Shown: one piece after another, positions 1 to 64,000 of the stretch
How positions within the stretch are numbered: position 1 is the stretch's first letter
How the letters are laid out: each line of letters starts with the position of its first letter
NCBI GenBank assembly: GCA_948144175.1
Contig: CANXME010002666.1
Span: 97,832-161,831 of the forward strand
Direction of reading: 5' to 3'
Source: Closterium sp. NIES-65
Lineage: Eukaryota; Streptophyta; Zygnematophyceae; Desmidiales; Closteriaceae
DNA: 64,000 nt
The notes under the pieces: generated by a model
What the model was told of the DNA's origin: nothing
Database searches by the model: none
The model's input: only the letters and a program-made list of their open reading frames with translations
Program-made: the position numbers and the translations under genes

Positions 1-1545
1 GCAGCAGTAGGACACACCAGCACGAGCACAAGCAGCAAACGGTAATTGTGAGCATCCGCCTCACCGTCGAGCAGCAGCAGAAAATACTAAGCAGAAGTAG
101 GACACACCAGCACGAGCACAAGCAGCAAACAGTAGTAGTGAGCATCCGCCTCACCATCGAGCAGCAACAGGAAATGCGCAGCAGCAGTAGGAAACACCAG
201 CATGAGCCAAGCAACAAACTGTAGTTGTGAGCATCCGCTTCACCATCGAGCAGCAACATGAAATGCTCAGCAGTAGTAGGAAACATCAGCACGAGCACAA
301 GCAGCAAACGGCAGTTGTGAGCACCCGCCTCACTATCGAGCAGCAACAAAAAATGCTCAGCAGAAGTAGGAATCACCAACACGAGCACAAGCAGCAAACT
401 GTAGTAGTGAGCTTCCGCCTCACCATCGAGCAGCAACAGGAAATGCTCAGGAGCACCATCACGCGCACAAGCAGCAAGCGGCGGTTGTGAGCATCCGCCT
501 CACCATCGAGTAGCAACAGAAAATGCTCATCAGTAGTAGGACACACCAGCACGAGCACAAGCAGCAAACTGTGGTAGTGAGCATCCGCCTCACCATCGAG
601 CAGCAAGAGAAAACGCTCAGCAGCAGTATGATACACCAGCACGAGCACAAGCAGCAAATGGTAGTTGTGAGCATCTGCCTCACCATCGAGCAGTAACGGA
701 AAATGCTCAGCAGAAGTAGGACACACCAGCACGAGCACAAGCAGCAAACGGTACTAGCGAGCATCCGCCTCATCATTGAGCAGCAACAAGAAATGATCGG
801 CAGCAGTAGGACACACCAGCACGAGCACAAGCAGCAAACGGTAGTTGTGAGCATCCGCCTCACCATCGAGCAGCAACAGGAAATGCGCAGCAGCAGTAGA
901 AAACACCAGCACAAGCACAAGCAGCAAACTGTAGTAGTGAGCATCAACACCACCATCGGGCAGCAACAGGAAACGCTCAGCAGCAGTAGGAAACATCATC
1001 ATGAGCACAAGCAGCAAACGGTAGTTGTGAGCATCCGCATCACCATCGAGCAGCAACAGGAAATGCTCAGCTGCAGTAGGAAACACCATCACGAGCACAA
1101 GCAGCAAACGGTAGTTGTGAGCATTCGCCTCACCATCGAGCAGCAACAGAAAATGCTCAGCAGCAGTAGGACACACCCGCACAAGCACAAGCAGCAAACG
1201 GTAGTTGTGAGCATCCACATCACCATCGAGCAGCAACAGGAAATGCTCAGCAGCAGTAGGAAACACCATCACGAGCACAAGAAGCAAACGGTAGTTGTGA
1301 GCATCCGCATCACCATCGAGCAGCAACAGGAAATGCTCAGCAGCAGTAGGAAACACCATCACGAGCACTAGCAGCAAACGGTAGTTGTGAGCATCCGCAG
1401 CACCATCGAGCAGCAACAGAAAATGATGAGCAGCAGTAGGAAACACCAGCACAAGCACAAGCAGCAAGCGACAGTTGTGAGCATCCGCGTCACCATCGAG
1501 CAGCAACAGAAAATGCTCAGCAGTGGTAGGAAAAACCAACATGAG
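1..1545. repeat. 90-bp minisatellite array, about 17 copies
   Basis: A unit starting GCAGCAGTAGGACACACCAG recurs every 90 bases (for example at 1 and 91) up to the start of an AGG tract. Copies differ by scattered substitutions. Because 90 is a multiple of three, the array stays open in one frame for long stretches on both strands and gives a 30-residue repeat, but stops occur in several units and nothing resembles a gene start. I read it as noncoding satellite DNA. The left end is cut by the window edge. Confidence 0.9.
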
Positions 1546-1552
1546 TATAGGC

Positions 1553-1662
1553 GGGGGAGGAGGAGGAGGAGGAGGAGGAGGAGGAGGAGGAGGAGGAGGA
1601 GGAGGAGGAGGAGGAGGAGGAGGAGGAGGAGGAGGATGAGGAGGAGGAGGAGGAGGAGGAGG
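1553..1662. repeat. AGG trinucleotide microsatellite
   Basis: An almost pure run of AGG triplets, broken only by one ATG-containing interruption near 1636. It joins the 90-bp array on its left to a different satellite on its right. Confidence 0.95.
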
Positions 1663-3785
1663 TTGAGTGCAATGCTGGTCCGTTGTGTGCGGTCATTGGT
1701 GGTGCTGAGTGCCCGTGAGCGGTGACACGCGGTGATGAGCGCTGATTAGGTTGGGAGCGGTGTCGAGTGGCTGTGAGTGGCTCTCGGATATTCAGAGTGG
1801 CAGTGAGCAGCGCTGAGCTGTGACGAGTGGTGATGAGCGGCTCAGAGAGGTGCGGAGTGGTGATGAGCGGCTTTGAGCGGTGCCGAGTGGTGATGAGCGG
1901 CTGTGAGTGGTGCAGAGTGCTGCAGAGCGGTTCAGAGCAGCAGTGAGCGGTGCTGGGCCGTTGTGTGCGGTCATTGCTGGTGCTGAGCGCCCGTGGGTGG
2001 TGAGGAGTAGTGATGAGCCACTCTGAGAGGTGCCAAGTGGTGATGAGCTGCTCTGAGCGGTGCCGAGTGCTGCAGAGCAGTTCAGAGCAGCAGTGAGTGG
2101 TGATGGGTCGTTGTGTGCGATGATTGGTGGTGCTGAGCGCCCGTGAGCGGTGACGAGAAGTGATGAGCCACTCAGAGAGGTGCCGAGTGGTTATGAGCGG
2201 CTCTGAGCGGTGCCGAGTACTGCAACAAGGTTCAGAGCGGCAATGAGAAGTATTGGGCCTTTGTGTGCGGTCATGGTGGTGCTGAGCGCCCGTGAGTGGT
2301 GACGAGCGGTGACGAGGGGTGATGAGCGACTAAGAGAGGTGTCCAGTGGTGATGAGCGGCTCTGAGGCGTGCCGAGTGCTGTAGAGTGGTACAGAGCGGC
2401 AGTGAGCGGTGCTGGGCCATTGTGTGCGGTCATTGGTGGTGCTGAGCGCCCGTGAGTGGTGACGAGCGGTGACGAACAGTGACGAGCTTCTCAGAGAGGT
2501 GCCGAGTGGTGATGAGCGGCTCCGAGCGGTGCGGAGTTCTGCAGCGCGGTTCAGAACGGCAGTGAGAGGTGTTGGGCCTTTGTGTGCGGTCATTGGTGGT
2601 GCTGAGCGCCCGTGAGTGGTGATGAGCGGTGACTAGTGGTGATGAGCAACAGAGAGAGGTGTCGAGTGGTGATGAGCGGATCTGAGCGGTGCCAAGTGCT
2701 GCAGAGTGGTTCAGAGCGGCAGTGAGCGGTGGGTGCTGGGCTGAGCTGTTGTGTGTGGTCATTGGTGGTGCTGAGTGCCGGTGAGTGGTGACGAGCTGTG
2801 ACGAGTGGTGATGAGCGGCTCAGAGAGGTGCGGAGTGGTGATGAGCGGCTTTGAGCGGTGCCGAGTGGTGATGAGCGGCTGTGAGTGGTGCAGAGTGCTG
2901 CAGAGCGGTTCAGAGCAGCAGTGAGCGGTGCTGGGCCGTTGTGTGCGGTCATTGCTGGTGCTGAGCGCCCGTGGGTGGTGAGGAGTAGTGATGAGCCACT
3001 CTGAGAGGTGCCAAGTGGTGATGAGCTGCTCTGAGCGGTGCCGAGTGCTGCAGAGCAGTTCAGAGCAGCAGTGAGTGGTGATGGGTCGTTGTGTGCGATG
3101 ATTGGTGGTGCTGAGCGCCCGTGAGCGGTGACGAGAAGTGATGAGCCACTCAGAGAGGTGCCGAGTGGTTATGAGCGGCTCTGAGCGGTGCCGAGTACTG
3201 CAACAAGGTTCAGAGCGGCAATGAGAAGTATTGGGCCTTTGTGTGCGGTCATGGTGGTGCTGAGCGCCCGTGAGTGGTGACGAGCGGTGACGAGGGGTGA
3301 TGAGCGACTAAGAGAGGTGTCCAGTGGTGATGAGCGGCTCTGAGGCGTGCCGAGTGCTGTAGAGTGGTACAGAGCGGCAGTGAGCGGTGCTGGGCCATTG
3401 TGTGCGGTCATTGGTGGTGCTGAGCGCCCGTGAGTGGTGACGAGCGGTGACGAACAGTGACGAGCTTCTCAGAGAGGTGCCGAGTGGTGATGAGCGGCTC
3501 CGAGCGGTGCGGAGTTCTGCAGCGCGGTTCAGAACGGCAGTGAGAGGTGTTGGGCCTTTGTGTGCGGTCATTGGTGGTGCTGAGCGCCCGTGAGTGGTGA
3601 TGAGCGGTGACTAGTGGTGATGAGCAACAGAGAGAGGTGTCGAGTGGTGATGAGCGGATCTGAGCGGTGCCAAGTGCTGCAGAGTGGTTCAGAGCGGCAG
3701 TGAGCGGTGGGTGCTGGGCTGTTCTGTTGTGTGTGGTCATTGGTGGTGCTGAGTGCCCGTGAGTGGTGACGAGTGGTGATGAACG
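1663..3785. repeat. about 160-bp satellite with a 978-bp higher-order duplication
   Basis: A GT/GAGCGG-rich unit of roughly 150-170 bp recurs, marked by the phrase GGTGGTGCTGAGCGCCCGTG near 1696, 1978, 2122, 2275, 2436, 2597 and 2765. On a larger scale, bases 1815-2792 are repeated almost perfectly as 2793-3770 (offset 978), which implies a recent tandem duplication of a six-unit block. Reverse-strand open frames rich in RSSPL/TAHNGP are by-products of the repeat. Confidence 0.9.
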
Positions 3786-4385
3786 GTGTAGTCTGACTAA
3801 GGTGTGACGTTGATGTCTGTCTCCCGCCTCTCGACTATTGCAGACAAGGATGCCTTGAGCATCACGGAAATGGTTGTGAGGACTATACAACACTGGTGGT
3901 CGTGCTTGTCTGGTGCTTCTGAACCATTCGTGCCATCCCAGCGATCAAGATAGGTTCAGCGTGTTTCATTTCTTCTCATAACATCCTCTTGTATCAGTTT
4001 CTTGTACGGTACAGCGTGCGAAAGCACTGGAGACAAAACATTGTGAATTTCAGCCCCGGTGCCAAATAAACCCTTCGGGCTGCTGTTGCTGCTTTTCCTT
4101 GCTGTGCTGGTGTTTCTTCTACTGTTGCTTCTGCAGCACTTGTGGCGCTGGGTGTGTTGACCAGCAGGGACGATTGCAGCAGCCAGGCTGCGTGAAAGTC
4201 CTAGCCAGGTTCCTCCCCAGAATGCCCACGCGACCTGCGGCGGACACAAAGGGGCGAGGGAGGGGGGGAAGGAACGAGGCGGAGGACTGGATGATTGGGG
4301 AGAAGGCGCGGGGGCTGCAAAGCAGCGAGCAGCAGCAGCACAAGCAACACCATCGGCAGCAACAGCAGGGAAGCAGTAGCAAGCA
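3786..4385. other. non-satellite spacer, no gene seen
   Basis: Unique-looking sequence between two satellite arrays. The right part becomes CAG-rich before the 29-bp array begins. I find no coding region, RNA gene or mobile-element signature that I can support. Confidence 0.6.
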
Positions 4386-7300
4386 GTGACATCAGAGCTG
4401 CAGCAAGCAGTGACGGCAGCAGCAGTAGAAAGCAAGCAGTGATGGCAGCAGCAGTAGCAAGCAAGCAGTGATGGCAGCAGCAGTAGAAAGCAAGCAGTGA
4501 TGGCAGCAGCAGTACAAGCAAGCAGTGACGGCAGCAGCAGTAGCAAACGAGCAGTGATGGCAGCAGCAGTAGCAAGCAAGCAGTGATGGCAGCAGCAGTA
4601 GCAAGCAAGCAGTGAAGGCAGCAGCAGTAGCAAGCAAGCAGTGACGGCAGCAGCAGTAGAAAGCAAGCAGTGATGGCAGCAGCAGTAGAAAGCAAGCAGT
4701 GATGGCAGCAGCAGTAGAAAGCAAGCAGTGACGGCAGCAGCAGTAGAAAGCAAGCAGTGATGGCAGCAGCAGTAGCAAGCAAGCAGTGACGGCAGCAGCA
4801 GTAGCAAGCAAGCAGTGATGGCAGCAGCAGTAGCAAGCAAGCAGTGACGGCAGCAGCAGTAGCAAGCAAGCAGTGATGGCAGCAGCAGTAGCAAGCAAGC
4901 AGTGATGGCAGCAGCAGTAGCAAGCAAGCAGTGAAGGCAGCAGCAGTAGAAAGCAAGCAGTGACGGCAGCAGCAGTAGAAAGCAAGCAGTGACGGCAGCA
5001 GCAGTAGAAAGCAAGCAGTGATGGCAGCAGCAGTAGCAAGCAAGCAGTGACGGCAGCAGCAGTAGCAAGCAAGCAGTGATGGCAGCAGCAGTAGCAAGCA
5101 AGCAGTGATGGCAGCAGCAGTAGCAAGCAAGCAGTGAAGGCGGCAGCAGTAGCAAGCAAGCAGTGACGGCAGCAGCAGTAGAAAGCAAGCAGTGATGGCA
5201 GCAGCAGTAGAAAGCAAGCAGTGATGGCAGCAGCAGTAGCAAGCAAGCAGTGATGGCAGCAGCAGTAGCAAGCAAGCAGTGATGGCAGCAGCAGTAGCAA
5301 GCAAGCAGTGATGGCAGCAGCAGTAGCAAGCAAGCAGTGATGGCAGCAGCAGTAGCAAGCAAGCAGTGATGACAGCAGCAGTAGCAAGCAAGCAGTGATG
5401 GCAGCAGCAGTAGCAAGCAAGCAGTTATGGCAGCAGCAGTAGCAAGCAAGCAGTGATGGCAGCAGCAGTAGCAAGCAAGCAGTGATGGCAGCAGCAGTAG
5501 CAAGCAAGCAGTGAAGGCAGCAGCAGTAGCAAGCAAGCAGTGACGGCAGCAGCAGTAGCAAACAAGCAGTGAAGGCAGCAGCAGTAGCAAGCAAGCAGTG
5601 ACGGCAGCAGCAGTAGAAAGCAAGCAGTGATGGCAGCAGCAGTAGAAAGCAAGCAGTGATGGCAGCAGCAGTAGCAAGCAAGCAGTGATGGCAGCAGCAG
5701 TAGCAAGCAAGCAGTGATGGCAGCAGCAGTAGCAAGCAAGCAGTGATGGCAGCAGCAGTAGCAAGCAAGCAGTGATGGCAGCAGCAGTAGCAAGCAAGCA
5801 GTGATGGCAGCAGCAGTAGCAAACAAGCAGTGATGGCAGCAGCAGTAGAAAGCAAGCAGTGATGGCAGCAGCAGTAGCAAGCAAGCAGTGATGGCAGCAG
5901 CAGTAGCAAGCAAGCAGTGATGGCAGCAGCAGTAGCAAGCAAGCAGTGATGGCAGCAGCAGTAGCAAGCAAGCAGTGACGGCAGCAGCAGTAGCAAACGA
6001 GCAGTGATGGCAGCAGCAGTAGCAAGCAAGCAGTGATGGCAGCAGCAGTAGCAAGCAAGCAGTGAAGGCAGCAGCAGTAGCAAGCAAGCAGTGACGGCAG
6101 CAGCAGTAGAAAGCAAGCAGTGACGGCAGCAGCAGTAGCAAGCAAGCAGTGACGGCAGCAACAGTAGCAAGCAAGCAGTGATGGCAGCAGCAGTAGCAAG
6201 CAAGCAGTGACGGCAGCAGCAGTAGCAAGCAAGCAGAGATGGCAGCAGCAGTAGCAAGCAAGCAGTGATGGCAGCAGCAGTAGCAAGCAAGCAGTGAAGG
6301 CAGCAGCAGTAGAAAGCAAGCAGTGACGGCAGCAGCAGTAGAAAGCAAGCAGTGACGGCAGCAGCAGTAGCAAGCAAGCAGTGATGGCAGCAGCAGTAGC
6401 AAGCAAGCTGTGATGGCAGCAGCAGTAGCAAGCAAGCAGTGATGGCAGGAGCAGTAGCAAGCAAGCAGTGATGGCAGCAGCAGTAGCAAGCAAGCAGTGA
6501 TGGCAGCAGCAGTAGCAAGCAAGCATTGATGGCAGCAGCAGTAGCAAGCAAGCAGTGATGGCAGCAGCAGTAGCAAGCAAGCAGTGATGGCAGCAGCAGT
6601 AGCAAGCAAGCAGTGATGGCAGCAGCAGTAGCAAGCAAGCAGTGAAGGCAGCAGCAGTAGCAAGCAAGCAGTGACGGCAGCAGCAGTAGCAAACAAGCAG
6701 TGAAGGCAGCAGCAGTAGCAAGCAAGCAGTGACGGCAGCAGCAGTAGAAAGCAAGCAGTGATGGCAGCAGCAGTAGAAAGCAAGCAGTGATGGCAGCAGC
6801 AGTAGCAAGCAAGCAGTGATGGCAGCAGCAGTAGCAAGCAAGCAGTGATGGCAGCAGCAGTAGCAAGCAAGCAGTGATGGCAGCAGCAGTAGCAAGCAAG
6901 CAGTGACGGCAGCAGCAGTAGCAAACAAGCAGTGATGGCAGCAGCAGTAGAAAGCAAGCAGTGATGGCAGCAGCAGTAGCAAGCAAGCAGTGATGGCAGC
7001 AGCAGTAGCAAGCAAGCAGTGATGGCAGCAGCAGTAGCAAGCAAGCAGTGATGGCAGCAGCAGTAGCAAGCAAGCAGTGACGGCAGCAGCAGTAGCAAAC
7101 AAGCAGTGATGGCAGCAGCAGTAGAAAGCAAGCAGTGATGGCAGCAGCAGTAGCAAGCAAGCAGTGATGGCAGCAGCAGTAGCAAGCAAGCAGTGATGGC
7201 AGCAGCAGTAGCAAGCAAGCAGTGATGGCAGCAGCAGTAGAAAGCAAGCAGTGATGGCAGCAGCAGTAGCAAGCAAGCAGTGATGGCAGCAGCAGTAGCA

Positions 7301-9196
7301 AGCAAGCAGTGACGGCAGCAGCAGTAGCAAACGAGCAGTGATGGCAGCAGCAGTAGCAAGCAAGCAGTGATGGCAGCAGCAGTAGCAAGCAAGCAGTGAA
7401 GGCAGCAGCAGTAGCAAGCAAGCAGTGACGGCAGCAGCAGTAGAAAGCAAGCAGTGATGGCAGCAGCAGTAGAAAGCAAGCAGTGATGGCAGCAGCAGTA
7501 GAAAGCAAGCAGTGACGGCAGCAGCAGTAGAAAGCAAGCAGTGACGGCAGCAGCAGTAGCAAGCAAGCAGTGATGGCAGCAGCAGTAGCAAGCAAGCAGT
7601 GATGGCAGCAGCAGTAGCAAGCAAGCAGTGATGGCAGCAGCAGTAGCAAGCAAGCAGTGACGGCAGCAGCAGTAGAAATCAAGCAGTGATGGCAGCAGCA
7701 GTAGAAAGCAAGCAGTGACGGCAGCAGCAGTAGAAAGCAAGCAGTGACGGCAGCAGCAGTAGCAAGCAAGCAGTGATGGCAGCAGCAGTAGAAAGCAAGC
7801 AGTGACGGCAGCAGCAGTAGCAAACGAGCAGTGATGGCAGCAGCAGTAGCAAGCAAGCAGTGATGGCAGCAGCAGTAGCAAGCAAGCAGTGATGGCAGCA
7901 GCAGTAGCAAGCAAGCAGTGATGGCAGCAGCAGTAGCAAGCAAGCAGTGATGGCAGCAGCAGTAGCAAGCAAGCAGTGATGGCAGCAGCAGTAGCAAGCA
8001 AGCAGTGATGGCAGCAGCAGTAGCAAGCAAGCAGTGATGGCAGCAGCAGTAGCAAGCAAGCAGTGATGGCAGCAGCAGTAGCAAGCAAGCAGTGATGGCA
8101 GCAGCAGTAGCAAGCAAGCAGTGATGGCAGCAGCAGTAGCAAGCAAGCAGTGATGGCAGCAGCAGTAGCAAGCAAGCAGTGATGGCAGCAGCAGTAGCAA
8201 GCAAGCAGTGATGGCAGCAGCAGTAGCAAGCAAGCAGTGATGGCAGCAGCAGTAGCAAGCAAGCAGTGATGGCAGCAGCAGTAGCAAGCAAGCAGTGATG
8301 GCAGCAGCAGTAGCAAGCAAGCAGTGATGGCAGCAGCAGTAGCAAGCAAGCAGTGATGGCAGCAGCAGTAGCAAGCAAGCAGTGATGGCAGCAGCAGTAG
8401 CAAGCAAGCAGTGATGGCAGCAGCAGTAGCAAGCAAGCAGTGATGGCAGCAGCAGTAGCAAGCAAGCAGTGATGGCAGCAGCAGTAGCAAGCAAGCAGTG
8501 AAGGCAGCAGCAGTAGCAAGCAAGCAGTGACGGCAGCAGCAGTAGCAAACAAGCAGTGAAGGCAGCAGCAGTAGCAAGCAAGCAGTGACGGCAGCAGCAG
8601 TAGAAAGCAAGCAGTGATGGCAGCAGCAGTAGAAAGCAAGCAGTGATGGCAGCAGCAGTAGAAAGCAAGCAGTGATGGCAGCAGCAGTAGCAAACAAGCA
8701 GTGATGGCAGCAGCAGTAGCAAGCAAGCAGTGATGGCAGCAGCAGTAGCAAGCAAGCAGTGATGGCAGCAGCAGTAGCAAACAAGCAGTGATGGCAGCAG
8801 CAGTAGAAAGCAAGCAGTGACGGCAGCAGCAGTAGCAAGCAAGCAGTGATGGCAGCAGCAGTAGCAAGCAAGCAGTGATGGCAGCAGCAGTAGCAAGCAA
8901 GCAGTGATGGCAGCAGCAGTAGAAAGCAAGCAGTGATGGCAGCAGCAGTAGAAAGCAAGCAGTGATGGCAGCAGCAGTAGCAAGCAAGCAGTGATGGCAG
9001 CAGCAGTAGCAAGCAAGCAGTGATGGCAGCACAGTAGAAAGCAAGCAGTGATGGCAGCAGTAGTAGCAAGCAAGCAGTGATGGCAGCACAGTAGAAAGCA
9101 AGCAGTGATGGCAGCAGCAATAGAAAGCAAGCAGTGATGGCAGCAGTAGTAGCAAGCAAGCAGTGACGGCAGCAGTAGTAGCAAGCAAGCAGTGAC
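4386..9196. repeat. 29-bp satellite array, about 165 copies
   Basis: The unit (AGTGATGGCAGCAGCAGTAG followed by CAAGCAAGC) repeats head to tail with a strict 29-base period. Units vary at a few positions: GTGATGG, GTGACGG or GTGAAGG, and AGCAAGC, AGAAAGC or AGCAAAC. Strings of variants recur as blocks (near 5510, 6640 and 8495), showing larger internal duplications, while about 7846-8490 is a run of nearly identical units, probably the youngest expansion. Since 29 is not a multiple of three and the unit lacks stops in all three reverse frames, reverse open frames of over 1,200 codons arise. They are artefacts of the period. Confidence 0.95.
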
Positions 9197-12100
9197 GGAC
9201 CGACCAGAAGCAACAGCAGCAAACAGCCCCAACAGAAGCAACAGCAGCAGAAGGGTGTGTTTTAACATGACCAAACTGCATAGGGAAGGGAGAGAGGGGA
9301 AAGGTTTGGATAGCGAGGGGTGAGTGGACCCCGTGACGGGAGGGAGCAAGGGAAGTGAGGAGTGGGCAGCGGTTGCGAGCCCAGGAGCAAGGGAAGGTAA
9401 AGGCCGAAACACATTGGGTGGTGCTTTTCAGTCTTAGTTGACGCTGCATCCACACAGATACCCATAGCCTGGTGCTTTGCTGCCATGCCATCATGATGGC
9501 CACCAGCCAGTCCAGCACTCGCATGATGAAGCATGAGAAGCTGGTGATTTCTGCCATGCTCTCCAATCCTAAGTCGTTTTGAACAAGCAGCGGCAGTAGC
9601 AACGTAGCAACGCGAGAGGACGGGCCGCGGTGACGAACGAGAGGCGTGATTTTCTCAGCGCGCGCGCTTCTTGGCAGCCTCGCTTGCCGCCTGCTCCGCT
9701 GAGCCCGACAAGAACGGCACGCATGACATTTCACCTAGTTTGAAACTAATGGCGGTAATTTAAACGACCGCGAAAGGCTCCCGTCGAACGAGGATTTAAA
9801 CCACGCCGCTAAGCCCAGGCCGTCGTCTGGCGGTGGCTGTCGTAACCATTTCGCATGCATAGGATCACGTTCATTATTAACGCAAGATTTGTACGACTAC
9901 TACTTACTAATACTGGTGCTACTACCGCTGTCGACGGTGTGTGATGAGTGTGATTAGCGGAAGTCGGTGCCTTTTCAGAGAACGAGAAAGCGGGCTTTGA
10001 ATGATACTATTATCTACTACTAGCTAATACGACGAAGTGCTACTGCTACTAGCGACGGTGGTGCGATAAAGCTGATGTGGGGGAGGGGGTCGGCTCCTCA
10101 GCGGAAAGGATAAGTGTGGATGGATCTGAGGCAGCGTTTGCTCCCTCTTTTGTTTCTGAAACCCTGACTCGGTGCACACGGTTCAGAACGGTAAAACATT
10201 TTTCCAAGTGTTTTAGGCGCGCGCACTGTGTTAATCGTGAAATTTTCTGTAGACAGACACATGTACCGCGCCCTGAATCTCGTAATCCCTTCTGAAGCTC
10301 GCGAATCGTGAACCGTCAGATTGCAGCAGACGACCACCCGTGCTCGCAAATCAGCAGGGGTGCGAGTGGTGGGAGGGATACAGTTCACTCTGTACACTTG
10401 GGAAGGTGAGGGTGTGTGAAAATGATGTGGCACGATCCAGGCCGTTGAAAATTTTGGTCTGTATTCAGCAGTGAAATCCGCATTGGCCTGCTGAAGTCTT
10501 GCTCCAGCATTCCACGAATGGGGGAGTGTGGTGGGGACCTTTGGATACCATTCTTTTTGCTCAAACATTTTCCCTAAACCGCTGTGTAACGTACCGAAAC
10601 CCCTGAATATCGATTTTCGTGTCGGTGCGTTGCCATGCCAGCAAATAGTGACGTTTGATCAACCCACCTGGTGCTCGCCCAGCCTTTGGTTTCTGGGCGG
10701 AACCAGCCTTTGGTTTGTACTGTAGACGGCTTGGATGTAAATATATGCCGTCACAGCACCGTCTGGTGTTTTGCATCCCAGGGTTTTTTTTCGCCACTCC
10801 TTGCATTTTTAAGCACGAGATTTGGCCCCTTCCCAACTCCACCCTCAAGCCTTTTCGTTCTCTGGGCGGAAGGCGAGCCTCAAGCTCAGCAGCAGGTTCA
10901 AAAACAAAACGAATGGGCATGGGTTTTTGCGCTTGGGGTGGGTTGCCAGCGTAGGCGCTTACGACTGCTGGGCAATGCAGGTGTGCCCGAACTGTAGCGA
11001 GTGTCCGCCACCCAGCCCAACCCCTCCTACCCTGCTTGTTTCTTCACTGTACATGACGGCTAGGAACTGTTTGAGCTTGAAGCTCGACTCTGCACAAACA
11101 GGTGAACACTCCGTAGGGCGCGGTACATTCTCCCGCTTGAAGCATTTGTCGCGTATCGATTCACTCCGCTAGGCTAAACATTTTTGAAACAGTTTGACCG
11201 TTCTCAACTGAGAGATAAGAACTCGGGTTTCACAAACCACGTCTGCAATGAAACACTCCCCGAACTTGACCCCAGATTCACCACAACACTTCCACCAAAG
11301 CACCCGCTCACATCACCTTCATTGCGCCACCTAGCACCACCCCTCGCCAGCTCGTCGTAGTAGCACTAGTAGCACCAGTAAACTCGTAATGTAGGGTGTA
11401 TGTATTTCGCACCAGTCCCTTGGCCACTCTGCAAAGCACGATCGGTGTTTTGCTAAAACAAATTTTGTTTCGCCACTCTGCTTGCCTTTTGACTGAGATG
11501 ACGCCCGAAAACTGAAGCTATTTGTTTAACCCGGTAGTGATTTCCACCCGGTAGGTCGACAAAGCAGATTCGCAAATCGTGAGTGTATTATTTCTCGCCT
11601 CATTTGTGACCTCACCCACCCAGCCGTACTCGCACTGTACTGCCGCAGTGCTCGTCGACGAGAAACGCCAAAACCTGATCGAGCCCGTCCTGTCTGTTCT
11701 GCGCAGACTGGATGGTTCGTGCGAGCTTCACAGAGGGCTGTGCTTGGTACAGTTGGGCAATGGGCAGTTCAACCCCAGGCGCAGTCCACGTGTCCCGTCG
11801 GCTGAGCCATTCCATTCAGCGCGCTTGGCTGAAACGGTCGAAAACGGTTACACAGTTTTCAACCGTGTGGAAAATATCGGTTCACAGAACAAAGGGAGCA
11901 AGCCAACGCTGCCTGCCAAGATCCGATTCCTTCGTTCACTACAGTGATCCACCCTCTCACTTCAGCCTTATACCACCACCCACCCACCCTCCATAGCCCA
12001 TCATTGTTAGTACGGTAGCAGTAGTATAATTGCACTAGTCGCTAGCAGAATTAGTAGTAGTATAGCAGGTACTAGTAGTACTTGTGGCACTTCGCGTCGA

Positions 12101-12380
12101 CTCAGTCGCTACTATTATTGGTTCATTCGCGTAACTTAAACGCCAGCGTTTCCTATCGAGTATTTTGTGTCGCGCTGTTAGGTTTGTTTCCATGAGTTGG
12201 AAATTTAGGTTTCCGAAAACAAGGCGCCCTAGTACTAGCAGTAGCAGCGAGCAGTAGTAGTCGCAGCCCTTATTTGCCCGTTTGGACTGATATACGCGCT
12301 CATGTGGCGTTTCCTCGCTGTCGCTGATCTAATATACCTAAAGTGTCGCTCGTTAGCTCGCTGTCGCTGATCTAATATAT
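9197..12380. other. intergenic or 5' leader region, no gene recognised
   Basis: About 3.2 kb of moderate-complexity DNA. It has short trinucleotide-like stretches (TACTACTAC near 9900 and 10010, AGTAGTAGTA near 12050), a small tandem repeat around CAGCCTTTGGTTT at about 10680-10720, and a roughly 50-bp duplication around CGCTGTCGCTGATCTAATAT at 12310-12385 just before the ClpX 5' exon. Open frames are short, lie on both strands and match nothing I know. It may hold the ClpX promoter and a non-coding or transit-peptide first exon. Confidence 0.5.
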
Positions 12381-12438
12381 CTAAATAGCGGCGACGGCGG
12401 AGAGAGCGGGCGGGGATGGGGGGGAGGGCGGGGCTGGT

Positions 12439-15400
12439 GTGCGGGGAGGCGGAAGCGACGGTGTGGTTGCCGGGGGTGGCGGAGCGGCGGGAGCGGGTGA
12501 CGGAGGCGGAGGGGGGAGCGGGCGCGGGGACGAGGAGCTGCTGTGCCCCAACTGCCGCGCGCCCCTCTCGCTCCTCTCTTTCCCCGCGCTTGCCTTCCCC
12601 CATTCCCCCTCCTCCCCGTCCGCGTCCGCGCTATCTCCGCCCATGTCCGCGGCGGAGGCGCGCACGAGCGGGCGCGCGGTGCTGTTCTGCCGCCAATGCC
12701 AGCGATTCACCGACAGGCCGGTGGCGAGAGGGACAGGGGAGGCGGAGAATGGGCGGAAGGGGAAAGAAGAGGGGCAGCCGCAGGTGACGGCGGAAGGGCA
12801 GTGCGCAAGCGGGGGGAAGGGGGAAGGATTGGGGAAGGGCAAGGCCGGGGGGGGGGCGCGAGAGTGGGGGAGTTTGTGGAGGCGGACTGGTATGAAGCGG
12901 ACTGGAAACATGTCTCCCCCCTTTCCGCCGTCACTCCCCCCGAGCCCCCCGCCTCTGACGCGTGGCAGTGGTCCCGCTTTGGGCGGCAACTTAGCCGCCA
13001 AGACGGCCGCCCGGGCGGCAGGTCTGCGCGCAGCGAGCTGGACGGGATGATGGGCGGGGCGAGCGGGGGGGAAGGGGGGAGCGCGCGGAGGGATGCGCGG
13101 GAGGAGTATGTGAATCGGTTCAAGGCGAGTTTGCAGGGGTGGGGGGGGCACCCGTGGGCGCAGGGACAGGGGCAGCAGGGGCAGGGACAGGCAGGCGCGG
13201 GGGGAGAAAAGAAAGCGCAAAGGCAGGGGCAGGGGCGGAGTGAGGGGCAGCAGGTGGGCAGCAGCGGAAGGAATAGAAGCCCTGGCGGTGGCGGAAGCAG
13301 CGCCAGCGCGTATCCCCCTAGCTTCTCCTCCCCCCTCCTGCACGCCCCCAGAGGCCCCCCCGCCCCGCCTCCGCCCCCGTCCCCCCTGGCCGCGCCCACG
13401 CAGATCCCCCCCGCGCCTGGCGCGGGTGCGGGGGAGAAGCGGGGGAGGGGGCAGCAGAGCGGGGGAGGGGAGGGGAGGGAGGGGCGGGAAGGGCGGGAAG
13501 GGCGAGAGGGGAGGGAGGGGCATGTGCCGTGTTTTGGGGCGGCAGGGGGAGGGGAGGACGGGACAGAGCACAACTGGGGAGGGGCGAATCTGGGGAGAAT
13601 CTGCCCACGCCCAAGCAGATCCGGGCAGCTCTGGATGAATTTGTGATCGGGCAGGATAATGCGAAAAAGGTGAGCGGGTGCTGGTGACGTGGCAGTTACT
13701 GTTAGGCTGGTGGTGTAACAGGTTTACAGTCACAGACTCGCTAAGAGCAGTATTTTTTCTTCTTCTTTTGATTTTATTTGTAACCGAATGTTTGCAGTGG
13801 CGGTGGTGTACCCACTACGAGCGCATCTTCTCTATAAGCTCATTTCGTTACGAGCCCTTTCCGATCCCCGTATGCTACCCTTTGCTGCAGGTTTTGGCAG
13901 TGGCAGTTTACAATCACTACAAGCGCATCTTTCTTGAAAACCAGAAGCGGGAAAGACTTGCCAACCTGCCAGAGGGGTGAGAAGGGGTAAAAAAAAGGCG
14001 AGAGGAGGTTCAGAGGGGTGAGAGGGGGAGGAGAGGAAGTGGGAGAGGGGCTGTGTGCTGTGTGTGGTGAGGGATGGAGAGGGAGAGGAAATGTTCTTTA
14101 AAGTGATTCAAGCAAGGATTAAGAGGGAGAGGGAGAGGGAGTGACCGGTCATCTACCTGAACGATCCCCTTTTCTACACCTCACATGGGGGAAAGAGATT
14201 AGGCTTGCTCCACATTTTGCCCACTGTCCGCCCTCCCTCACTCACTCACTTCTGTTCTTGCTCACCCCCATGGTGGATAAGAGCAACGTGCCCCTCACTC
14301 CCTACCCTCTCCCTATGCCCCCCGTCGCCCTCTCTTCCACCTCTCTTCCCCCCTGCAGGGCGTGCGAGAACCTGGTGGGGGGCGGTGAGGAGGACGAGGT
14401 GGAGGTGGAGAAGAGCAACGTGCTGCTGATGGGTCCCACGGGTTCAGGTGGGTGCAAGAATCACCACTGCAGCATACGGGGGGCAGGGCCGCATGGGAGC
14501 AGCGGAATAGCATAGGGTAGGGCAAGCATGGGACGAGGTGCAGGTGGGGAAGAGCAACGTGGTGCTCATGGGAGGGACCCACAGGCTCTGGTGGGTGGGT
14601 GGTTGGATGCAGCCCATCGGAAGCAGTAGGTGTTTGGACGGGTTCAGGCGTCGTGTCGTCTCAAAACTCGATGGGCCCGACTGACTGACACATGGGTCCC
14701 TCGCACGGGCCCCGATCATGTCGCTCGCATACAGCTGTTCAGGTACTATCGCCTGTCAAGCAAGGGCTGCCCAGAGGGTTTATTGGAGGGAAGATTTTAA
14801 CAGGCTCATGAATGCGTGTATGCGTTCTTGCCTTCCTGTCGCCCAGCGGTCTCATGAGCAACGTGCTTCTCATCTCGCTCACGCGTGTGTCTCTCTCCAC
14901 TCAACTTATCCCACTCCCCACCTGTCAACTCACCTTATCGGCTCCACTCCATCCGCCCACTCCCTACCCGCTCCGCGCCTGTCCGGCCTGTGATGGCAAT
15001 GTGGTCAACATCCCAGGCCACTCCCTACCTTATTCTTTGCGGGCGGTATTTCAACCGCTGCTGTCCCTTGGGTGCAGTGCATGCAGGCAAGACCCTACTG
15101 GCCAAGACTCTGGCGCGGTTTGTCAACGTGCCATTCGCCATTGCTGATTTTTGAGTCGACTCAAAAAAGTCCCCTCCCCCCACACACTGGTGGGTGACTA
15201 TCCCCTCCCCCCCCCCAACGCGTGCAGGCAAGACCCTACTGGCCAAGACTCTGGCTCGGTTTGTCAACGTGCCATTCGCCATTGCTGATTTTTGAGTCGA
15301 CTCAAAAAAGTCCCCTCCCCCCACACACTGGTGGGTGACTATCCCCTCCCCCCCCCCAACGCGTGCAGGCAAGACCCTACTGGCCAAGACTCTGGCTCGG

Positions 15401-18400
15401 TTTGTCAACGTGCCATTCGCCATTGCTGATGCCACCACTCTCACTCAGGTGCGCCTTTAACGAGGTGACTCTTAATTGACTCAAAGGCCACTCTCACCCA
15501 GCTGCGTCTCATACCGCCACTCTCATCAACTTCCACACCCAGCTGCGTCTCATACCGCCACTCTCATCAACTTCCACACCCAGCTGCGTCTCATACCGCC
15601 ACTCTCATCAACTTCCACACCCAGCTGCGTCTCATACCGCCACTCTCATCAACTTCCACACCCAGCTGCGTCTCATACCGCCACTCTCATCAACTTCCAC
15701 ACCCAGCTGCGTCTCATACCGCCACTCTCATCAACTTCCACACCCAGCTGCGTCTCATACCGCCACTCTCATCAACTTCCACACCCAGCTGCGTCTCATA
15801 CCGCCACTCTCATCAACTTCCACACCCAGCTGCGTCTCATACCGCCACTCTCATCAACTTCCACACCCAGCTGCGTCTCATACCGCCACTCTCATCAACT
15901 TCCACACCCAGCTGCGTCTCATACCGCCACTCTCATCAACTTCCACACCCAGCTGCGTCTCATACCGCCACTCTCATCAACTTCCACACTCAGCTGCGTC
16001 TCTCTGATTCTCAGGTTGGATACAGCCTGGTTTCCACACTCTTTCACACGGGAGAGTTCACCAGTATGGTTAACCAGTAGGGTTAACTCTCCCGTGTCAT
16101 GGTATGCCACTTAGGGAGTGCGTGACAAGGGGCATATTATTACTATCACCGTTGCTCTTGAGCCAATTCCCACACGATGACTCGTGATTCGCCTCAAAGG
16201 TCACTTCGTTACAGTGGCATGCAGGACAACGGGCTTTCTACTAGAACTGTGTTTCCTGAGCCAACGCTCACCTATTTCTCATTCTCTGGTGCTGTTTGTC
16301 GTGCAGGCTGGTTATGTGGGAGAGGACGTGGAGATGATTCTCTATAAGCTGCTGCAGGTGAGGGACAGAAGGGGTTGTTGGGGTTGGGACAGGGAGTGGG
16401 GGGTGGGGGGGTTATGTTATGTTAGTGTTTCTGCTCCTCGTGCAGGCGGGGTATGTGGGAGAGGACGTGGAGATGATTCTCTATAAGCTGCTGCAGGTGA
16501 GGGGGTTTGGAAGAGGTGAGACGGGTCAGTAGAGGTGTTAGCTTGTCGTGCAGAGGACGCGGAGATGATATTTTACAAGTTGCTGCACCTACAAGTGGAG
16601 GTGAGGGTAGGGGTTGCTGCACCCGGGTCCCAACCCCGGGTGGCTTCACGTAGCTCAACTGCTCCTTACAAGTTACATTCATTTTGCTCCTGATGTGCAT
16701 GCTTGCATGTTCATGACTATCTGTTCTGTGTGTGATTCCCATGGTGGTGTGTGTGTGTGCGTGACTGTCCATTTGTCTTACGCAGAGCGCCAATTTCAGT
16801 GTGTCAGCAGCGCAGCAGGGCATCGTGTATATCGACGAGATCGACAAGCTTACCAAGAAGGTGGGCTCGCTAGCAGCACTAGCGGCACTAGCTGCACGGG
16901 CACTAGGAGATGCAACCCCCCCCCACTAAAGCAGCAGCGCAGCAGGGATCGTGTATATCGACGAGATCGACAAGCTTACCAAGAAGGTAGGCTTGCTAGC
17001 AGCACTAGGGGCACTAGCGGCACTGGCGCTAAGTAGGTGCTCCCCACCCCACCAGAGCAGCAGCGCAGAAGGGCATTGTAAACATAGATGAGATTGACAC
17101 GCGCACTAAAAACATGAGCTTAATCTGGACAGCCCCCGCTCTCCCCTCTGTGCGTGCCTGGACAGGCAGAGGGCATCACGAGCACACGGGACGTGTCAGG
17201 GAAAGGCGTGTTGGAGTGTCTTATCCAATAAGTGTCTTACTGATTCCTCTCTCCCCCCTCTCTCATCTCCGCGCCCTGTATGACTGCACAGGCAGAGGGC
17301 ATCACGAGCACACGGGACGTGTCAGGGGAGGGCGTGCAGCAGGCGCTTTTGAGGATGCTCGAGGGCGCTGTGAGTAAAGAAGGGGGGGGGGGAGGGAGGG
17401 TATGGGAGTATGTGAGGAGGTTGGAGGAGGCGGGATGGGAGGGACGTGTCAGGGGAGGGCGTGCAGCAGGCGCTGTTGAGAATGCTCGAGGGCGCTGTGA
17501 GTGGGGGGAAGGGGTGGGCTGTAAGGGGATATGATGTGAGCTGGTTTGAAGGACGGTGGGATGAGAGACACAGGTCTATTGGCGTTTGAGATGTGGCAGG
17601 GGAGGGCGTGCGGCCGCCGTTGTTGAGGATGCTGAGGGGCGCTGTGAGGGTGGTGTGAGCATCCATGAGCCCGTTTGTCACACGTGTGTGTCCCTCTACC
17701 TACTGGTGCGGAGCGGATCTTCTCACTCCCCCTGGGCCCTGGGTGCAGGTGATTGATGTGCCAGAGAAAACAGGGAGGAAGTCCTTCAGAGATTTAGGGC
17801 GCCTTGTAAGTCTCATGTGCCGGTCTTCCCCCTGCTCCTCCCCTCTTCTCCCGGGTACAGGTGATCAATGTGCCAGAGAAAACAGGGAGGAAGAATCCAA
17901 GAGGCGAGTTCATACAGGTACGGGCTACAGGGGTGCGGGAGTGCGAGGGTTGCAGGGGTGCAGGGGTACGGGGGTAGAACAACGATACCGGGTGTTTCTG
18001 TTTTGAGACGTCTCAAAACACTTCTTCAAACACGGAGTGCGAGGGTTGCAGGGGTGCAGGGGTACGGGGGTAGAACAACGATACCGGGTGTTTCTGTGCC
18101 GAATGCCTGGAAATCACAACGAATATCACACAGAGCGGAAAGGGTTTCTGCTCAATGGCTAGATACGTTTGAGGCGCATTCCAAGTCGGAGTGTGTTTGT
18201 TAGCATGGCTAGCGACCTTCATCCCCTTGGAATTTACCTCAACAGAGGTGAGGGTCGATGAAGAGTATGTCTACCACCTCTTATTCCAACTTTTGAGGCG
18301 CGTCAGGAGTTGTCTCCGTTCATGCTTACTGCCTGCCATTCCCCTCTCGCATACCTCCCCTTTCTTTGCCCCACCCATCCCACCAGGTTGACACACAAGA

Positions 18401-21400
18401 CATACTCTTCATCAACCCTCACCTCTGTTGCTTGCCGTGCCAGCCATTCCCAGCCCAATACCCCCTTTCCCATACTTGACTTTGCCTTTCCCCTCCCAAC
18501 CCACCAGCTGGACACACAGAACATTCTCTTCATCTGCCCTCCACTGCCGCTGCCTGCTATTCCCACCCCCACGCCCCAAGCCACATGCCCGATGCCCCAT
18601 CCACCCCAATGCTTCCCCTTATCCCACCCCGCCAGCTGGACACACAGAACATTCTCTTCATCTGTGGAGGGGCATTCGTGGATCTGGAAAAGACGATTGC
18701 AGAGAGGTGAGGCGGAGGCTGCTTTTGCTGACTCAAAATGCACTCACTGATACGTCTGCTATCGTCAGGTTTTTGAGATTTCTCAAAACATTTGCTGACT
18801 CAAAATGCACTCACTGATACGTCTGCTATTGTCAGGTTTTTGAGAATTCCTTCAAAATTTGCTGACTCGAAATGCACTCACTGATACGTCTGCTGTCGTC
18901 AGTTATGACCTAAAAAAAAAAAATCGAAGAAAAGACAATCGCACTGAAGGTGCGCAACCATGGTTTTGGGGCAGGGAAAATGAAGCCACCGTTTCTCGCC
19001 TTTCAGTGCGATTGTCTTCGCCGCAGCAGTGTGTGCTACAACTGTGTATGCAGGCAATGTCAGGAATGCAGTCCCATCTTAACTACTTTGCCTACTCTGA
19101 TGACCCACCCACATGTTAGAAACGACTTTCAATAATTGTCTGCAGTTTGACTCTAACATTGACTGCGGTTTGAATCGGTCTGATTGTCTGCAGTCAATGT
19201 TAGGAATGTATCTCCTGCCTTTCGTTGGCCGTGCTATGCTAGCCCTCAGAGCTCCTAAGCGCGCAACTCTGCAAGCACTGCAAGAACATACAATGTTGTC
19301 TTGACTGCATGTCTTGACTCTCTCTATTACCATTCATTTGTTGCAGGAAGCGCAAGTCATCAATCGGCTTCGGGGCCCCCGTGTGACATTGCTGCAATCA
19401 TTGCAAGCAGACATGAGACTGACTGCATTCCATGACTCAAATCCCAATATTACCTTGCTGCGTGCAGGAAGCACAAGTCATCCATCGGCTTCGGGGCCCC
19501 CGTGCGCGCATCGCTGCGCAACCGATCGGTGCTTGACGCCCGCACTGCCGGCTCGCTGCTGCAATCGGTGAGTGCTAACTCTATACCGTTGGTTTGTTTG
19601 TTTGTTTTTTTGGTTGATTTGTTTGTTGGTTTGATTGTTTGGTTGGGTTTTGTTTTGTTTTGTTTTGTTTTGTCATTGTTTTAGCGCGTGTGCCAGCGAT
19701 CCATGCTTGCAACACTTGCTGTGTGTGCTTGTGGGCGTGCTGCTTTTGAGAGCTGCTTTTCACTGTCCTATAAGCCACCTGCTGCAGTTGATGCGTGCTC
19801 TTCCTTCAACCATCCTTTCCCCGCCACCCCGCAAACCCCCTTCCCCCCTTTTTTTGTATCAACGGCTCGCAGAGAGCACTTTTGAGGCGCCTCAAAAGTT
19901 GTCTCTCTACCCGCAATTCCCGTATCTCCCCCCCCCCCCCCCCCCCCCCCCCCCCGTCTTTTTTTGCTCATCAACTGCACTCAGAGAGCACAGATCGGGT
20001 AGCCTACAGGCTCGTCCCCGAGTTTGTGGGGCGATTCCTTGTGTTATTGTTATACCCCTCCAGATCCTCCCTCCCCATCGTTCAACATCCCTCCCCACCC
20101 GTCCCCACCCCTCCCTACCCCTCTGGAACGGCAGGCAGAGAGCACGGATCTGATAGCCTATGGGCTCATCCCTGAGTTTGTGGGGCGATTCCCCGTGCTG
20201 GTGGGGCTGCATGCGCTCACAGAGGAGCAACTCGTGCAGGTAATGACTGGTGCAGGTAATGACTGGTGCAGGTAATGACTGGTGCAGGTAATGACTGGTG
20301 CAGGTAATGACTGATGCAGGTAGTGACTTGTGCAGGTAATGACTGGTGCAGGTAGTGACTGGTGCAGGTAGTGACTGGTGCAGGTAATGACTGGTGCAGG
20401 TAATGACTGGTGCAGGTAGTGACTGGTGCAGGTAATGACTGGTGCAGGTAATGACTGGTGCAGGTAATGACTGGTGCAGGTAATGACTGATGCAGGTAGT
20501 GACTTGTGCAGGTAATGACTGGTGCAGGTAGTGACTGGTGCAGGTAATGACTGGTGCAGGTAATGACTGGTGCAGGTAATGACTGGTGCAGGTAGTGACT
20601 GGTGCAGGTAATGACTGGTGCAGGTAATGACTGGTGCAGGTAATGACTGGTGCAGGTAATGACTGGTGCAGGTAATGACTGGTGCAGGTAATGACTGGTG
20701 CAGGTAATGACTGGTGCAGGTAATGACTGGTGCAGGTAATGACTGGTGCAGGTAGTGACTGGTGCTGGTAATGACTGGTGCAGGTAGTGACTGGTGCAGG
20801 TAATGACTGGTGCAGGTAATGACTGGTGCTGGTAATGACTGGTGCAGGTAATGACTGGTGCGGGTAATGACTGGTGCGGGTAATGACTGGTGCGGGTAAT
20901 GACTGGTGTGTGTAGGCTTTGGTAACAACAGCTGGTGCTCATGGGGCTGCGTGCTTTCACAAAAGAGCAACATGTGCAGGTAGGTGTAGTGCAGGTGGCA
21001 ACTGGTGCAGGTGGCAACTGATGCAGGTGGAAGCAAAGGACCTTTCTTATGCACTTCGAATTATGTCTATATACAGAGCTGAGTGGCTTTCCTTGCATGA
21101 TTCGACACGTATTTTGGTCCATCTTCTTTTCCTAATCCCTGCCCAGAAAATTTACGTTCTTAAAACCGGAGGGCCAAGAAGGCCCAAATTGCCTCAACCT
21201 TCCTAACCTTGGTTGAGTTTGGCCCTCGCACCCAAAATCTTGGCCAATTGTGTTGCTCGCTCCAACCAAGCTTCCTAAGGTTGAAGTTCTTGGCCCGCGG
21301 GTTGTAACCCCTGAAACACTACCCGATTCTTATCCCTCTCCCCACCCTCCTGCTCCTTCTCCGTACTCGTTCTCTCCTCTCGGTGTGGCTCTCACTTGCA

Positions 21401-22982
21401 GGTTCTCTTAAAGCCCAAGAACGCCCTCAGCAAGCAATTCGCCAAGCTATTGGCCATGAACAACGTGAGTGCAGTGTGGGCTGCTGGTTGTGGGTCACGA
21501 GCATTGTGTTTTCTATTGTATAAATAAGAAATCCAGACAGTTCTCGGTTAGCAAGCAAGTGCAATTTGCAAAGCTACAGGATGCAGAATAGCACTCAGTG
21601 TTGCCTTCTTCCTTGTCCTCATGCTCTCCCAATCCTCCCCTCCCCTCTTACTGAGGCCCGTCTGCACATGACAGAGGAGGCAGTGAGGGCCATTGCGTGG
21701 AGTACAGCACCCATTCTTGCCCTTTTCCATGACCTCGTGCCATCTCCATCTCATCTCTTCCTGCCCTCCCTTCCACTCCACCCACTCAGGCCCGCTTGCA
21801 CATGACGGAGGGGGCAGTGAGGGCCATAGCGCGCAGAGCAGCAGCGCGAAACACGGGGGCCAGGGGGCTGCGATCGCTGCTGGAGGGGCTGCTCACCGAG
21901 GCTATGTACGAGGTATGGCGACTGCCGAGGCTATGTACGAGGTATGGCGACTGCCGAGGCTATGACGAGGTATGGTGGCTGCCAAGGCTGTGTATGAGGT
22001 ATGATGATTACCGAGGCTATGTATGAGGTATGGCGGTTACTGAGCCTCTGTATGAGGTACAATGTAATAGATACAATACTCACCAGGCCTATGTACGGGG
22101 TACGGTGTAACAGGCTAACAAAAGGTACGGCGGTTACTAAGGCTGTGTATGAGGTACGTACAGCAGTTACCGAGGCACTGCTTGAGGTATGTACGGCAGT
22201 TACCAAGGCTGTGTATGAGGTACTGTGATCGCCAGTGGACCTTGGTATTGTTGTGAAGGCAATGTTGTTGGATGAGGTATCAGTGGGGGCTCGGAGGGGA
22301 GGTGGGGTTAACCTGCTCGCTGCTTTCCTCCATCCATCCCTCCATTCCGTCCTTCCCACCCCAACTCCCCAGGTCCCCAGCAATCTGGTGGAAGCAGTGG
22401 TGCTGGACGAGGCATCGATGGGGCACGAGGGGGAGGAAGGGGAAGAGGGCAAGCCGGTGTGCAACTGTGTCCTTGATCATTGCCCTCATTCCACGCCCAT
22501 CCGTCATCTCATGCCCCAACCCACCAGGTCCCCAGCAGTCTAGTGAAGGCAGTTGTGTTGGACAAGGCATCGGTGGGGCACGAGGGGGAGGAGGGGGGCG
22601 ACGGGGTAACCTGCACTCTGCCATCATCCATCCATCCCTCCTATCCCTGCTCTTCCAAGCCTGATCTTCCCGTCCCTGCCATCCCTGCCATCCCCACCAG
22701 GTCCCCAGCTCTCTGGTGGAAGCAGTGGTGCTGGACGAGGCATCGGTGGGGCACGAGGGGGAGGAGGGCGAGGACGGGGTACCGGGGTGTGGGGCCCACA
22801 TACTGCAAGGGGAGGGCTCGTGGGAGCGGTGGTTGCAGGATAACGAGGGGGGAGGAGAGAAGGCGGGAGGGAAGGGAGAGGAGGGCCAAGGGGGAGGAAG
22901 CAAGGGAGGCTCATCTGGGGGAGGTGGAAGTGATGAGGAATCGGATGCAGCTCCTGCTCTTGCCACAGCCACTGCAGCTTGA
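12439..22982 (+). CDS. CLPX: ATP-dependent Clp protease ATP-binding subunit ClpX (multi-exon, organellar type)
   Basis: AAA+ unfoldase that feeds substrates to ClpP, in plants mitochondrial. Exons with compatible phases: 13891-13976, 14359-14447, 15369-15448, 16446-16496 (or its twin 16307-16357), 16786-16860, 17292-17369, 17861-17917, 18636-18706, 19468-19567, 20135-20239, 21402-21464, 21790-21912 and 22701-22982 (TGA). The 5' exon region ends at 13669 ([18 protein letters not shown]). Visible motifs: a zinc-finger pair CPNC/CRQC (about 12544-12695), Walker A GPTGSGKT split by a phase-1 intron, the GYVG pore loop, Walker [21 protein letters not shown], an IGF loop in [10 protein letters not shown] for ClpP docking, and sensor-2 [10 protein letters not shown]. 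The C-terminus is a Gly/Glu/Lys-rich tail. The start is unresolved: 12439 is a GTG in an open frame, and the reading frame changes twice between 12.8 and 13.6 kb in G-rich DNA (introns or indels). Nearly every intron contains partial exon copies. Confidence 0.88.
13795..13840 (+). pseudogene. decayed copy of ClpX exon [10 protein letters not shown] inside the preceding intron
   Basis: The stretch GCAGTGGCGGTGGTGTACCC followed by ACTACGAGCGCATCTTCT resembles the start of the real exon at 13891 (GCAGTGGCAGTTTACAATCA followed by CTACAAGCGCATCTTTCT). It has drifted out of frame. Confidence 0.6.
15087..15448 (+). repeat. triplicated Walker-A exon (141-bp tandem units)
   Basis: The exon beginning GCAAGACCCTACTGGCCAAG occurs at 15087, 15228 and 15369, each preceded by a CAG acceptor, with a strict 141-bp period. 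The first two copies break off after GCCATTGCTGAT at the palindrome TTTTTGAGTCGACTCAAAAA (15148-15167 and 15289-15308). Only the third continues to GCCACCACTCTCACTCAG and a GTGCGC donor. It is therefore the only usable exon ([16 protein letters not shown], then ATTLTQ). Confidence 0.92.
15148..15167. repeat. perfect 20-bp palindrome TTTTTGAG-TCGA-CTCAAAAA
   Basis: Perfectly self-complementary. It sits exactly where the first Walker-A exon copy is truncated and is repeated at 15289-15308 by the 141-bp duplication. It is one of a family of palindromes with variable centres in this window. Confidence 0.9.
15488..15995 (+). repeat. 41-bp minisatellite in ClpX intron, about 12 copies
   Basis: The unit contains GCCACTCTCATCAACTTCC followed by ACACCCAGCTGCGTCTCATA and repeats every 41 bases (CAGCTGCG at 15499, 15540 and so on). 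The first unit, GCCACTCTCACCCAGCTGCG, closely resembles the end of the upstream exon plus donor (CCACTCTCACTCAG then GTGCG). The array therefore appears to derive from an exon/5'-splice-site junction. Period 41 gives rotating frames, so the long open frame across it is not meaningful. Confidence 0.9.
16307..16496 (+). repeat. duplicated 51-bp GYVG pore-loop exon
   Basis: The exons at 16307-16357 and 16446-16496 encode the same 17 residues ([17 protein letters not shown]). Each has a CAG acceptor and a CAG/GTGAGG donor, so either could be used. Both together would add 17 residues in frame. A third, decayed copy at about 16554-16600 ([11 protein letters not shown]) also keeps a GTGAGG donor. 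Confidence 0.92.
16925..17113 (+). pseudogene. two decayed copies of the ClpX Walker-B exon
   Basis: At 16929-16987 the Walker-B exon sequence recurs with a one-base deletion (CAGCAGGGATCG against CAGCAGGGCATCG), which shifts the frame, and it ends at a GTAGGC donor. At about 17058-17113 a more diverged copy reads GCATTGTAAACATAGATGAG. The intact exon is 16786-16860. Confidence 0.85.
17164..17645 (+). repeat. four copies of the ClpX VSGEGVQQ exon, one intact
   Basis: The intact exon is 17292-17369. A 5' part with a broken 3' end lies at 17165-17221. Two 3' parts lie at about 17442-17495 and 17588-17645, both ending at a GTGAG donor. The last is diverged (GTGCGGCCGCCGTTGTTGAG). Confidence 0.88.
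17749..17805 (+). pseudogene. decayed copy of ClpX exon [11 protein letters not shown]
   Basis: CAG acceptor, then GTGATTGATGTGCCAGAGAA and AACAGGGAGGAAG, after which it diverges from the intact exon at 17861-17917. It still ends at a GTAAGT donor and keeps the 57-bp length, so an alternative exon cannot be fully excluded. Confidence 0.7.
17999..18020. repeat. 22-bp palindrome with core TTTTGAG-ACGT-CTCAAAA
   Basis: Perfect palindrome that separates two copies of a roughly 65-bp direct repeat (GAGTGCGAGGGTTGCAGGGG and onward, at about 17939 and 18036). The first copy ends exactly at the palindrome. Confidence 0.88.
18241..18429. repeat. inverted repeat made of a ClpX exon fragment
   Basis: Bases 18241-18272 are the reverse complement of 18398-18429 with one mismatch. 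The right arm belongs to a decayed copy of the exon encoding [10 protein letters not shown] (GACATACTCTTCATCAACCC). The left arm is therefore an inverted exon copy, and the pair could fold as a 32-bp stem with a 125-bp loop. Confidence 0.85.
18386..18635 (+). pseudogene. two decayed copies of ClpX exon [10 protein letters not shown]
   Basis: Acceptor-linked copies at 18388 (GTTGACACACAAGACATACT) and 18506 (CTGGACACACAGAACATTCT) precede the intact exon at 18636-18706. Both lose similarity soon after the CATC of the ILFIC codons. Confidence 0.88.
18727..18900 (+). repeat. three copies of a roughly 65-bp intronic repeat with TTTTGAG palindromes
   Basis: GCTGACTCAAAATGCACTCA and onward occurs at 18727, 18791 and 18860, separated by TTTTGAGATTTCTCAAAA (18771-18788) and a degraded TTTTTGAGAATTCCTTCAAA (18837-18856). 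Confidence 0.8.
19347..19400 (+). pseudogene. decayed copy of ClpX IGF-loop exon
   Basis: CAG acceptor then GAAGCGCAAGTCATCAATCG and GCTTCGGGGCCCCCGTG, running into TGA. The intact exon is 19468-19567. Confidence 0.85.
19869..20070 (+). pseudogene. two decayed copies of ClpX exon [19 protein letters not shown]
   Basis: The first copy (GCAGAGAGCAC, 19869) stops at the 22-bp palindrome 19878-19899 with core TTTTGAG-GCGC-CTCAAAA. The second (19981-20060, AGAGAGCACAGATCGGGTAG through GGGCGATTCCTTG) is diverged. They are separated by a run of 28 C (19928-19955). The intact exon is 20135-20239. Confidence 0.85.
20230..20915 (+). repeat. 16-bp minisatellite of a 5' splice site, about 42 copies
   Basis: The real exon ends ...CTCGTGCAG and its donor begins GTAATGACTGGTG. 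The 16-base unit GTGCAGGTAATGACTG is then repeated about 42 times, with variants GTAGTG, CTGATG, CTTGTG and GTGCTG. Every unit recreates a CAG/GTAATG donor. A decayed copy of the exon end follows (20929-20979, CATGGGGCTGCGTGCTTTCA) with its own CAG/GTAGGT donor. Confidence 0.95.
21655..21720 (+). pseudogene. decayed copy of ClpX exon [14 protein letters not shown]
   Basis: GCCCGTCTGCACATGACAGA and onward, lacking a clean acceptor (CTGAG) and losing similarity after GCCATTGCG. The intact exon is 21790-21912. Confidence 0.85.
21898..22230 (+). repeat. about 29-bp minisatellite of exon end plus 5' splice site, about 10 copies
   Basis: The exon ends GAGGCTATGTACGAG with donor GTATGGCGACTGCC. This 29-base stretch is repeated with increasing divergence (starts near 21898, 21927, 21956, 21984, 22013, 22042 and further). 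The later units keep the theme GCTGTGTATGAGGTA. Each unit carries a potential GAG/GTATG or GAG/GTACG donor. Confidence 0.92.
22371..22620 (+). pseudogene. two incomplete copies of the ClpX last exon
   Basis: CAG-linked copies at 22375 (GTCCCCAGCAATCTGGTGGA) and 22529 (GTCCCCAGCAGTCTAGTGAA) match the start of the last exon at 22701 but diverge after the GEEG stretch. They lack the C-terminal part and the stop. Confidence 0.85.
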
Positions 22983-23517
22983 TCTGCCTTGTCGTCTCCT
23001 GTCGAGCACCTGTCTACCACGCTTGGACTCTTCTCAGCTCCTGCACTTGCCACAGCCACTGCAGCTTGATCTGCCTTGTCGTCTCCTGTCGAGCACCTGT
23101 CTACCACGCTTGGACTCTGCTCAGCTCCTGCACTTGCCACAGCCACTGCAGCTTGATCTGCCTTGTCGTCTCCTGTCGAGCACCTGTCTACCACGCTTGG
23201 ACTCTGCTCAGCTCCTGCACTTGCCACAGCCACTGCAGCTTGATCTGCCTTGTCGTCTCCTGTCGAGCACCTGTCTACCACGCTTGGACTCTGCTCAGCT
23301 CCTGCACTTGCCACAGCCACTGCAGCTTGATCTGCCTTGTCGTCTCCTGTCGAGCACCTGTCTACCACGCTTGGACTCTGCTCAGCTCCTGCACTTGCCA
23401 CAGCCACTGCAGCTTGATCTGCCTTGTCGTCTCCTGTCGAGCACCTGTCTACCACGCTTGGACTCTGCTCAGCTCCTGCACTTGCCACAGCCACTGCAGC
23501 TTGATCTGCCATGCCAC
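22950..23517. repeat. 87-bp tandem repeat starting in the ClpX stop-codon region, about 6.4 copies
   Basis: The last coding bases (CTCCTGCTCTTGCCACAGCC then ACTGCAGCTTGA) begin a unit whose TGA recurs at 22980, 23067, 23154 and so on every 87 bases. The unit is a multiple of three with no reverse-strand stop, so the complementary strand has a long open frame ([20 protein letters not shown] repeated) of doubtful meaning. Confidence 0.93.
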
Positions 23518-24137
23518 CGCATCTCCCATCCAGCATCTGTCTACTACCCCTTCTATTGTGGTGGACTGGGGGATGTCACTGTGCTAGAGCGTGCTGCTAG
23601 GTATCGGTGTATCCTTGCCGCTCGGAAGGTGGGATTGCAGGATGTTTTCATCATGTGTGTATATGCCTCTTCTCTTCTCTCTCGCTCGGAGTTCAAACAG
23701 TTTGTCTGCCTCCGATCGCATGTTTTCCTGCAAGTACTGTACTGCATGTATGATATACGTTCAAAAAATCATGAAATTATTTGTGGTTTTTTCGAAGAAA
23801 CTGCAAGAATGTATGTAACAAATCATGGCCGATTGAAAGCTTGACAAACAAAATGTTTATGACCAAATGATGATACAGTAGCACCGCTATAGCAAGTTAA
23901 CTGTAGTACATGTCTGTTTATGTTAACGGCCTCTAACTGAAACTGGAAACTTCTACAGCGTGGTAATAGGTTGGAAGTTGGTGGCGGGTGGTTCGGAAGG
24001 CAGCGTTTGCTGGTGTATCGATAGTTTCAACTCAGGTGAGTAGCGGTTCAAAGCGATGAGGCATTACAAAATATATTCAATTTTAAAATCTGTCGTCACA
24101 AGTTCTAAACCACTTCAGAACTCCAACATCACGGCCC
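23518..24137. other. ClpX 3' flank, no gene seen
   Basis: Unique AT-richer sequence after the 87-bp repeats, probably the ClpX 3' UTR and intergenic DNA. No open frame here resembles a known protein. Confidence 0.5.
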
Positions 24138-24140
24138 TTA

Positions 24141-24637
24141 GGGCGTGTCTCTTTTTATATTTTCTGCAATTTTCCGGACGGTTCTCTTTTTTGGTACTGG
24201 ACAGTCCAAATAGCGAGGAGCCGACTGTCCGAATTGCCATTTCGGAACTTTCCCCCGTCCAGATGCAATTCTGTCACTTTTTCATGGACCATGAACTCAC
24301 GAAGTACTGTAGCTTCGTAATGGGCACTGTATCGTCGTTACACAGGTCGCGACATTTTCTCCGCAAAATTGTGCGCCAATCGATTCCGTTTAGGAAAAAA
24401 AAACTCGCGAGCCAATATTTAGTCAGTACTGCTGCACCGTCCGTTTGCTTTTCGAGCTGCGGAAGGTTCAAATTCTGAACCGCTGGGAGGAGGGAAAAGT
24501 GACGCGACAGTTCGTACCGTTGGCGACTTCGCAAGTACTATCACGAAATCGATTACGAACTCTGCGAAACCGGTAATTGTTTCGCAGTTCGGACCGTCCA
24601 CGGCTCGAACCGTCGAGGGAAAAAAAGAGACACGCCC
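24141..24637. mobile_element. 497-bp MITE, PIF/Harbinger (Tourist)-like
   Basis: The ends are perfect 16-bp inverted repeats (GGGCGTGTCTCTTTTT at 24141 and its complement ending at 24637), flanked by TTA direct repeats at 24138-24140 and 24638-24640. A 3-bp TTA/TAA target duplication and termini starting GGGC fit the PIF/Harbinger superfamily. No transposase is encoded, so it is non-autonomous. Confidence 0.85.
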
Positions 24638-24828
24638 TTAGCTGGACGTAGTATTTCTAGTGACGTGGGGTTTCCAGAAGCCCTCATTGACCACGTCCCA
24701 CATTAACTCCGCTATCATTACGAGTACAGGCCACGACAAACAGACCAGCAAATATTTAGATACTGAAGACTTCGCAAGGCAGCCAATGAGATAGTGAGAT
24801 TCATTCCTCTTAATCTCACTCTTTGACC

Positions 24829-27800
24829 ATGCATTCGTTCAGGAATCATGGGCCGACGAAAACGGATCACCGAGGCGCAGCGGGTAACCAGCCGGCGAAA
24901 TTAGATCTTGCGATCCCGGCGAAATTAGATAGTGCGATCCCAGCGATCCTCCCGTGGCACGTGCTGCTCGTTCTCTTCGTCACCGTGCAGGCCTACTCGC
25001 TCCGCACGCTAGTCGTGTATCCGCCGTCCATTTTCTCCGCATCCGACGGTTACCAGCAGCACCAACAGCAGCAGCAGCAGCAGCCGCAGCAACAGCAGCA
25101 TCAGGAGCGCGAATGGTCGGAGCGCGCCGAGCCCGTTTCCGCGGCGGAGCAGGCGAAACTGGGATTGGAAGGTCCTCCGAACGGGGAGGCGGGGAGGAGC
25201 GACGGTGGATCAGAGCGGAGCGATGCGATGGGGTCGCGGGGAAGGTGGGGAAGGGTGGGGAGGATGGGGAGGATGGGGAAAGGTGGGGAGGATGGGAAGG
25301 GTGGGGAGGGTGGGGAGGGAGTGGAAGGTGGGGAGGGTGGGAAATGTACGCTGCTCTCACTCCCTTCCCTTCCACCCGTTCTCCATGTGTATGGATTCTT
25401 GACTTGTCGCTATGCCATTCGCCTTCCAAGTCGTCTCAATACGCTATTTCCTGGTACATTCAAAACAATGCTCTGACATTTGGTCCTGTCTCCGCCTCCC
25501 CGTCCCCTTTCACACCCCCCTCCCCCCCCCCACCCCCCTGCCTTTCTCCGCCACTTCCCCCTGCCTCTCACGCCCCCCTGCTTTCCACCCTCACTCCCCC
25601 CTTCTCCGCATTTCCCACCAAACAAATGTCAATTGTGTCTCCACCTCCTCTCACCTTTCCACCTGCCCCCCAGACACCTCCTCTCAGACCCCGGGCAGAA
25701 AAAAAAGAAGGGAGTCACAACAGCAGAGGACGTCGAGTTCTTTCTGCGCCGCCGCTTCCCCTCCTGCAAGCTGGAATACATCGGCGGGCAGCCCGGGCAG
25801 GCGAAAGAAAAAGGCGAGGGAATCGTGTGGCCCGTATGTTCTGACCACCTGAGGCCAAGAGGAGTCGTGTACTCGTTTGGAGTGGGCCCGAACCTTCTGT
25901 TTGAAGGCGAAATGACCTTGCGGGGACAGCAGGTGAGGGGAGGAGGTGGGGTGGGGTGGAGTGGGGTGGAAGAGGGGGTGGGCGGGGAATGTGAGGACGA
26001 ATGAGGTTGAACCTTCTGTTTGAAGGCGAAATGACCTTGAGAGGACAGCAGGTGAGGCAGGGGTTGTGTAAGATGGGAAGGGGTATTGTGTGGTGTGATT
26101 GGATTACCTGCGTCCAAGAGGGCCCACTCGTTTGGTGTGGGCCCGAACCTTCACATTTGAATGTGAAATGACCTTGAGAGGACAGCAGGTGAGGCAGGGG
26201 TTGTGTAAGATGGGGAGGGGTATTGTGTGGTGTGATTGGATTACCTGCGTCCAAGAGGGCCCACTCGTTTGGTGTGGGCCCGAACCTTCACATTTGAATG
26301 CGAAATGACCTTGAGAGGACAGCAGGTGAGGCAGGGGTTGTGTAAGATGGGAAGGGGTATTGTGTGGTGTGATTGGATTACCTGCGTCCAAGAGGGCCCA
26401 CTCGTTTGGTGTGGGCCCGAACCTTCACATTTGAATGCGAAATGACCTTGAGAGGACAGCAGGTGAGGCAGGGGTTGTGTAAGATGGGAAGGGGTATTGT
26501 GTGGTGTGATTGGATTACCTGCGTCCAAGAGGGCCCACTCGTTTGGTGTGGGCCCGAACCTTCACATTTGAATGTGAAATGACCTTGAGAGGACAGCAGG
26601 TGAGGCAGGGGTTGTGTAAGATGGGGAGGGGTATTGTGTGGTGTGATTGGATTACCTGCGTCCAAGAGGGCCCACTCGTTTGGTGTGGGCCCGATTTGAA
26701 TGCGAAATGACCTTGAGAGGACAGCAGGTGAGGCAGGGGTTGTGTAAGATGGGAAGGGGTATTGTGTGGTGTGATTGGATTACCTGCGTCCAAGAGGGCC
26801 CACTCGTTTGGTGTGGGCCTGAACCTTCACATTTGAATGCGAAATGACCTTGAGAGGACAGCAGGTGAGGCGGTTGTATGTGGAATGGGGGCCCCGGAAG
26901 GGGGGGAGGGAGGTAGGGGTCGAACGAACGAGCCCAGACTCCTGAGGAGGCATTATGTTCAGAGGCGTAACGTAATGCCTCTGAGAGGGCGGGGCAGGGG
27001 ATGTGTGAGATGGGAAGGGGTGTTGTGTGTGTATTGTATAACCACCTGCGTCCAAGAGGAGTCGTGTACTTGTTTTGTCAACGACACCACCTTCTCCTCC
27101 CTGCTCCAGCCCATCAAGGGCCCTCCTGCAGGTGTATTTCTTCCGTCTAGGCGTCAACAGTGCCGCTTTCTCATTGCCACAATCCAATCGTTTCCCGTCC
27201 CCCCTCCCTCGTCCAGGTGTTTGTGTTCGACCCTTTCGTCAACGACACCGCCTTTGCCTCCATGCTGCAACCCATCAAGGGCCTCTCCCCCCGCCGCTCC
27301 CCCCAGTTCCGCCCCTTTGCCCTCGGGCCTCGAGACGGGGTCGCCCTCTTCCACCCCATTCCCACTTCCTCCTCTTCCTCCTCCTCCCCCTCATTCTCTG
27401 CATCTTCTGCTGCTGCTGACACCTCCTCCTTGTCTCAAGAGACGCGGGAAGCGGCAGTGCTCCGCCTGCGCACGTTTATGTGCATGCACTCCCACCGTTG
27501 GATCGACATCCTACGGCTGGATATTGCCGGGCTCGAGCTCGATCTGTGCGAGAATGCCGCAACAGCAGCAGCAGCAGGAGGAGGGGGAGGGGGGTTAGGA
27601 GGGGGAGATGCGTTCAGCACGAGTGTGGGAGATCTGACGCAACATGGTGCTGCAGCATTGGCCGAGAAGACCCCTGTGGGGCCCACACCAGGGAGCGTTC
27701 CTATTGGCCAGGTGGCGGTGAGGTTCCACGCTGAGCTGGCGGGGAGGGACGGGGCGAAGAGGCGGCAGAAGTGCGAGGAGACGTTTGCGGCGTGGGGGCT

Positions 27801-27873
27801 GAAGAAGGTGCATGTGATGGGGGATGGGAGCACCGTGCTGTTTGCTCGCACTGATGCTGCTGCTGCATTGTAA
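24829..27873 (+). CDS. METTL24-like methyltransferase-domain protein (multi-exon)
   Basis: Exon 1 starts at ATG 24829 and includes a hydrophobic signal-anchor (HVLLVLFVTVQAYSLRTLVV, about residues 45-65) and a Gln-rich tract. It may end near 25244. Exon 2 ends at 25932 (CAG/GTGAGG) and may start at 25674, which keeps the phase. It has DVEFFLRRRFPSCKLEY and the SAM-binding-like RGVVYSFGVGPNLLFEGEM. Exon 3 is 27217-27873, joining as VFVFDPFVND, then the DILRLDIAGLELDL and QVAVRFHAEL motifs, ending TAA. This order (VYSFG, FDP, LDIxGxE, FH) matches the METTL24/Methyltransf_22 family. The substrate is unknown. A single N-terminal membrane anchor suggests an endomembrane location. Exon 1/2 junctions are tentative because the intron is G-rich and offers many GTGGGG donors. 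Confidence 0.75.
25930..26870 (+). repeat. 137-bp tandem array of exon-2 end plus 5' splice site, about 6.5 copies
   Basis: After the true exon-2 donor, the last part of exon 2 (TTTGAAGGCGAAATGACCTT, then GAGAGGACAGCAG/GTGAGG) and about 90 bp of intron repeat every 137 bp. One unit is 128 bp through a 9-bp deletion near 26693. Every unit keeps the CAGCAG/GTGAGG donor, while upstream exon sequence is degraded (CCTGCGTCCAAGAGGGCCCA). Confidence 0.93.
27051..27130 (+). pseudogene. decayed fragment of exons 2 and 3 of the METTL24-like gene
   Basis: CCAAGAGGAGTCGTGTACTT (exon 2) is fused to GTCAACGACACCACCTTCTC through CCCATCAAGGGCC (start of exon 3) and ends at CAG/GTGTAT. It is a chimeric exon shadow just upstream of the intact exon 3. 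Confidence 0.75.
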
Positions 27874-27923
27874 TGCACAAATGCGGGTGTGTTGGAGTTG
27901 TGGATCGACTCTGTTGTAATTCA

Positions 27924-28358
27924 TGTTGGGCTGAGATGCCCTAGGATCTTTGTAGAGTTAAAGTCTGAGTAGGATTGTAATAGCGGAAGCGTTTGAATGA
28001 AAATTCCTTGAACCACCTTGCGCTAGTATGTGAGGGCAAAGTGAGTTGATTAAAACAAGCAAATACAAGGCTTTATATAAGAGTACAAGGAATCCGAATA
28101 GATATAATTAAACTGTTTTGCTGTTGCGATTCGATACAGTGCGACTCGGGCAACTGCTCAATGTCGAGTCAGTTGTGTGTCCTTGCTGTCGCGCTGTATT
28201 TGTCAAGTCAAAGGTCGCTGACTTTTGACCTTCGCGTAACCTCCAGGCGGTTACCCTAACCTCCGAGGGTTGACTCGCGATGCTTCGATTTGGACTGCTT
28301 CGCTTGTGTCCTGAGTTTCGACACGACAGAGGCGCTTTAAGACTTATTGTTCCCAACA
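27924..28358 (-). repeat. element 1 left LTR (3' LTR in element orientation)
   Basis: 435 bp, TG...CA ends, matching 33562-33996. The polypurine tract lies immediately outside it on the internal side. Confidence 0.95.
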
Positions 28359-31300
28359 CTCCCCTTCGCTTCTGGAGTGTCGCTAATGGTGACGTGGCCT
28401 TGTCCAGTCAGCAGCATGCAGTACTTGAACTTCTGTTTTCCGAGTTTCTTGGTCAAGTAATCGGCTGCCATCTCGGACGTGGGACAATAGGATAATTCGA
28501 GTTTCCCTTTCTCGATCTCGTCTTTCACGAAGAAGTATCGCAGAGCGATATGCTTCGTTTTGTTCGCGAATCCGCTTTTGTTGGCGATGCGAATTGCAGA
28601 TTGGTTGTCGCAGAATAGGGTGAAGTTGGGTAACTCGGCTAACTTTGCTTCTTCCAGCAGCTCGCGAAGGTAGAGTCCTTCCTTGGTGGCTGAGCAGAGG
28701 GCGATATATTCTGCTTCAGCTGAAGAGAGAGCGATTAGTTCCTGCTTGCTCGACTGCCATGAGATAGGTCCGATAGGCTCGAGACGATAGACGTAGCCAG
28801 TGCGAGAGCGCCTGTTGTTAGAATCGCCGGCATGATCGGCATCGACGTAGCCGATTAGTTTCGTGGTCGTAGTTTCGTTTTTGTAGTAAGTCAGGCCGAT
28901 CGTCGGAGTGCTCACGAAGTAGTGTAGTGCGCGATCGAGCTCCGCCAGGTGCTCTGCTTCGGGTTTCTTGAGGTAGGTAGCGAGTTGGCTTGCGGAGTAG
29001 GATAGATCCGGGCGGCAGGTGACGGCTGCGAAGAGGAGGCAGCCCAGTTTCCTCTGGTAGTCTCGTATTCCGGCAGCTTTGAGTGGAGCGGAATTTCCTT
29101 TGTTACTTCCTGCCGTGTAGCGGTATGGCGTGGCGATAGCGGTAGGTGTGAGCGAGAAGCGCTTGGAGATAGTGTCGGCGTATTTCTCGGCGCTTAAGTA
29201 GATAGCATTTTCTTCTTCGCGGATGTTGAGCCCGAGGTACTGAATGACGGTAGAAGAAACCGTGAGCGTGAGGTCCTTCTGCAGCTCCCCTTAGAACCAG
29301 GTGGTGATGTCGTCGGTGGAGCCGATGTAGAGTAGGTCGTCGACGTAGACGATCAGTAGGATGTAATCGGCGTCTTTAGTGAATCGATACATTCCTTGGT
29401 CGTGCGGCAGTTGGCGGAATCCGATGCGAGTGAGTCGGGTGTGTAGGTGCTGTTGCCACAGCCGCGGGGCTTGTTTGATTCCGTAGAGCGATTTCAGTAG
29501 CTGGCAGACCTGATTGGGGTTTCCGTGGGTACCGTGTGGGAGTTCGACGAAGATTTCGGCGTCGACGGGTGCGTAGAGAAATGCGTTGGCGACATCGATT
29601 TGTCGCGGTTTCTTCTTCTTCATGGCGGCAACGGCGAGAAGAATTCGAAGAGAGGTATGTCGACTAACTCGGGCGAATGTCTCGGTGAAGTCTCGTCCTT
29701 GCTCTTGGTCAAATCCACGCACGACCCAGCGTGCTTTGAACTTCTCGATTGTGCCGTCTGCTTTCGTTTTGATGCGGAAGACCCATTTCCCGGTGAGAAT
29801 GGTCTTGTTCCTTGCCACGCTTGCTGGAACGACCTTCCAAGTGTTGCGTTCCTCCAGTGCCTTTAACTCTCTGTCCATGGCTTCGCGCCATTTCTCCCTG
29901 TGTTCCCCCCCTAGAGCCTGCTGAACCGTCGCAGGCTCCTTAGGAAGTACGTTGCCGTGGACTGCGGTGATGAGGCCGAGGATTTGCAGTCCAGTCTGTG
30001 AGTATCGGGGGAGTGTTGGATCCTCAGGATAAGCTGCTTCGTCTCCCGCTTCTGGATCGGGTATGAAATTTGGCCCTATCCGTTCTGCTTCGTTTGTGTT
30101 AACTGTCGCAGGTGTTACGTAACCGTTGTCGGCGAAGTGATAGAAGACTTCGGCGTTGACACTGTCGCGAGGATTGTCTTCGTCCATGGGCACGTCGACG
30201 GAGCAGTACGGGAGAGGTCCGGTTTCTTCCGATGCGTTGTCGACGTTCTGTTCATCCCAGTCTGCTTCGTCCGCTGCTGAGGCGAAGGCTCGGTCACCAT
30301 GAAAACCACCTGTGGGGTCCTGATTCTCGTGAAAGTTGGCGAGGTACGTTTGAAGGGTGAGTCGCTCGTAGAAGATCACATCACGTGCTGCTACTGTTTC
30401 CTTTGAGTGGACATCGAAAATTTTCCACGCGTTGTATTTTTTCTCGATGCCGAGGTGTAGTCCCCACTGTGCCCGTTGTGAAAATCTTCCCGCTCGTGCT
30501 TCTGGGGGTCGGTACTGCACCATGCATCCGAAAACTCGTAACATTCTTGTGCTGCCCTGCTTTCCTGTCCACAGCAGATGCGGTGATGCGTTGTTCGGGA
30601 GTGACGACGACGACAGCAAGTTGTGCACCATGACAGCATGGTCCATTGCTGCAGGCCACTGGTGGTTGGGTAGCCGCATGCCACGTAGCAGTTTGCGCAT
30701 GCTGTTTTGCAGAGTCCTGTTCATTCTTTCTGCAACACCTTGCTGCTGATGGGCGTAGGGAAGGGAGAGGATTTGCTTGATTCCCCTTTCCGCCAGGTAC
30801 TGCTTGAAGCGCTGAGAGGTGTATTCTCCTCCTCTGTCTGACTGGAAGATTTTCAGCTGTGTTCCTGACTCCCTCTCTGCTACCGGTAGCCAAGCGGCGA
30901 ACGCTGCGAGTGCCATGTCGCGGCTGGGTAGGTTTCGATGCCAGACGTATCGAGTGGCGGCGTCGATGAAGGTTATCGTGTAATTGTAGGTGACTTGTCC
31001 TGGTTCTCGATTGAAGAGGATGTCGCTGTATACTTTCTCGAGTGGTGCGTATGCAGGTGCGCTCGGGTTGTGGTGAGAAGAAAACGGTCGATGGGGTAAG
31101 TCGGCTTCGGGGCAGATGAGGCAAGTTCCTCGTGCCCGTTGAAGTTCTCTGCCGTCGGGTGGTAGTAGCGAATCTTTGTCGAGGACTCCTGCTCGTATTG
31201 TGTTATCTAATACTGTGTTGCTTGGATGTCCTGTGCGTGCGTGCCAGATGTCTTCAGGAGCGCGATGTCCGGGTGAGCGTTGATACGCGTCGGAGTTGGA

Positions 31301-33499
31301 GTAGAAGCTGGCGACGACATTGGCGCTTCTGTGGACTTCTCGTTGAGTCGGGTTTAGTTGCTGTGCGGGTGTTGGTGGTGCTTCGTGGACGATGACTGGT
31401 GTCGTTGGTCCTGCTGCTGCCGATGATGTTTCTGCTGCTGTCGATGTTGTCTCTGCTGCTGCCGATGTTGTCTCTGCTGCTGCCGATGTTGTCTCTGCTG
31501 CTGTCGATGTTGTCTCTGCTACTGCCGTTTGTTGAATTGTTGCTAACCCTCGTGTTCATTCTGCTTCAGGGATGGTGTGCGAGTACCAGAAACCTCCCGG
31601 GCTGAAGTAGGGATTGAGATCCGGGGGATGTGTCCAATCGGCGAAGTTGACGATGGCGTCGCTATCTGCAGTGCCAAGGTCGGGGACGAAATCGAGGACT
31701 AAGACGTTGTTCTTCAAAACTGCTCTTCCGATGTAGAGGCCGCCCTTCCCGTGGTACAGTTTAAACTCCTGGGTGGTGCTGTCGGCTTCTAAGTGGATGC
31801 CTTTCGCCATCAGCTGGCTGACACTCAGTAAGTTATAACCGAGTCCTTCTGCGATGAGTACCTTTGACATGTGTAGTATGACGTTTGTCTCTCTTGATTG
31901 AAGCTGAACTACTCCTTGTCGTTGTGTGCGCAGGTTCTGGTTGTTGGCGACCGTGATGACTACTCGCTGGAGTCGATGTTCGCGTTGAACGAAGCGTCCC
32001 GAGGAGCACATATGTTGTCCGCAGCAGCTGTCCAAGAACCAGGTGTCTTGCCCGGACGGTTCGCTTTGAGCGATGGCGGCGTACGTCGGATTCGGTTGGA
32101 GTGACTCGCGGCGAGGCGTCCTGTTGTCGAGCTCTTCTTCCGGTGAGTAGTGAGGTGGTGATTCGATTGTGCACGAATCAGTTATCTTCACCATGCAATT
32201 GACAATGTTTCTTGCTCCTTGTGCAGATTGTCCTGTTGGAGTCGTTGAAGCTTGGATTGAGGTCGTCGGATTTGCTTGTGTTGAGGCAACTTGGGAGCTT
32301 GAAGGTCGGAGTTGTCGCTGTGGTGTTGTCTGACGAGACGGGCAGTGCGTGCGAGGGTGTCCCGAAGTCTTGCAGATGTGGCAAAACGGAGGTACCGTCT
32401 TCACTTGTTGCTGTTGTCGATTGTTGTTGTTGTTGTATCGTCGCTGAGTGTGAAACGCAAACTCCGGTGCTAATGTTTTCTTCTTGTGTCTTTCTTCTTG
32501 CAGGTCCATGTCCTGCTGCTCGGCATGAATTTCGGCGCAGAGTGCCGCTTCGGAAATCCTCCCGTGTGCTCGTAATATGGTGCGAGTGGAGCGCCAGTGG
32601 GGGCCGAGACCGCCGATGACCACCGTGACAAAGGCGTCTTCTGAAATCGACCCTCCGCATCGAAGAAGCTTGTCGCGCAGTTCGCGGCAGCGGCTGATAT
32701 AAGCCATGCCTTTCTCGCCTGGTTTCATTTCAATTGTTGTCAACTGCGCCATTAACCTGCTTTGATTTACGCTGTCTGTTCCTTGATACAGGTTCTTCAG
32801 GTGGTTGTACGCGAGCTCCGCGGAGTTGCCGTAGCCTCGGTAAGTCCTGATGTTCTGCTGCTGGGTCGGGGTGATGTTTCTTAGCAGTATCGTGTACGCC
32901 ATCATTGATTGATAGGTGTACTGCTGCTTCTCATATTGTGTCCCGTTTGTTGGATATGGCAGGGACCCGTCGAAGAAGCCGAGAATCTGTGCTCCTTCCA
33001 TCATCAGTTTGAACTCGAACGACCAGGTGAAGAAGTCTTTTCCGTCGAAGGGCTTTGTCGTTTGCAGCTTGAGAACATGCGCGAATTGCGATTGAACTTG
33101 TAATGCGTCCAATGCCCTTTCTTGTCCCGGTGCAGATTGCGGTTGCGGCATGAAGCTGACGCAGCCACGCTGGGGCTCGTACGGCGCAAATGTAGGCTGC
33201 TGTTGTTGTTGTTGAATTCCGCGTGCGTAGGATGAGCCGTCGAGACTCATAAGAGTTACGTTGTTGTTGTTGCTGTTGTTTGACTGCGCAGGTACTCCTT
33301 GCTGGTGCTGCTCGTAGAAGGACATGAATGAGAAGAATTTCTCCATCATGCTTGGATCGAAGCCTGCGGGCGTTTCCGTAGACCCAGCTGCTGGTCTCGT
33401 GGTAGTCCCTTCTTCCGTCTGTAGACCAGAGACAGGAGGTGGAGTAGGGGTAGTGCCTGGAGAACCGTTGGAGGAGCTCCTCTCCTTCCTAGGAGACAT
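28337..33499 (-). pseudogene. element 1 gag-pol polyprotein, one frame with two nonsense codons
   Basis: A single 1,721-codon frame runs from ATG 33499 to a stop at 28337 just inside the 3' LTR, interrupted only by TGA at 31556-31558 (codon 648, between protease and integrase) and TAA at 29291-29293 (codon 1403, just after the RT YVDD box). Order: Gag, a CCHC knuckle CHICKTSGHPRTHC (about residue 372), protease motif WFLDSCCGQHM (about 490), integrase (HHCC from about 752, then the DDE residues in VYSDI, FQSDRGGEY and QGVAERMNRT), reverse transcriptase with YVDDLLY (about 1385), and RNase H (GYVDADHAGDS, about 1550). The Pr-IN-RT-RNaseH order is diagnostic of Ty1/Copia. The protease has DSC where DSG or DTG is usual. 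Confidence 0.93.
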
Positions 33500-33561
33500 G
33501 TCTTCCTTGTATTAAGTATTAAGAGAAAAAGTAACTTTGAACTCTATCTGCTCTCATACCA

Positions 33562-33996
33562 TGTTGGGCTGAGATGCCCTAGGATCTTTGTAGAGTTAAA
33601 TTTTGAGTAGGATTGTAATAGCGGAAGCGTTTGAATGAAAAGTCCTTGAACCACCTTGCGCTAGTATGTGAGGGCAAAGTGAGTTGATTCAAACAAACAA
33701 ATACAAGGTTTTATATAAGAGTACAAGGAATACAAATAGATATAATTAAACTGTTTTGCTGTTGCGATTCGATACAGTGCGACTCGGGCAACTGCTCAAT
33801 GTCGAGTCAGTTGTGTGTCCTTGCTGTCGCGCTGTATTTGTCAAGTCAAAGGTCGCTGACTTATGACCTTCGCGTAACCTCCAGGCGGTTACCCTAACCT
33901 CCGAGGGTTGACTCGCGATGCTTCGATTTGGACTGCTTCGCTTGTGTCCTGAGTTTCGACACGACAGAGACGCTTTAAGACTTATTGTTCCCAACA
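33562..33996 (-). repeat. element 1 right LTR (5' LTR in element orientation)
   Basis: 435 bp. Element transcription would start here and run leftward. The primer-binding site lies at about 33545-33561. Confidence 0.95.
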
Positions 33997-34001
33997 ATTC
34001 A

Positions 34002-34239
34002 CACATGACGGGTGGTATTATGTACAGCATTCTTCTGGCTCACCCAGTGCTTCGGCATCGCCATCCGAAGCATGGACGTGCGGCGAGGTTCCATCCACAC
34101 CCCTGGCAAGCAGGGAAGCCATGGTGTCTCAAAAAACCGACCTAGATTCTAGACTCTGGAGTGGGCTGTTCCGTCGCGTTTTGACTGCAGTGTTGTTATG
34201 AGCTGCTGTGTACTTGGCATCTGCTAAATCATCGGCCAT
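34002..34239. other. spacer between element 1 and the LRR cluster
   Basis: No gene seen. It begins with the second TSD copy and presumably continues the 3' flank of the METTL24-like gene. Confidence 0.5.
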
Positions 34240-37200
34240 ATGGGTACTATTGAGCTAGCGCAAGGGGAAATGCCAAAGCAGCCAAGCGCCCCTGGTCAGC
34301 CAGAACGCCGGCAACGAATTAGCAGCCATGATGATCCCTTTTCAAGTATTTCTGACGATTTGAAGAAACGATTCTTCTCCTTGTCGCATCTAAGGGCACC
34401 AAGTTCGATACCCACGACTGTCCCAATAACGAGCCCATTCTGCAAAAGAGGATCGAGCAAGCGTTGAATGAGCACCTGCCGAGCGAGAGCGTATTGTTCG
34501 GGTTACCGGAAGCTCCTGTCGCCACAGGCTCATCGCTCACTGCCTTCCGCCACGCTCTCGTGTGCAAGCGATGGCTGCGCGTTTCCAGATCCGTGCATGC
34601 CGCCATCGTCGTGCCTCGAAACCGCTTTTTCTCCGCACGAACTCTCGCCTCGCTCCTCACCTCACCCACCTAGGGATTCCCGAACCTTCGCCACCTGCGC
34701 GTCGTCGTAGATCGCCACCTCGTGCGATCCATCTGCGACGAATGCGGCTCGTCGCTGACCCATTTCACACTGCACCTGTACGATCGCCGACGAGTGACAA
34801 CTAGTATATCAAGCTAGCAGTCAATACCGAGCAGGGGTCAGTCGACCAGCCTTGCACCGATCTCGGGCTCAGATGTCGCCGAGATTTTCAATTCCTGCAC
34901 GCGACTGGTCAATCTGGATTTAAGATTCGGAAAAGGTGTTTCTGAAATTCCAGCTTCCATCAGCCGCTTACAGCAGCTTACGCGCCTCAGCATGAGCTTC
35001 AGTAACGTTACCGGGTTACCAGAGGAGCTTTGCGGCTTGTTGGGACTGAAGCAGTTACTAATCGTGTCGCCGTCTCTTCGCGAGCTGCCTATTTCGTTCG
35101 ACTGTCTCACCTCCCTGGAGCATCTCTCTCTTCGCAACTGCTTAATAGGCCAACTCCCGAGCGATTTAGGCCAGCTTCGTAACATCAAGATCCTAAGCCT
35201 CTCGTATCTGCGTCGCCTCATTGCTCTTCCGGAATCCATCTGTCAACTGCCCGCGCTCTCCCACCTTTCTATCGACCATTGTCGCCGATTCGCCATGCTA
35301 CCCGAGAATCTATTCCAGCTGCCCGACCTAGATACGCTGCATCTAGACGATCTGCCTGCTCTCACTTCGTTTCCCGATTCGTTCGGCAGGCTGCCCGCTG
35401 GCCAACCCTTGGGATCTCCAGCCCTCCGGAGTCTCACCATCCACGACTGCAAACGCCTATCCTCGCTGCCGGAATCTATCGGCCAGTTTTCCGCTCTCCA
35501 GCAGTTTCGCCTGAAGTTTCTTGATCGACTTACGGCTCTTCCGCATTCCCTGGGGTTCCTTATGGCACTGAAGGAGTTGAAAGTGGTTGAGTGCGCCAAT
35601 CTCGTGAACCTCCCAGAGTCTGTATCCGCCATGGGAGCGCTCACAAGCCTCATTCTTGACGGCTGCTCTTTTTCAGGCCTGCCCGGAGACATTGGGCAGC
35701 TGCAAAACTTGGTCACTGTGAAGCTGTTTTCTACAAGCCTTTCTCACCTGCCTGACTCGTTCGGGCAGCTAGGGCAGCTGAAAGAGCTGACCATTTACGA
35801 ATGCTACAACCTATTCGAGCTCCCTGCCTCGTTCACCAACCTCTCTTCATTAGAAACCCTACTCATCTATGGTGGATCCTCGCTCATTGACTTGCCTCTG
35901 GGTTTCGAGAATCTGCCGAAGCTCCGCACACTAGAGCTGCTAAACTGCGGCATGCCGTACCTGCCCGATAGGTTCGGTGAGCTGCCGAACCTGGAGATTC
36001 TCAAAGTGCAAAGTACTGACACATACACCAATGAAGGCCAGGAGATTTAGTTGGACGGATTCTGCTCCCTGCGTAGCTTTCCCCCCTCCTTCAGCCTGCT
36101 CACGCGCCTGGAGCAAATGATTATAGATGGGTGTCGGGTGCTGAAGGAGCTTCCAAGCGGCATGGGCAGTCTGTGCAGCCTCAAGGTCCTGAAAGTGGAG
36201 AAGTGCAAGCAGTTAAAGGTCTTTCCGTCCTTCCTGCCCTCTGCTGAGGCCAGTGCCCCAGTTGACGGATCTTCTGCTCCTGCTGCCACCTTTGCTGCTG
36301 CTGCTGCCTCATTTTCTGCCACCCCAGCTGCTCCCACCTCAGCTGCTGCCACTTCAGCTGCTCCCACCTCATTTGCTGCCACTTCAGCTGCTGCCACCTC
36401 ATTTACTGACACCTCCTCCTTTTCCACCACCATCACTCCACTCCCACTACTTCAAGAACTACTAATTTCATCCTGCCCAAAGCTAACAAACCTTCCAGAA
36501 GGCCTCCATCTGCTGCCTAGGCTGAAGCATTTCACGCTCGAAAAATGCACTAGCCTAAAACTCGACAACTCAAGCACCAACTCAGTTTCTTCATTCCCCT
36601 CCTCCCATTCGAGCCCCCCATTAGCAGCGCCTATCTCCCTTCCGCCATCTGTTTCAACTATTATCATCTCAAATGTCTTCAAGTCAGCTCACTACCTCCC
36701 GGAATCCATCCTTTCCCTTGACCACCTTCGTCACTTGAACCTATATGACCTCCGATTTCTCACGCACCCTAAACCCCAGCTAAAGCCGAAGCTGAAGAGG
36801 AGGGCACACCTCATGCTCCTCTGATTGAGCTTTCGCGAATGCCTGGATCGATTGAGCAGGCTGGGTTGGGGCGCCTGTCGTCGCTGGTGCACCTTCACAT
36901 TGTCAACACCAACCTCCCCGCGCTTCCGGAAAACCTAGGCGATCTGAGGGAGCTGGTGGTACTGCTGCTAGAGAAGTGCCATGCCATGACATCCCTCCCC
37001 TCCTCCATCGTTACCCTTCCCAAACTGCAGCAGATTGATCTCAAGTCCCTTCCTCTGCTGACTCACCTGCCCGAGAATCTCGGGCAGCTGAAGGCACTCA
37101 ATGAGTTGGGTTTGGATCCATGTAAAACCCTGCAGGACCTTCCTTCTTCCTGCACTCTGCTCTCCTCCCTCATACAACTCAGCATCATCAACTGTCTGAA

Positions 37201-37413
37201 AATTACTTGTCTTCCAGAATCTCTATCGTCCTTCTCCCGCCTTTCCTCTCTCAAACTCAGGCTATGAGGGCCCTACCCAGCGACTTGGGCAGTTTGTCCT
37301 GTCTGAGGGAGGTGGATCTGGACGGGTGTACGCGTCTGAAGGAGCTGCCACACTCGCTGGTGGATAGGATGAATGTGATTACAGTGAAGGGTTCTTGGGG
37401 AAAGAGGTGGTAA
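34240..37413 (+). pseudogene. F-box/LRR gene copy 1, degraded
   Basis: Paralogue of the gene at 37965. It keeps an F-box-like start (DDPFSSISDDLKKRFF) and FRHALVCKRWLRVSRSVH, then about 20 leucine-rich repeats of the LPESIGQLSALxxL type. Breaks relative to the paralogue: a frame change before 34464, TAG at 34671 (TCG in the paralogue), further stops near 34815, TAG at 36048, TGA at about 36822 followed by a frameshift, and another break near 37265 before the shared C-terminus SLVDRMNVITVKGSWGKRW. The longest intact piece is 34992-36050. Such repeats act in protein binding and F-box proteins recruit SCF ubiquitin ligases, but this copy is unlikely to make a full protein. Confidence 0.85.
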
Positions 37414-37964
37414 TGTGGGAGGTGCTGTTTGGGAGAGAGGGATAAAGCATGGAGGGTACTCGTGGAGCAAGATTGGCTTCGAAGACGGGAGGGATCCTAT
37501 TACCGTAGCATCAGTGTTGACATTTAAAGGTTCTTATTTATTAGTAGAGAGAGAGGTGTACGGTGTACCACAGCAATAGCCTGCTGGCAAATTCATTCAT
37601 TTTCAGAATGTGAAGTGTGACATTTCACTTTCACAACTAAGTTACTCTGGTGGAAATATGGTAGCATGTGGCATCTCAAGCGATTGTGACACTACATTTT
37701 GTATTGCTTCCGTTCAGGTCTCCATAAGTCAGCCTAAAAACGTTGATTTTCTTTCTAAGACGAATACCCTCTCTTGAGGAATGCCCTCTCTTCACCGCTT
37801 GAAACCGCCCAATTCGCCTGAATACCAATCCTGTTGCGACAATTTTCACAACCATCACTCGTCCTTCATTTCTCGAGAATTTCAATCGTAGGTTGCACCT
37901 TCACGGCTCGATTCGACGCGTCACCTCGTTCCATACTGCCAGGTTCACAGGCAGAGTAGGAGAT
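37414..37964. other. spacer between the two LRR paralogues
   Basis: No gene. Its first part (AATGTGGGAGGTGCTGTTTG and onward to CTGGCAAA) resembles the flank after the second paralogue (41271-41440), so the tandem duplication included 3' flanking DNA. CACTACATTTTGTATTGCTT at about 37689 resembles sequence near 55273, beyond element 2. Confidence 0.75.
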
Positions 37965-40900
37965 ATGACGAGTGGTGATCAATTCTCCCAGTTGTCTGAT
38001 GATCTGCTTTGCTCGATCCTTCTTCTCGCCGCGTCCGCGACAACCATTAGATTTGACGGCCACTATTCTGATTTTAGTAACGAGGACATTCTGCGAGACG
38101 CGATCAGCAAAGCATTGGACGAATCTCTGCCGTCGGAGAGTGCGTGGGTTGACACCACGCGAGAATCACGTGTGGTTACCGCTTCTTCGCTCGTCTCCTT
38201 TCGCCACGCGCTGGTCTGCAAGCGATGGCTGCGCGTCGCCAGATCCGTGCATCCCGCCATCGTTGTGCCTTGCGATCGCTTCTTCTCTTCCCAAACTCTC
38301 GGCTCGCTCCTCACTTCACCCACCTCGGGATTCCCGAACCTTCTCCATCTGCACCTCGGCAAATTCGCGACGGACGTTGTAGATCGCCACCTCGTGCGAT
38401 CCGTCTGCGACGGATGCGAGTCCTCCGTGACGCATCTTACGATGCATCTGTACGATCGTCGGCTGGCGACACGCGTGCAGGAAGGCGAGATCAGAGGCAT
38501 AGCGCGGCGCGGCCCTGCGGCGTTATCGCCCTCCGATGTATCCGAGATCTTCGATTCCTTCTCGCGATTGGTCAATCTGGATCTACGGCTGGCAGACGGC
38601 GTTCCCACGCTGCCTCCTTCCATCAGCCGCTTGCAGCAGCTGACGCGGCTCAGCATGCGATCAACATACAGCGTAACCGGGCTACCAACGGAATTCGGCT
38701 GCTTGTCGCGATTGAAGCGGTTGGAGTTTAGACTAGATTTCCTTGAAGCTCTGCCCGACTCCATCTGCGATCTAACGGCTCTGGAGCATTTGGAGCTTCA
38801 CAGATCCCACGTCTCTCACCTACCCGAGAATTTCGGGCAGCTGCGAAACCTAAAGAGCCTCACGCTCGCGTTTGTAGACGGTCTGCGTGAGTTGCCCGAA
38901 TCCTTCTGCGAGCTACCGGCCCTCACGCGGTTTTCGCTTCTTTACTGCTATGACTATATTAAGCTGCCCGTGAACTTTCTTCAGCTGTCAAGTTTGGAAG
39001 CGGTAGAAATTTCGAGTCTATCCGACTTCACTTCGTTTCCTGACTCGTTCGGGCATCTGCCCGCCCTGCAGGAGTTTCGTCTTCAAAACTTCAATTTCTC
39101 GCAGCTCCCAGCCTCCCTTTCCTCCAGTCAAACCCTCCGTAGCTAAATGATCAGCAACTGTGGAAGCACGACGGCCCTGCCAGAAGATTTTGGCCGAATC
39201 TACACTCTAGAGTGCCTGAAATTAGAAAATTTGGAGGATTTTAGGGTTATTCCGGACTCTATCGGCCAGCTATCTCAACTTAAGGAGCTGAATGTGATTG
39301 GCTGCTGCGAGCTTTCTACCTTCCCACAGTCCGTCTCCGCTATGGAGTCACTCACAAGCCTCGTTCTTGGTGCCTGCGACCTTCAGGAGCTGCCCGGAGA
39401 CATCGAGCAGCTCTCGAACCTGGTTTTGCTGAAGCTGTCCAGTAACAAGCTCGTTACTGTGCCCGACTCGATCGGGCAGCTGGGGAAGCTGAAGAAATTA
39501 ATATTCATGGAATGCAACAGCCTGATTGAGCTTCCAAATTCCTTCACCAATCTCGACTCCTTGGAAACATTTTTCATCCACGGCGGGGCTTCCCTAGTAG
39601 ACCTCCCTCCAGGCTTTGAAACCCTCCCAAAGCTACGTACTCTCTACCTCTTCAACTGCGTCTTCACGAGCCTGCCAGACAGGTTTGGGGACCTTCCCAG
39701 CCTGGAAGTGCTCAGGATCGGGACAAAGGCAACATACAGCCCAAATAGGCTGGAGACCAGGAGCGAATCAGATTACGGGCCTGAGCTGGAAGGCGCCTGC
39801 GCCCTCCACATGCTTCCCCAGTCCCTGGTTCGCCTCACAGGCCTGGTAGAGCTCGTTTTGGAGGGGTGTGAGCTGCTGGAGGACTTGCCGCCAGGCATGG
39901 GGGGGCTGGCCAGCCTAAGAGTGCTCCATGTTAAGAATTCCCCTCAGCTGCGGCTCTTCCCGTCGCTGCTCTCCTCGCCCATTCACAACCCTGCCGGAGA
40001 TTCTTCTACTCTCAAGACAGACCTCCCTGCTGCTGCTGCTGCTGCTACTGCTACTGCTACTGCTGCTGCCGCTGATGCTGCTGCTGCTGCTGCCACTGAT
40101 GCTGCTGCTGCTGCCGCTGCTGCTGCTGCTGCCGCTGATGCTGCTGCTGCTGCCGCTGATGCTGCTGCTGCTGCCGCTGCTGCCGGTGCTCCCCCATTTC
40201 CATCGCTGGAGCAGCTGGAGATATCTGACTGCCCGCGCCTGGAGAGTCTTCCAGAGGGCCTGCATCTGCTGCCTAGGCTGGAACTCCTCGCTCTTGAAGA
40301 CTGCCCCAGTCTAGAGCTCACACACCAGCTCACGCACCAGAGCCCCTTGCCACCACCCACATCCCCGCCCCCATCGACCTCCTCCTCCTTCCGTCCTCTG
40401 GTTGCGCCCATCTCCCTTCCGACTTCCATGAAAACCATCATCCTCTCTAATGTCTTCCAGTCAGCCCAGTACCTTCCAAAATCCTTGTTTTCCCTCACCC
40501 AACTCACCCACTTGAACATCTACGACATTCCGTCTCTCCAACAGCTTATTTCCCCTCCGCTTGTTACCCAGTCCTCAGTCCACGCTCAAACCACTCACGA
40601 TGACCAATCTGAAAGATTCTATTCCGATTCTGATATGGCGGTCAGATTGGATCTCCTATCTTCTCTGCAGCATCTTCACATCGCCCTCTCCATCCTTTCA
40701 GCACTCCCCGAAACATTGGGCGATCTGGTGCAGCTGAGAGTGCTGCTGCTCGAGGAGTATCCTGCCATGGCCTCCCTTCCCACGTCCCTCACTAGCCTCA
40801 CCAATCTCCAACAACTGACACTCAATTCACTCCCTTTGCTGACCCACCTGCCCGAGGATATCGGGCAGCTTAAAGCTCTGCGCGATCTGAGTCTGGAGTC

Positions 40901-41273
40901 GTGCCAAGCGCTTAAAGCCCTGCCGCCCTCCGTCACCCTCCTCTCCTCCCTCGTGCGTCTCACCATCGTCGAGTGTCCTAATTTCACCCGCCTCCTGAAT
41001 TCCATCTCCTCTCTCTCCAGCCTTGCCTCTCTCACACTGAAACGGCTTGCATTCCTCTGCCGCCTCCCCTCCTCTCTCTCCCTCCCATGCCTTAGAAAGC
41101 TCTCCCTGCAAGGATGCAAGCGCCTGAGGGCCCTGCCCTGCGACTTGGCCAGTTTGTCCTGTCTGAGGGAGGTGGATCTGGACGGGTGCGTGCATCTGAA
41201 GGAGCTGCCACAATCGCTTGTGGATAGAATGAATGTGATTGAAGTAAAGGGTTCTTGGGGAAAGAGCTGGTAA
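37965..41273 (+). CDS. F-box/LRR protein gene copy 2, one in-frame nonsense codon
   Basis: A 1,103-codon frame from ATG 37965 to TAA, broken only by TAA at 39144-39146 (codon 394). The context SQTLRS-stop-MISNCG fits one base change from a Leu codon (TTA). The N-terminus resembles an F-box (FSQLSDDLLCSILLLAA, then FRHALVCKRWLRVARSVH). About 30 leucine-rich repeats follow, of the plant intracellular kind (LPDSIGQLGKLKKLIF), interrupted by an Ala-rich stretch encoded by GCTGCT repeats at about 40025-40190. The likely role is SCF-type target recognition, inferred from domains only. If the nonsense codon is real, only the N-terminal third would be made from this start. No introns are needed. Confidence 0.82.
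40025..40190 (+). repeat. GCTGCT/GATGCT repeat coding for poly-Ala/Asp
   Basis: Triplet repeats of GCT, ACT and GAT inside the second LRR gene give about 55 Ala, Thr and Asp residues between two LRR blocks. The first paralogue has a shorter Ala/Thr/Pro-rich stretch at the corresponding place (36270-36415). Confidence 0.9.
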
Positions 41274-41460
41274 TGTGGGCGGGAGGTGCTGTTTGGGAGG
41301 AAGGGATATTGCATGGAGGGTACCAGTGGAGCAGGGTTGGCTTTGATGCTGGGATCCTAGCTATAACGGTAGCATCAGTATCGGCATTTATAGATCCTAA
41401 TCAGCAGAGAGGTGTAGCATGGCTTTAGCCCGCTGGCAAATGTTACGGTGAATGTTGTGT

Positions 41461-41907
41461 TGTTGGGCTGAGAAAATAGCCCTTAGGATCTTTGCAGGGG
41501 TGAACTCTGGGTAGAACTGATGTAGTAGCGGAAGCGTTTAATGAAGAGTTGTGAACCACCTTGCGCTAGTATGTGAGGGCAAAGTTGATTAATTAAAGTA
41601 AAGAGATACAAGATTATATATGAATACAGGGAATATGAAAAGACACAGTTGTAACTACTTTACTGTTGCTGTTGCGGTTCGATATAGTGACGACTCGGGC
41701 AACTGCTCTGTAACGAGTCAGTTGTGTGTCCTTGCTGACGCGCTGTACTTGTCAGGTCAAAGGTCGCTGACCTTTGACTTTTGCGTAACCTCCGACAGTT
41801 GCTTCAACCTCCGAGGGTTGACTCGCTGGTGCTTCGATAGTGTTTTGCTTCGCTTGTGTCTTGGTGTTTCGACACGACAGAGGCGCTTAAGTTAGTTGTT
41901 TCCAACA
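41461..41907 (-). repeat. element 2 left LTR (3' LTR in element orientation)
   Basis: Begins TGTTGGGCTGAGAAAATAGC and ends TTCCAACA, clearly related to the element 1 LTR. Confidence 0.93.
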
Positions 41908-44840
41908 CTCCCCTTCGCTTCTGGAGTGTCGCTGCTGGTGACGTGGCTCTGTCCAGTCAGCAGCATGCAGTACTCGAACTTCTGCTTTCCAAGCTTCTTG
42001 GTCAAGTAGTCAGCTGCCATCTCGGATGTGGGGCAGTATGACAGCTCGAGTTTTCCCTTCTCGATCTTGTCTTTCACGAAGAAGTATCGCAGGGCGATGT
42101 GTTTCGTCCTGTTCGCGAAGCCGTTCTTGTTGGCTATGCGAATGGCCGACTGGTTGTCGTAGAACAGGGTAAAGTTTGGTAACTGGGCTAGCTTGGCTTC
42201 CTCCAGGAGTTCGCGAAGGTACAGTCCTTCCTTGGTGGCTGAGCAGAGTGCGATATATTCTGCTTCAGCTGAAGAGAGGGCGATTAACCCCTGTTTGCTC
42301 GACTACCAGGAGATAGGACCGATAGGCTCGAAGCGGTAGATGTAGCCGGTGCGGGAACGCTTGTTGTTGGAGTCGCCGGCGTGATCGGCGTCGACGTATC
42401 CGATTAGCTTAGGCGTTATAGTTGTGTTCTTATGGTAGGTCAGGCCGATTGTCGGGGTGCTGACGAGGTAGTGAAGAGCGCGGTCGAGTTCCGCCAGATG
42501 TTCCGCTTCAGGTTTCTTGAGGTAGGTGGCGAGCTGGCTTGCAGAGTACGATAGGTCCGGGCGGCAGGTGACAGCTGCGAAGAGGAGGCATCCCAGCTTC
42601 CTCTGGTAGTCCCGTATGCCGGCGGGCTTGAGTAGAGCGGAGCCTTCCTTGTGGTTTCCTGCCGTGTAGCGGTATGGCGTGGAGATGACGGTCGGTGTGA
42701 GTGCGAAGCGCTTGGCGATGGTATCGGCATATTTCGCGGCGCTGAGATAGATCGCGTCCTCCTCTTCCCGTATGTTGAGCCCGAGATATTGCGTGACGGT
42801 AGATGAGACTGTGAGTGTAAGGTCTTGCTTTAGCTCCCCTTCGAACCAGGTAGTGACGCTGTCGGTTGAGCCGATGTAGAGCAAATCGTCTACGTAGACG
42901 ATTAGCAAGATGTAGTCGGTGCCCTTTGTGAGCCGGTACATGCCTTGGTCGTGAGGTAGTTGGCGGAATCCGATCCGAATGAGTCTTGCGTGCAGGTACT
43001 GCTGCCACAGCCTCGGGGCTTGTTTGATGCCATAGAGCGACTTCAGCAGCTGACAGACTTGGTTAGGTTCTCCGTTGGAGCCGTGCGGTAGCTCGACGAA
43101 GATTTCTGCGTCGACAGGTGCGTAGAGAAATGCGTTGGCGACGTCAATTTGCCGAAGCTTCCTTCTCTTCATGGCGGCGATCGCGAGGAGAATTCGCAGC
43201 GAGGTGTGTCGGCTGACTGGAGCGAATGTCTCGGTGAAGTCACGTCCATGTTCCTGGTCGAAGCCACGTACGACCCAGCGTGCTTTGAACTTGTCGATGG
43301 TGCCGTCAGCCTTCGTCTTCACGCGGAAGACCCACTTTCCAGTGAGAATCGTTTTGTTCCGTGCTACGCCGATAGGAACAACCTTCCAGGTGTTGCGTTC
43401 CTCCAGTGCTTTCAGCTCCTTGTCCATGGCTTCGCGCCATTTTTCCTTATGCTCCCCCCCCAGAGCCCGCTGAACTATCGTAGGCTCTTTAGGAATGGCT
43501 ATCCCATGGACTGCGGTGATGAGACCGAGTATCTGGAGTCCACTCTGTGTGTAGCGGGGAAGTGATGTGTCCGCGGGATAAGCTGCTTCGTCTCCCTCTT
43601 CTGGCGTAGGATTGAAGTTTGGTCCTACGTGTTCTGCTTCGTTGGTGTTGACTTGTGCAGGTGTAACGTAACCGTTGTCGGCAAAATGGTAATAGGCTTT
43701 GACGTTGATGCTTTCGCGTGGATTTTCGTCATCCATTGGGACGTCGACGGAGCAGTAGGGGAGAGGTCCGGCTTCTTCCGAAGCTCCTTCCACGTTCTTC
43801 TCGTCCCACTCAGCTTCGTCGACTGCCGAGGCGAAGGCTTGGGTGCCAAGAAAACCATCAGAGAGATCGGGGTTTCCTTCTTGCAAGTTGACGAGGTAAT
43901 CCCGGAGGGTGAGGTTTTCGTAGAAGATGACATCACGTGCTGCTACTGTTTCCTTTATCTCGACGTCGAAAATCTTCCATGCGTTGAAATGTTTTTCGAT
44001 GCCCAGATGTAGTCCCCACTGTGCGCGTTGGGAGAATCGGCCAGCTCGTGCAGATGGGGGTCGGTACTGTACCATGCAGCCAAAGACTCTCAACATTTTT
44101 GTGCTGCCCAGTTTTCCTGTCCACAGCAGATGCGGTGATGCGTTGTTCGGGAGCGATGATGACGAGAGCAAGTTGTGCAGCATGACGGCGTGGTCCATTG
44201 CTTCGGGCCACTGGTGGTTGGGCAGGTGCATGCCACGTAGTAGCTTGCGCATGGTGTTCTGGAGGGTCCTGTTCATCCTTTCTGCTACACCCTGCTGTTG
44301 ATGGGCGTAGGGGAGAGAGATGAGTCGCTTGATTCCTCTCTCTGCCAAGTACTCCTTGAACCTCTGTGAGGTGTATTCTCCCCCTCCGTCTGACTGGAAG
44401 CTCTTGAGTTTTACTCCGGATTCTTGTTCTGCTACTGGAAGCCAGGCGACAAAGGCTTCGAAGGCCATGTCGCGGCTTGGAAGATTTAGGTGCCAGACGT
44501 ATCGAGTGGCTGCGTTGATGAAGGCGATGGTGTAATTGTACGCGTTTTGTCCAGGCTCGTGGTTGTACAGGATGTCGCTGTACACCTTCTCGAGTGGCGC
44601 GTAAGCTGGTGCGCTTGGGTTGTGGTGAGGCACGAACGGTTGATGCGGTAGGTCAGCTTCGGGACAGGTGAAGCATGTTCCACGGGCTCGCTGAAGTTCT
44701 CTACCGTCAATTAGGAGTAGAGAGTCCTTATCGAGCATGCCTGCTCTTATCGTGTTATTTAACACCGTGTTGCTTGGGTGACCCATTCTTGCGTGCCAGG
44801 TTCCTTCGGTGGCGCGATGTCCGGGTGAGCGCCGATACAT
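41892..44840 (-). pseudogene. element 2 pol: integrase, reverse transcriptase, RNase H
   Basis: Open from about 44840 to TAG at 42303-42305, then in the same frame to a stop at 41892. The TAG replaces the Gln that follows PISW in element 1. The integrase has HARMGHPSNT with the C-x2-C pair, then VYSDILYN, FQSDGGGEY and QGVAERMNRT. RT has FLYAPVDAEIFVELP and YVDDLLYIG. RNase H has GYVDADHAGDS and, after the stop, LSSAEAEYIALCSATKEG. Domain order and sequence match element 1. Upstream, two frameshifts (about 44865 and 44936-44990) separate this frame from Gag-protease. Confidence 0.92.
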
Positions 44841-44935
44841 GTCGGAGTTGGAGTAGACCGGCGGTGAAGTTGGCGCTTCGCTGGACTTCTCGTTGAGTCG
44901 GAGTTAGCTGCTGTGCGGGTGTTGGTGATATATCG

Positions 44936-46035
44936 TCAATGAAGATTGGTGCCGTTGAAGGACCAGCGATTGGTGTCGTTGTTGCCACTGCTGTTGTTGT
45001 TGTCTCTGCTGCTGCCGATGTTGTCTCTGCTGCTGCCGGTGTTGTCTCTGCTGCTGCCGATGTTATCTCTGCTGCTGCCGAATGTTGTTTCTGCTTCTGC
45101 CGAATGTTGTATTGTTGCTAACGCTCTTGTTCTTTCTGCTTCAGGAATGGTGTGCGAGTACCAGAATCCTTCGGGGCTGAAGTTGGGGTCAAGATCTGGT
45201 GGATGTGTCCAGGAGGTGAAGGTGACGATCCCGTCGCTGTCAGCTGTGCCAAGGTTTGGGACGAAGTCGAGGACAAAGACGTTGTACTTCAGGACTGCCT
45301 TGCCAATGTAGAGACCTCCTCTTCCGTTGTACAACTTGAACTCCTGAGTGGTGCTATCTGCTTCAAAGTGGATGCCTTTCGCCATCAGCTGGCTGACGCT
45401 CAGTAAGTTGTAGCCGAGTCCCTCTGCAATTAATACCTTTGACATCTGCAGTATAACATTTGTCTCTTTTGACTGAAGTTGAACCACGCCTTGTCGTGTG
45501 CGCAGGTTCTGATTGTTGGCGACAGTAATGACGACTTCGCGTTGAAGTTGGTGCTCGCGCTGAACGAAACGTCCCGAAGAGCACGTGTGCTGCCCGCAGC
45601 AACTGTCCAAGAACCAAGTGTCCTTCCCGGATGGCTCACTTTGGGCGATGGCTGCGTACGTCGGGTTCGGTTGGAGTGACTCGCGGCGAGGTGTGATGTT
45701 GTCGAGTTGCTCTTCCGGTGAGTAGTGCGGCGGTGACTCGGTGATGCAGGAGTCGGTCAGTTTTGCCATACAGCTGACGATGTTTCTTGCTCCTTGTGCA
45801 GATTGTGTTGTTGAAGGCTGCGACTGACTCGTGGGGTTCGCCTTCGTCGATGCCACTTGGCTGCTTGAGGGTCGAAGCTGCCGTTGCGGTGGAGTTGACT
45901 GTTGTCGATTCGGGTAGTGTGTGCGTGGGTGTCCTGACGTCTTGCAAATATGGCAGAACGGAGGTACAGGCTTTGGTTGTTGTCGGTTGTTGTTGTTGTT
46001 GTAGCATCGCCGAGTGTGGAAAGCAAATTCCGGTG
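44936..46035 (-). pseudogene. element 2 Gag C-terminus and protease, cut by nested insertion
   Basis: It contains the knuckle CHICKTSGHPRTHY, in which the last Cys of the CCHC is Tyr, and the protease motif WFLDSCCGQHTC, followed by the SSRDNIGSSRDN spacer repeats. The 5' (right) edge is the insertion point of element 3 within APEFAFH. The frame continuing rightward past 46040 is not native. Confidence 0.88.
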
Positions 46036-46370
46036 CTGACTGAGTAAACTGAAACGAGAATGGGACACTAAGGAATGGAATGTGGTACAAATATGCAACC
46101 GTAGAAATGTGCACCCAATATGGGCTACCCCACTACAGCCTACAGAACATCATGATTTGACACACCCCCATAGGCAAAGTGGGGGAGAACAAGGGGTCAC
46201 AAGACCAGTCAAGCAGAACAAAGCAAAGCTCAGGGTGGATCACAAAGTCACCACACATTCCGAGCACAAGTTCAAGGCCAGAAGGCCAGTCCACATGCGG
46301 GAGCACAGATATACATAAAAGGCTAAACGAGCAAGAGCAGGAGTATATATATGTGACAGTACAAGCAAGG

Positions 46371-48356
46371 TCAAGAAGTGAGCAAGTGAGGCAAGGCAGG
46401 CACAAGACCAAGCTGAGTACAGAAGCGCTGATGATCACAAGGCGCAAGTGCCTTAGTGAAGATATCAGTAGTGTTGGCCTCAGAGGCCACGTACGCAAGT
46501 CGCAACTGACCATGCTGCTGCAGCTCACGAGCAAGAAAGTAGCGGAGAGCAATGTGCTTCGTTCTGTGCTCCAGGCGCTGCTCCCTACACAAGGCCAGCA
46601 TGGCCTTGTTGTCTACGTACAGCACTGGAGGAGAACGAGGTGGCTCTCCGAGGTCAGTCAGCAGGTAGGTGAGCCAGCGAAGCTCCTGAGCAGCCATGGC
46701 TCCTGCGTAGATCTGAGCCTCACAACTGGAGCCGAGAACGGAAGACGAGCGAGTAGCCCTCCACGAAACAGAGCCGGAACCAAGGCTGAAGGTGTAACCC
46801 TGTGACGACCGCTGTGTAGCCTGGTCGTCAGCCCAAGAAGCGTCTGCGTGTCCAAAAAGGACCACTGGACTCTGCCCTCCAAGCACTAGCCCCATGCCCG
46901 ACGTACTGCACAAGTAGCGCAACACCCTCTTCGCTGCAGCCATTTGCTCCGGTCAGTGTCTCCCAGGAGCAACATAGCGTGCAAGAATGCTAAGAGGGTA
47001 TGCAAGGTCAGGTCGAGTGCAGGTCATCAGGTACATGAGGCAGCCAACAAGCTCTGGGTACGGGCCACTCGACTCTACGGACTCATCCGAAGGCAGAGCT
47101 GAGAGCGAGTGGCGAGTAGGCAGAGGAGTGGCCTGAGGCGAGGAGTACGTGAAGCCGAAGCGCTGAAGGACCTGCTGCACCATGTGTGACTGAGTCAGGG
47201 TAATGGTGCGGCGTGCTCTGTCCCGGGTGATCTGCAAGCCAAGGTAGCTGCGCAGTTCACCCAGGTCTGTGCACGTGTGTCTCTTCTGCAGCTCGGACTT
47301 CACGTGGGCGAGTCCAGCAGTGTCAGCAGTGGCAAAGATCAAGTCGTCGACGTACACGAGGATGTAGAACGGCGGCAAAGAGGTGTCGGTGTGCAGAAAC
47401 AGCGACGGGTCGGCAGTAGAGGGAGCAAACCCAAGAGCCGCAAGCGTAGTCCTCAATGTGTCGTGCCACTCGCGCGGTGCCTGGCGGAGACCGTAGACTG
47501 GCCGCCGAAGGCTCCATTGGGTGCTAGGAAGAAAAGTCCCAGTGAAGCCAGGTGGGCGGCGCAGCCAGATCTCCTCGTGCAGGCTACCTTGCAAGAAAGC
47601 AGTGCTGAAGTCAAGAGAGTGAAGCTCGTAGTCGCGCTTAGCGGCAATGTGCAGCAGCACCCGAAGAGTGGTCATCTTCGGGGTGGGAGAGAAGGTCTGA
47701 AAGTAGTCAACTCCCTGCCGCTGACTGAAGCCACGAGCCACGTACCGCGCCTTGAAGACATGTGGAGAACCTGGCGGCCGCTTCACCCTGAAGATCCACA
47801 TGCCACTGACTATGTTCGCCCCAGGTGGGGGAACCGCGTCAACGTAGGTGCCTGTGGACTTCCAGGAAGCCATCTCTGCATCCATAGCTGCCTGCCACTG
47901 AGAGGAGTAGGGACCCTCTACGGCCTCCGCGTAAGAGCGCGGAGTCGGGATGTCAAGTGCATCCGGGTCTCCCTCAGGGGTAAGGAGTACGGACACGAGA
48001 TGAGGTGAAGCAGCAGCCAGACACTGGAACTCCTCCTGCCTGTCCTCAAGGACGTCCGTGCCAAGGGCACACTCACCCGCGACGGACGGAGGACAGACAG
48101 ATTCAGACTCAGCGACAAGACTAGCAGCGTAGTCTAGACGACAGCGAGCAGCAAAGTCGACGAGCTCAGCAGCTAGGGCAGACGCAGCAGTGGACTCAAA
48201 AGAAGGGTCAATGACGACAGTAGCAAGGAGACGCGTGACAGTAGGACTGGCAGCACGAAGAGAGTCCGACTCAGGGTCGGCAAGAGCAGGAAGAGAAGAC
48301 TCAGGAGGAGAAGGCAAAGGGGCACGCAGAGGAGCAGTGGACGGACGCCGAGACAT
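46371..48356 (-). pseudogene. element 3 reverse transcriptase and RNase H
   Basis: RT occupies 46953-48356: the Pol entry motif SQWQAAMDAEMASWKSTGTY, VFKARYVARGFSQRQGVDY, YELHSLDFSTAFLQG and the catalytic ILVYVDDLIFA. TGA at 46953-46955 interrupts the frame just after YVAPGRH. The same frame continues to 46371 with RNase H motifs GHADASWADD, SSCEAQIYAGAMAAQ, LYVDNKAMLAL and HIALRYFLARE. Confidence 0.92.
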
Positions 48357-48399
48357 CCGGTGCGTGCCAGGGACAGGAGGAGGACGCTGAGCGAACTGT

Positions 48400-49330
48400 G
48401 ACCACTAGTGCGGGCAGTACGGACAGGCGACGCAGGGCGAGACGCAGGCTCATGACGCTCAGCAAGACCTCCAGTACGACTAGTGTAGGGAGACGGAGCA
48501 GGCAGTGGGGACGCCGGCTGTAACTGTAACTGCAACGGGACAGGCTGTGGACACTCTAAGGGAGGAGGAGGACCAGTAGAAGACGGGAGACCAAGAACCT
48601 GCTGAAGGAGCGGAACGAAGTACGGCCGAGGCCGCGCGGCGACTCCAGACAAAGCAGGGACAGCACCAGCACCCCCTGTGGCAGCACCAGCACCAGTAGC
48701 AGCTCCAGCTCCAGTACCTCCAGCAGCACCAGTAGTACCACCAGCAGGACCGCCTCCAGGACTAACAGCAGTAGCCTCCGCGCCAACACCCGCAGCAGCT
48801 CCAGCTCCAGAAGTACCCGCAGGCCCAGCAGCTCCAGTACTCCCAATACGAGCACCTCCGGGACCCGCGGCACTAGCTCCCCCAGTAGCAACAGAACCTC
48901 CAGTACCCGCAGCACCTCCAGCTCCAGCAGCTCGCATCCAGCGCCGGGCAAACCACTCACGCAGCTCCTGTGGAGAGGGTGGCTCCCGGCAACACGAAGC
49001 ACCCGGAGAACCGCCAGGCACAGCACCAGCAGGCCCAGCTCCCTCAGGCTACGCACCCCCAGGCTGAGTACCTCCAGGCATAGCACCCCCCAGGCTCAAC
49101 ACCCCCAGGCTCAGCACCCCCAGGCGTAGCACCCCCAGGCTCAGCACCCCCAGACTCAGCACCCCCAGTAGTAGCACCCTCAGGCTCAGCACCCCCAGGC
49201 GTAGCACCCACACGCTCAGCACCCCCAGAGTCAGCACCCCCAGGCTCAGCACCCTCAGCAGCACCAGAGTCACCAGTAACCTCGACAAGCTCGACTGCGT
49301 CTACCTGGGACACACCTGAAGGGGCAGGAC
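48400..49330 (-). pseudogene. element 3 Pro/Gly/Ala-rich linker between integrase and RT
   Basis: Low-complexity coding remnants: GGAEPGGATPGG repeats (49045-49320) and GTGAGAAAGA-type repeats (48600-48950). Several frames are open and interrupted, so a continuous reading frame cannot be followed. Confidence 0.7.
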
Positions 49331-49496
49331 CCTAAGGGGGGAGGGGGTCTACTGGGGGGGGACCTGGCACAAGGAAGAGCGGTGGCGGGGGGAGGGACGG
49401 AGTGCGGTAGGGGAAGAGGCGGTAGTAGGGGACCGACTCGTCAAACGTGACGTCCTGGGAGGACAGAACACGACGAGAGGTGGGGTGGTAGAACTG

Positions 49497-50590
49497 TCAC
49501 CCTGGCGCGTCAGGGGGGAAGCCCAGGAAGACGCAAGGAGTAGCACGAGGGGACAGCTTGTCCGCAGACAAGTCGCGGACAAACGCCCGAGATCCCCAGA
49601 CACGGAACGCAGAAGCATCGCCTACCTTCCCCGTCCACAGCAAAGCTGGGAGGTCTCCGGCATGGAGACCCTGAGGTGAAGGTTGATCTGATGCGCCGCG
49701 TACCGAACCGCAAATGGCCACAGAAAATGGGGGGCAGCCGCATGCATCATGGACGTACGGGCGACGTCCATGACCATGCCAATGCGGCGCTCAGCAATCC
49801 CATTTTGCTGTGGAGAGTCCGGAAGCGTAAAGGTCTGGCGGATGCCTCGCGCACGACAGTAGGCTCGCAGAAGGCCAGAGGAGAACTCTCCGCCTCGGTC
49901 AGAGTGCAGACGCAGAACAGGAAAGTCCGAGCCGAAGCTCCTCCTGAGCTGGAGACGAGCTGCGCAGATCCAGTCGATCAACACCTCAGTGACATCACCC
50001 TTGCTGCGCAAGGGGAAGACTGTGGTGTAACGCGAGTAGTCGTCAACCACCAGCAGGAAGTAGCGCTCGTGACCCTGTCCACGGACGCGGGCCGGGCCCC
50101 ACACGTCCATGTGAAGCGTCTGCAGCGGGGCCTCTTTCGGGGGAAACTGAGAGAAGTGAGGGGCAGCCCGCAGCCGCCCCTCGACACAGGGGACGCAGGT
50201 GGGGCCAGGCCCCGGAGGAAGGGGAGGGAGGGACCGGGGAAGACCAGAGACAAGGACACGGGAGGCCATGCCTCGGAGACGAGGCAGGGAGGGGTGACCA
50301 AGGCGGTGGTGCCAGAGAAGAGTCTCGTGAGACAGGAGGCGACACGAGCAGGGGGCAGACTCAGGACCAGACCTGGACGCTGCAGCAAACACCTGACCCG
50401 ACGCAGCTACCTGACCAGACGCAGGGACAGGAGGAGACTCAGTGGTCAGGGTGTACAGGCTCGACCCCGGCGGACGCGTAAACGTGGCCAGGTGCCGGCC
50501 CGTGCGAGCGTCCGAGCAGTGGGTCACCCGCTGACTCGCAGGAGTAAACTGGTGAACCCCCGCATCCTGTAGGTCAACACCACTCACCAA
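49497..50590 (-). pseudogene. element 3 integrase, frameshifted
   Basis: The GAG-pre-integrase zinc finger is visible as LLWHHRLGHPSLPRLRGMAS with CVPC. Catalytic residues sit in LHMDVWGPARV, LRLHSDRGGEFSS and SPQQNGIAERRIG. The frame breaks near 49650, resumes in another frame as WTGKVGDASAFRVWGSRAFV (to 49497), and meets a TGA there after FPPDAPG. Confidence 0.92.
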
Positions 50591-51330
50591 GTTCGTAGAG
50601 AACGAAGGGAGGTAAAGACCAGACTAGGTGCCAGAGGGGGGCCGCCGGACACGGGAGGACAGTGGAGAAGTGAGAAAGGACAAGACCCCCAGAGGGGTCT
50701 GCCAGGGAGACTGCAACCGGCCGACCAAGCGGCGTGAGTGTGGTGCGGTCTCGAAAGAAGGAGCGAGAAGTCTTTGAGTCAAGTGTGAAGGTGAGGGAGG
50801 CCGAAGCCGACGCGGTACCTGCGAGCGCAGACTCAACAGCACCTGAGGACGCATACGCACTGGCACCTAGAGCAGCAGCCTCACTGGCACCTAGAGCAGC
50901 AGCCTCACCAGTACCTAGAGCAGCAGTCTCAATGCCCGGGTCAGGCGGGAGACACCGGTAACAGTCACCCTCATCACTAATAGACACTGCATACATGGCA
51001 GAAAGGATAGCATCAAAATGAAGATCATAGATGGCAACTCCCGCCCTAGACAGCTCGCCCCAGCGAGGGATCTCTGTGGCCTCCGGTAACTGGTGACGCC
51101 ACGCGTCCGTCAGGCGGCCAAAGCAGCGCTGGGTGGGGTGCGCACCCCCACACTGCTCACCCGCACGGTCGCCGGTGCGCAGGACGTAGGTGCACGGACC
51201 AAAGCCCCCACCCCTCTGGCGTGTAGTGTACCACTCACGGAGCTGCTGAGGGGACAGGGTCTCACTACCCGCGCTGCTGCTATGGCGCGGACCACCACCG
51301 TAGCCACTCCTCTGCGTAGACCCGCGACCA
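50574..51330 (-). pseudogene. element 3 Gag C-terminus and protease
   Basis: A Cys-rich stretch (CTYVLRTGDRAGEQC and CFGRLTDAWR) is followed by the protease region LTFTLDSKTSRSFFRDRTTL. The catalytic triplet reads DSK where DSG is expected, so the protease is probably dead unless this copy carries a sequence error. The frame continues as PVAVSLADPSGG and ends near 50574. Confidence 0.75.
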
Positions 51331-51560
51331 GCTCCACCGCCACCCCCACCGCCTCCGCCGCCTCCGCCGCCTCCGCTACTACCGCCGCCTCCGCCGCCTC
51401 CTCCACCGCCGCCACCTCCGCCACCTCCGCTCCCACCGCCACCGCCGCCGCCGCCTCCGCCTCCACTGCCGCCACCGACACCTCCACCCCCACCTCCACT
51501 CCCACGGCCACCCCCACTCCCCCCGCCGCCTCCACCTCCACCTCCACCGTCCCCGCTCGC
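51330..51560. repeat. CCGCCTCCG / CACCTCCAC-type repeat in element 3 gag
   Basis: A GC-rich run of CCGCCTCCGC and CACCTCCACC units. In gag it would encode a Gly-rich linker, but indels here prevent choosing one frame. Confidence 0.8.
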
Positions 51561-51726
51561 TCCTCCAGTGCCCCTGCCCCCCTTGCCTTTGCCAGAGCGG
51601 CGTCTCCCGCTAGGGGCAGACGCCGCACCGACTGACTCAAGACCAAGGAGGTCGGCCGCAGCAGCAGAGGCAGCAGAGGGCAGAAGGGGGGAGGGGGAAC
51701 ACCCCTCAAAGATGGGGGTGCGCGGG

Positions 51727-52366
51727 TCACCACAAGAGGCCCCATACAGCGACTATGCTCTTCTCGGCCGCTAGGAGGGACTTCTCGAGGAGGTCAACAG
51801 TGAGAGTGGTGGGACAGACTGAGAGGAAGTGGTCCCTGACTACGCGAAGAGAGTCAGGGAGGCGAGTGAGTACGTAGTAGAGAGTGATGTACATGGGGGG
51901 GGGGGTTCTTGGCACAGAAGTCAGCAGGAAGCGCAGCGCGGTAGCGAGTGTCACTAGTGCGGAGGTGCGTGATGAGGTCAGCGACTGTGGGAAAGGCAGC
52001 AAGGTCACGGAAGAGGTACGGTAGCATGAGACGGCTCAGTGCAGCAGTGGCAGGGGAGGAGTAGCGTGCAACTACAGCGTCGTACAAGGTCTGAGCACTC
52101 TTGTACTGACTAAAGTGCGCACGCTCAGAGGTAGGGAGGTGGCGACGCACAGCAAGACGTGCAGCAGCATCGGGCGTGGCCCACTGTGAGCGAACAGTGG
52201 CGTCAGCATCAGCAGCAGGAGCAGGAGAGGCACCAGAGGTGAGGTCAAAGAGGGAGAGACCGTCTGCCCTATCGCACTGTAAGAACAGCTGCAGGTCATC
52301 TACCCAGACGTCAAAGTCAATGGCTCGACCCTCGGCGTCAAAAGCGAGGACACTAGGGGTAGCCAT
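51727..52366 (-). pseudogene. element 3 Gag, frameshifted at a G10 run
   Basis: Gag starts at ATG 52366 (MATPSVLAFDAEGRAIDFDV) and reads through ERAHFSQYKSAQTLYDAVVA to CAKNPPP, where a homopolymer of ten G on the plus strand (51895-51904) shifts the frame. The continuation MYITLYYVLTRLPDSLRVVR to LLAAEKSIVAV lies in the next frame. A sequencing error in the homopolymer is a simple alternative to true decay. Confidence 0.88.
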
Positions 52367-52434
52367 GACAACAGTAGACTAGCAGCGCACACAGTAGGGA
52401 AAGGGCAGTGCAGTGACAGAGTCGGTGTGCTTAC

Positions 52435-53330
52435 CGGACGGGGCTGCTCGGGCGGCTCGGAGGCTCGGTGGCTCGGCTGCACGGTGGCTCGGCTGCAGGG
52501 CGGCTCGGCTGCTGGGCGGCTCGGCTGCAGGGCGGCTCGGCTGCTCGGCTGCTGGGCGGCTCGGCTGCAGGGCGGCTCGGCTGCTCGGGTGTCTGGTTGC
52601 TCAGCTGCTGGGCGGCGCGGCTGTGCTGCTGTACGGCGGTGCGGCGGTCGGCTGCTCGGCTAGGTGAGGCGGCTCGGGCGGCTCGGGTGGCGGGAGGCGC
52701 TGCAGTAGATGACGAGGCCGCAGGGAAGGCGGCGGGGCCGCAAGTGAGGGCGGCGGGGACCGCAAGTAAGGGCGGCGGGGGCCGCAGGTAAGGGCGGCGG
52801 GACCGCGGGTGAGGGCGGCGGGGCCGCAGGTAGGGCGGCTGGGCCGCAGGTAGGGCGGCTGGGCCGCAGGTAGGGCGGCTGGGCCGCAGGTAGGGCGGCG
52901 GGGCCGCAGGTAGGGTGGTTGGGCCGCAGGTAGGGCGGCGGGGCGGGGCCGTAGGTAGGGCGACGGGGCCGGGTCGAAGGTAGGGCGACGGGGCCGGTAC
53001 GCAGGTAGGGCGACGGGGCCGGGGCCGGGGCGCAGGTAGGGCGACGGGGCCGAGGCCAGGGCGCAGGTAGGGCGACGGGGCCGGGGTCGGAGGTGGGGCG
53101 ACGGGGCCGGGGTCGCAAGCAGGGCGACGGGGCCGGGGCTGGGGCGCAGGTAGGGCGACGGGGCTAGGGTCGGGCCGCAGGTATGGCGATGGGCCAGGGT
53201 CGCAGTTAGGGCGACGGGGGCCGGGGCGCAGGTAGGGCGACGGGGCCGAGGCGCAGGTAGGGCGACGGGGCCGGGGCCGTAGGTAGGGCGACGGGGTCGC
53301 TAGGGCGACGAATCAGGGGCCGCTAAGGCG
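52435..53330. repeat. GC-rich minisatellites in the element 3 leader
   Basis: Between gag and the 5' LTR lie GGCTCGGCTGCTGGGCGGCT-type repeats (52435-52680) and then GGGCCGCAGGTAGGGCGGCT / GGTAGGGCGACGGGGCCGGG-type repeats (52690-53330) with unit lengths near 20 bp. The strands are strongly G/C-skewed. Confidence 0.9.
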
Positions 53331-53599
53331 GCGCGACTTGGCCGCTAGGGCGTCTCGACGAAGTCAGAGACGGGAGCGCGACTCGGGCTGAGCGCGCTCC
53401 GGGCTGGAAAAAAAAACTTTCGACTTGGTGGGCCCTAGGCACAGTTCCCAGGAGGGAACCTGCTCGATACCATGAGAAAACTGAAACGAGAATGGGACAC
53501 TAAGGAATGGAATGTGGTACAAATATGCAACCCTAGAAATATGTACCCCATATGGGCTACCCCACTACAGCCTACAGAACATCATGATTTGACACTGAC

Positions 53600-54632
53600 G
53601 TCTTCCTTTTGTGCCTTTCTTCTTGCAGGTCCATGTCTTGCTGCTCGGCATGAATTTCGGAGCAAAGTGCTGCTTCGGAGATTCATCCGTGAGCTCAGAG
53701 AATGGCTTTGTGGCACGCCATTGAGGACCGAGGCCGCCAATGATGACTGTCACGGAGGCGTCTTCAGATATCGACCCTCCGCATCAAAGAAGTTTGTCGC
53801 GCAATTCGCGATAGCGACTGATATACGCCATCCCCTTTTCCCCTGGTTTCATTTTGACTGTTGTCAGTTTGCGCCATTAGTCGACTCTGACTTACGCTGT
53901 CTGTTGCTTGGTACAGGCTTTTCAAGTGGCTGTATGCGAGTTCTGCGGAGTTGCCGTATCCCCGGTAAGACCGTATATTCTGTTGCCGAGTCGGGGTGAT
54001 ATTCTCGGTAGGATTGTGTACGCCATCATTGACTGATAGGTGTACTGCTGCTTCTCGTACTGTGTGCCGTTTGTTGGGTATGGCAGGGATCCGTTGAAGA
54101 AGCCGAGGATTTGCGCGCCTTCCATCATCAGCTCGAACTCGAATGACCAGATAAAGAAGTCCTTTCCGTCGAAAGGTCTTGACTTCTGCAACTTCAAAAC
54201 GTGCGCGAACTGTGACTGAACTTGTAGCGCGTCCAGTGTCTTCTCTTGTCCAGGTGCAGGCTGCGGTTGTGGCATAAAACTGACGGAGCCGCGGTGGGGC
54301 TCGTACGGAGCAAATGTAGGTTGCTGCTGTTGATTTCCACGTGCGTAGGATGAACCATCAAGGCTCATTGGAGTCACGTCGTCGTTGTTGTTGCTGTTGT
54401 GTGACTGCACAGGTGCCGATTGCTGGTGTTGCTCGTAGAAGGACATGAAGGAGAAAAACTTCTCCATCATGCTCTGGTCGAAGCCTGCAGGTTGATTCGC
54501 GGGAGTCTCGGTGGATGTTGCCCTGGGTCTTGTTGCCGTACCCTCCTCTGTCTGTAGGCCAGAGGCAGGAGGTGGAGTAGGAGTAGTGCCGGGAGAACCA
54601 ATAGAGGAACTCCTTTCCTTCTGAGTAGTCAT
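53600..54632 (-). pseudogene. element 2 Gag N-terminus
   Basis: ATG 54632 begins MTTQKERSSSIGSPGTTPTP, close to the element 1 Gag. It is open to about 54000 (KDFFIWSFEFELMMEGAQIL, YTYQSMMAYTILPR), then frameshifted, with later fragments such as VIIGGLGPQWRATKPF at about 53750. It stops at the left edge where element 3 is inserted. Confidence 0.9.
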
Positions 54633-54691
54633 GTTTTCTGATGTTGTAGGTGTCTTGATAGTTGAATTCCCCCTGATAGCTCTCCATACCA

Positions 54692-55156
54692 TGTTGGGCT
54701 GAGAAAATAGCCCTTAGGATCTTTGCACGGGTGAACTCTGGGTAGAACTGATGTAGTAGCGGAAGCGTTTAATGAAGAGTGTGAACCACCTTGCGCTAGT
54801 ATATGAGGGCAAAAGTTGATTGATTAAAGCAAAGAGATACAAGATTATATATGAATACAGGGAATATGAAAAGACACAGTTATAACTACTTTACTGTTGC
54901 TGTTGCGGTTCGATACAGTGACGACTCGGGCAACTGCTCTGTAACGAGTTGAGTCGTGTGTCCTTGCTGCCCGGCGCTGTACTTGTCAGGTCAAAGGTCG
55001 CTGACCTTTGACTTTCGCGTAGCCTCCGACAGTTGTTCAACCTCTGAGGGTTGACTCGCTGGTGCTTCGATAATGTTTTGCTTCGATAGTGTTTTGCTTC
55101 GCTTGGGTCTTGGTGTTTCAACACGACAGAGGCGCTTAAGTTAGTTGTTTCCAACA
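54692..55156 (-). repeat. element 2 right LTR (5' LTR in element orientation)
   Basis: 465 bp, matching 41461-41907 apart from scattered changes and an extra duplication of GCTTCGATAGTGTTTT near 55080. Confidence 0.93.
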
Positions 55157-55690
55157 AATGTCTTTGTGTTGCACCAAATCAAGACCAGTTGGAAAAATCA
55201 TGTGGCATGGCAGGGGATCGCGTGGGCTGGGCTAAAAGTAATGACAGGTGGAGGCAGTTGAGATGAGATGAGACTACATTTTGTAATGCTTCCTTTCAGA
55301 CCCCTGGAATTTCATTGCATCAGAGACCAAGTGGTTGATTCTGTCATCTTCTTTAAAATATTGTGTCTTTGCATAGAGCTGTTAGTACAGAAAGTAAACG
55401 TGGTGCTTTGTTTCTTCTGTACCTGTAATCGAGTCAATACAAACGCAGAGCTCTCCGTGCTTACCCTTTCACCCGCACAAGGGCCATTCCTGCTTGATCT
55501 CAAAATGTACTTTTTGCCACGTCACATCATATCCATTCATCACATTGCAGTGTGCAAGAGTAGGGTAGAACTTCTAGCAGTGAATTGCTCGTCCATTGGC
55601 CAGACACGCGACGCGATTTGCTAAGCCTGCGCTGCTGTAACGCGAGAGCGTGTGTGGGTGGGTGTGTGTTTACCGTTTGAATGTGCTGCA
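55157..55690. other. flank between element 2 and the RUS gene
   Basis: No gene seen. GACTACATTTTGTAATGCTT at about 55271 resembles the flank of LRR copy 1 near 37690, supporting that element 2 interrupted duplicated LRR 3' DNA. The last part may be the RUS 5' UTR and promoter. Confidence 0.55.
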
Positions 55691-58600
55691 ATGGCAGCTG
55701 CAATGCGATCGTGCTGCCATCTGCCGTGCGCTCCGGCCCTTGGGAATGACGGGCACGAAACGCGTCGCTTTGGCGCCTTTCAGGGTAAGGCGATTCGCGG
55801 GAGCGGCACAATGTACTCACCTGTCAAATGCGCGTATCGAACTGCCGAAATTGACTCGATAGCGGGGACAGGGAGAAGACCAGCAGCTGGTCGACCATTT
55901 CGAGTCGTCACCGCGAGGTTACCATCGGGTTTTGCGGGGCCTCAAGACGGAAGGCTAGCAGCAAGACCGTCAATTGCGGGGAAGTTGCGACTGGCGGAGG
56001 CAACGCGATCCGCTGCTCCTGGCGCGCGGGTCAAAGCGCACGCCTTGGCATGGCGGAGCGGAGACGGGCGGGGGGGAAGCGGGGGTAATGACGGAAGGGG
56101 GAGAGGGGGCGGCGGCGGAAGAGGGGGAGATGGAGGCGGAGGGGGAGGCGGAGGAGAGGATAATGGAAACGACGGAGGTTGCGGAGGGCAAGGTGGTAAC
56201 CAGCAGGAACATGGTTACTTGTTCCTATTGAAGCTGTTTTCTGATTGGTCCAACTCCCGTCTCGACGCCCTCTCTCCTCTATTCCACAACCGCCTAATCA
56301 CGTTTCCGAGCGCATTATCACTCTCCGCATTTCTGCTTATCATGCTTCCGCTGCTCGTCTCCCCGCTAGCGCGCGCGGAATCCGCGCTTCTCCGCCGCCC
56401 TGCGCCTCCCCCTGCAACCGGCGCGCCCGCGGCCGACCAGGATGTGATATGGGAGCTCCACGGTGACAGGTGGCGGCGCCTGATTGGCGGAGACAGTAGC
56501 AGCAGCAGCAGCGCAAGCAGCAATAGGGGGAAGGGCCAGCTAAGGGTGGAAGTTGAATTGGAAGGCGAGGAAGCTGCTAACGCGTACGAGGAGGAACACG
56601 GACGCGTTGTAAAGGGGATCGTTACAAGCACGGGGAATGGCAATGGGAAGGCCGCAGGGGGTAGGGTTTTAGCGGGGGAGGAGGATGAGCGGAGCAGAGG
56701 GGGGATATGGTTGCGCGGGTGGTGAGGGGAGTGAAAGCGGCGGTGGTGAGATGGATGTTACCAGAGGGTTATCCCGATAGTGTGACTCCTGACTATATGG
56801 AGTACACAGTGTGGCGCATGCGGCAAACAGTGGCGAGCGAAATGAACCACGTGCTTACAACGCAGGTGAGACGCGTTTCTATGTCGCAGGCTCCTTCAAT
56901 TGAGGTCTGTTTGCTATGTCTAAGAACCTTTCTCTCCCCTGCCCTCCTCTCTCCGTCCTTTTCCTCACCTGAAGCCTTTCTTCTCTCTCTTCTCTCAAAC
57001 GGTCCTTCGTGGTAAAGGACGGGCTGGGCTATGCAGCCGAGGTCACGCCCTCCCAGTTCAACATGTTGCATCCCTTCCCCCTCGAACGGTCCTTGCATTA
57101 ATCACGGTGGGTGTTACAAGGAAGGTACAAACACAAGCAAGACAAACAACCAGACCACAATTCTACCTATCACACCTACTCCTTCCCACTCCCGGCCCCC
57201 TCTGTCCGACCCTACTGGCCGAATGGGGGCTCAATCAGCTGGTGCAGCTGTCCCTCGCTAAGAGGGACGATGGGGCCCTGCATGCCGAGCTCGTCCGCTG
57301 CCAAGGCCTCGTTGGTCTTGGAGCGGAGGGCATTGGCCTGCGCTCCCTGGAGGCAGACACTCCAGTGCTGGCGGTACTCCGTCAGCAGCTTGGCTGCCTC
57401 GTATGAGGTAGGTGCTGAGTTGTATCGCAGCTTGGCCGCTAGCTCCGCGCACTGCCGCAGGTAAGCCATCACCCCCGGGGAAGGACAGCCGTATGTCTCG
57501 ACTGCAAGGGCGTGGAAGCCCACCCACGCGTTCCGTCGCGCGTATTTCTCCTCCTTCCTAGCTGCTGCCGCCCTTGCCGCCCACCCTGGAGCCCGACTGC
57601 ATTCTTTATCCTGGTAGGACACGGGATCAGTCACAGTCACGTCACACAACCACACTCTCTCCCTCTCTTTCCCCCTCTCTTCCCTCTCTCCCTCCCTCCC
57701 TTTCTCTCTTCCCTCTCTCGCTTCCCTCCCTCTCTTCCCTCTCTCCCTCCCTTTCTCTCTTCCCTCTCTCGCTTCCCTCCCTCTCTTCCCTCTCTCTTCC
57801 CTCTCTCGCTTCCCTCCCTCTCTTCCCTCTCTCCCTCCCTTTCTCTCTTCCCTCTCTCGCTTCCCTCCCTCTCTTCCCTCTCTCCCTCTCTTCCCTCTCT
57901 CTCTCTCTCTTTCTCTCTTCCCTCTCTCGCTTCCCTCCCTCTCTTCCCTCTCTCCCTTCCTTTCTCTCTTCCCTCTCTCGCTTCCCTCCCTCTCTTCCCT
58001 CTCTCTCTCGCCTCCCTTTCTCTCTTCCCTCTCTCTCTCGCTTCCCTCCCTCTCTTCCCTCTCTCCCTCCTGCAGGCAATGCTGTACGCGGTGGGGCTGG
58101 GAAAAGGCGCCATCCCAGCAGCAGCCGCGGTCAACTGGGTGCTGAAAGAATCCAAAGTCACGCTCTCCCAGTTCAACCTGGAACCATTCGTCTCTCCTCC
58201 CTCTCTTCCCACTTTCTCTTCCCTCCTCGCCTCTCCAGGCAATGCTGTACGCAGTGGGGCTGGGCAAGGGCGCCATCCCAGCAGCAGCCGCGGTCAACTG
58301 GGTCCTAAAAGACGGGCTGGGCTACGCTGCAAAAGTCACGCTCTCCCAGTTCGGCCGCCATTTCGACGTCTCCCCCAAGCGCTCGCGCCTGCTCTCCGAC
58401 CTCGTTGAGAACCTCTCCGCCTCCCTCGAGCTCCTCACAGCCACCTTCCCGCAGTACTTCGTCCAGCTGGCCGCTGCAGCCGGGGCAGGGTTCTCTGCTT
58501 CCAGCCTCGTGCAGAGTGCCACGAGAAACCGGTTTTACGCCGGGCTGGCAGGCAGAAGAAATTTCGCCGAGGTAAGGCAGCACCTTAGGTCGGGCAGGTG

Positions 58601-61600
58601 AGAGTGCCGATGCGAGCAAGTGAGATTGCCGATGTGGGCAGGTGAGAGGGCCTGTGAGGGACATTCCCTCACTCCGACCTCGTTGAGAATCTCTCCGCTT
58701 CCCTCGAGCTCCTCACGGCCACCTTCCCGCAGTACTTCGTTCAGCTGGCCGCCGCTGCCGGGGCGGGGTTCTCTGCCTCGAGCCTCGTGCAGAGTGCCAC
58801 GAGAAACCGGTTTTACGCCGGGCTGGCAGGCAGAAGAAACTTTGCCGAGGTGAGATTCAACGCTGTCTTGGGAGCCAATGGGGCCAGGAGGGGGGATATG
58901 CTCCCTCCTTGGACTTCCTTACCTTCTATAATCCTGGCTGGGGTTGTATGGGTTCAAATTGCAGAAAGCCTTCAAAAAAGGCCTAACATTTATATCGGTG
59001 CTTTTATAGGCGTGTGCTGGGAATGGAAGTAAGCGGCTCTTATGGTTTTCAGGTTCACGAGTCACATGTCTTAACTCGTCAGCCTTTCATCCCCCTTCTT
59101 CTTCCCCAACCCAACCACCCCGAGTGTTGGTGTGTGTGCGCAGAAGCACAGCCGCACAGGGCATGGTGAGCATCGAGCAAGACATTGGAGATGGCAGTAG
59201 GCGTCATTACTTTTGAGGCGCCTCAAAGACAGGGCAAGATAATTGGAATGGCATGAGGCCTCGCCATCGCCCCACACATGGGCACAATAGGCCCGGTGCT
59301 GTGCTCCTCTCATTACGCTCCCCGTGTTCTCCCTTCCACTCCACCCTGCCTTCCTCTCCCACAGGTGCTAGCACGTGCAGAGGCACAGGGCATGGTGAGC
59401 AAGACATTGGGGATGGCCCTGGGTATCGCCATCGCTCCACACGTGGGCACCCGGGGCCCTCTGCTGTGTGCGACGCATGCCGTGCTGTCCGAACCGAACC
59501 TTTCGTGTGCTTTCTCTGACTGTTCCTCCTTTTCATCTCCCCCCAGGTCTTGGCGCGGGCAGAGGCACAAGGCATGGTGAGCAAGACATTGGGGATGGCT
59601 CTAGGCATCGCCATTGCTCCTCACGTAGGCACCAGGGGTCATCTGCTGTGGCTGATCCACGCATGCCCTGCTGTCCGGCCCACCCATGTGATTGTACTTC
59701 ACTTTCTGCTCCTCCCCTTCCTCTCCCCACAGGTGCTAGCACGTGCAGAGGCACAGGGCATGGTGAGCAAGACATTGGGCATGGCCCTGGGTATCGCCAT
59801 TGCTCCTCACGTGGGCACGAGGGGTCCTCTACTCTGGGCAACACACGCCCTGCTGTCCGAACCCAACCATTTGTGTGTTTTCTCTGACTGTTCCTCCTCT
59901 TCCTCTCCCCTCAGGTGCTAGCACGCGCAGAGGCACAGGGCATGGTGAGCAAGACATTGGGGATGGCACTAGGCATCGTCGTTGCTCCTCACGTGGGCAC
60001 CCGGGGCCCTCTACTGTGGGCAACTCATGGCCTGCTGTCCGCCGCCCACCTGTTTTGCAACTACCGCTCGTACAAGGCCGTTCAACTCAGGACGCTCAAC
60101 CCCTTCAGAGCAGGTAAAATAAGTACTTGCTTGCAGGAAGCCTCACAAGCATTCAATCCAGTGGATTCAGAAGCAGATAGTTACTTCCAGAGCAGCTATT
60201 GTCATGTCATGTCTTTGAGCTGTAACCACAATTGTTTTTTAGGCGCCTAAAAAATCATCTCAAAAAGTTTGAGGCGCCCCAAAACATTCGCCAGAGCAGC
60301 GACCGTCGTGTCTTTGAGCTGTAAGGCACGACGGTCGCTGTAAGCACAACTCAATTAGTTCCCTCCTTCACCTGTTTCTGTCTAAGTAGCTTGCTCCGCT
60401 GCGCTGTCCTCTCTGCTTCCCCTGTGCTCTCTTCTACCACTGTTCTTTCCCCAGATATTGTCCTGGCAGAGTACGTGACCAATGGCAGGGTGCCAGGTGT
60501 CATCGAAGTCAACTCCCAGGAACCCATTCTGCCGCCCCTCAAATCGATATTTTCGCCCAAGGTATCTCTGGTGTGGTGCATGTGTGATGTATGTGTGGTG
60601 CATGTATGTATGGTGCATGTGCATTGCATGTGCGTTACAAGTGCCACTTAGCTGCAGTGCCTCACTCACACAGAGAGATCTCATCCCTCCTTCTCCCCTT
60701 TCTCTCTTCACAGGCGTCCCCTCCACCTCTCCCCGGCACAGGTAGCGAGAACTGGATTGAGTTCGGAGTGCCCTTGGCAAGTAGGCAGCAGTGGCTCACA
60801 CAGACAGACGTCTCAACACTCCCTTACTCCCATTCCACCCGAACCCCCTCCCCTCCTCCCCTTTCCAGGCCTCTCCCCCTCCTCGTCCAGGCACAGGCAG
60901 TGAGAACTGGATCGAGTTCGGAGTGCCCTTGGCAGCAGTGGCGCAAAAAGAGACCTCTCAACCCCCTCATTCCCCCCTCTCCACCCGTTCCCCTCCCCCG
61001 CCCCTTCTCCGCGTCCCCTTTCCCAGGCGTCTCCTCCACCCCTTCCCGGCACAGGGAGTGAGAACTGGATCGAATTTGGGGTGCCCTTGGCCGCAGTGGC
61101 GCACACAGAGCGGGAGGCTGAGACCATGGCTGATATATTCCGAGGAGAGAAGTACCTGCTTGGGAGGGACGAGCGTACGGGGCAGATGCAGGTGCGTGTG
61201 CTGCTGCGCATGCTTGTGTTTTGAGATGGGAGTGAGGCACACAGGTGTGCTGTGCTGTGATGTGCAGTGGGAGGAGGCAGAGGCGGTGGCTGGGATGGGA
61301 TATGCCGAGGAGAGAAGTACCTCCTTTGACAGGACGAGCGTACAGGGCAGATGCAGGTTCATGCTGTGTGCATCTGTGTGCGTGGGTGGGTGGGAGAAAC
61401 GGGAATGTGTGGGGGCCTGCAGGTTGTGTTGAAAGAGGGATCTGTCTAGGGACCTCCTCCGGGCGGCCTTACAAATCCGGCCACCTCCGCATGTGTGCCT
61501 CCTCGTCTCAATCCCGTCCCTTCCACCCCTGACACTCACCATGCAGGTTGTGTTAGGGTGTCACGCCGCCGCACGGAGGAAGTCTCGAAAGAGATCCCTC

Positions 61601-63268
61601 TCTTGAAAGAGCACCATGCAAGTTGAGCTAGAAGAGGGATCTACTTCGGGACTTCCTCTGTGCGGCGCTCCAAGCAGACTACCTCTCCTCTTCCTCTCAC
61701 ATCCATTCCTTCTCCTCTTACCTCCATGCATTCTCACCCCTGTCACTCACCAGGCTGTGTTGAAAGAGGAGGCTCTACCTCGGGACTTCCTCCGAGCGGC
61801 CTTACAAGCCGCCTACCTCTGCACGCTTGCCCCACTTTTTTTGAGGCGCCTCACTTTCTCTTAGTGCTGCTGCCCTTCCAACCATGAGTGACAACGGCCT
61901 TACAAGCCGCCTACCTCTGCACGCTCGCCCCACACCCCCTCTGCCCCACCATCCACTCTTTCTGCCCACTGCAAGCTGTCTGCATCTAGATTCTCACCTC
62001 TTGCTTTCCCACCCACCCCTATCTGTCACCCACCATCCAGGTTCTGTTGAAAGAAGGAGCTCTCCCTCGGGACTTCCTCCGGGCTGCCCTCCAATCCACC
62101 TGCCTGCCGCTAGATTGATCTCCTCGTTCCATCGCCATGCCTCCTCACCCCACGCACTCACCATCCAGGTTCTGTTGAAAGAAGGAGCTTTCCCTTGGGA
62201 TTTCCTCCGGGCTGCCCTCCAATCCACCTGCCACTAAATGATCTCCTCGTTCCACGCCATGCCTCCTCACCCCACGCACTCACCATGCAGGTTGTGTTGA
62301 AAGAAGGAGCTTTCCCTCGGAATTTCCTCCGGGCTGCCCTCCAATCCACCTGCCACTAAATGATCTCCTCGTTACACCGCCATTCCTCCTCACCCCACGC
62401 ACTCACCATGCAGGTTGTGTTGAAAGAAGGAGCTCTTCCTTGGGATTTCTTCCGAGCGCGGCCCTGCAAGGCGCCTACCTCCGCACTCTCTCTCCACACC
62501 TCTTGCCTTCTCACCCCTATCAACCACTCACCATTCTTCTTGCACGTAGTGTTGAAGGAGGGGGCCCTCCCAAAGGACTTCCTCTGAGCGGCCCTACTAG
62601 CCGCCTACCTCCGCACGCTCTCTCCACACGTCCTCTGCCCCACCATCCACTCTTTCTACCCACCATCCATGCAGGTAGTGTTGAAGGAAGGAGCAGTCCC
62701 TCGGGACTTCCTCAGAGCGGCCCTGCAAGCCGCCTACCTCCGCACTCTATCTCCACACGTCCTCTGCCCCACCATTCATTCCCTCGCCCCCCAAGCGCGC
62801 ACCCACGTCCAAGCCCGCGCGCCGCCGAGTTTTCCTCCTTGGGAAGCAGATCAAGGTGCTGCATGCTCTCCTCTTCCCCTCACATCTATTCCTTCTCCTC
62901 TCATCCCCATGCCTTCTCACCCTGCAACCACCATCCATGCAGGTAGTGTTGAAGGAGGGGGCACTCCCAGGGATTTCCTCAGAGCGGCCCTGCAAGCCGC
63001 CTACCTCCGCACCCTCTCTCCACACGTCCTCTGCCCCACCATCCACTCTCTCGCACCCCAAGCGCGCACCCACGTCCAAGCCCGCGCAGCCGAATTCGCT
63101 TCCTTGGGGAAGCTAGAGGTGCTGCATGCTTCGTATGACCGCATGGCTGCGGGGTTTGATGGGTTGTGTGAGGCGCTGAGAGCGAATGGGTGGCGCTGTG
63201 ACGATGGCTTGTTGGCTCGGCCAGGAGACTGGCGACTGCTGCTGGCACCTGAGGAGAAGAGGAAATGA
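55691..63268 (+). CDS. root UVB sensitive (RUS/DUF647) family protein, multi-exon
   Basis: RUS proteins are plant DUF647 proteins, mostly plastid-linked. The first ATG in the N-terminal frame is 55691, followed by a basic transit-like region, a Gly-rich tract and a hydrophobic segment ([18 protein letters not shown]). The family signature [20 protein letters not shown] lies in exon 1 but in another frame (56707-56865), so an indel or intron is needed near 56690-56707. Other exons: 58239-58571 ([14 protein letters not shown] to RRNFAE), 59915-60113 ([20 protein letters not shown] to RTLNPFRA), 60455-60561 ([10 protein letters not shown]), 61027-61191 ([15 protein letters not shown]) and a last exon ending at TGA 63266. 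Phases match. The last exon is ambiguous: acceptors at 62674 or 62943, the latter frameshifted near its start. Confidence 0.85.
57008..57075 (+). pseudogene. fragment of the RUS second coding exon
   Basis: GACGGGCTGGGCTATGCAGC through CTCCCAGTTCAACATG encodes [16 protein letters not shown], matching part of the real exon ([16 protein letters not shown]) at about 58310. Confidence 0.75.
57212..57640 (-). mobile_element. probable 5'-truncated LINE 3' end in a RUS intron
   Basis: A reverse-strand frame ending at 57212 reads like ordinary protein, not a repeat: [54 protein letters not shown] and [18 protein letters not shown]. The pattern DxTV, then K-x2-Y, then F/H-x2-A-x-E-T-x-G resembles the nuclease-like tail of some plant and algal non-LTR retrotransposon polyproteins. 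It runs into CT-rich DNA upstream, as a 5' truncation would. No poly-A tail or target duplication was identified, so the assignment is tentative. Confidence 0.4.
57640..58072. repeat. CT-rich minisatellite in RUS intron
   Basis: Tandem CCCTCTCTCGCTTCCCTCCC / TCTTCCCTCTCTCCCTCCCT-type units, almost pure pyrimidine on the plus strand over about 430 bp, ending at the acceptor of a duplicated exon. Confidence 0.93.
58079..58200 (+). pseudogene. truncated copy of RUS exon [11 protein letters not shown]
   Basis: CAG acceptor then the exon start, nearly identical to 58239 onward through VNWVLK. It lacks the DGLGYAA part and ends after TLSQFN. No donor is evident. Confidence 0.9.
58675..58851 (+). 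pseudogene. 3' half copy of RUS exon 58239-58571
   Basis: From GACCTCGTTGAGAATCTCTC to TTTGCCGAG/GTGAGA, repeating [13 protein letters not shown] to RRNFAE with a usable donor but no acceptor. Confidence 0.9.
59143..59914 (+). repeat. upstream copies of RUS exon [13 protein letters not shown] (about 183-bp units)
   Basis: Acceptor-linked copies begin at about 59366, 59548 and 59733, spaced 182-185 bp and leading to the complete exon at 59915. They match about 115 bp into the exon and then diverge without a donor. An older copy at about 59148 (GCACAGCCGCACAGGGCATG) breaks off at the palindrome TTTGAGGC-GCCTCAAA (59212-59227). Confidence 0.92.
60235..60283. repeat. palindrome pair TTTTTTAGGCGCCTAAAAAA and a degraded relative
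   Basis: Perfect 20-bp palindrome at 60235-60254, then TTTGAGGCGCCCCAAA (one mismatch) at 60268-60283. They lie in the intron after exon 59915-60113, between two copies of GTCATGTCTTTGAGCTGTAA-like sequence. Confidence 0.85.
60714..60960 (+). pseudogene. two truncated copies of RUS exon [13 protein letters not shown]
   Basis: Acceptor-linked copies at 60715 and 60870 match the intact exon (61027-61191) for roughly 70-85 bp and then diverge. A further 3' fragment (GAGGAGAGAAGTACCTCCTT to GGGCAGATGCAG) lies at 61300-61346. Confidence 0.88.
61420..62940 (+). repeat. about ten copies of the RUS last-exon 5' end
   Basis: The motif CAG, GTTGTGTTGAAAGAAGGAGC, CTCGGGACTTCCTCCG ([18 protein letters not shown]) recurs near 61423, 61620, 61754, 62039, 62170, 62290, 62413, 62548 and 62674, most with an acceptor. 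Spacing is about 120-130 bp in the middle (62039-62413). One copy runs into the degraded palindrome TTTTTTGAGGCGCCTCACTT near 61837. Confidence 0.9.
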
Positions 63269-63534
63269 GGGGTGCAAGTGAAGCCGAATTCGCCTCTGCT
63301 GGATTCACTTGCACTGCCCCACCTGAAAATTGCACCCCCAGCTCCCAAAAATCCCTCACTTGTGCCTTTAAAGGCAGGGTGCAACTTCTTAGGAACATTA
63401 GGGGGACAAAAATGGCATGTGATTAACTTGAATTCTATTGGACGAAAAAGCTGAAAATCCACAAGAGGACAAACCTCTCGCCTCTGAACTGCCTCAGTCA
63501 ACCATCTTCCAAGCTAACGGTAATACTTCGAAAT

Positions 63535-63911
63535 GAGGGAGGCGATTGGTGGCTGCTGCTGGCACCTGAGGAGAAGAGGAAGTGAGGGGTGCAAGTGCAG
63601 CAGCCTTTGCATTCTTGGGGAAATCAGATAGAGGTATTGCATTCTTCGTATGGTGGCCCGGCCGGTGGGCGATTGGTGGCTGCAGCTGGCACCTGAGGAG
63701 AAGAGGAAATGAGGGGTGCAAGTGCAACTGCAGCCGAGTTAGCCTCTTTCGAGAAGCTAGAGATGCTGCATGCTTCCTTTGGCCGCATGGCGGGAGGGTT
63801 TGATGGGTTGTGTGAGGCGCTGAGAGCGAACGGGTGGCGCTGTGACGATGGCTTGCTGGCGCGGCCGGGAGACTGGCGACTGCTGCTGGAATCAGTGAAT
63901 AAGAGGAAGTG
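63535..63911 (+). pseudogene. downstream copies of the RUS last-exon 3' end
   Basis: After the stop at 63266, the exon end recurs as short pieces (63545-63585 and 63668-63712, GGCACCTGAGGAGAAGAGGA then a stop) and as a longer copy at 63721-63911 encoding [20 protein letters not shown] and ending at TGA. Confidence 0.9.
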
Positions 63912-63964
63912 AGGGAGGGATGGGAGGGCGCATGCCTCATGAGCGCATGGCAAGGAGGGGCGGA

Positions 63965-63966
<2 letters not shown>

Positions 63967-63996
<30 letters not shown>
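63967..63996. repeat. run of 30 G near the window end
   Basis: Uninterrupted G homopolymer four bases from the window end. Its true length is uncertain. Confidence 0.9.
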
Positions 63997-63998
<2 letters not shown>

Positions 63999-64000
63999 GG

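Follow-up and report, generated by a model that had tools for sequence, protein, structure and literature searches.

The window analyzed here, a stretch of 64,000 nucleotides from Closterium sp. NIES-65 (contig CANXME010002666.1, positions 97,832 to 161,831), carries short palindromes of the form TTTTGAG-N4-CTCAAAA beside broken exon copies, which raises the question of what these palindromes are and how they came to lie there. A sequence-only reading had proposed that a hairpin with a variable tetraloop may drive or terminate local copying, through template switching or break repair, or may itself be a very small mobile element.

Palindromes and duplications in the window

Five exact copies of TTTTGAG-N4-CTCAAAA were found in the window (15149, 15290, 18001, 18771, and 19880), together with a variant at 59211 with an altered last base, the symmetric variant TTTTTTAGGCGCCTAAAAAA at 60235, and degraded forms at 18291, 18838, 60267, and 61839. 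All palindromes of the sequence-only reading were present, displaced by at most 1 to 2 bases, and the arms, described there as constant, have a variant at 60235 that is altered on both sides together. At up to 3 mismatches, TTTTGAGGCGCCTCAAAA had 10 matches in the window against 0.03 expected, although that at 55930 is possibly unrelated. Six palindromes were perfect over arms of at least 10 bases, against 0.09 expected, that at 42884 being unrelated to the family. Folding six of the window palindromes as single-stranded DNA gave hairpins with stems of 6 to 9 bp.

Left and right flanks were compared by local alignment at 12 sites with 300 shuffles each. None of the 300 shuffles reached the observed score at eight sites, namely, the second palindrome of locus A, B, C, the degraded palindrome of C, D, E, F, and G. 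No flanking duplication was found at 18291, 18168, and 14649, where shuffled flanks scored as high in 210, 71, and 118 of 300 cases. The palindrome at 15149, the first of locus A, was outside the 12-site alignment and belongs to the tandem array of this locus. Seven loci thus have the motif or a close variant between the copies of a local direct duplication (Table 1), and two adjacent direct copies of a local segment are what a tandem duplication at a staggered break leaves. Further inverted copies are contained in the window introns.

Table 1. Duplicated copies, inserts, and isolated palindromes in the window
Feature	Position	Strand	Description
Locus A copy 1	15079..15148	+	ClpX splice acceptor and exon start, ends ...GCTGAT
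Locus A insert 1	15149..15219	.	TTTTGAGTCGACTCAAAA, TCGA type, 20 bp perfect 15148-15167, then ~53 other bases
Locus A copy 2	15220..15289	+	
Locus A insert 2	15290..15360	.	palindrome 15290-15307 identical to that of insert 1; tandem unit, period 141
Locus A copy 3, intact	15361..15430	+	reading frame runs on, GAT|GCCACC
Locus B copy 1	17938..18000	+	63 bp, flank alignment
Locus B insert	18001..18033	.	TTTTGAGACGTCTCAAAA, 22 bp perfect 17999-18020, plus CACTTCTTCAAACAC
Locus B copy 2	18034..18096	+	identity to copy 1 63/63
Locus C copy 1	18724..18770	+	47 bp, flank alignment
Locus C insert	18771..18790	.	TTTTGAGATTTCTCAAAACA
Locus C copy 2	18791..18837	+	third copy 18857-18902
Locus C sister palindrome	from 18838		TTTTGAGAATTCCTTCAAAA, AATT type, indel-broken
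Locus D copy 1	19818..19879	+	pyrimidine tract and ClpX exon start AESTDL..., ends GAGAGCAC
Locus D insert	19880..19926	.	TTTTGAGGCGCCTCAAAA, 22 bp perfect 19878-19899, plus ~29 bases
Locus D copy 2	19927..19991	+	exon similarity extends beyond
Locus E copy 1	59177..59210	+	RUS/DUF647-like gene exon copy; program alignment to 59205 only
Locus E insert	59211..59228	.	TTTTGAGGCGCCTCAAAG; program starts copy 2 five bases later
Locus E copy 2	59229..59262	+	program alignment from 59234; exon similarity extends beyond
Locus F copy 1	60187..60225	+	flank alignment
Locus F insert	60235..60284	.	palindromes TTTTTTAGGCGCCTAAAAAA 60235-60254, changed symmetrically on both sides, and GTTTGAGGCGCCCCAAAA 60267-60284
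Locus F copy 2	60291..60324	+	flank alignment
Locus G copy 1	61797..61835	+	exon copy
Locus G insert	61836..61894	.	TTTTTTTGAGGCGCCTCA..., right arm decayed, plus ~38 bases
Locus G copy 2	61895..61933	+	identity to copy 1 38/39; exon similarity extends beyond
Degraded palindrome	18291..18308	.	TTTTGAGGCGCGTCAGGA; between exon piece 18240-18272 and its inverted copy 18398-18430
Decayed half-site	16185..16200	.	CGCCTCAAA; weak duplication 16124-16166 / 16225-16264, 1/300 shuffles reach score

The palindrome had been said to begin exactly where a copy ends, which held at A, B, C, and D; at E, F, and G the program ended the copy five, nine, and one base earlier, respectively. The separation of direct repeats by the palindromes at 17999 and 18771 was borne out, and those at 60235 and 61837, previously unmentioned, do the same. 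One exon copy continues intact and free of the palindrome at A, as judged by reading frame, and at D, E, and G, as judged by similarity; the palindrome therefore most likely arrived with the duplication, which lends no support to a hairpin that was there beforehand and started or ended the copying. The additional CACTTCTTCAAACAC at locus B is an arm of the ACGT subtype present elsewhere in the genome, and no recognized subtype arm matched the fillers at A, D, and G.

A dispersed family with a fixed joint

The genome-wide motif search that the sequence-only reading had suggested was run on the window's own assembly (nuclear genome, 874 Mb, 2400 contigs) and returned 30,327 exact places, compared to 4 for the reversed-pattern control. 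The spacer between TTTTGAG and CTCAAAA is fixed at 4 bases, to which all 30,327 places belong; spacers of 5 to 34 bases pooled gave 3,103 (control 172). The centre is no variable tetraloop, as it falls into few types and is self-complementary (TCGA, ACGT, GCGC, or AATT) in 51 of the 56 exact copies in the sampled DNA, as well as in 24/26 copies with one mismatch and 16/28 with two. The reversed-arm control with up to 2 mismatches allowed found zero sites in the same sampled sequence.

These counts bear on two alternatives. Short-range template switching in replication or repair, by which inverted and direct copies are made with palindromes as by-products, is described in PMC8794818 as able to create and mend perfect hairpins, and both the other inverted copies in introns and the simultaneous change on both sides of the 60235 variant would suit it. 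However, local sequence is what gets copied in this way, so that TTTTGAG arms and a small set of centres could not recur unchanged at thousands of places. As an account of the palindromes it is improbable, contradicted for the core, and it may still explain arm-to-arm correction. It is likewise improbable that palindromic repeats of the alga's own plastid or mitochondrial DNA were captured to fill nuclear breaks, an origin proposed for the nuclear palindromes of Volvox. In the accessible text on Volvox carteri (PMC2670323), such repeats occur in both organelles and the nuclear copies are judged inert, but captured fragments are expected to start anywhere, whereas here 30,327 exact copies are all centred on the same 4-base joint, and the insert often consists of nothing beyond the palindrome and its arms.

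Within stretches of four contigs, a direct duplication flanked 37 of 43 palindrome clusters, each counted once, compared to 112 of 600 random positions; six clusters lacked a duplication at score 10. Counted copy by copy with arrays included, 49/56 copies lay at duplications compared to 272/1500 random positions. A dispersed palindrome tied to local copying, as first suspected, is thus supported by the enrichment of the motif and by sampled sites at duplications far above random. The duplications were 14 to 89 bp long with a median of 41 (58 loci; the finder covered 12 to 130 bases), 18 of the pairs being 100% identical and 11 under 90%. The association is not exclusive, since local duplications are plentiful in this genome and one was also present at 22 of the 45 TTTTGAG sites that stand alone in the same sequence; many of these lone sites are suspected to be decayed palindromes.

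An assembly, adapter, or library artefact was considered, as the palindromes look like linkers joined by ligation and a stretch of one contig, C508, seems error-rich. It is very improbable, because part of the sampled palindromes is decayed, the duplications have diverged from 100% to less than 90% identity, and the same inserts were found again on several contigs; copy number also differs between related contigs, and the reversed pattern is nearly absent. The unit of target and insert was expanded in tandem in the sampled DNA. Related contigs, when compared, had either an unchanged insert, an array that had expanded, or a copy rich in errors, and no empty allele was found.

Arms, ragged ends, and the question of mobility

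Among the 48 distinct copies, the first base pair outside the core was symmetric in 41, whereas 1000 shuffles averaged 19.2 and never exceeded 30, and the second was symmetric in 26 (mean 14.4, maximum 25); the counts for pairs 3 to 8 stayed inside the shuffled range. The arms are symmetric and become ragged outwards, most clearly for the TCGA type and more loosely for the others. In the 18 TCGA inserts, 73 of 88 arm bases fit prefixes of GTCACCTCG, a consensus from a set overlapping these inserts, four of which come from one array; the arms measured 0 to 7 bases in 17 inserts and were unequal in length left and right in 14. Matches were weaker in the ACGT (130/226), AATT (32/63), and GCGC (17/39) types. 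The 13-base TCGA half-unit, with one mismatch allowed, lacked its mirrored half in 13 of 84 matches. Long common arms, CACTTCTTC...CACG, occur in the ACGT subtype. A long clean insert, GAGTGACTTTTGAGAATTCTCAAAAGTCACTC, sits between 44-bp copies, and a 44-base insert between 56-bp copies is palindromic except for its centre ACGG. Head-to-tail half-units sharing the joint 4-mer were also seen (C9, CTCAAAAGTCACC-TCGA-CTCAAAAGTCACC; C24, GCGC-linked units), the same 4-mer being present in just 24 of 41 head-to-tail joints, several of which can be put down to palindrome decay or to simple tandem repetition.

A tiny non-autonomous mobile element is the main rival reading and a serious possibility. 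It would be hairpin-shaped, with full subtypes of perhaps 36 to 56 bp that are often truncated, and a transposase or a LINE-type reverse transcriptase would mobilize it in trans, leaving target duplications of variable length. The dispersed family with its subtypes, some with long common arms (ACGT type), the flanking direct duplications, and the range of the duplicated copies from identical to less than 90% alike point in this direction, and the Copia elements of the window show past retroelement activity. MITEs and TIR transposons have short inverted repeats, many copies, subtypes, and target duplication in common with the palindromes. Nevertheless, a TIR transposon or MITE fits poorly, since it has conserved outer ends and a short duplication of fixed length, whereas here the centre is conserved and the ends are ragged, most clearly in the TCGA type, and the duplications exceed those left by TIR transposases in both length and variability. 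Variable target duplications agree with a LINE or SINE, which in turn fits poorly for want of a tail or a fixed 3' end with one-sided truncation: no tail was noticed when the listed inserts were inspected by eye, and the longer arm was on the left in 18, on the right in 26, and equal in 4 of 48 copies.

A staggered break as the proposed origin and its meaning

The palindrome and the target duplication most likely arose in one event, given the flanking duplications, the self-complementary centre, and the outward symmetry with ragged ends. Our tentative preference, held at somewhat short of an even chance, is that the palindrome is a micro-insertion from a target-duplicating event in which a staggered break was tailed, annealed, filled in, and sealed. 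A double-strand break with nicks staggered by about 14 to 90 bases, as the duplications imply, would have both of its ends extended by an identical short 3' tail. On each strand the tail would read (ragged outer arm)-TTTTGAG-N4, with N4 being TCGA, ACGT, GCGC, or AATT, as if a short template whose end is fixed had been copied. The self-complementary 3' ends would then pair with one another, and fill-in and ligation would give copy 1, arm, TTTTGAG, N4, CTCAAAA, arm, and copy 2. More than one unit was apparently added in some events, and the new unit of target and insert could expand in tandem afterwards. That a staggered break, tailing, and annealing took place within a single event is our inference, and any template or enzyme involved is likewise hypothetical. 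Weighing against this reading, the analysis turned up no enzyme, template gene, or parent element. Of the initial proposals, break repair and a tiny mobile element both stand as candidates.

Small tandem duplications from staggered breaks are a related system, and rice insertions have reportedly been described by Vaughn and Bennetzen in this connection. In other systems, as far as the available text of PMC8355091 goes, a segment is duplicated at one site when protruding ends are filled in and then joined, but in most cases sampled here a sequence-specific palindrome lies between the copies. Insertion of interstitial telomeric repeats at breaks, in some cases with target site duplications, is reported in passages of PMC2246262, and PMC8537989 is in part on the same topic; a defined short sequence is likewise added at evolutionary breaks and the target sometimes duplicated. 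The present inserts differ in having an inverted joint at the centre and several subtypes. Four-fold TTTAGGG, presumably the telomere repeat of this species, had 2,267 plus and 788 minus matches in the assembly against control values of 0 and 2, so arrays are present, and an interstitial telomeric repeat was rejected because the listed inserts contain no TTTAGGG.

The short palindromic repeats of Volvox carteri organelles and nucleus (PMC2670323, available text) share with these palindromes a dispersed, hairpin-capable form of 10 to 100 nt, a location in introns and spacers, nuclear copies, and occasional nesting. The Volvox mitochondrial repeats have an AT content of 71 to 84% and TAAA or TTTA among their loops, whereas here the TTTTGAG-N4-CTCAAAA core is fixed, the centre mostly self-complementary, and direct duplications lie at the flanks; the word duplication is absent from the main text of that paper as available. 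Introners (PMC9860276, in part) are also dispersed insertions within genes, but the palindrome inserts do not evidently supply both splice sites. TTTTGAGGCGCC was absent from the literature searched by sequence, which mostly excludes subscription journals, and among the topical matches listed (titles and abstract openings) nothing evidently describes these palindromes.

The palindrome seams suggest an unusual form of DNA insertion or of re-joining of broken chromosomes. If the tailing model is true, it would be a repair route without description in the literature examined; a mobile element would, to our knowledge, be among the smallest, with the wrong part conserved for any known class. It is conceivable, though less likely than not, that the genome has a system for healing breaks, one that extends either end of a staggered break by a short templated tail, with the 4-mer as a built-in sticky end, and leaves a palindromic scar and a duplicated target. 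The two broken ends would find each other because the tail ends in a self-complementary 4-mer, and scars over splice sites would explain part of the broken exon copies piled up in introns. Each event would carry its own scar, datable through the divergence of the two target copies. With thirty thousand sequence-tagged sites, most of the sampled ones at duplications, the origin of short tandem duplications would become directly readable, and so would intron growth through exon copying.

Abundance of the palindrome

The core palindrome TTTTGAG-N4-CTCAAAA was found at 30,327 places in the assembly (874,075,685 bases in 2400 contigs, with the window at C2368:97832-161831), compared to 4 places for the backwards pattern and a chance expectation of about 3 at equal base use (874 Mb divided by 4 to the 14th). 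The genome-wide search had been proposed by the sequence-only reading, whose listed palindromes are all present in the window, and its counts settle that the motif is real. In the window, the 18-mer TTTTGAGGCGCCTCAAAA with up to three mismatches gave 10 matches versus 0.03 expected from shuffles. Spacers of 5 to 34 bases, summed over the whole assembly, added 3,103 places compared to 172 for the control, and many of the matches listed were two adjacent palindromes.

A prokaryotic or viral source was rejected. In the public collections the motif is only sporadic: the 18-mer occurred at 7 places in 257 Gb of prokaryotic sequence and at 1 in viral contigs. The pattern TTTTGAGNCGNCTCAAAA was present in 11 viral contigs, including the one with the 18-mer; 2 of the 11 centres were self-complementary, and by eye no subtype arm was found within 45 bases on either side.

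The detailed counts come from about 278 kb of partly overlapping own-genome DNA, roughly 0.03% of the assembly. Contigs C6, C9 and C10 were the first listed in the core-pattern search, and the C21 to C43 stretches were picked via the 5 to 34 spacer search, a choice biased towards loci that have another CTCAAAA close by.

Target duplications at the palindromes

A duplication score of at least 12 was reached at 49 of 56 exact copies and at 272 of 1500 random positions, when the finder accepted only copies no more than 30 bases from the palindrome and array members were counted singly. With one palindrome per cluster and 40 bases allowed, duplications were present in 37/43 clusters versus 112/600 random positions in the sampled stretches, which bears out the enrichment at local duplications suggested by the sequence-only reading. 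A larger set, including some twice-fetched places and the biased C21 to C43 stretches, gave 89/109 clusters. Once array neighbours and targets occurring more than once had been removed, 58 loci remained, with duplicated segments of 14 to 89 bases (median, 41; finder range, 12 to 130). Copy pairs ranged from identical (18 loci) and at least 97% identical (26 loci) to below 90% (11 loci), so the process appears to have acted both long ago and recently. Lone TTTTGAG sites also lay at duplications in 22 of 45 cases, which counts against an exclusive association; we suspect that many of these are decayed palindromes.

The window DNA appears nuclear and plant-like in its gene and repeat content, with two Copia-type elements, LRR proteins, numerous tandem repeats and a UVB_sens_prot/DUF647 gene (PF04884); known RNA families and tRNAs were not detected within it. 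The joined exons of another gene matched ClpX best (E 5.9e-102), although below the curated cut-off and with the protein only partly joined. Some partial exon copies in both genes occur without any palindrome.

All seven main palindrome loci of the window (A to G) lie between direct repeats, with 29 to about 70 bases common to both flanks. Among 12 sites with aligned flanks, eight alignments were never equalled in 300 shuffles and one, at a decayed half-site, was equalled once; three degraded sites had no direct repeat. Loci A to G all reached a score of 26 with the end of copy 1 at most 9 bases away, limits chosen afterwards to fit the weakest locus; 19.5% of 4000 sampled positions outside palindrome loci did likewise. 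A stricter break-point score above 25, also passed by 11% of positions, was obtained at A (second palindrome), B, C (both sites), D and G; E scored 14, and no score was obtained at F, at the second palindrome of F or at two of the degraded sites. The first palindrome of A failed, with its third target copy beyond the search range, and the insert at A was defined with a finder that missed short duplications. Local copies abound in the gene regions of the window, so the window alone is good, not overwhelming, evidence.

Locations of features in the window and on other contigs (C) of the same assembly
Feature	Location	Observation
Satellite	window 4402-9195	29-base unit, 165 copies; preceded by 90-, 150- and 160-base arrays
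Partial exon copies, both genes	window 14360-20240 and 58060-62800	Many; direct, some inverted
Inverted exon copies, examples	window 18240-18272 / 18398-18430 and 61567-61667	
C run	window 19928-19955	28 C; assembly possibly unreliable
Other palindrome	window 42884-42903	AATCGTCTACGTAGACGATT, perfect, 20 bp, within Copia coding region; unrelated to core motif
G run	window 63967-63996	30 G; assembly possibly unreliable
Triple target	C6:104156-104232	Two palindrome types, at 104156 and 104215
Triple target	C24:129777-129903	Two palindrome types, at 129777 and 129886
Palindrome array	C43 near 1010328 (stretch L073 from 2328)	27 tandem palindromes, unit TTTTGAGTCGACTCAAAACGAGGTGAC, inside one 49-bp target duplication
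431 bases around locus B	C2368:5150, 33845, 86859, 115531 (window included); C2123, C508, C2004	
ClpX region copy	C508:28890-29320 (L074)	Many small deletions; low-quality contig stretch or decaying copy
Same-flank loci, example	C343:1090290 and C1721:1818768	
Half-unit sequences		CTCAAAACACTTCTTC, CTCAAAAGTCACCTCG

Centre and arms of the inserts

Exact copies in 264 kb of sampled DNA (n = 56) had the centres TCGA (24), ACGT (14), GCGC (11), AATT (2) and five further ones, each seen in a single copy. Self-complementary centres, expected in 1 of 16 random 4-mers, made up 51/56 of the exact copies, 24/26 of those with one arm mismatch and 16/28 of those with two; the picture is of a palindrome perfect at origin and decaying later. 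Symmetry extended just beyond the core: of 48 distinct copies, 41 had a complementary first flanking pair (mean of 1000 shuffles, 19.2; maximum, 30) and 26 a complementary second pair (mean, 14.4; maximum, 25), with the counts for the third to eighth pairs inside the shuffled range.

The arms, the insert sequence outside the core, differed by subtype: the TCGA consensus is GTCACCTCG and the ACGT consensus some 19 bases long (CACTTCTTC...CACG...), and at any one base about half of the flanks conform. In 18 TCGA inserts with measured duplication, including four from a single array, the arms were 0 to 13 long and 73 of 88 arm bases matched a prefix of GTCACCTCG, a descriptive figure and no independent test, as the consensus was drawn from an overlapping set. 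Arms of the other subtypes were more varied and fitted more loosely; the filler CACTTCTTCAAACAC at locus B is an ACGT-subtype arm. The 16-base ACGT half-unit, with one mismatch allowed, had its mirror in 11/11 cases in the sampled DNA. The 16-base TCGA half-unit gave 46 near-matches, a good number of them within a single array; 41 had a mirror with at most one mismatch, and all five lacking it lay directly after TCGA or TCGT; for the 13-base TCGA half-unit, 13/84 lacked the mirror. The longer arm was on the left in 18 of 48 inserts, on the right in 26 and neither in 4, and these counts led us to drop a left-flush polarity of LINE type, which had been apparent in the window at A, B, C, D and G but absent from E and F. 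T-rich bases were noted after the proposed right nick, where at some sites the next palindrome follows.

Origin of the inserts and their copies

The suggestion that a pre-existing hairpin drives local copying was rejected, because one exon copy at each of A, D, E and G continues without a palindrome, and the A and C arrays each hold three targets and two palindromes. The exon of the last copy at A reads through, and at D, E and G exon similarity extends beyond copy 2. Palindrome and extra copy thus most likely arrived together, in one event. Repeated events at one spot also occur: on C6 and C24 one target is present three times, split by two different palindrome types, with a nearly identical left boundary each time. 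Whole units of target and insert expand afterwards, as in the row of 27 palindromes on C43 and at locus B, which has more repeats of a 96-bp unit on C2244 (sequence read) and C2013 (match coordinates only) than in the window.

Comparison of locus B and related contigs revealed no empty allele. The site has eight further full-length places with 99 to 100% identity, reflecting either recent segmental copying or a feature of the assembly. The C508 copy was rejected as an empty site, being error-rich with the damaged palindrome still there. Many listed loci recur with an identical flank on a second contig, which suggests separate haplotypes or homeologues; in one pair a single centre base differs (TCGA versus TCAA).

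We favour a staggered break with both ends tailed, annealed and filled in. Tail synthesis would start variably and end at a fixed point, two identical 3' tails, each with TCGA, ACGT, GCGC or AATT at its end, would anneal to one another, and filling in would duplicate the target. The proposed meeting of fixed ends after a variable start would account for the fixed centre and ragged outer ends. The rival reading, in which a hairpin-like mobile element is mobilised in trans, would explain the family structure equally well; it leaves the ragged ends and constant centre unexplained, and we regard it as somewhat less probable. Small tandem duplications in other systems have been ascribed to fill-in of staggered breaks (PMC8355091), and telomeric repeats are inserted at mammalian break sites, in some cases with target duplication (PMC2246262). 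The telomeric insertions set a precedent for placing a defined sequence at a break and imply no claim of telomerase action in Closterium. Telomere repeat was rejected as the identity of the insert; TTTAGGG arrays of the plant telomere type occur in the assembly. In a few inserts, half-units follow one another head to tail and share the 4-mer at their joint, as repeat addition would produce; over 41 such head-to-tail joints the 4-mer was the same in 24 and different in 17, which is suggestive only, several of the same-4-mer joints being simple repeats.

A duplication of 14 to 89 bases across a splice acceptor would leave the intron with a broken copy of the exon next to an intact one, as locus A appears to illustrate. 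If so, such splice-spanning duplications would explain part of the exon copies in both genes.
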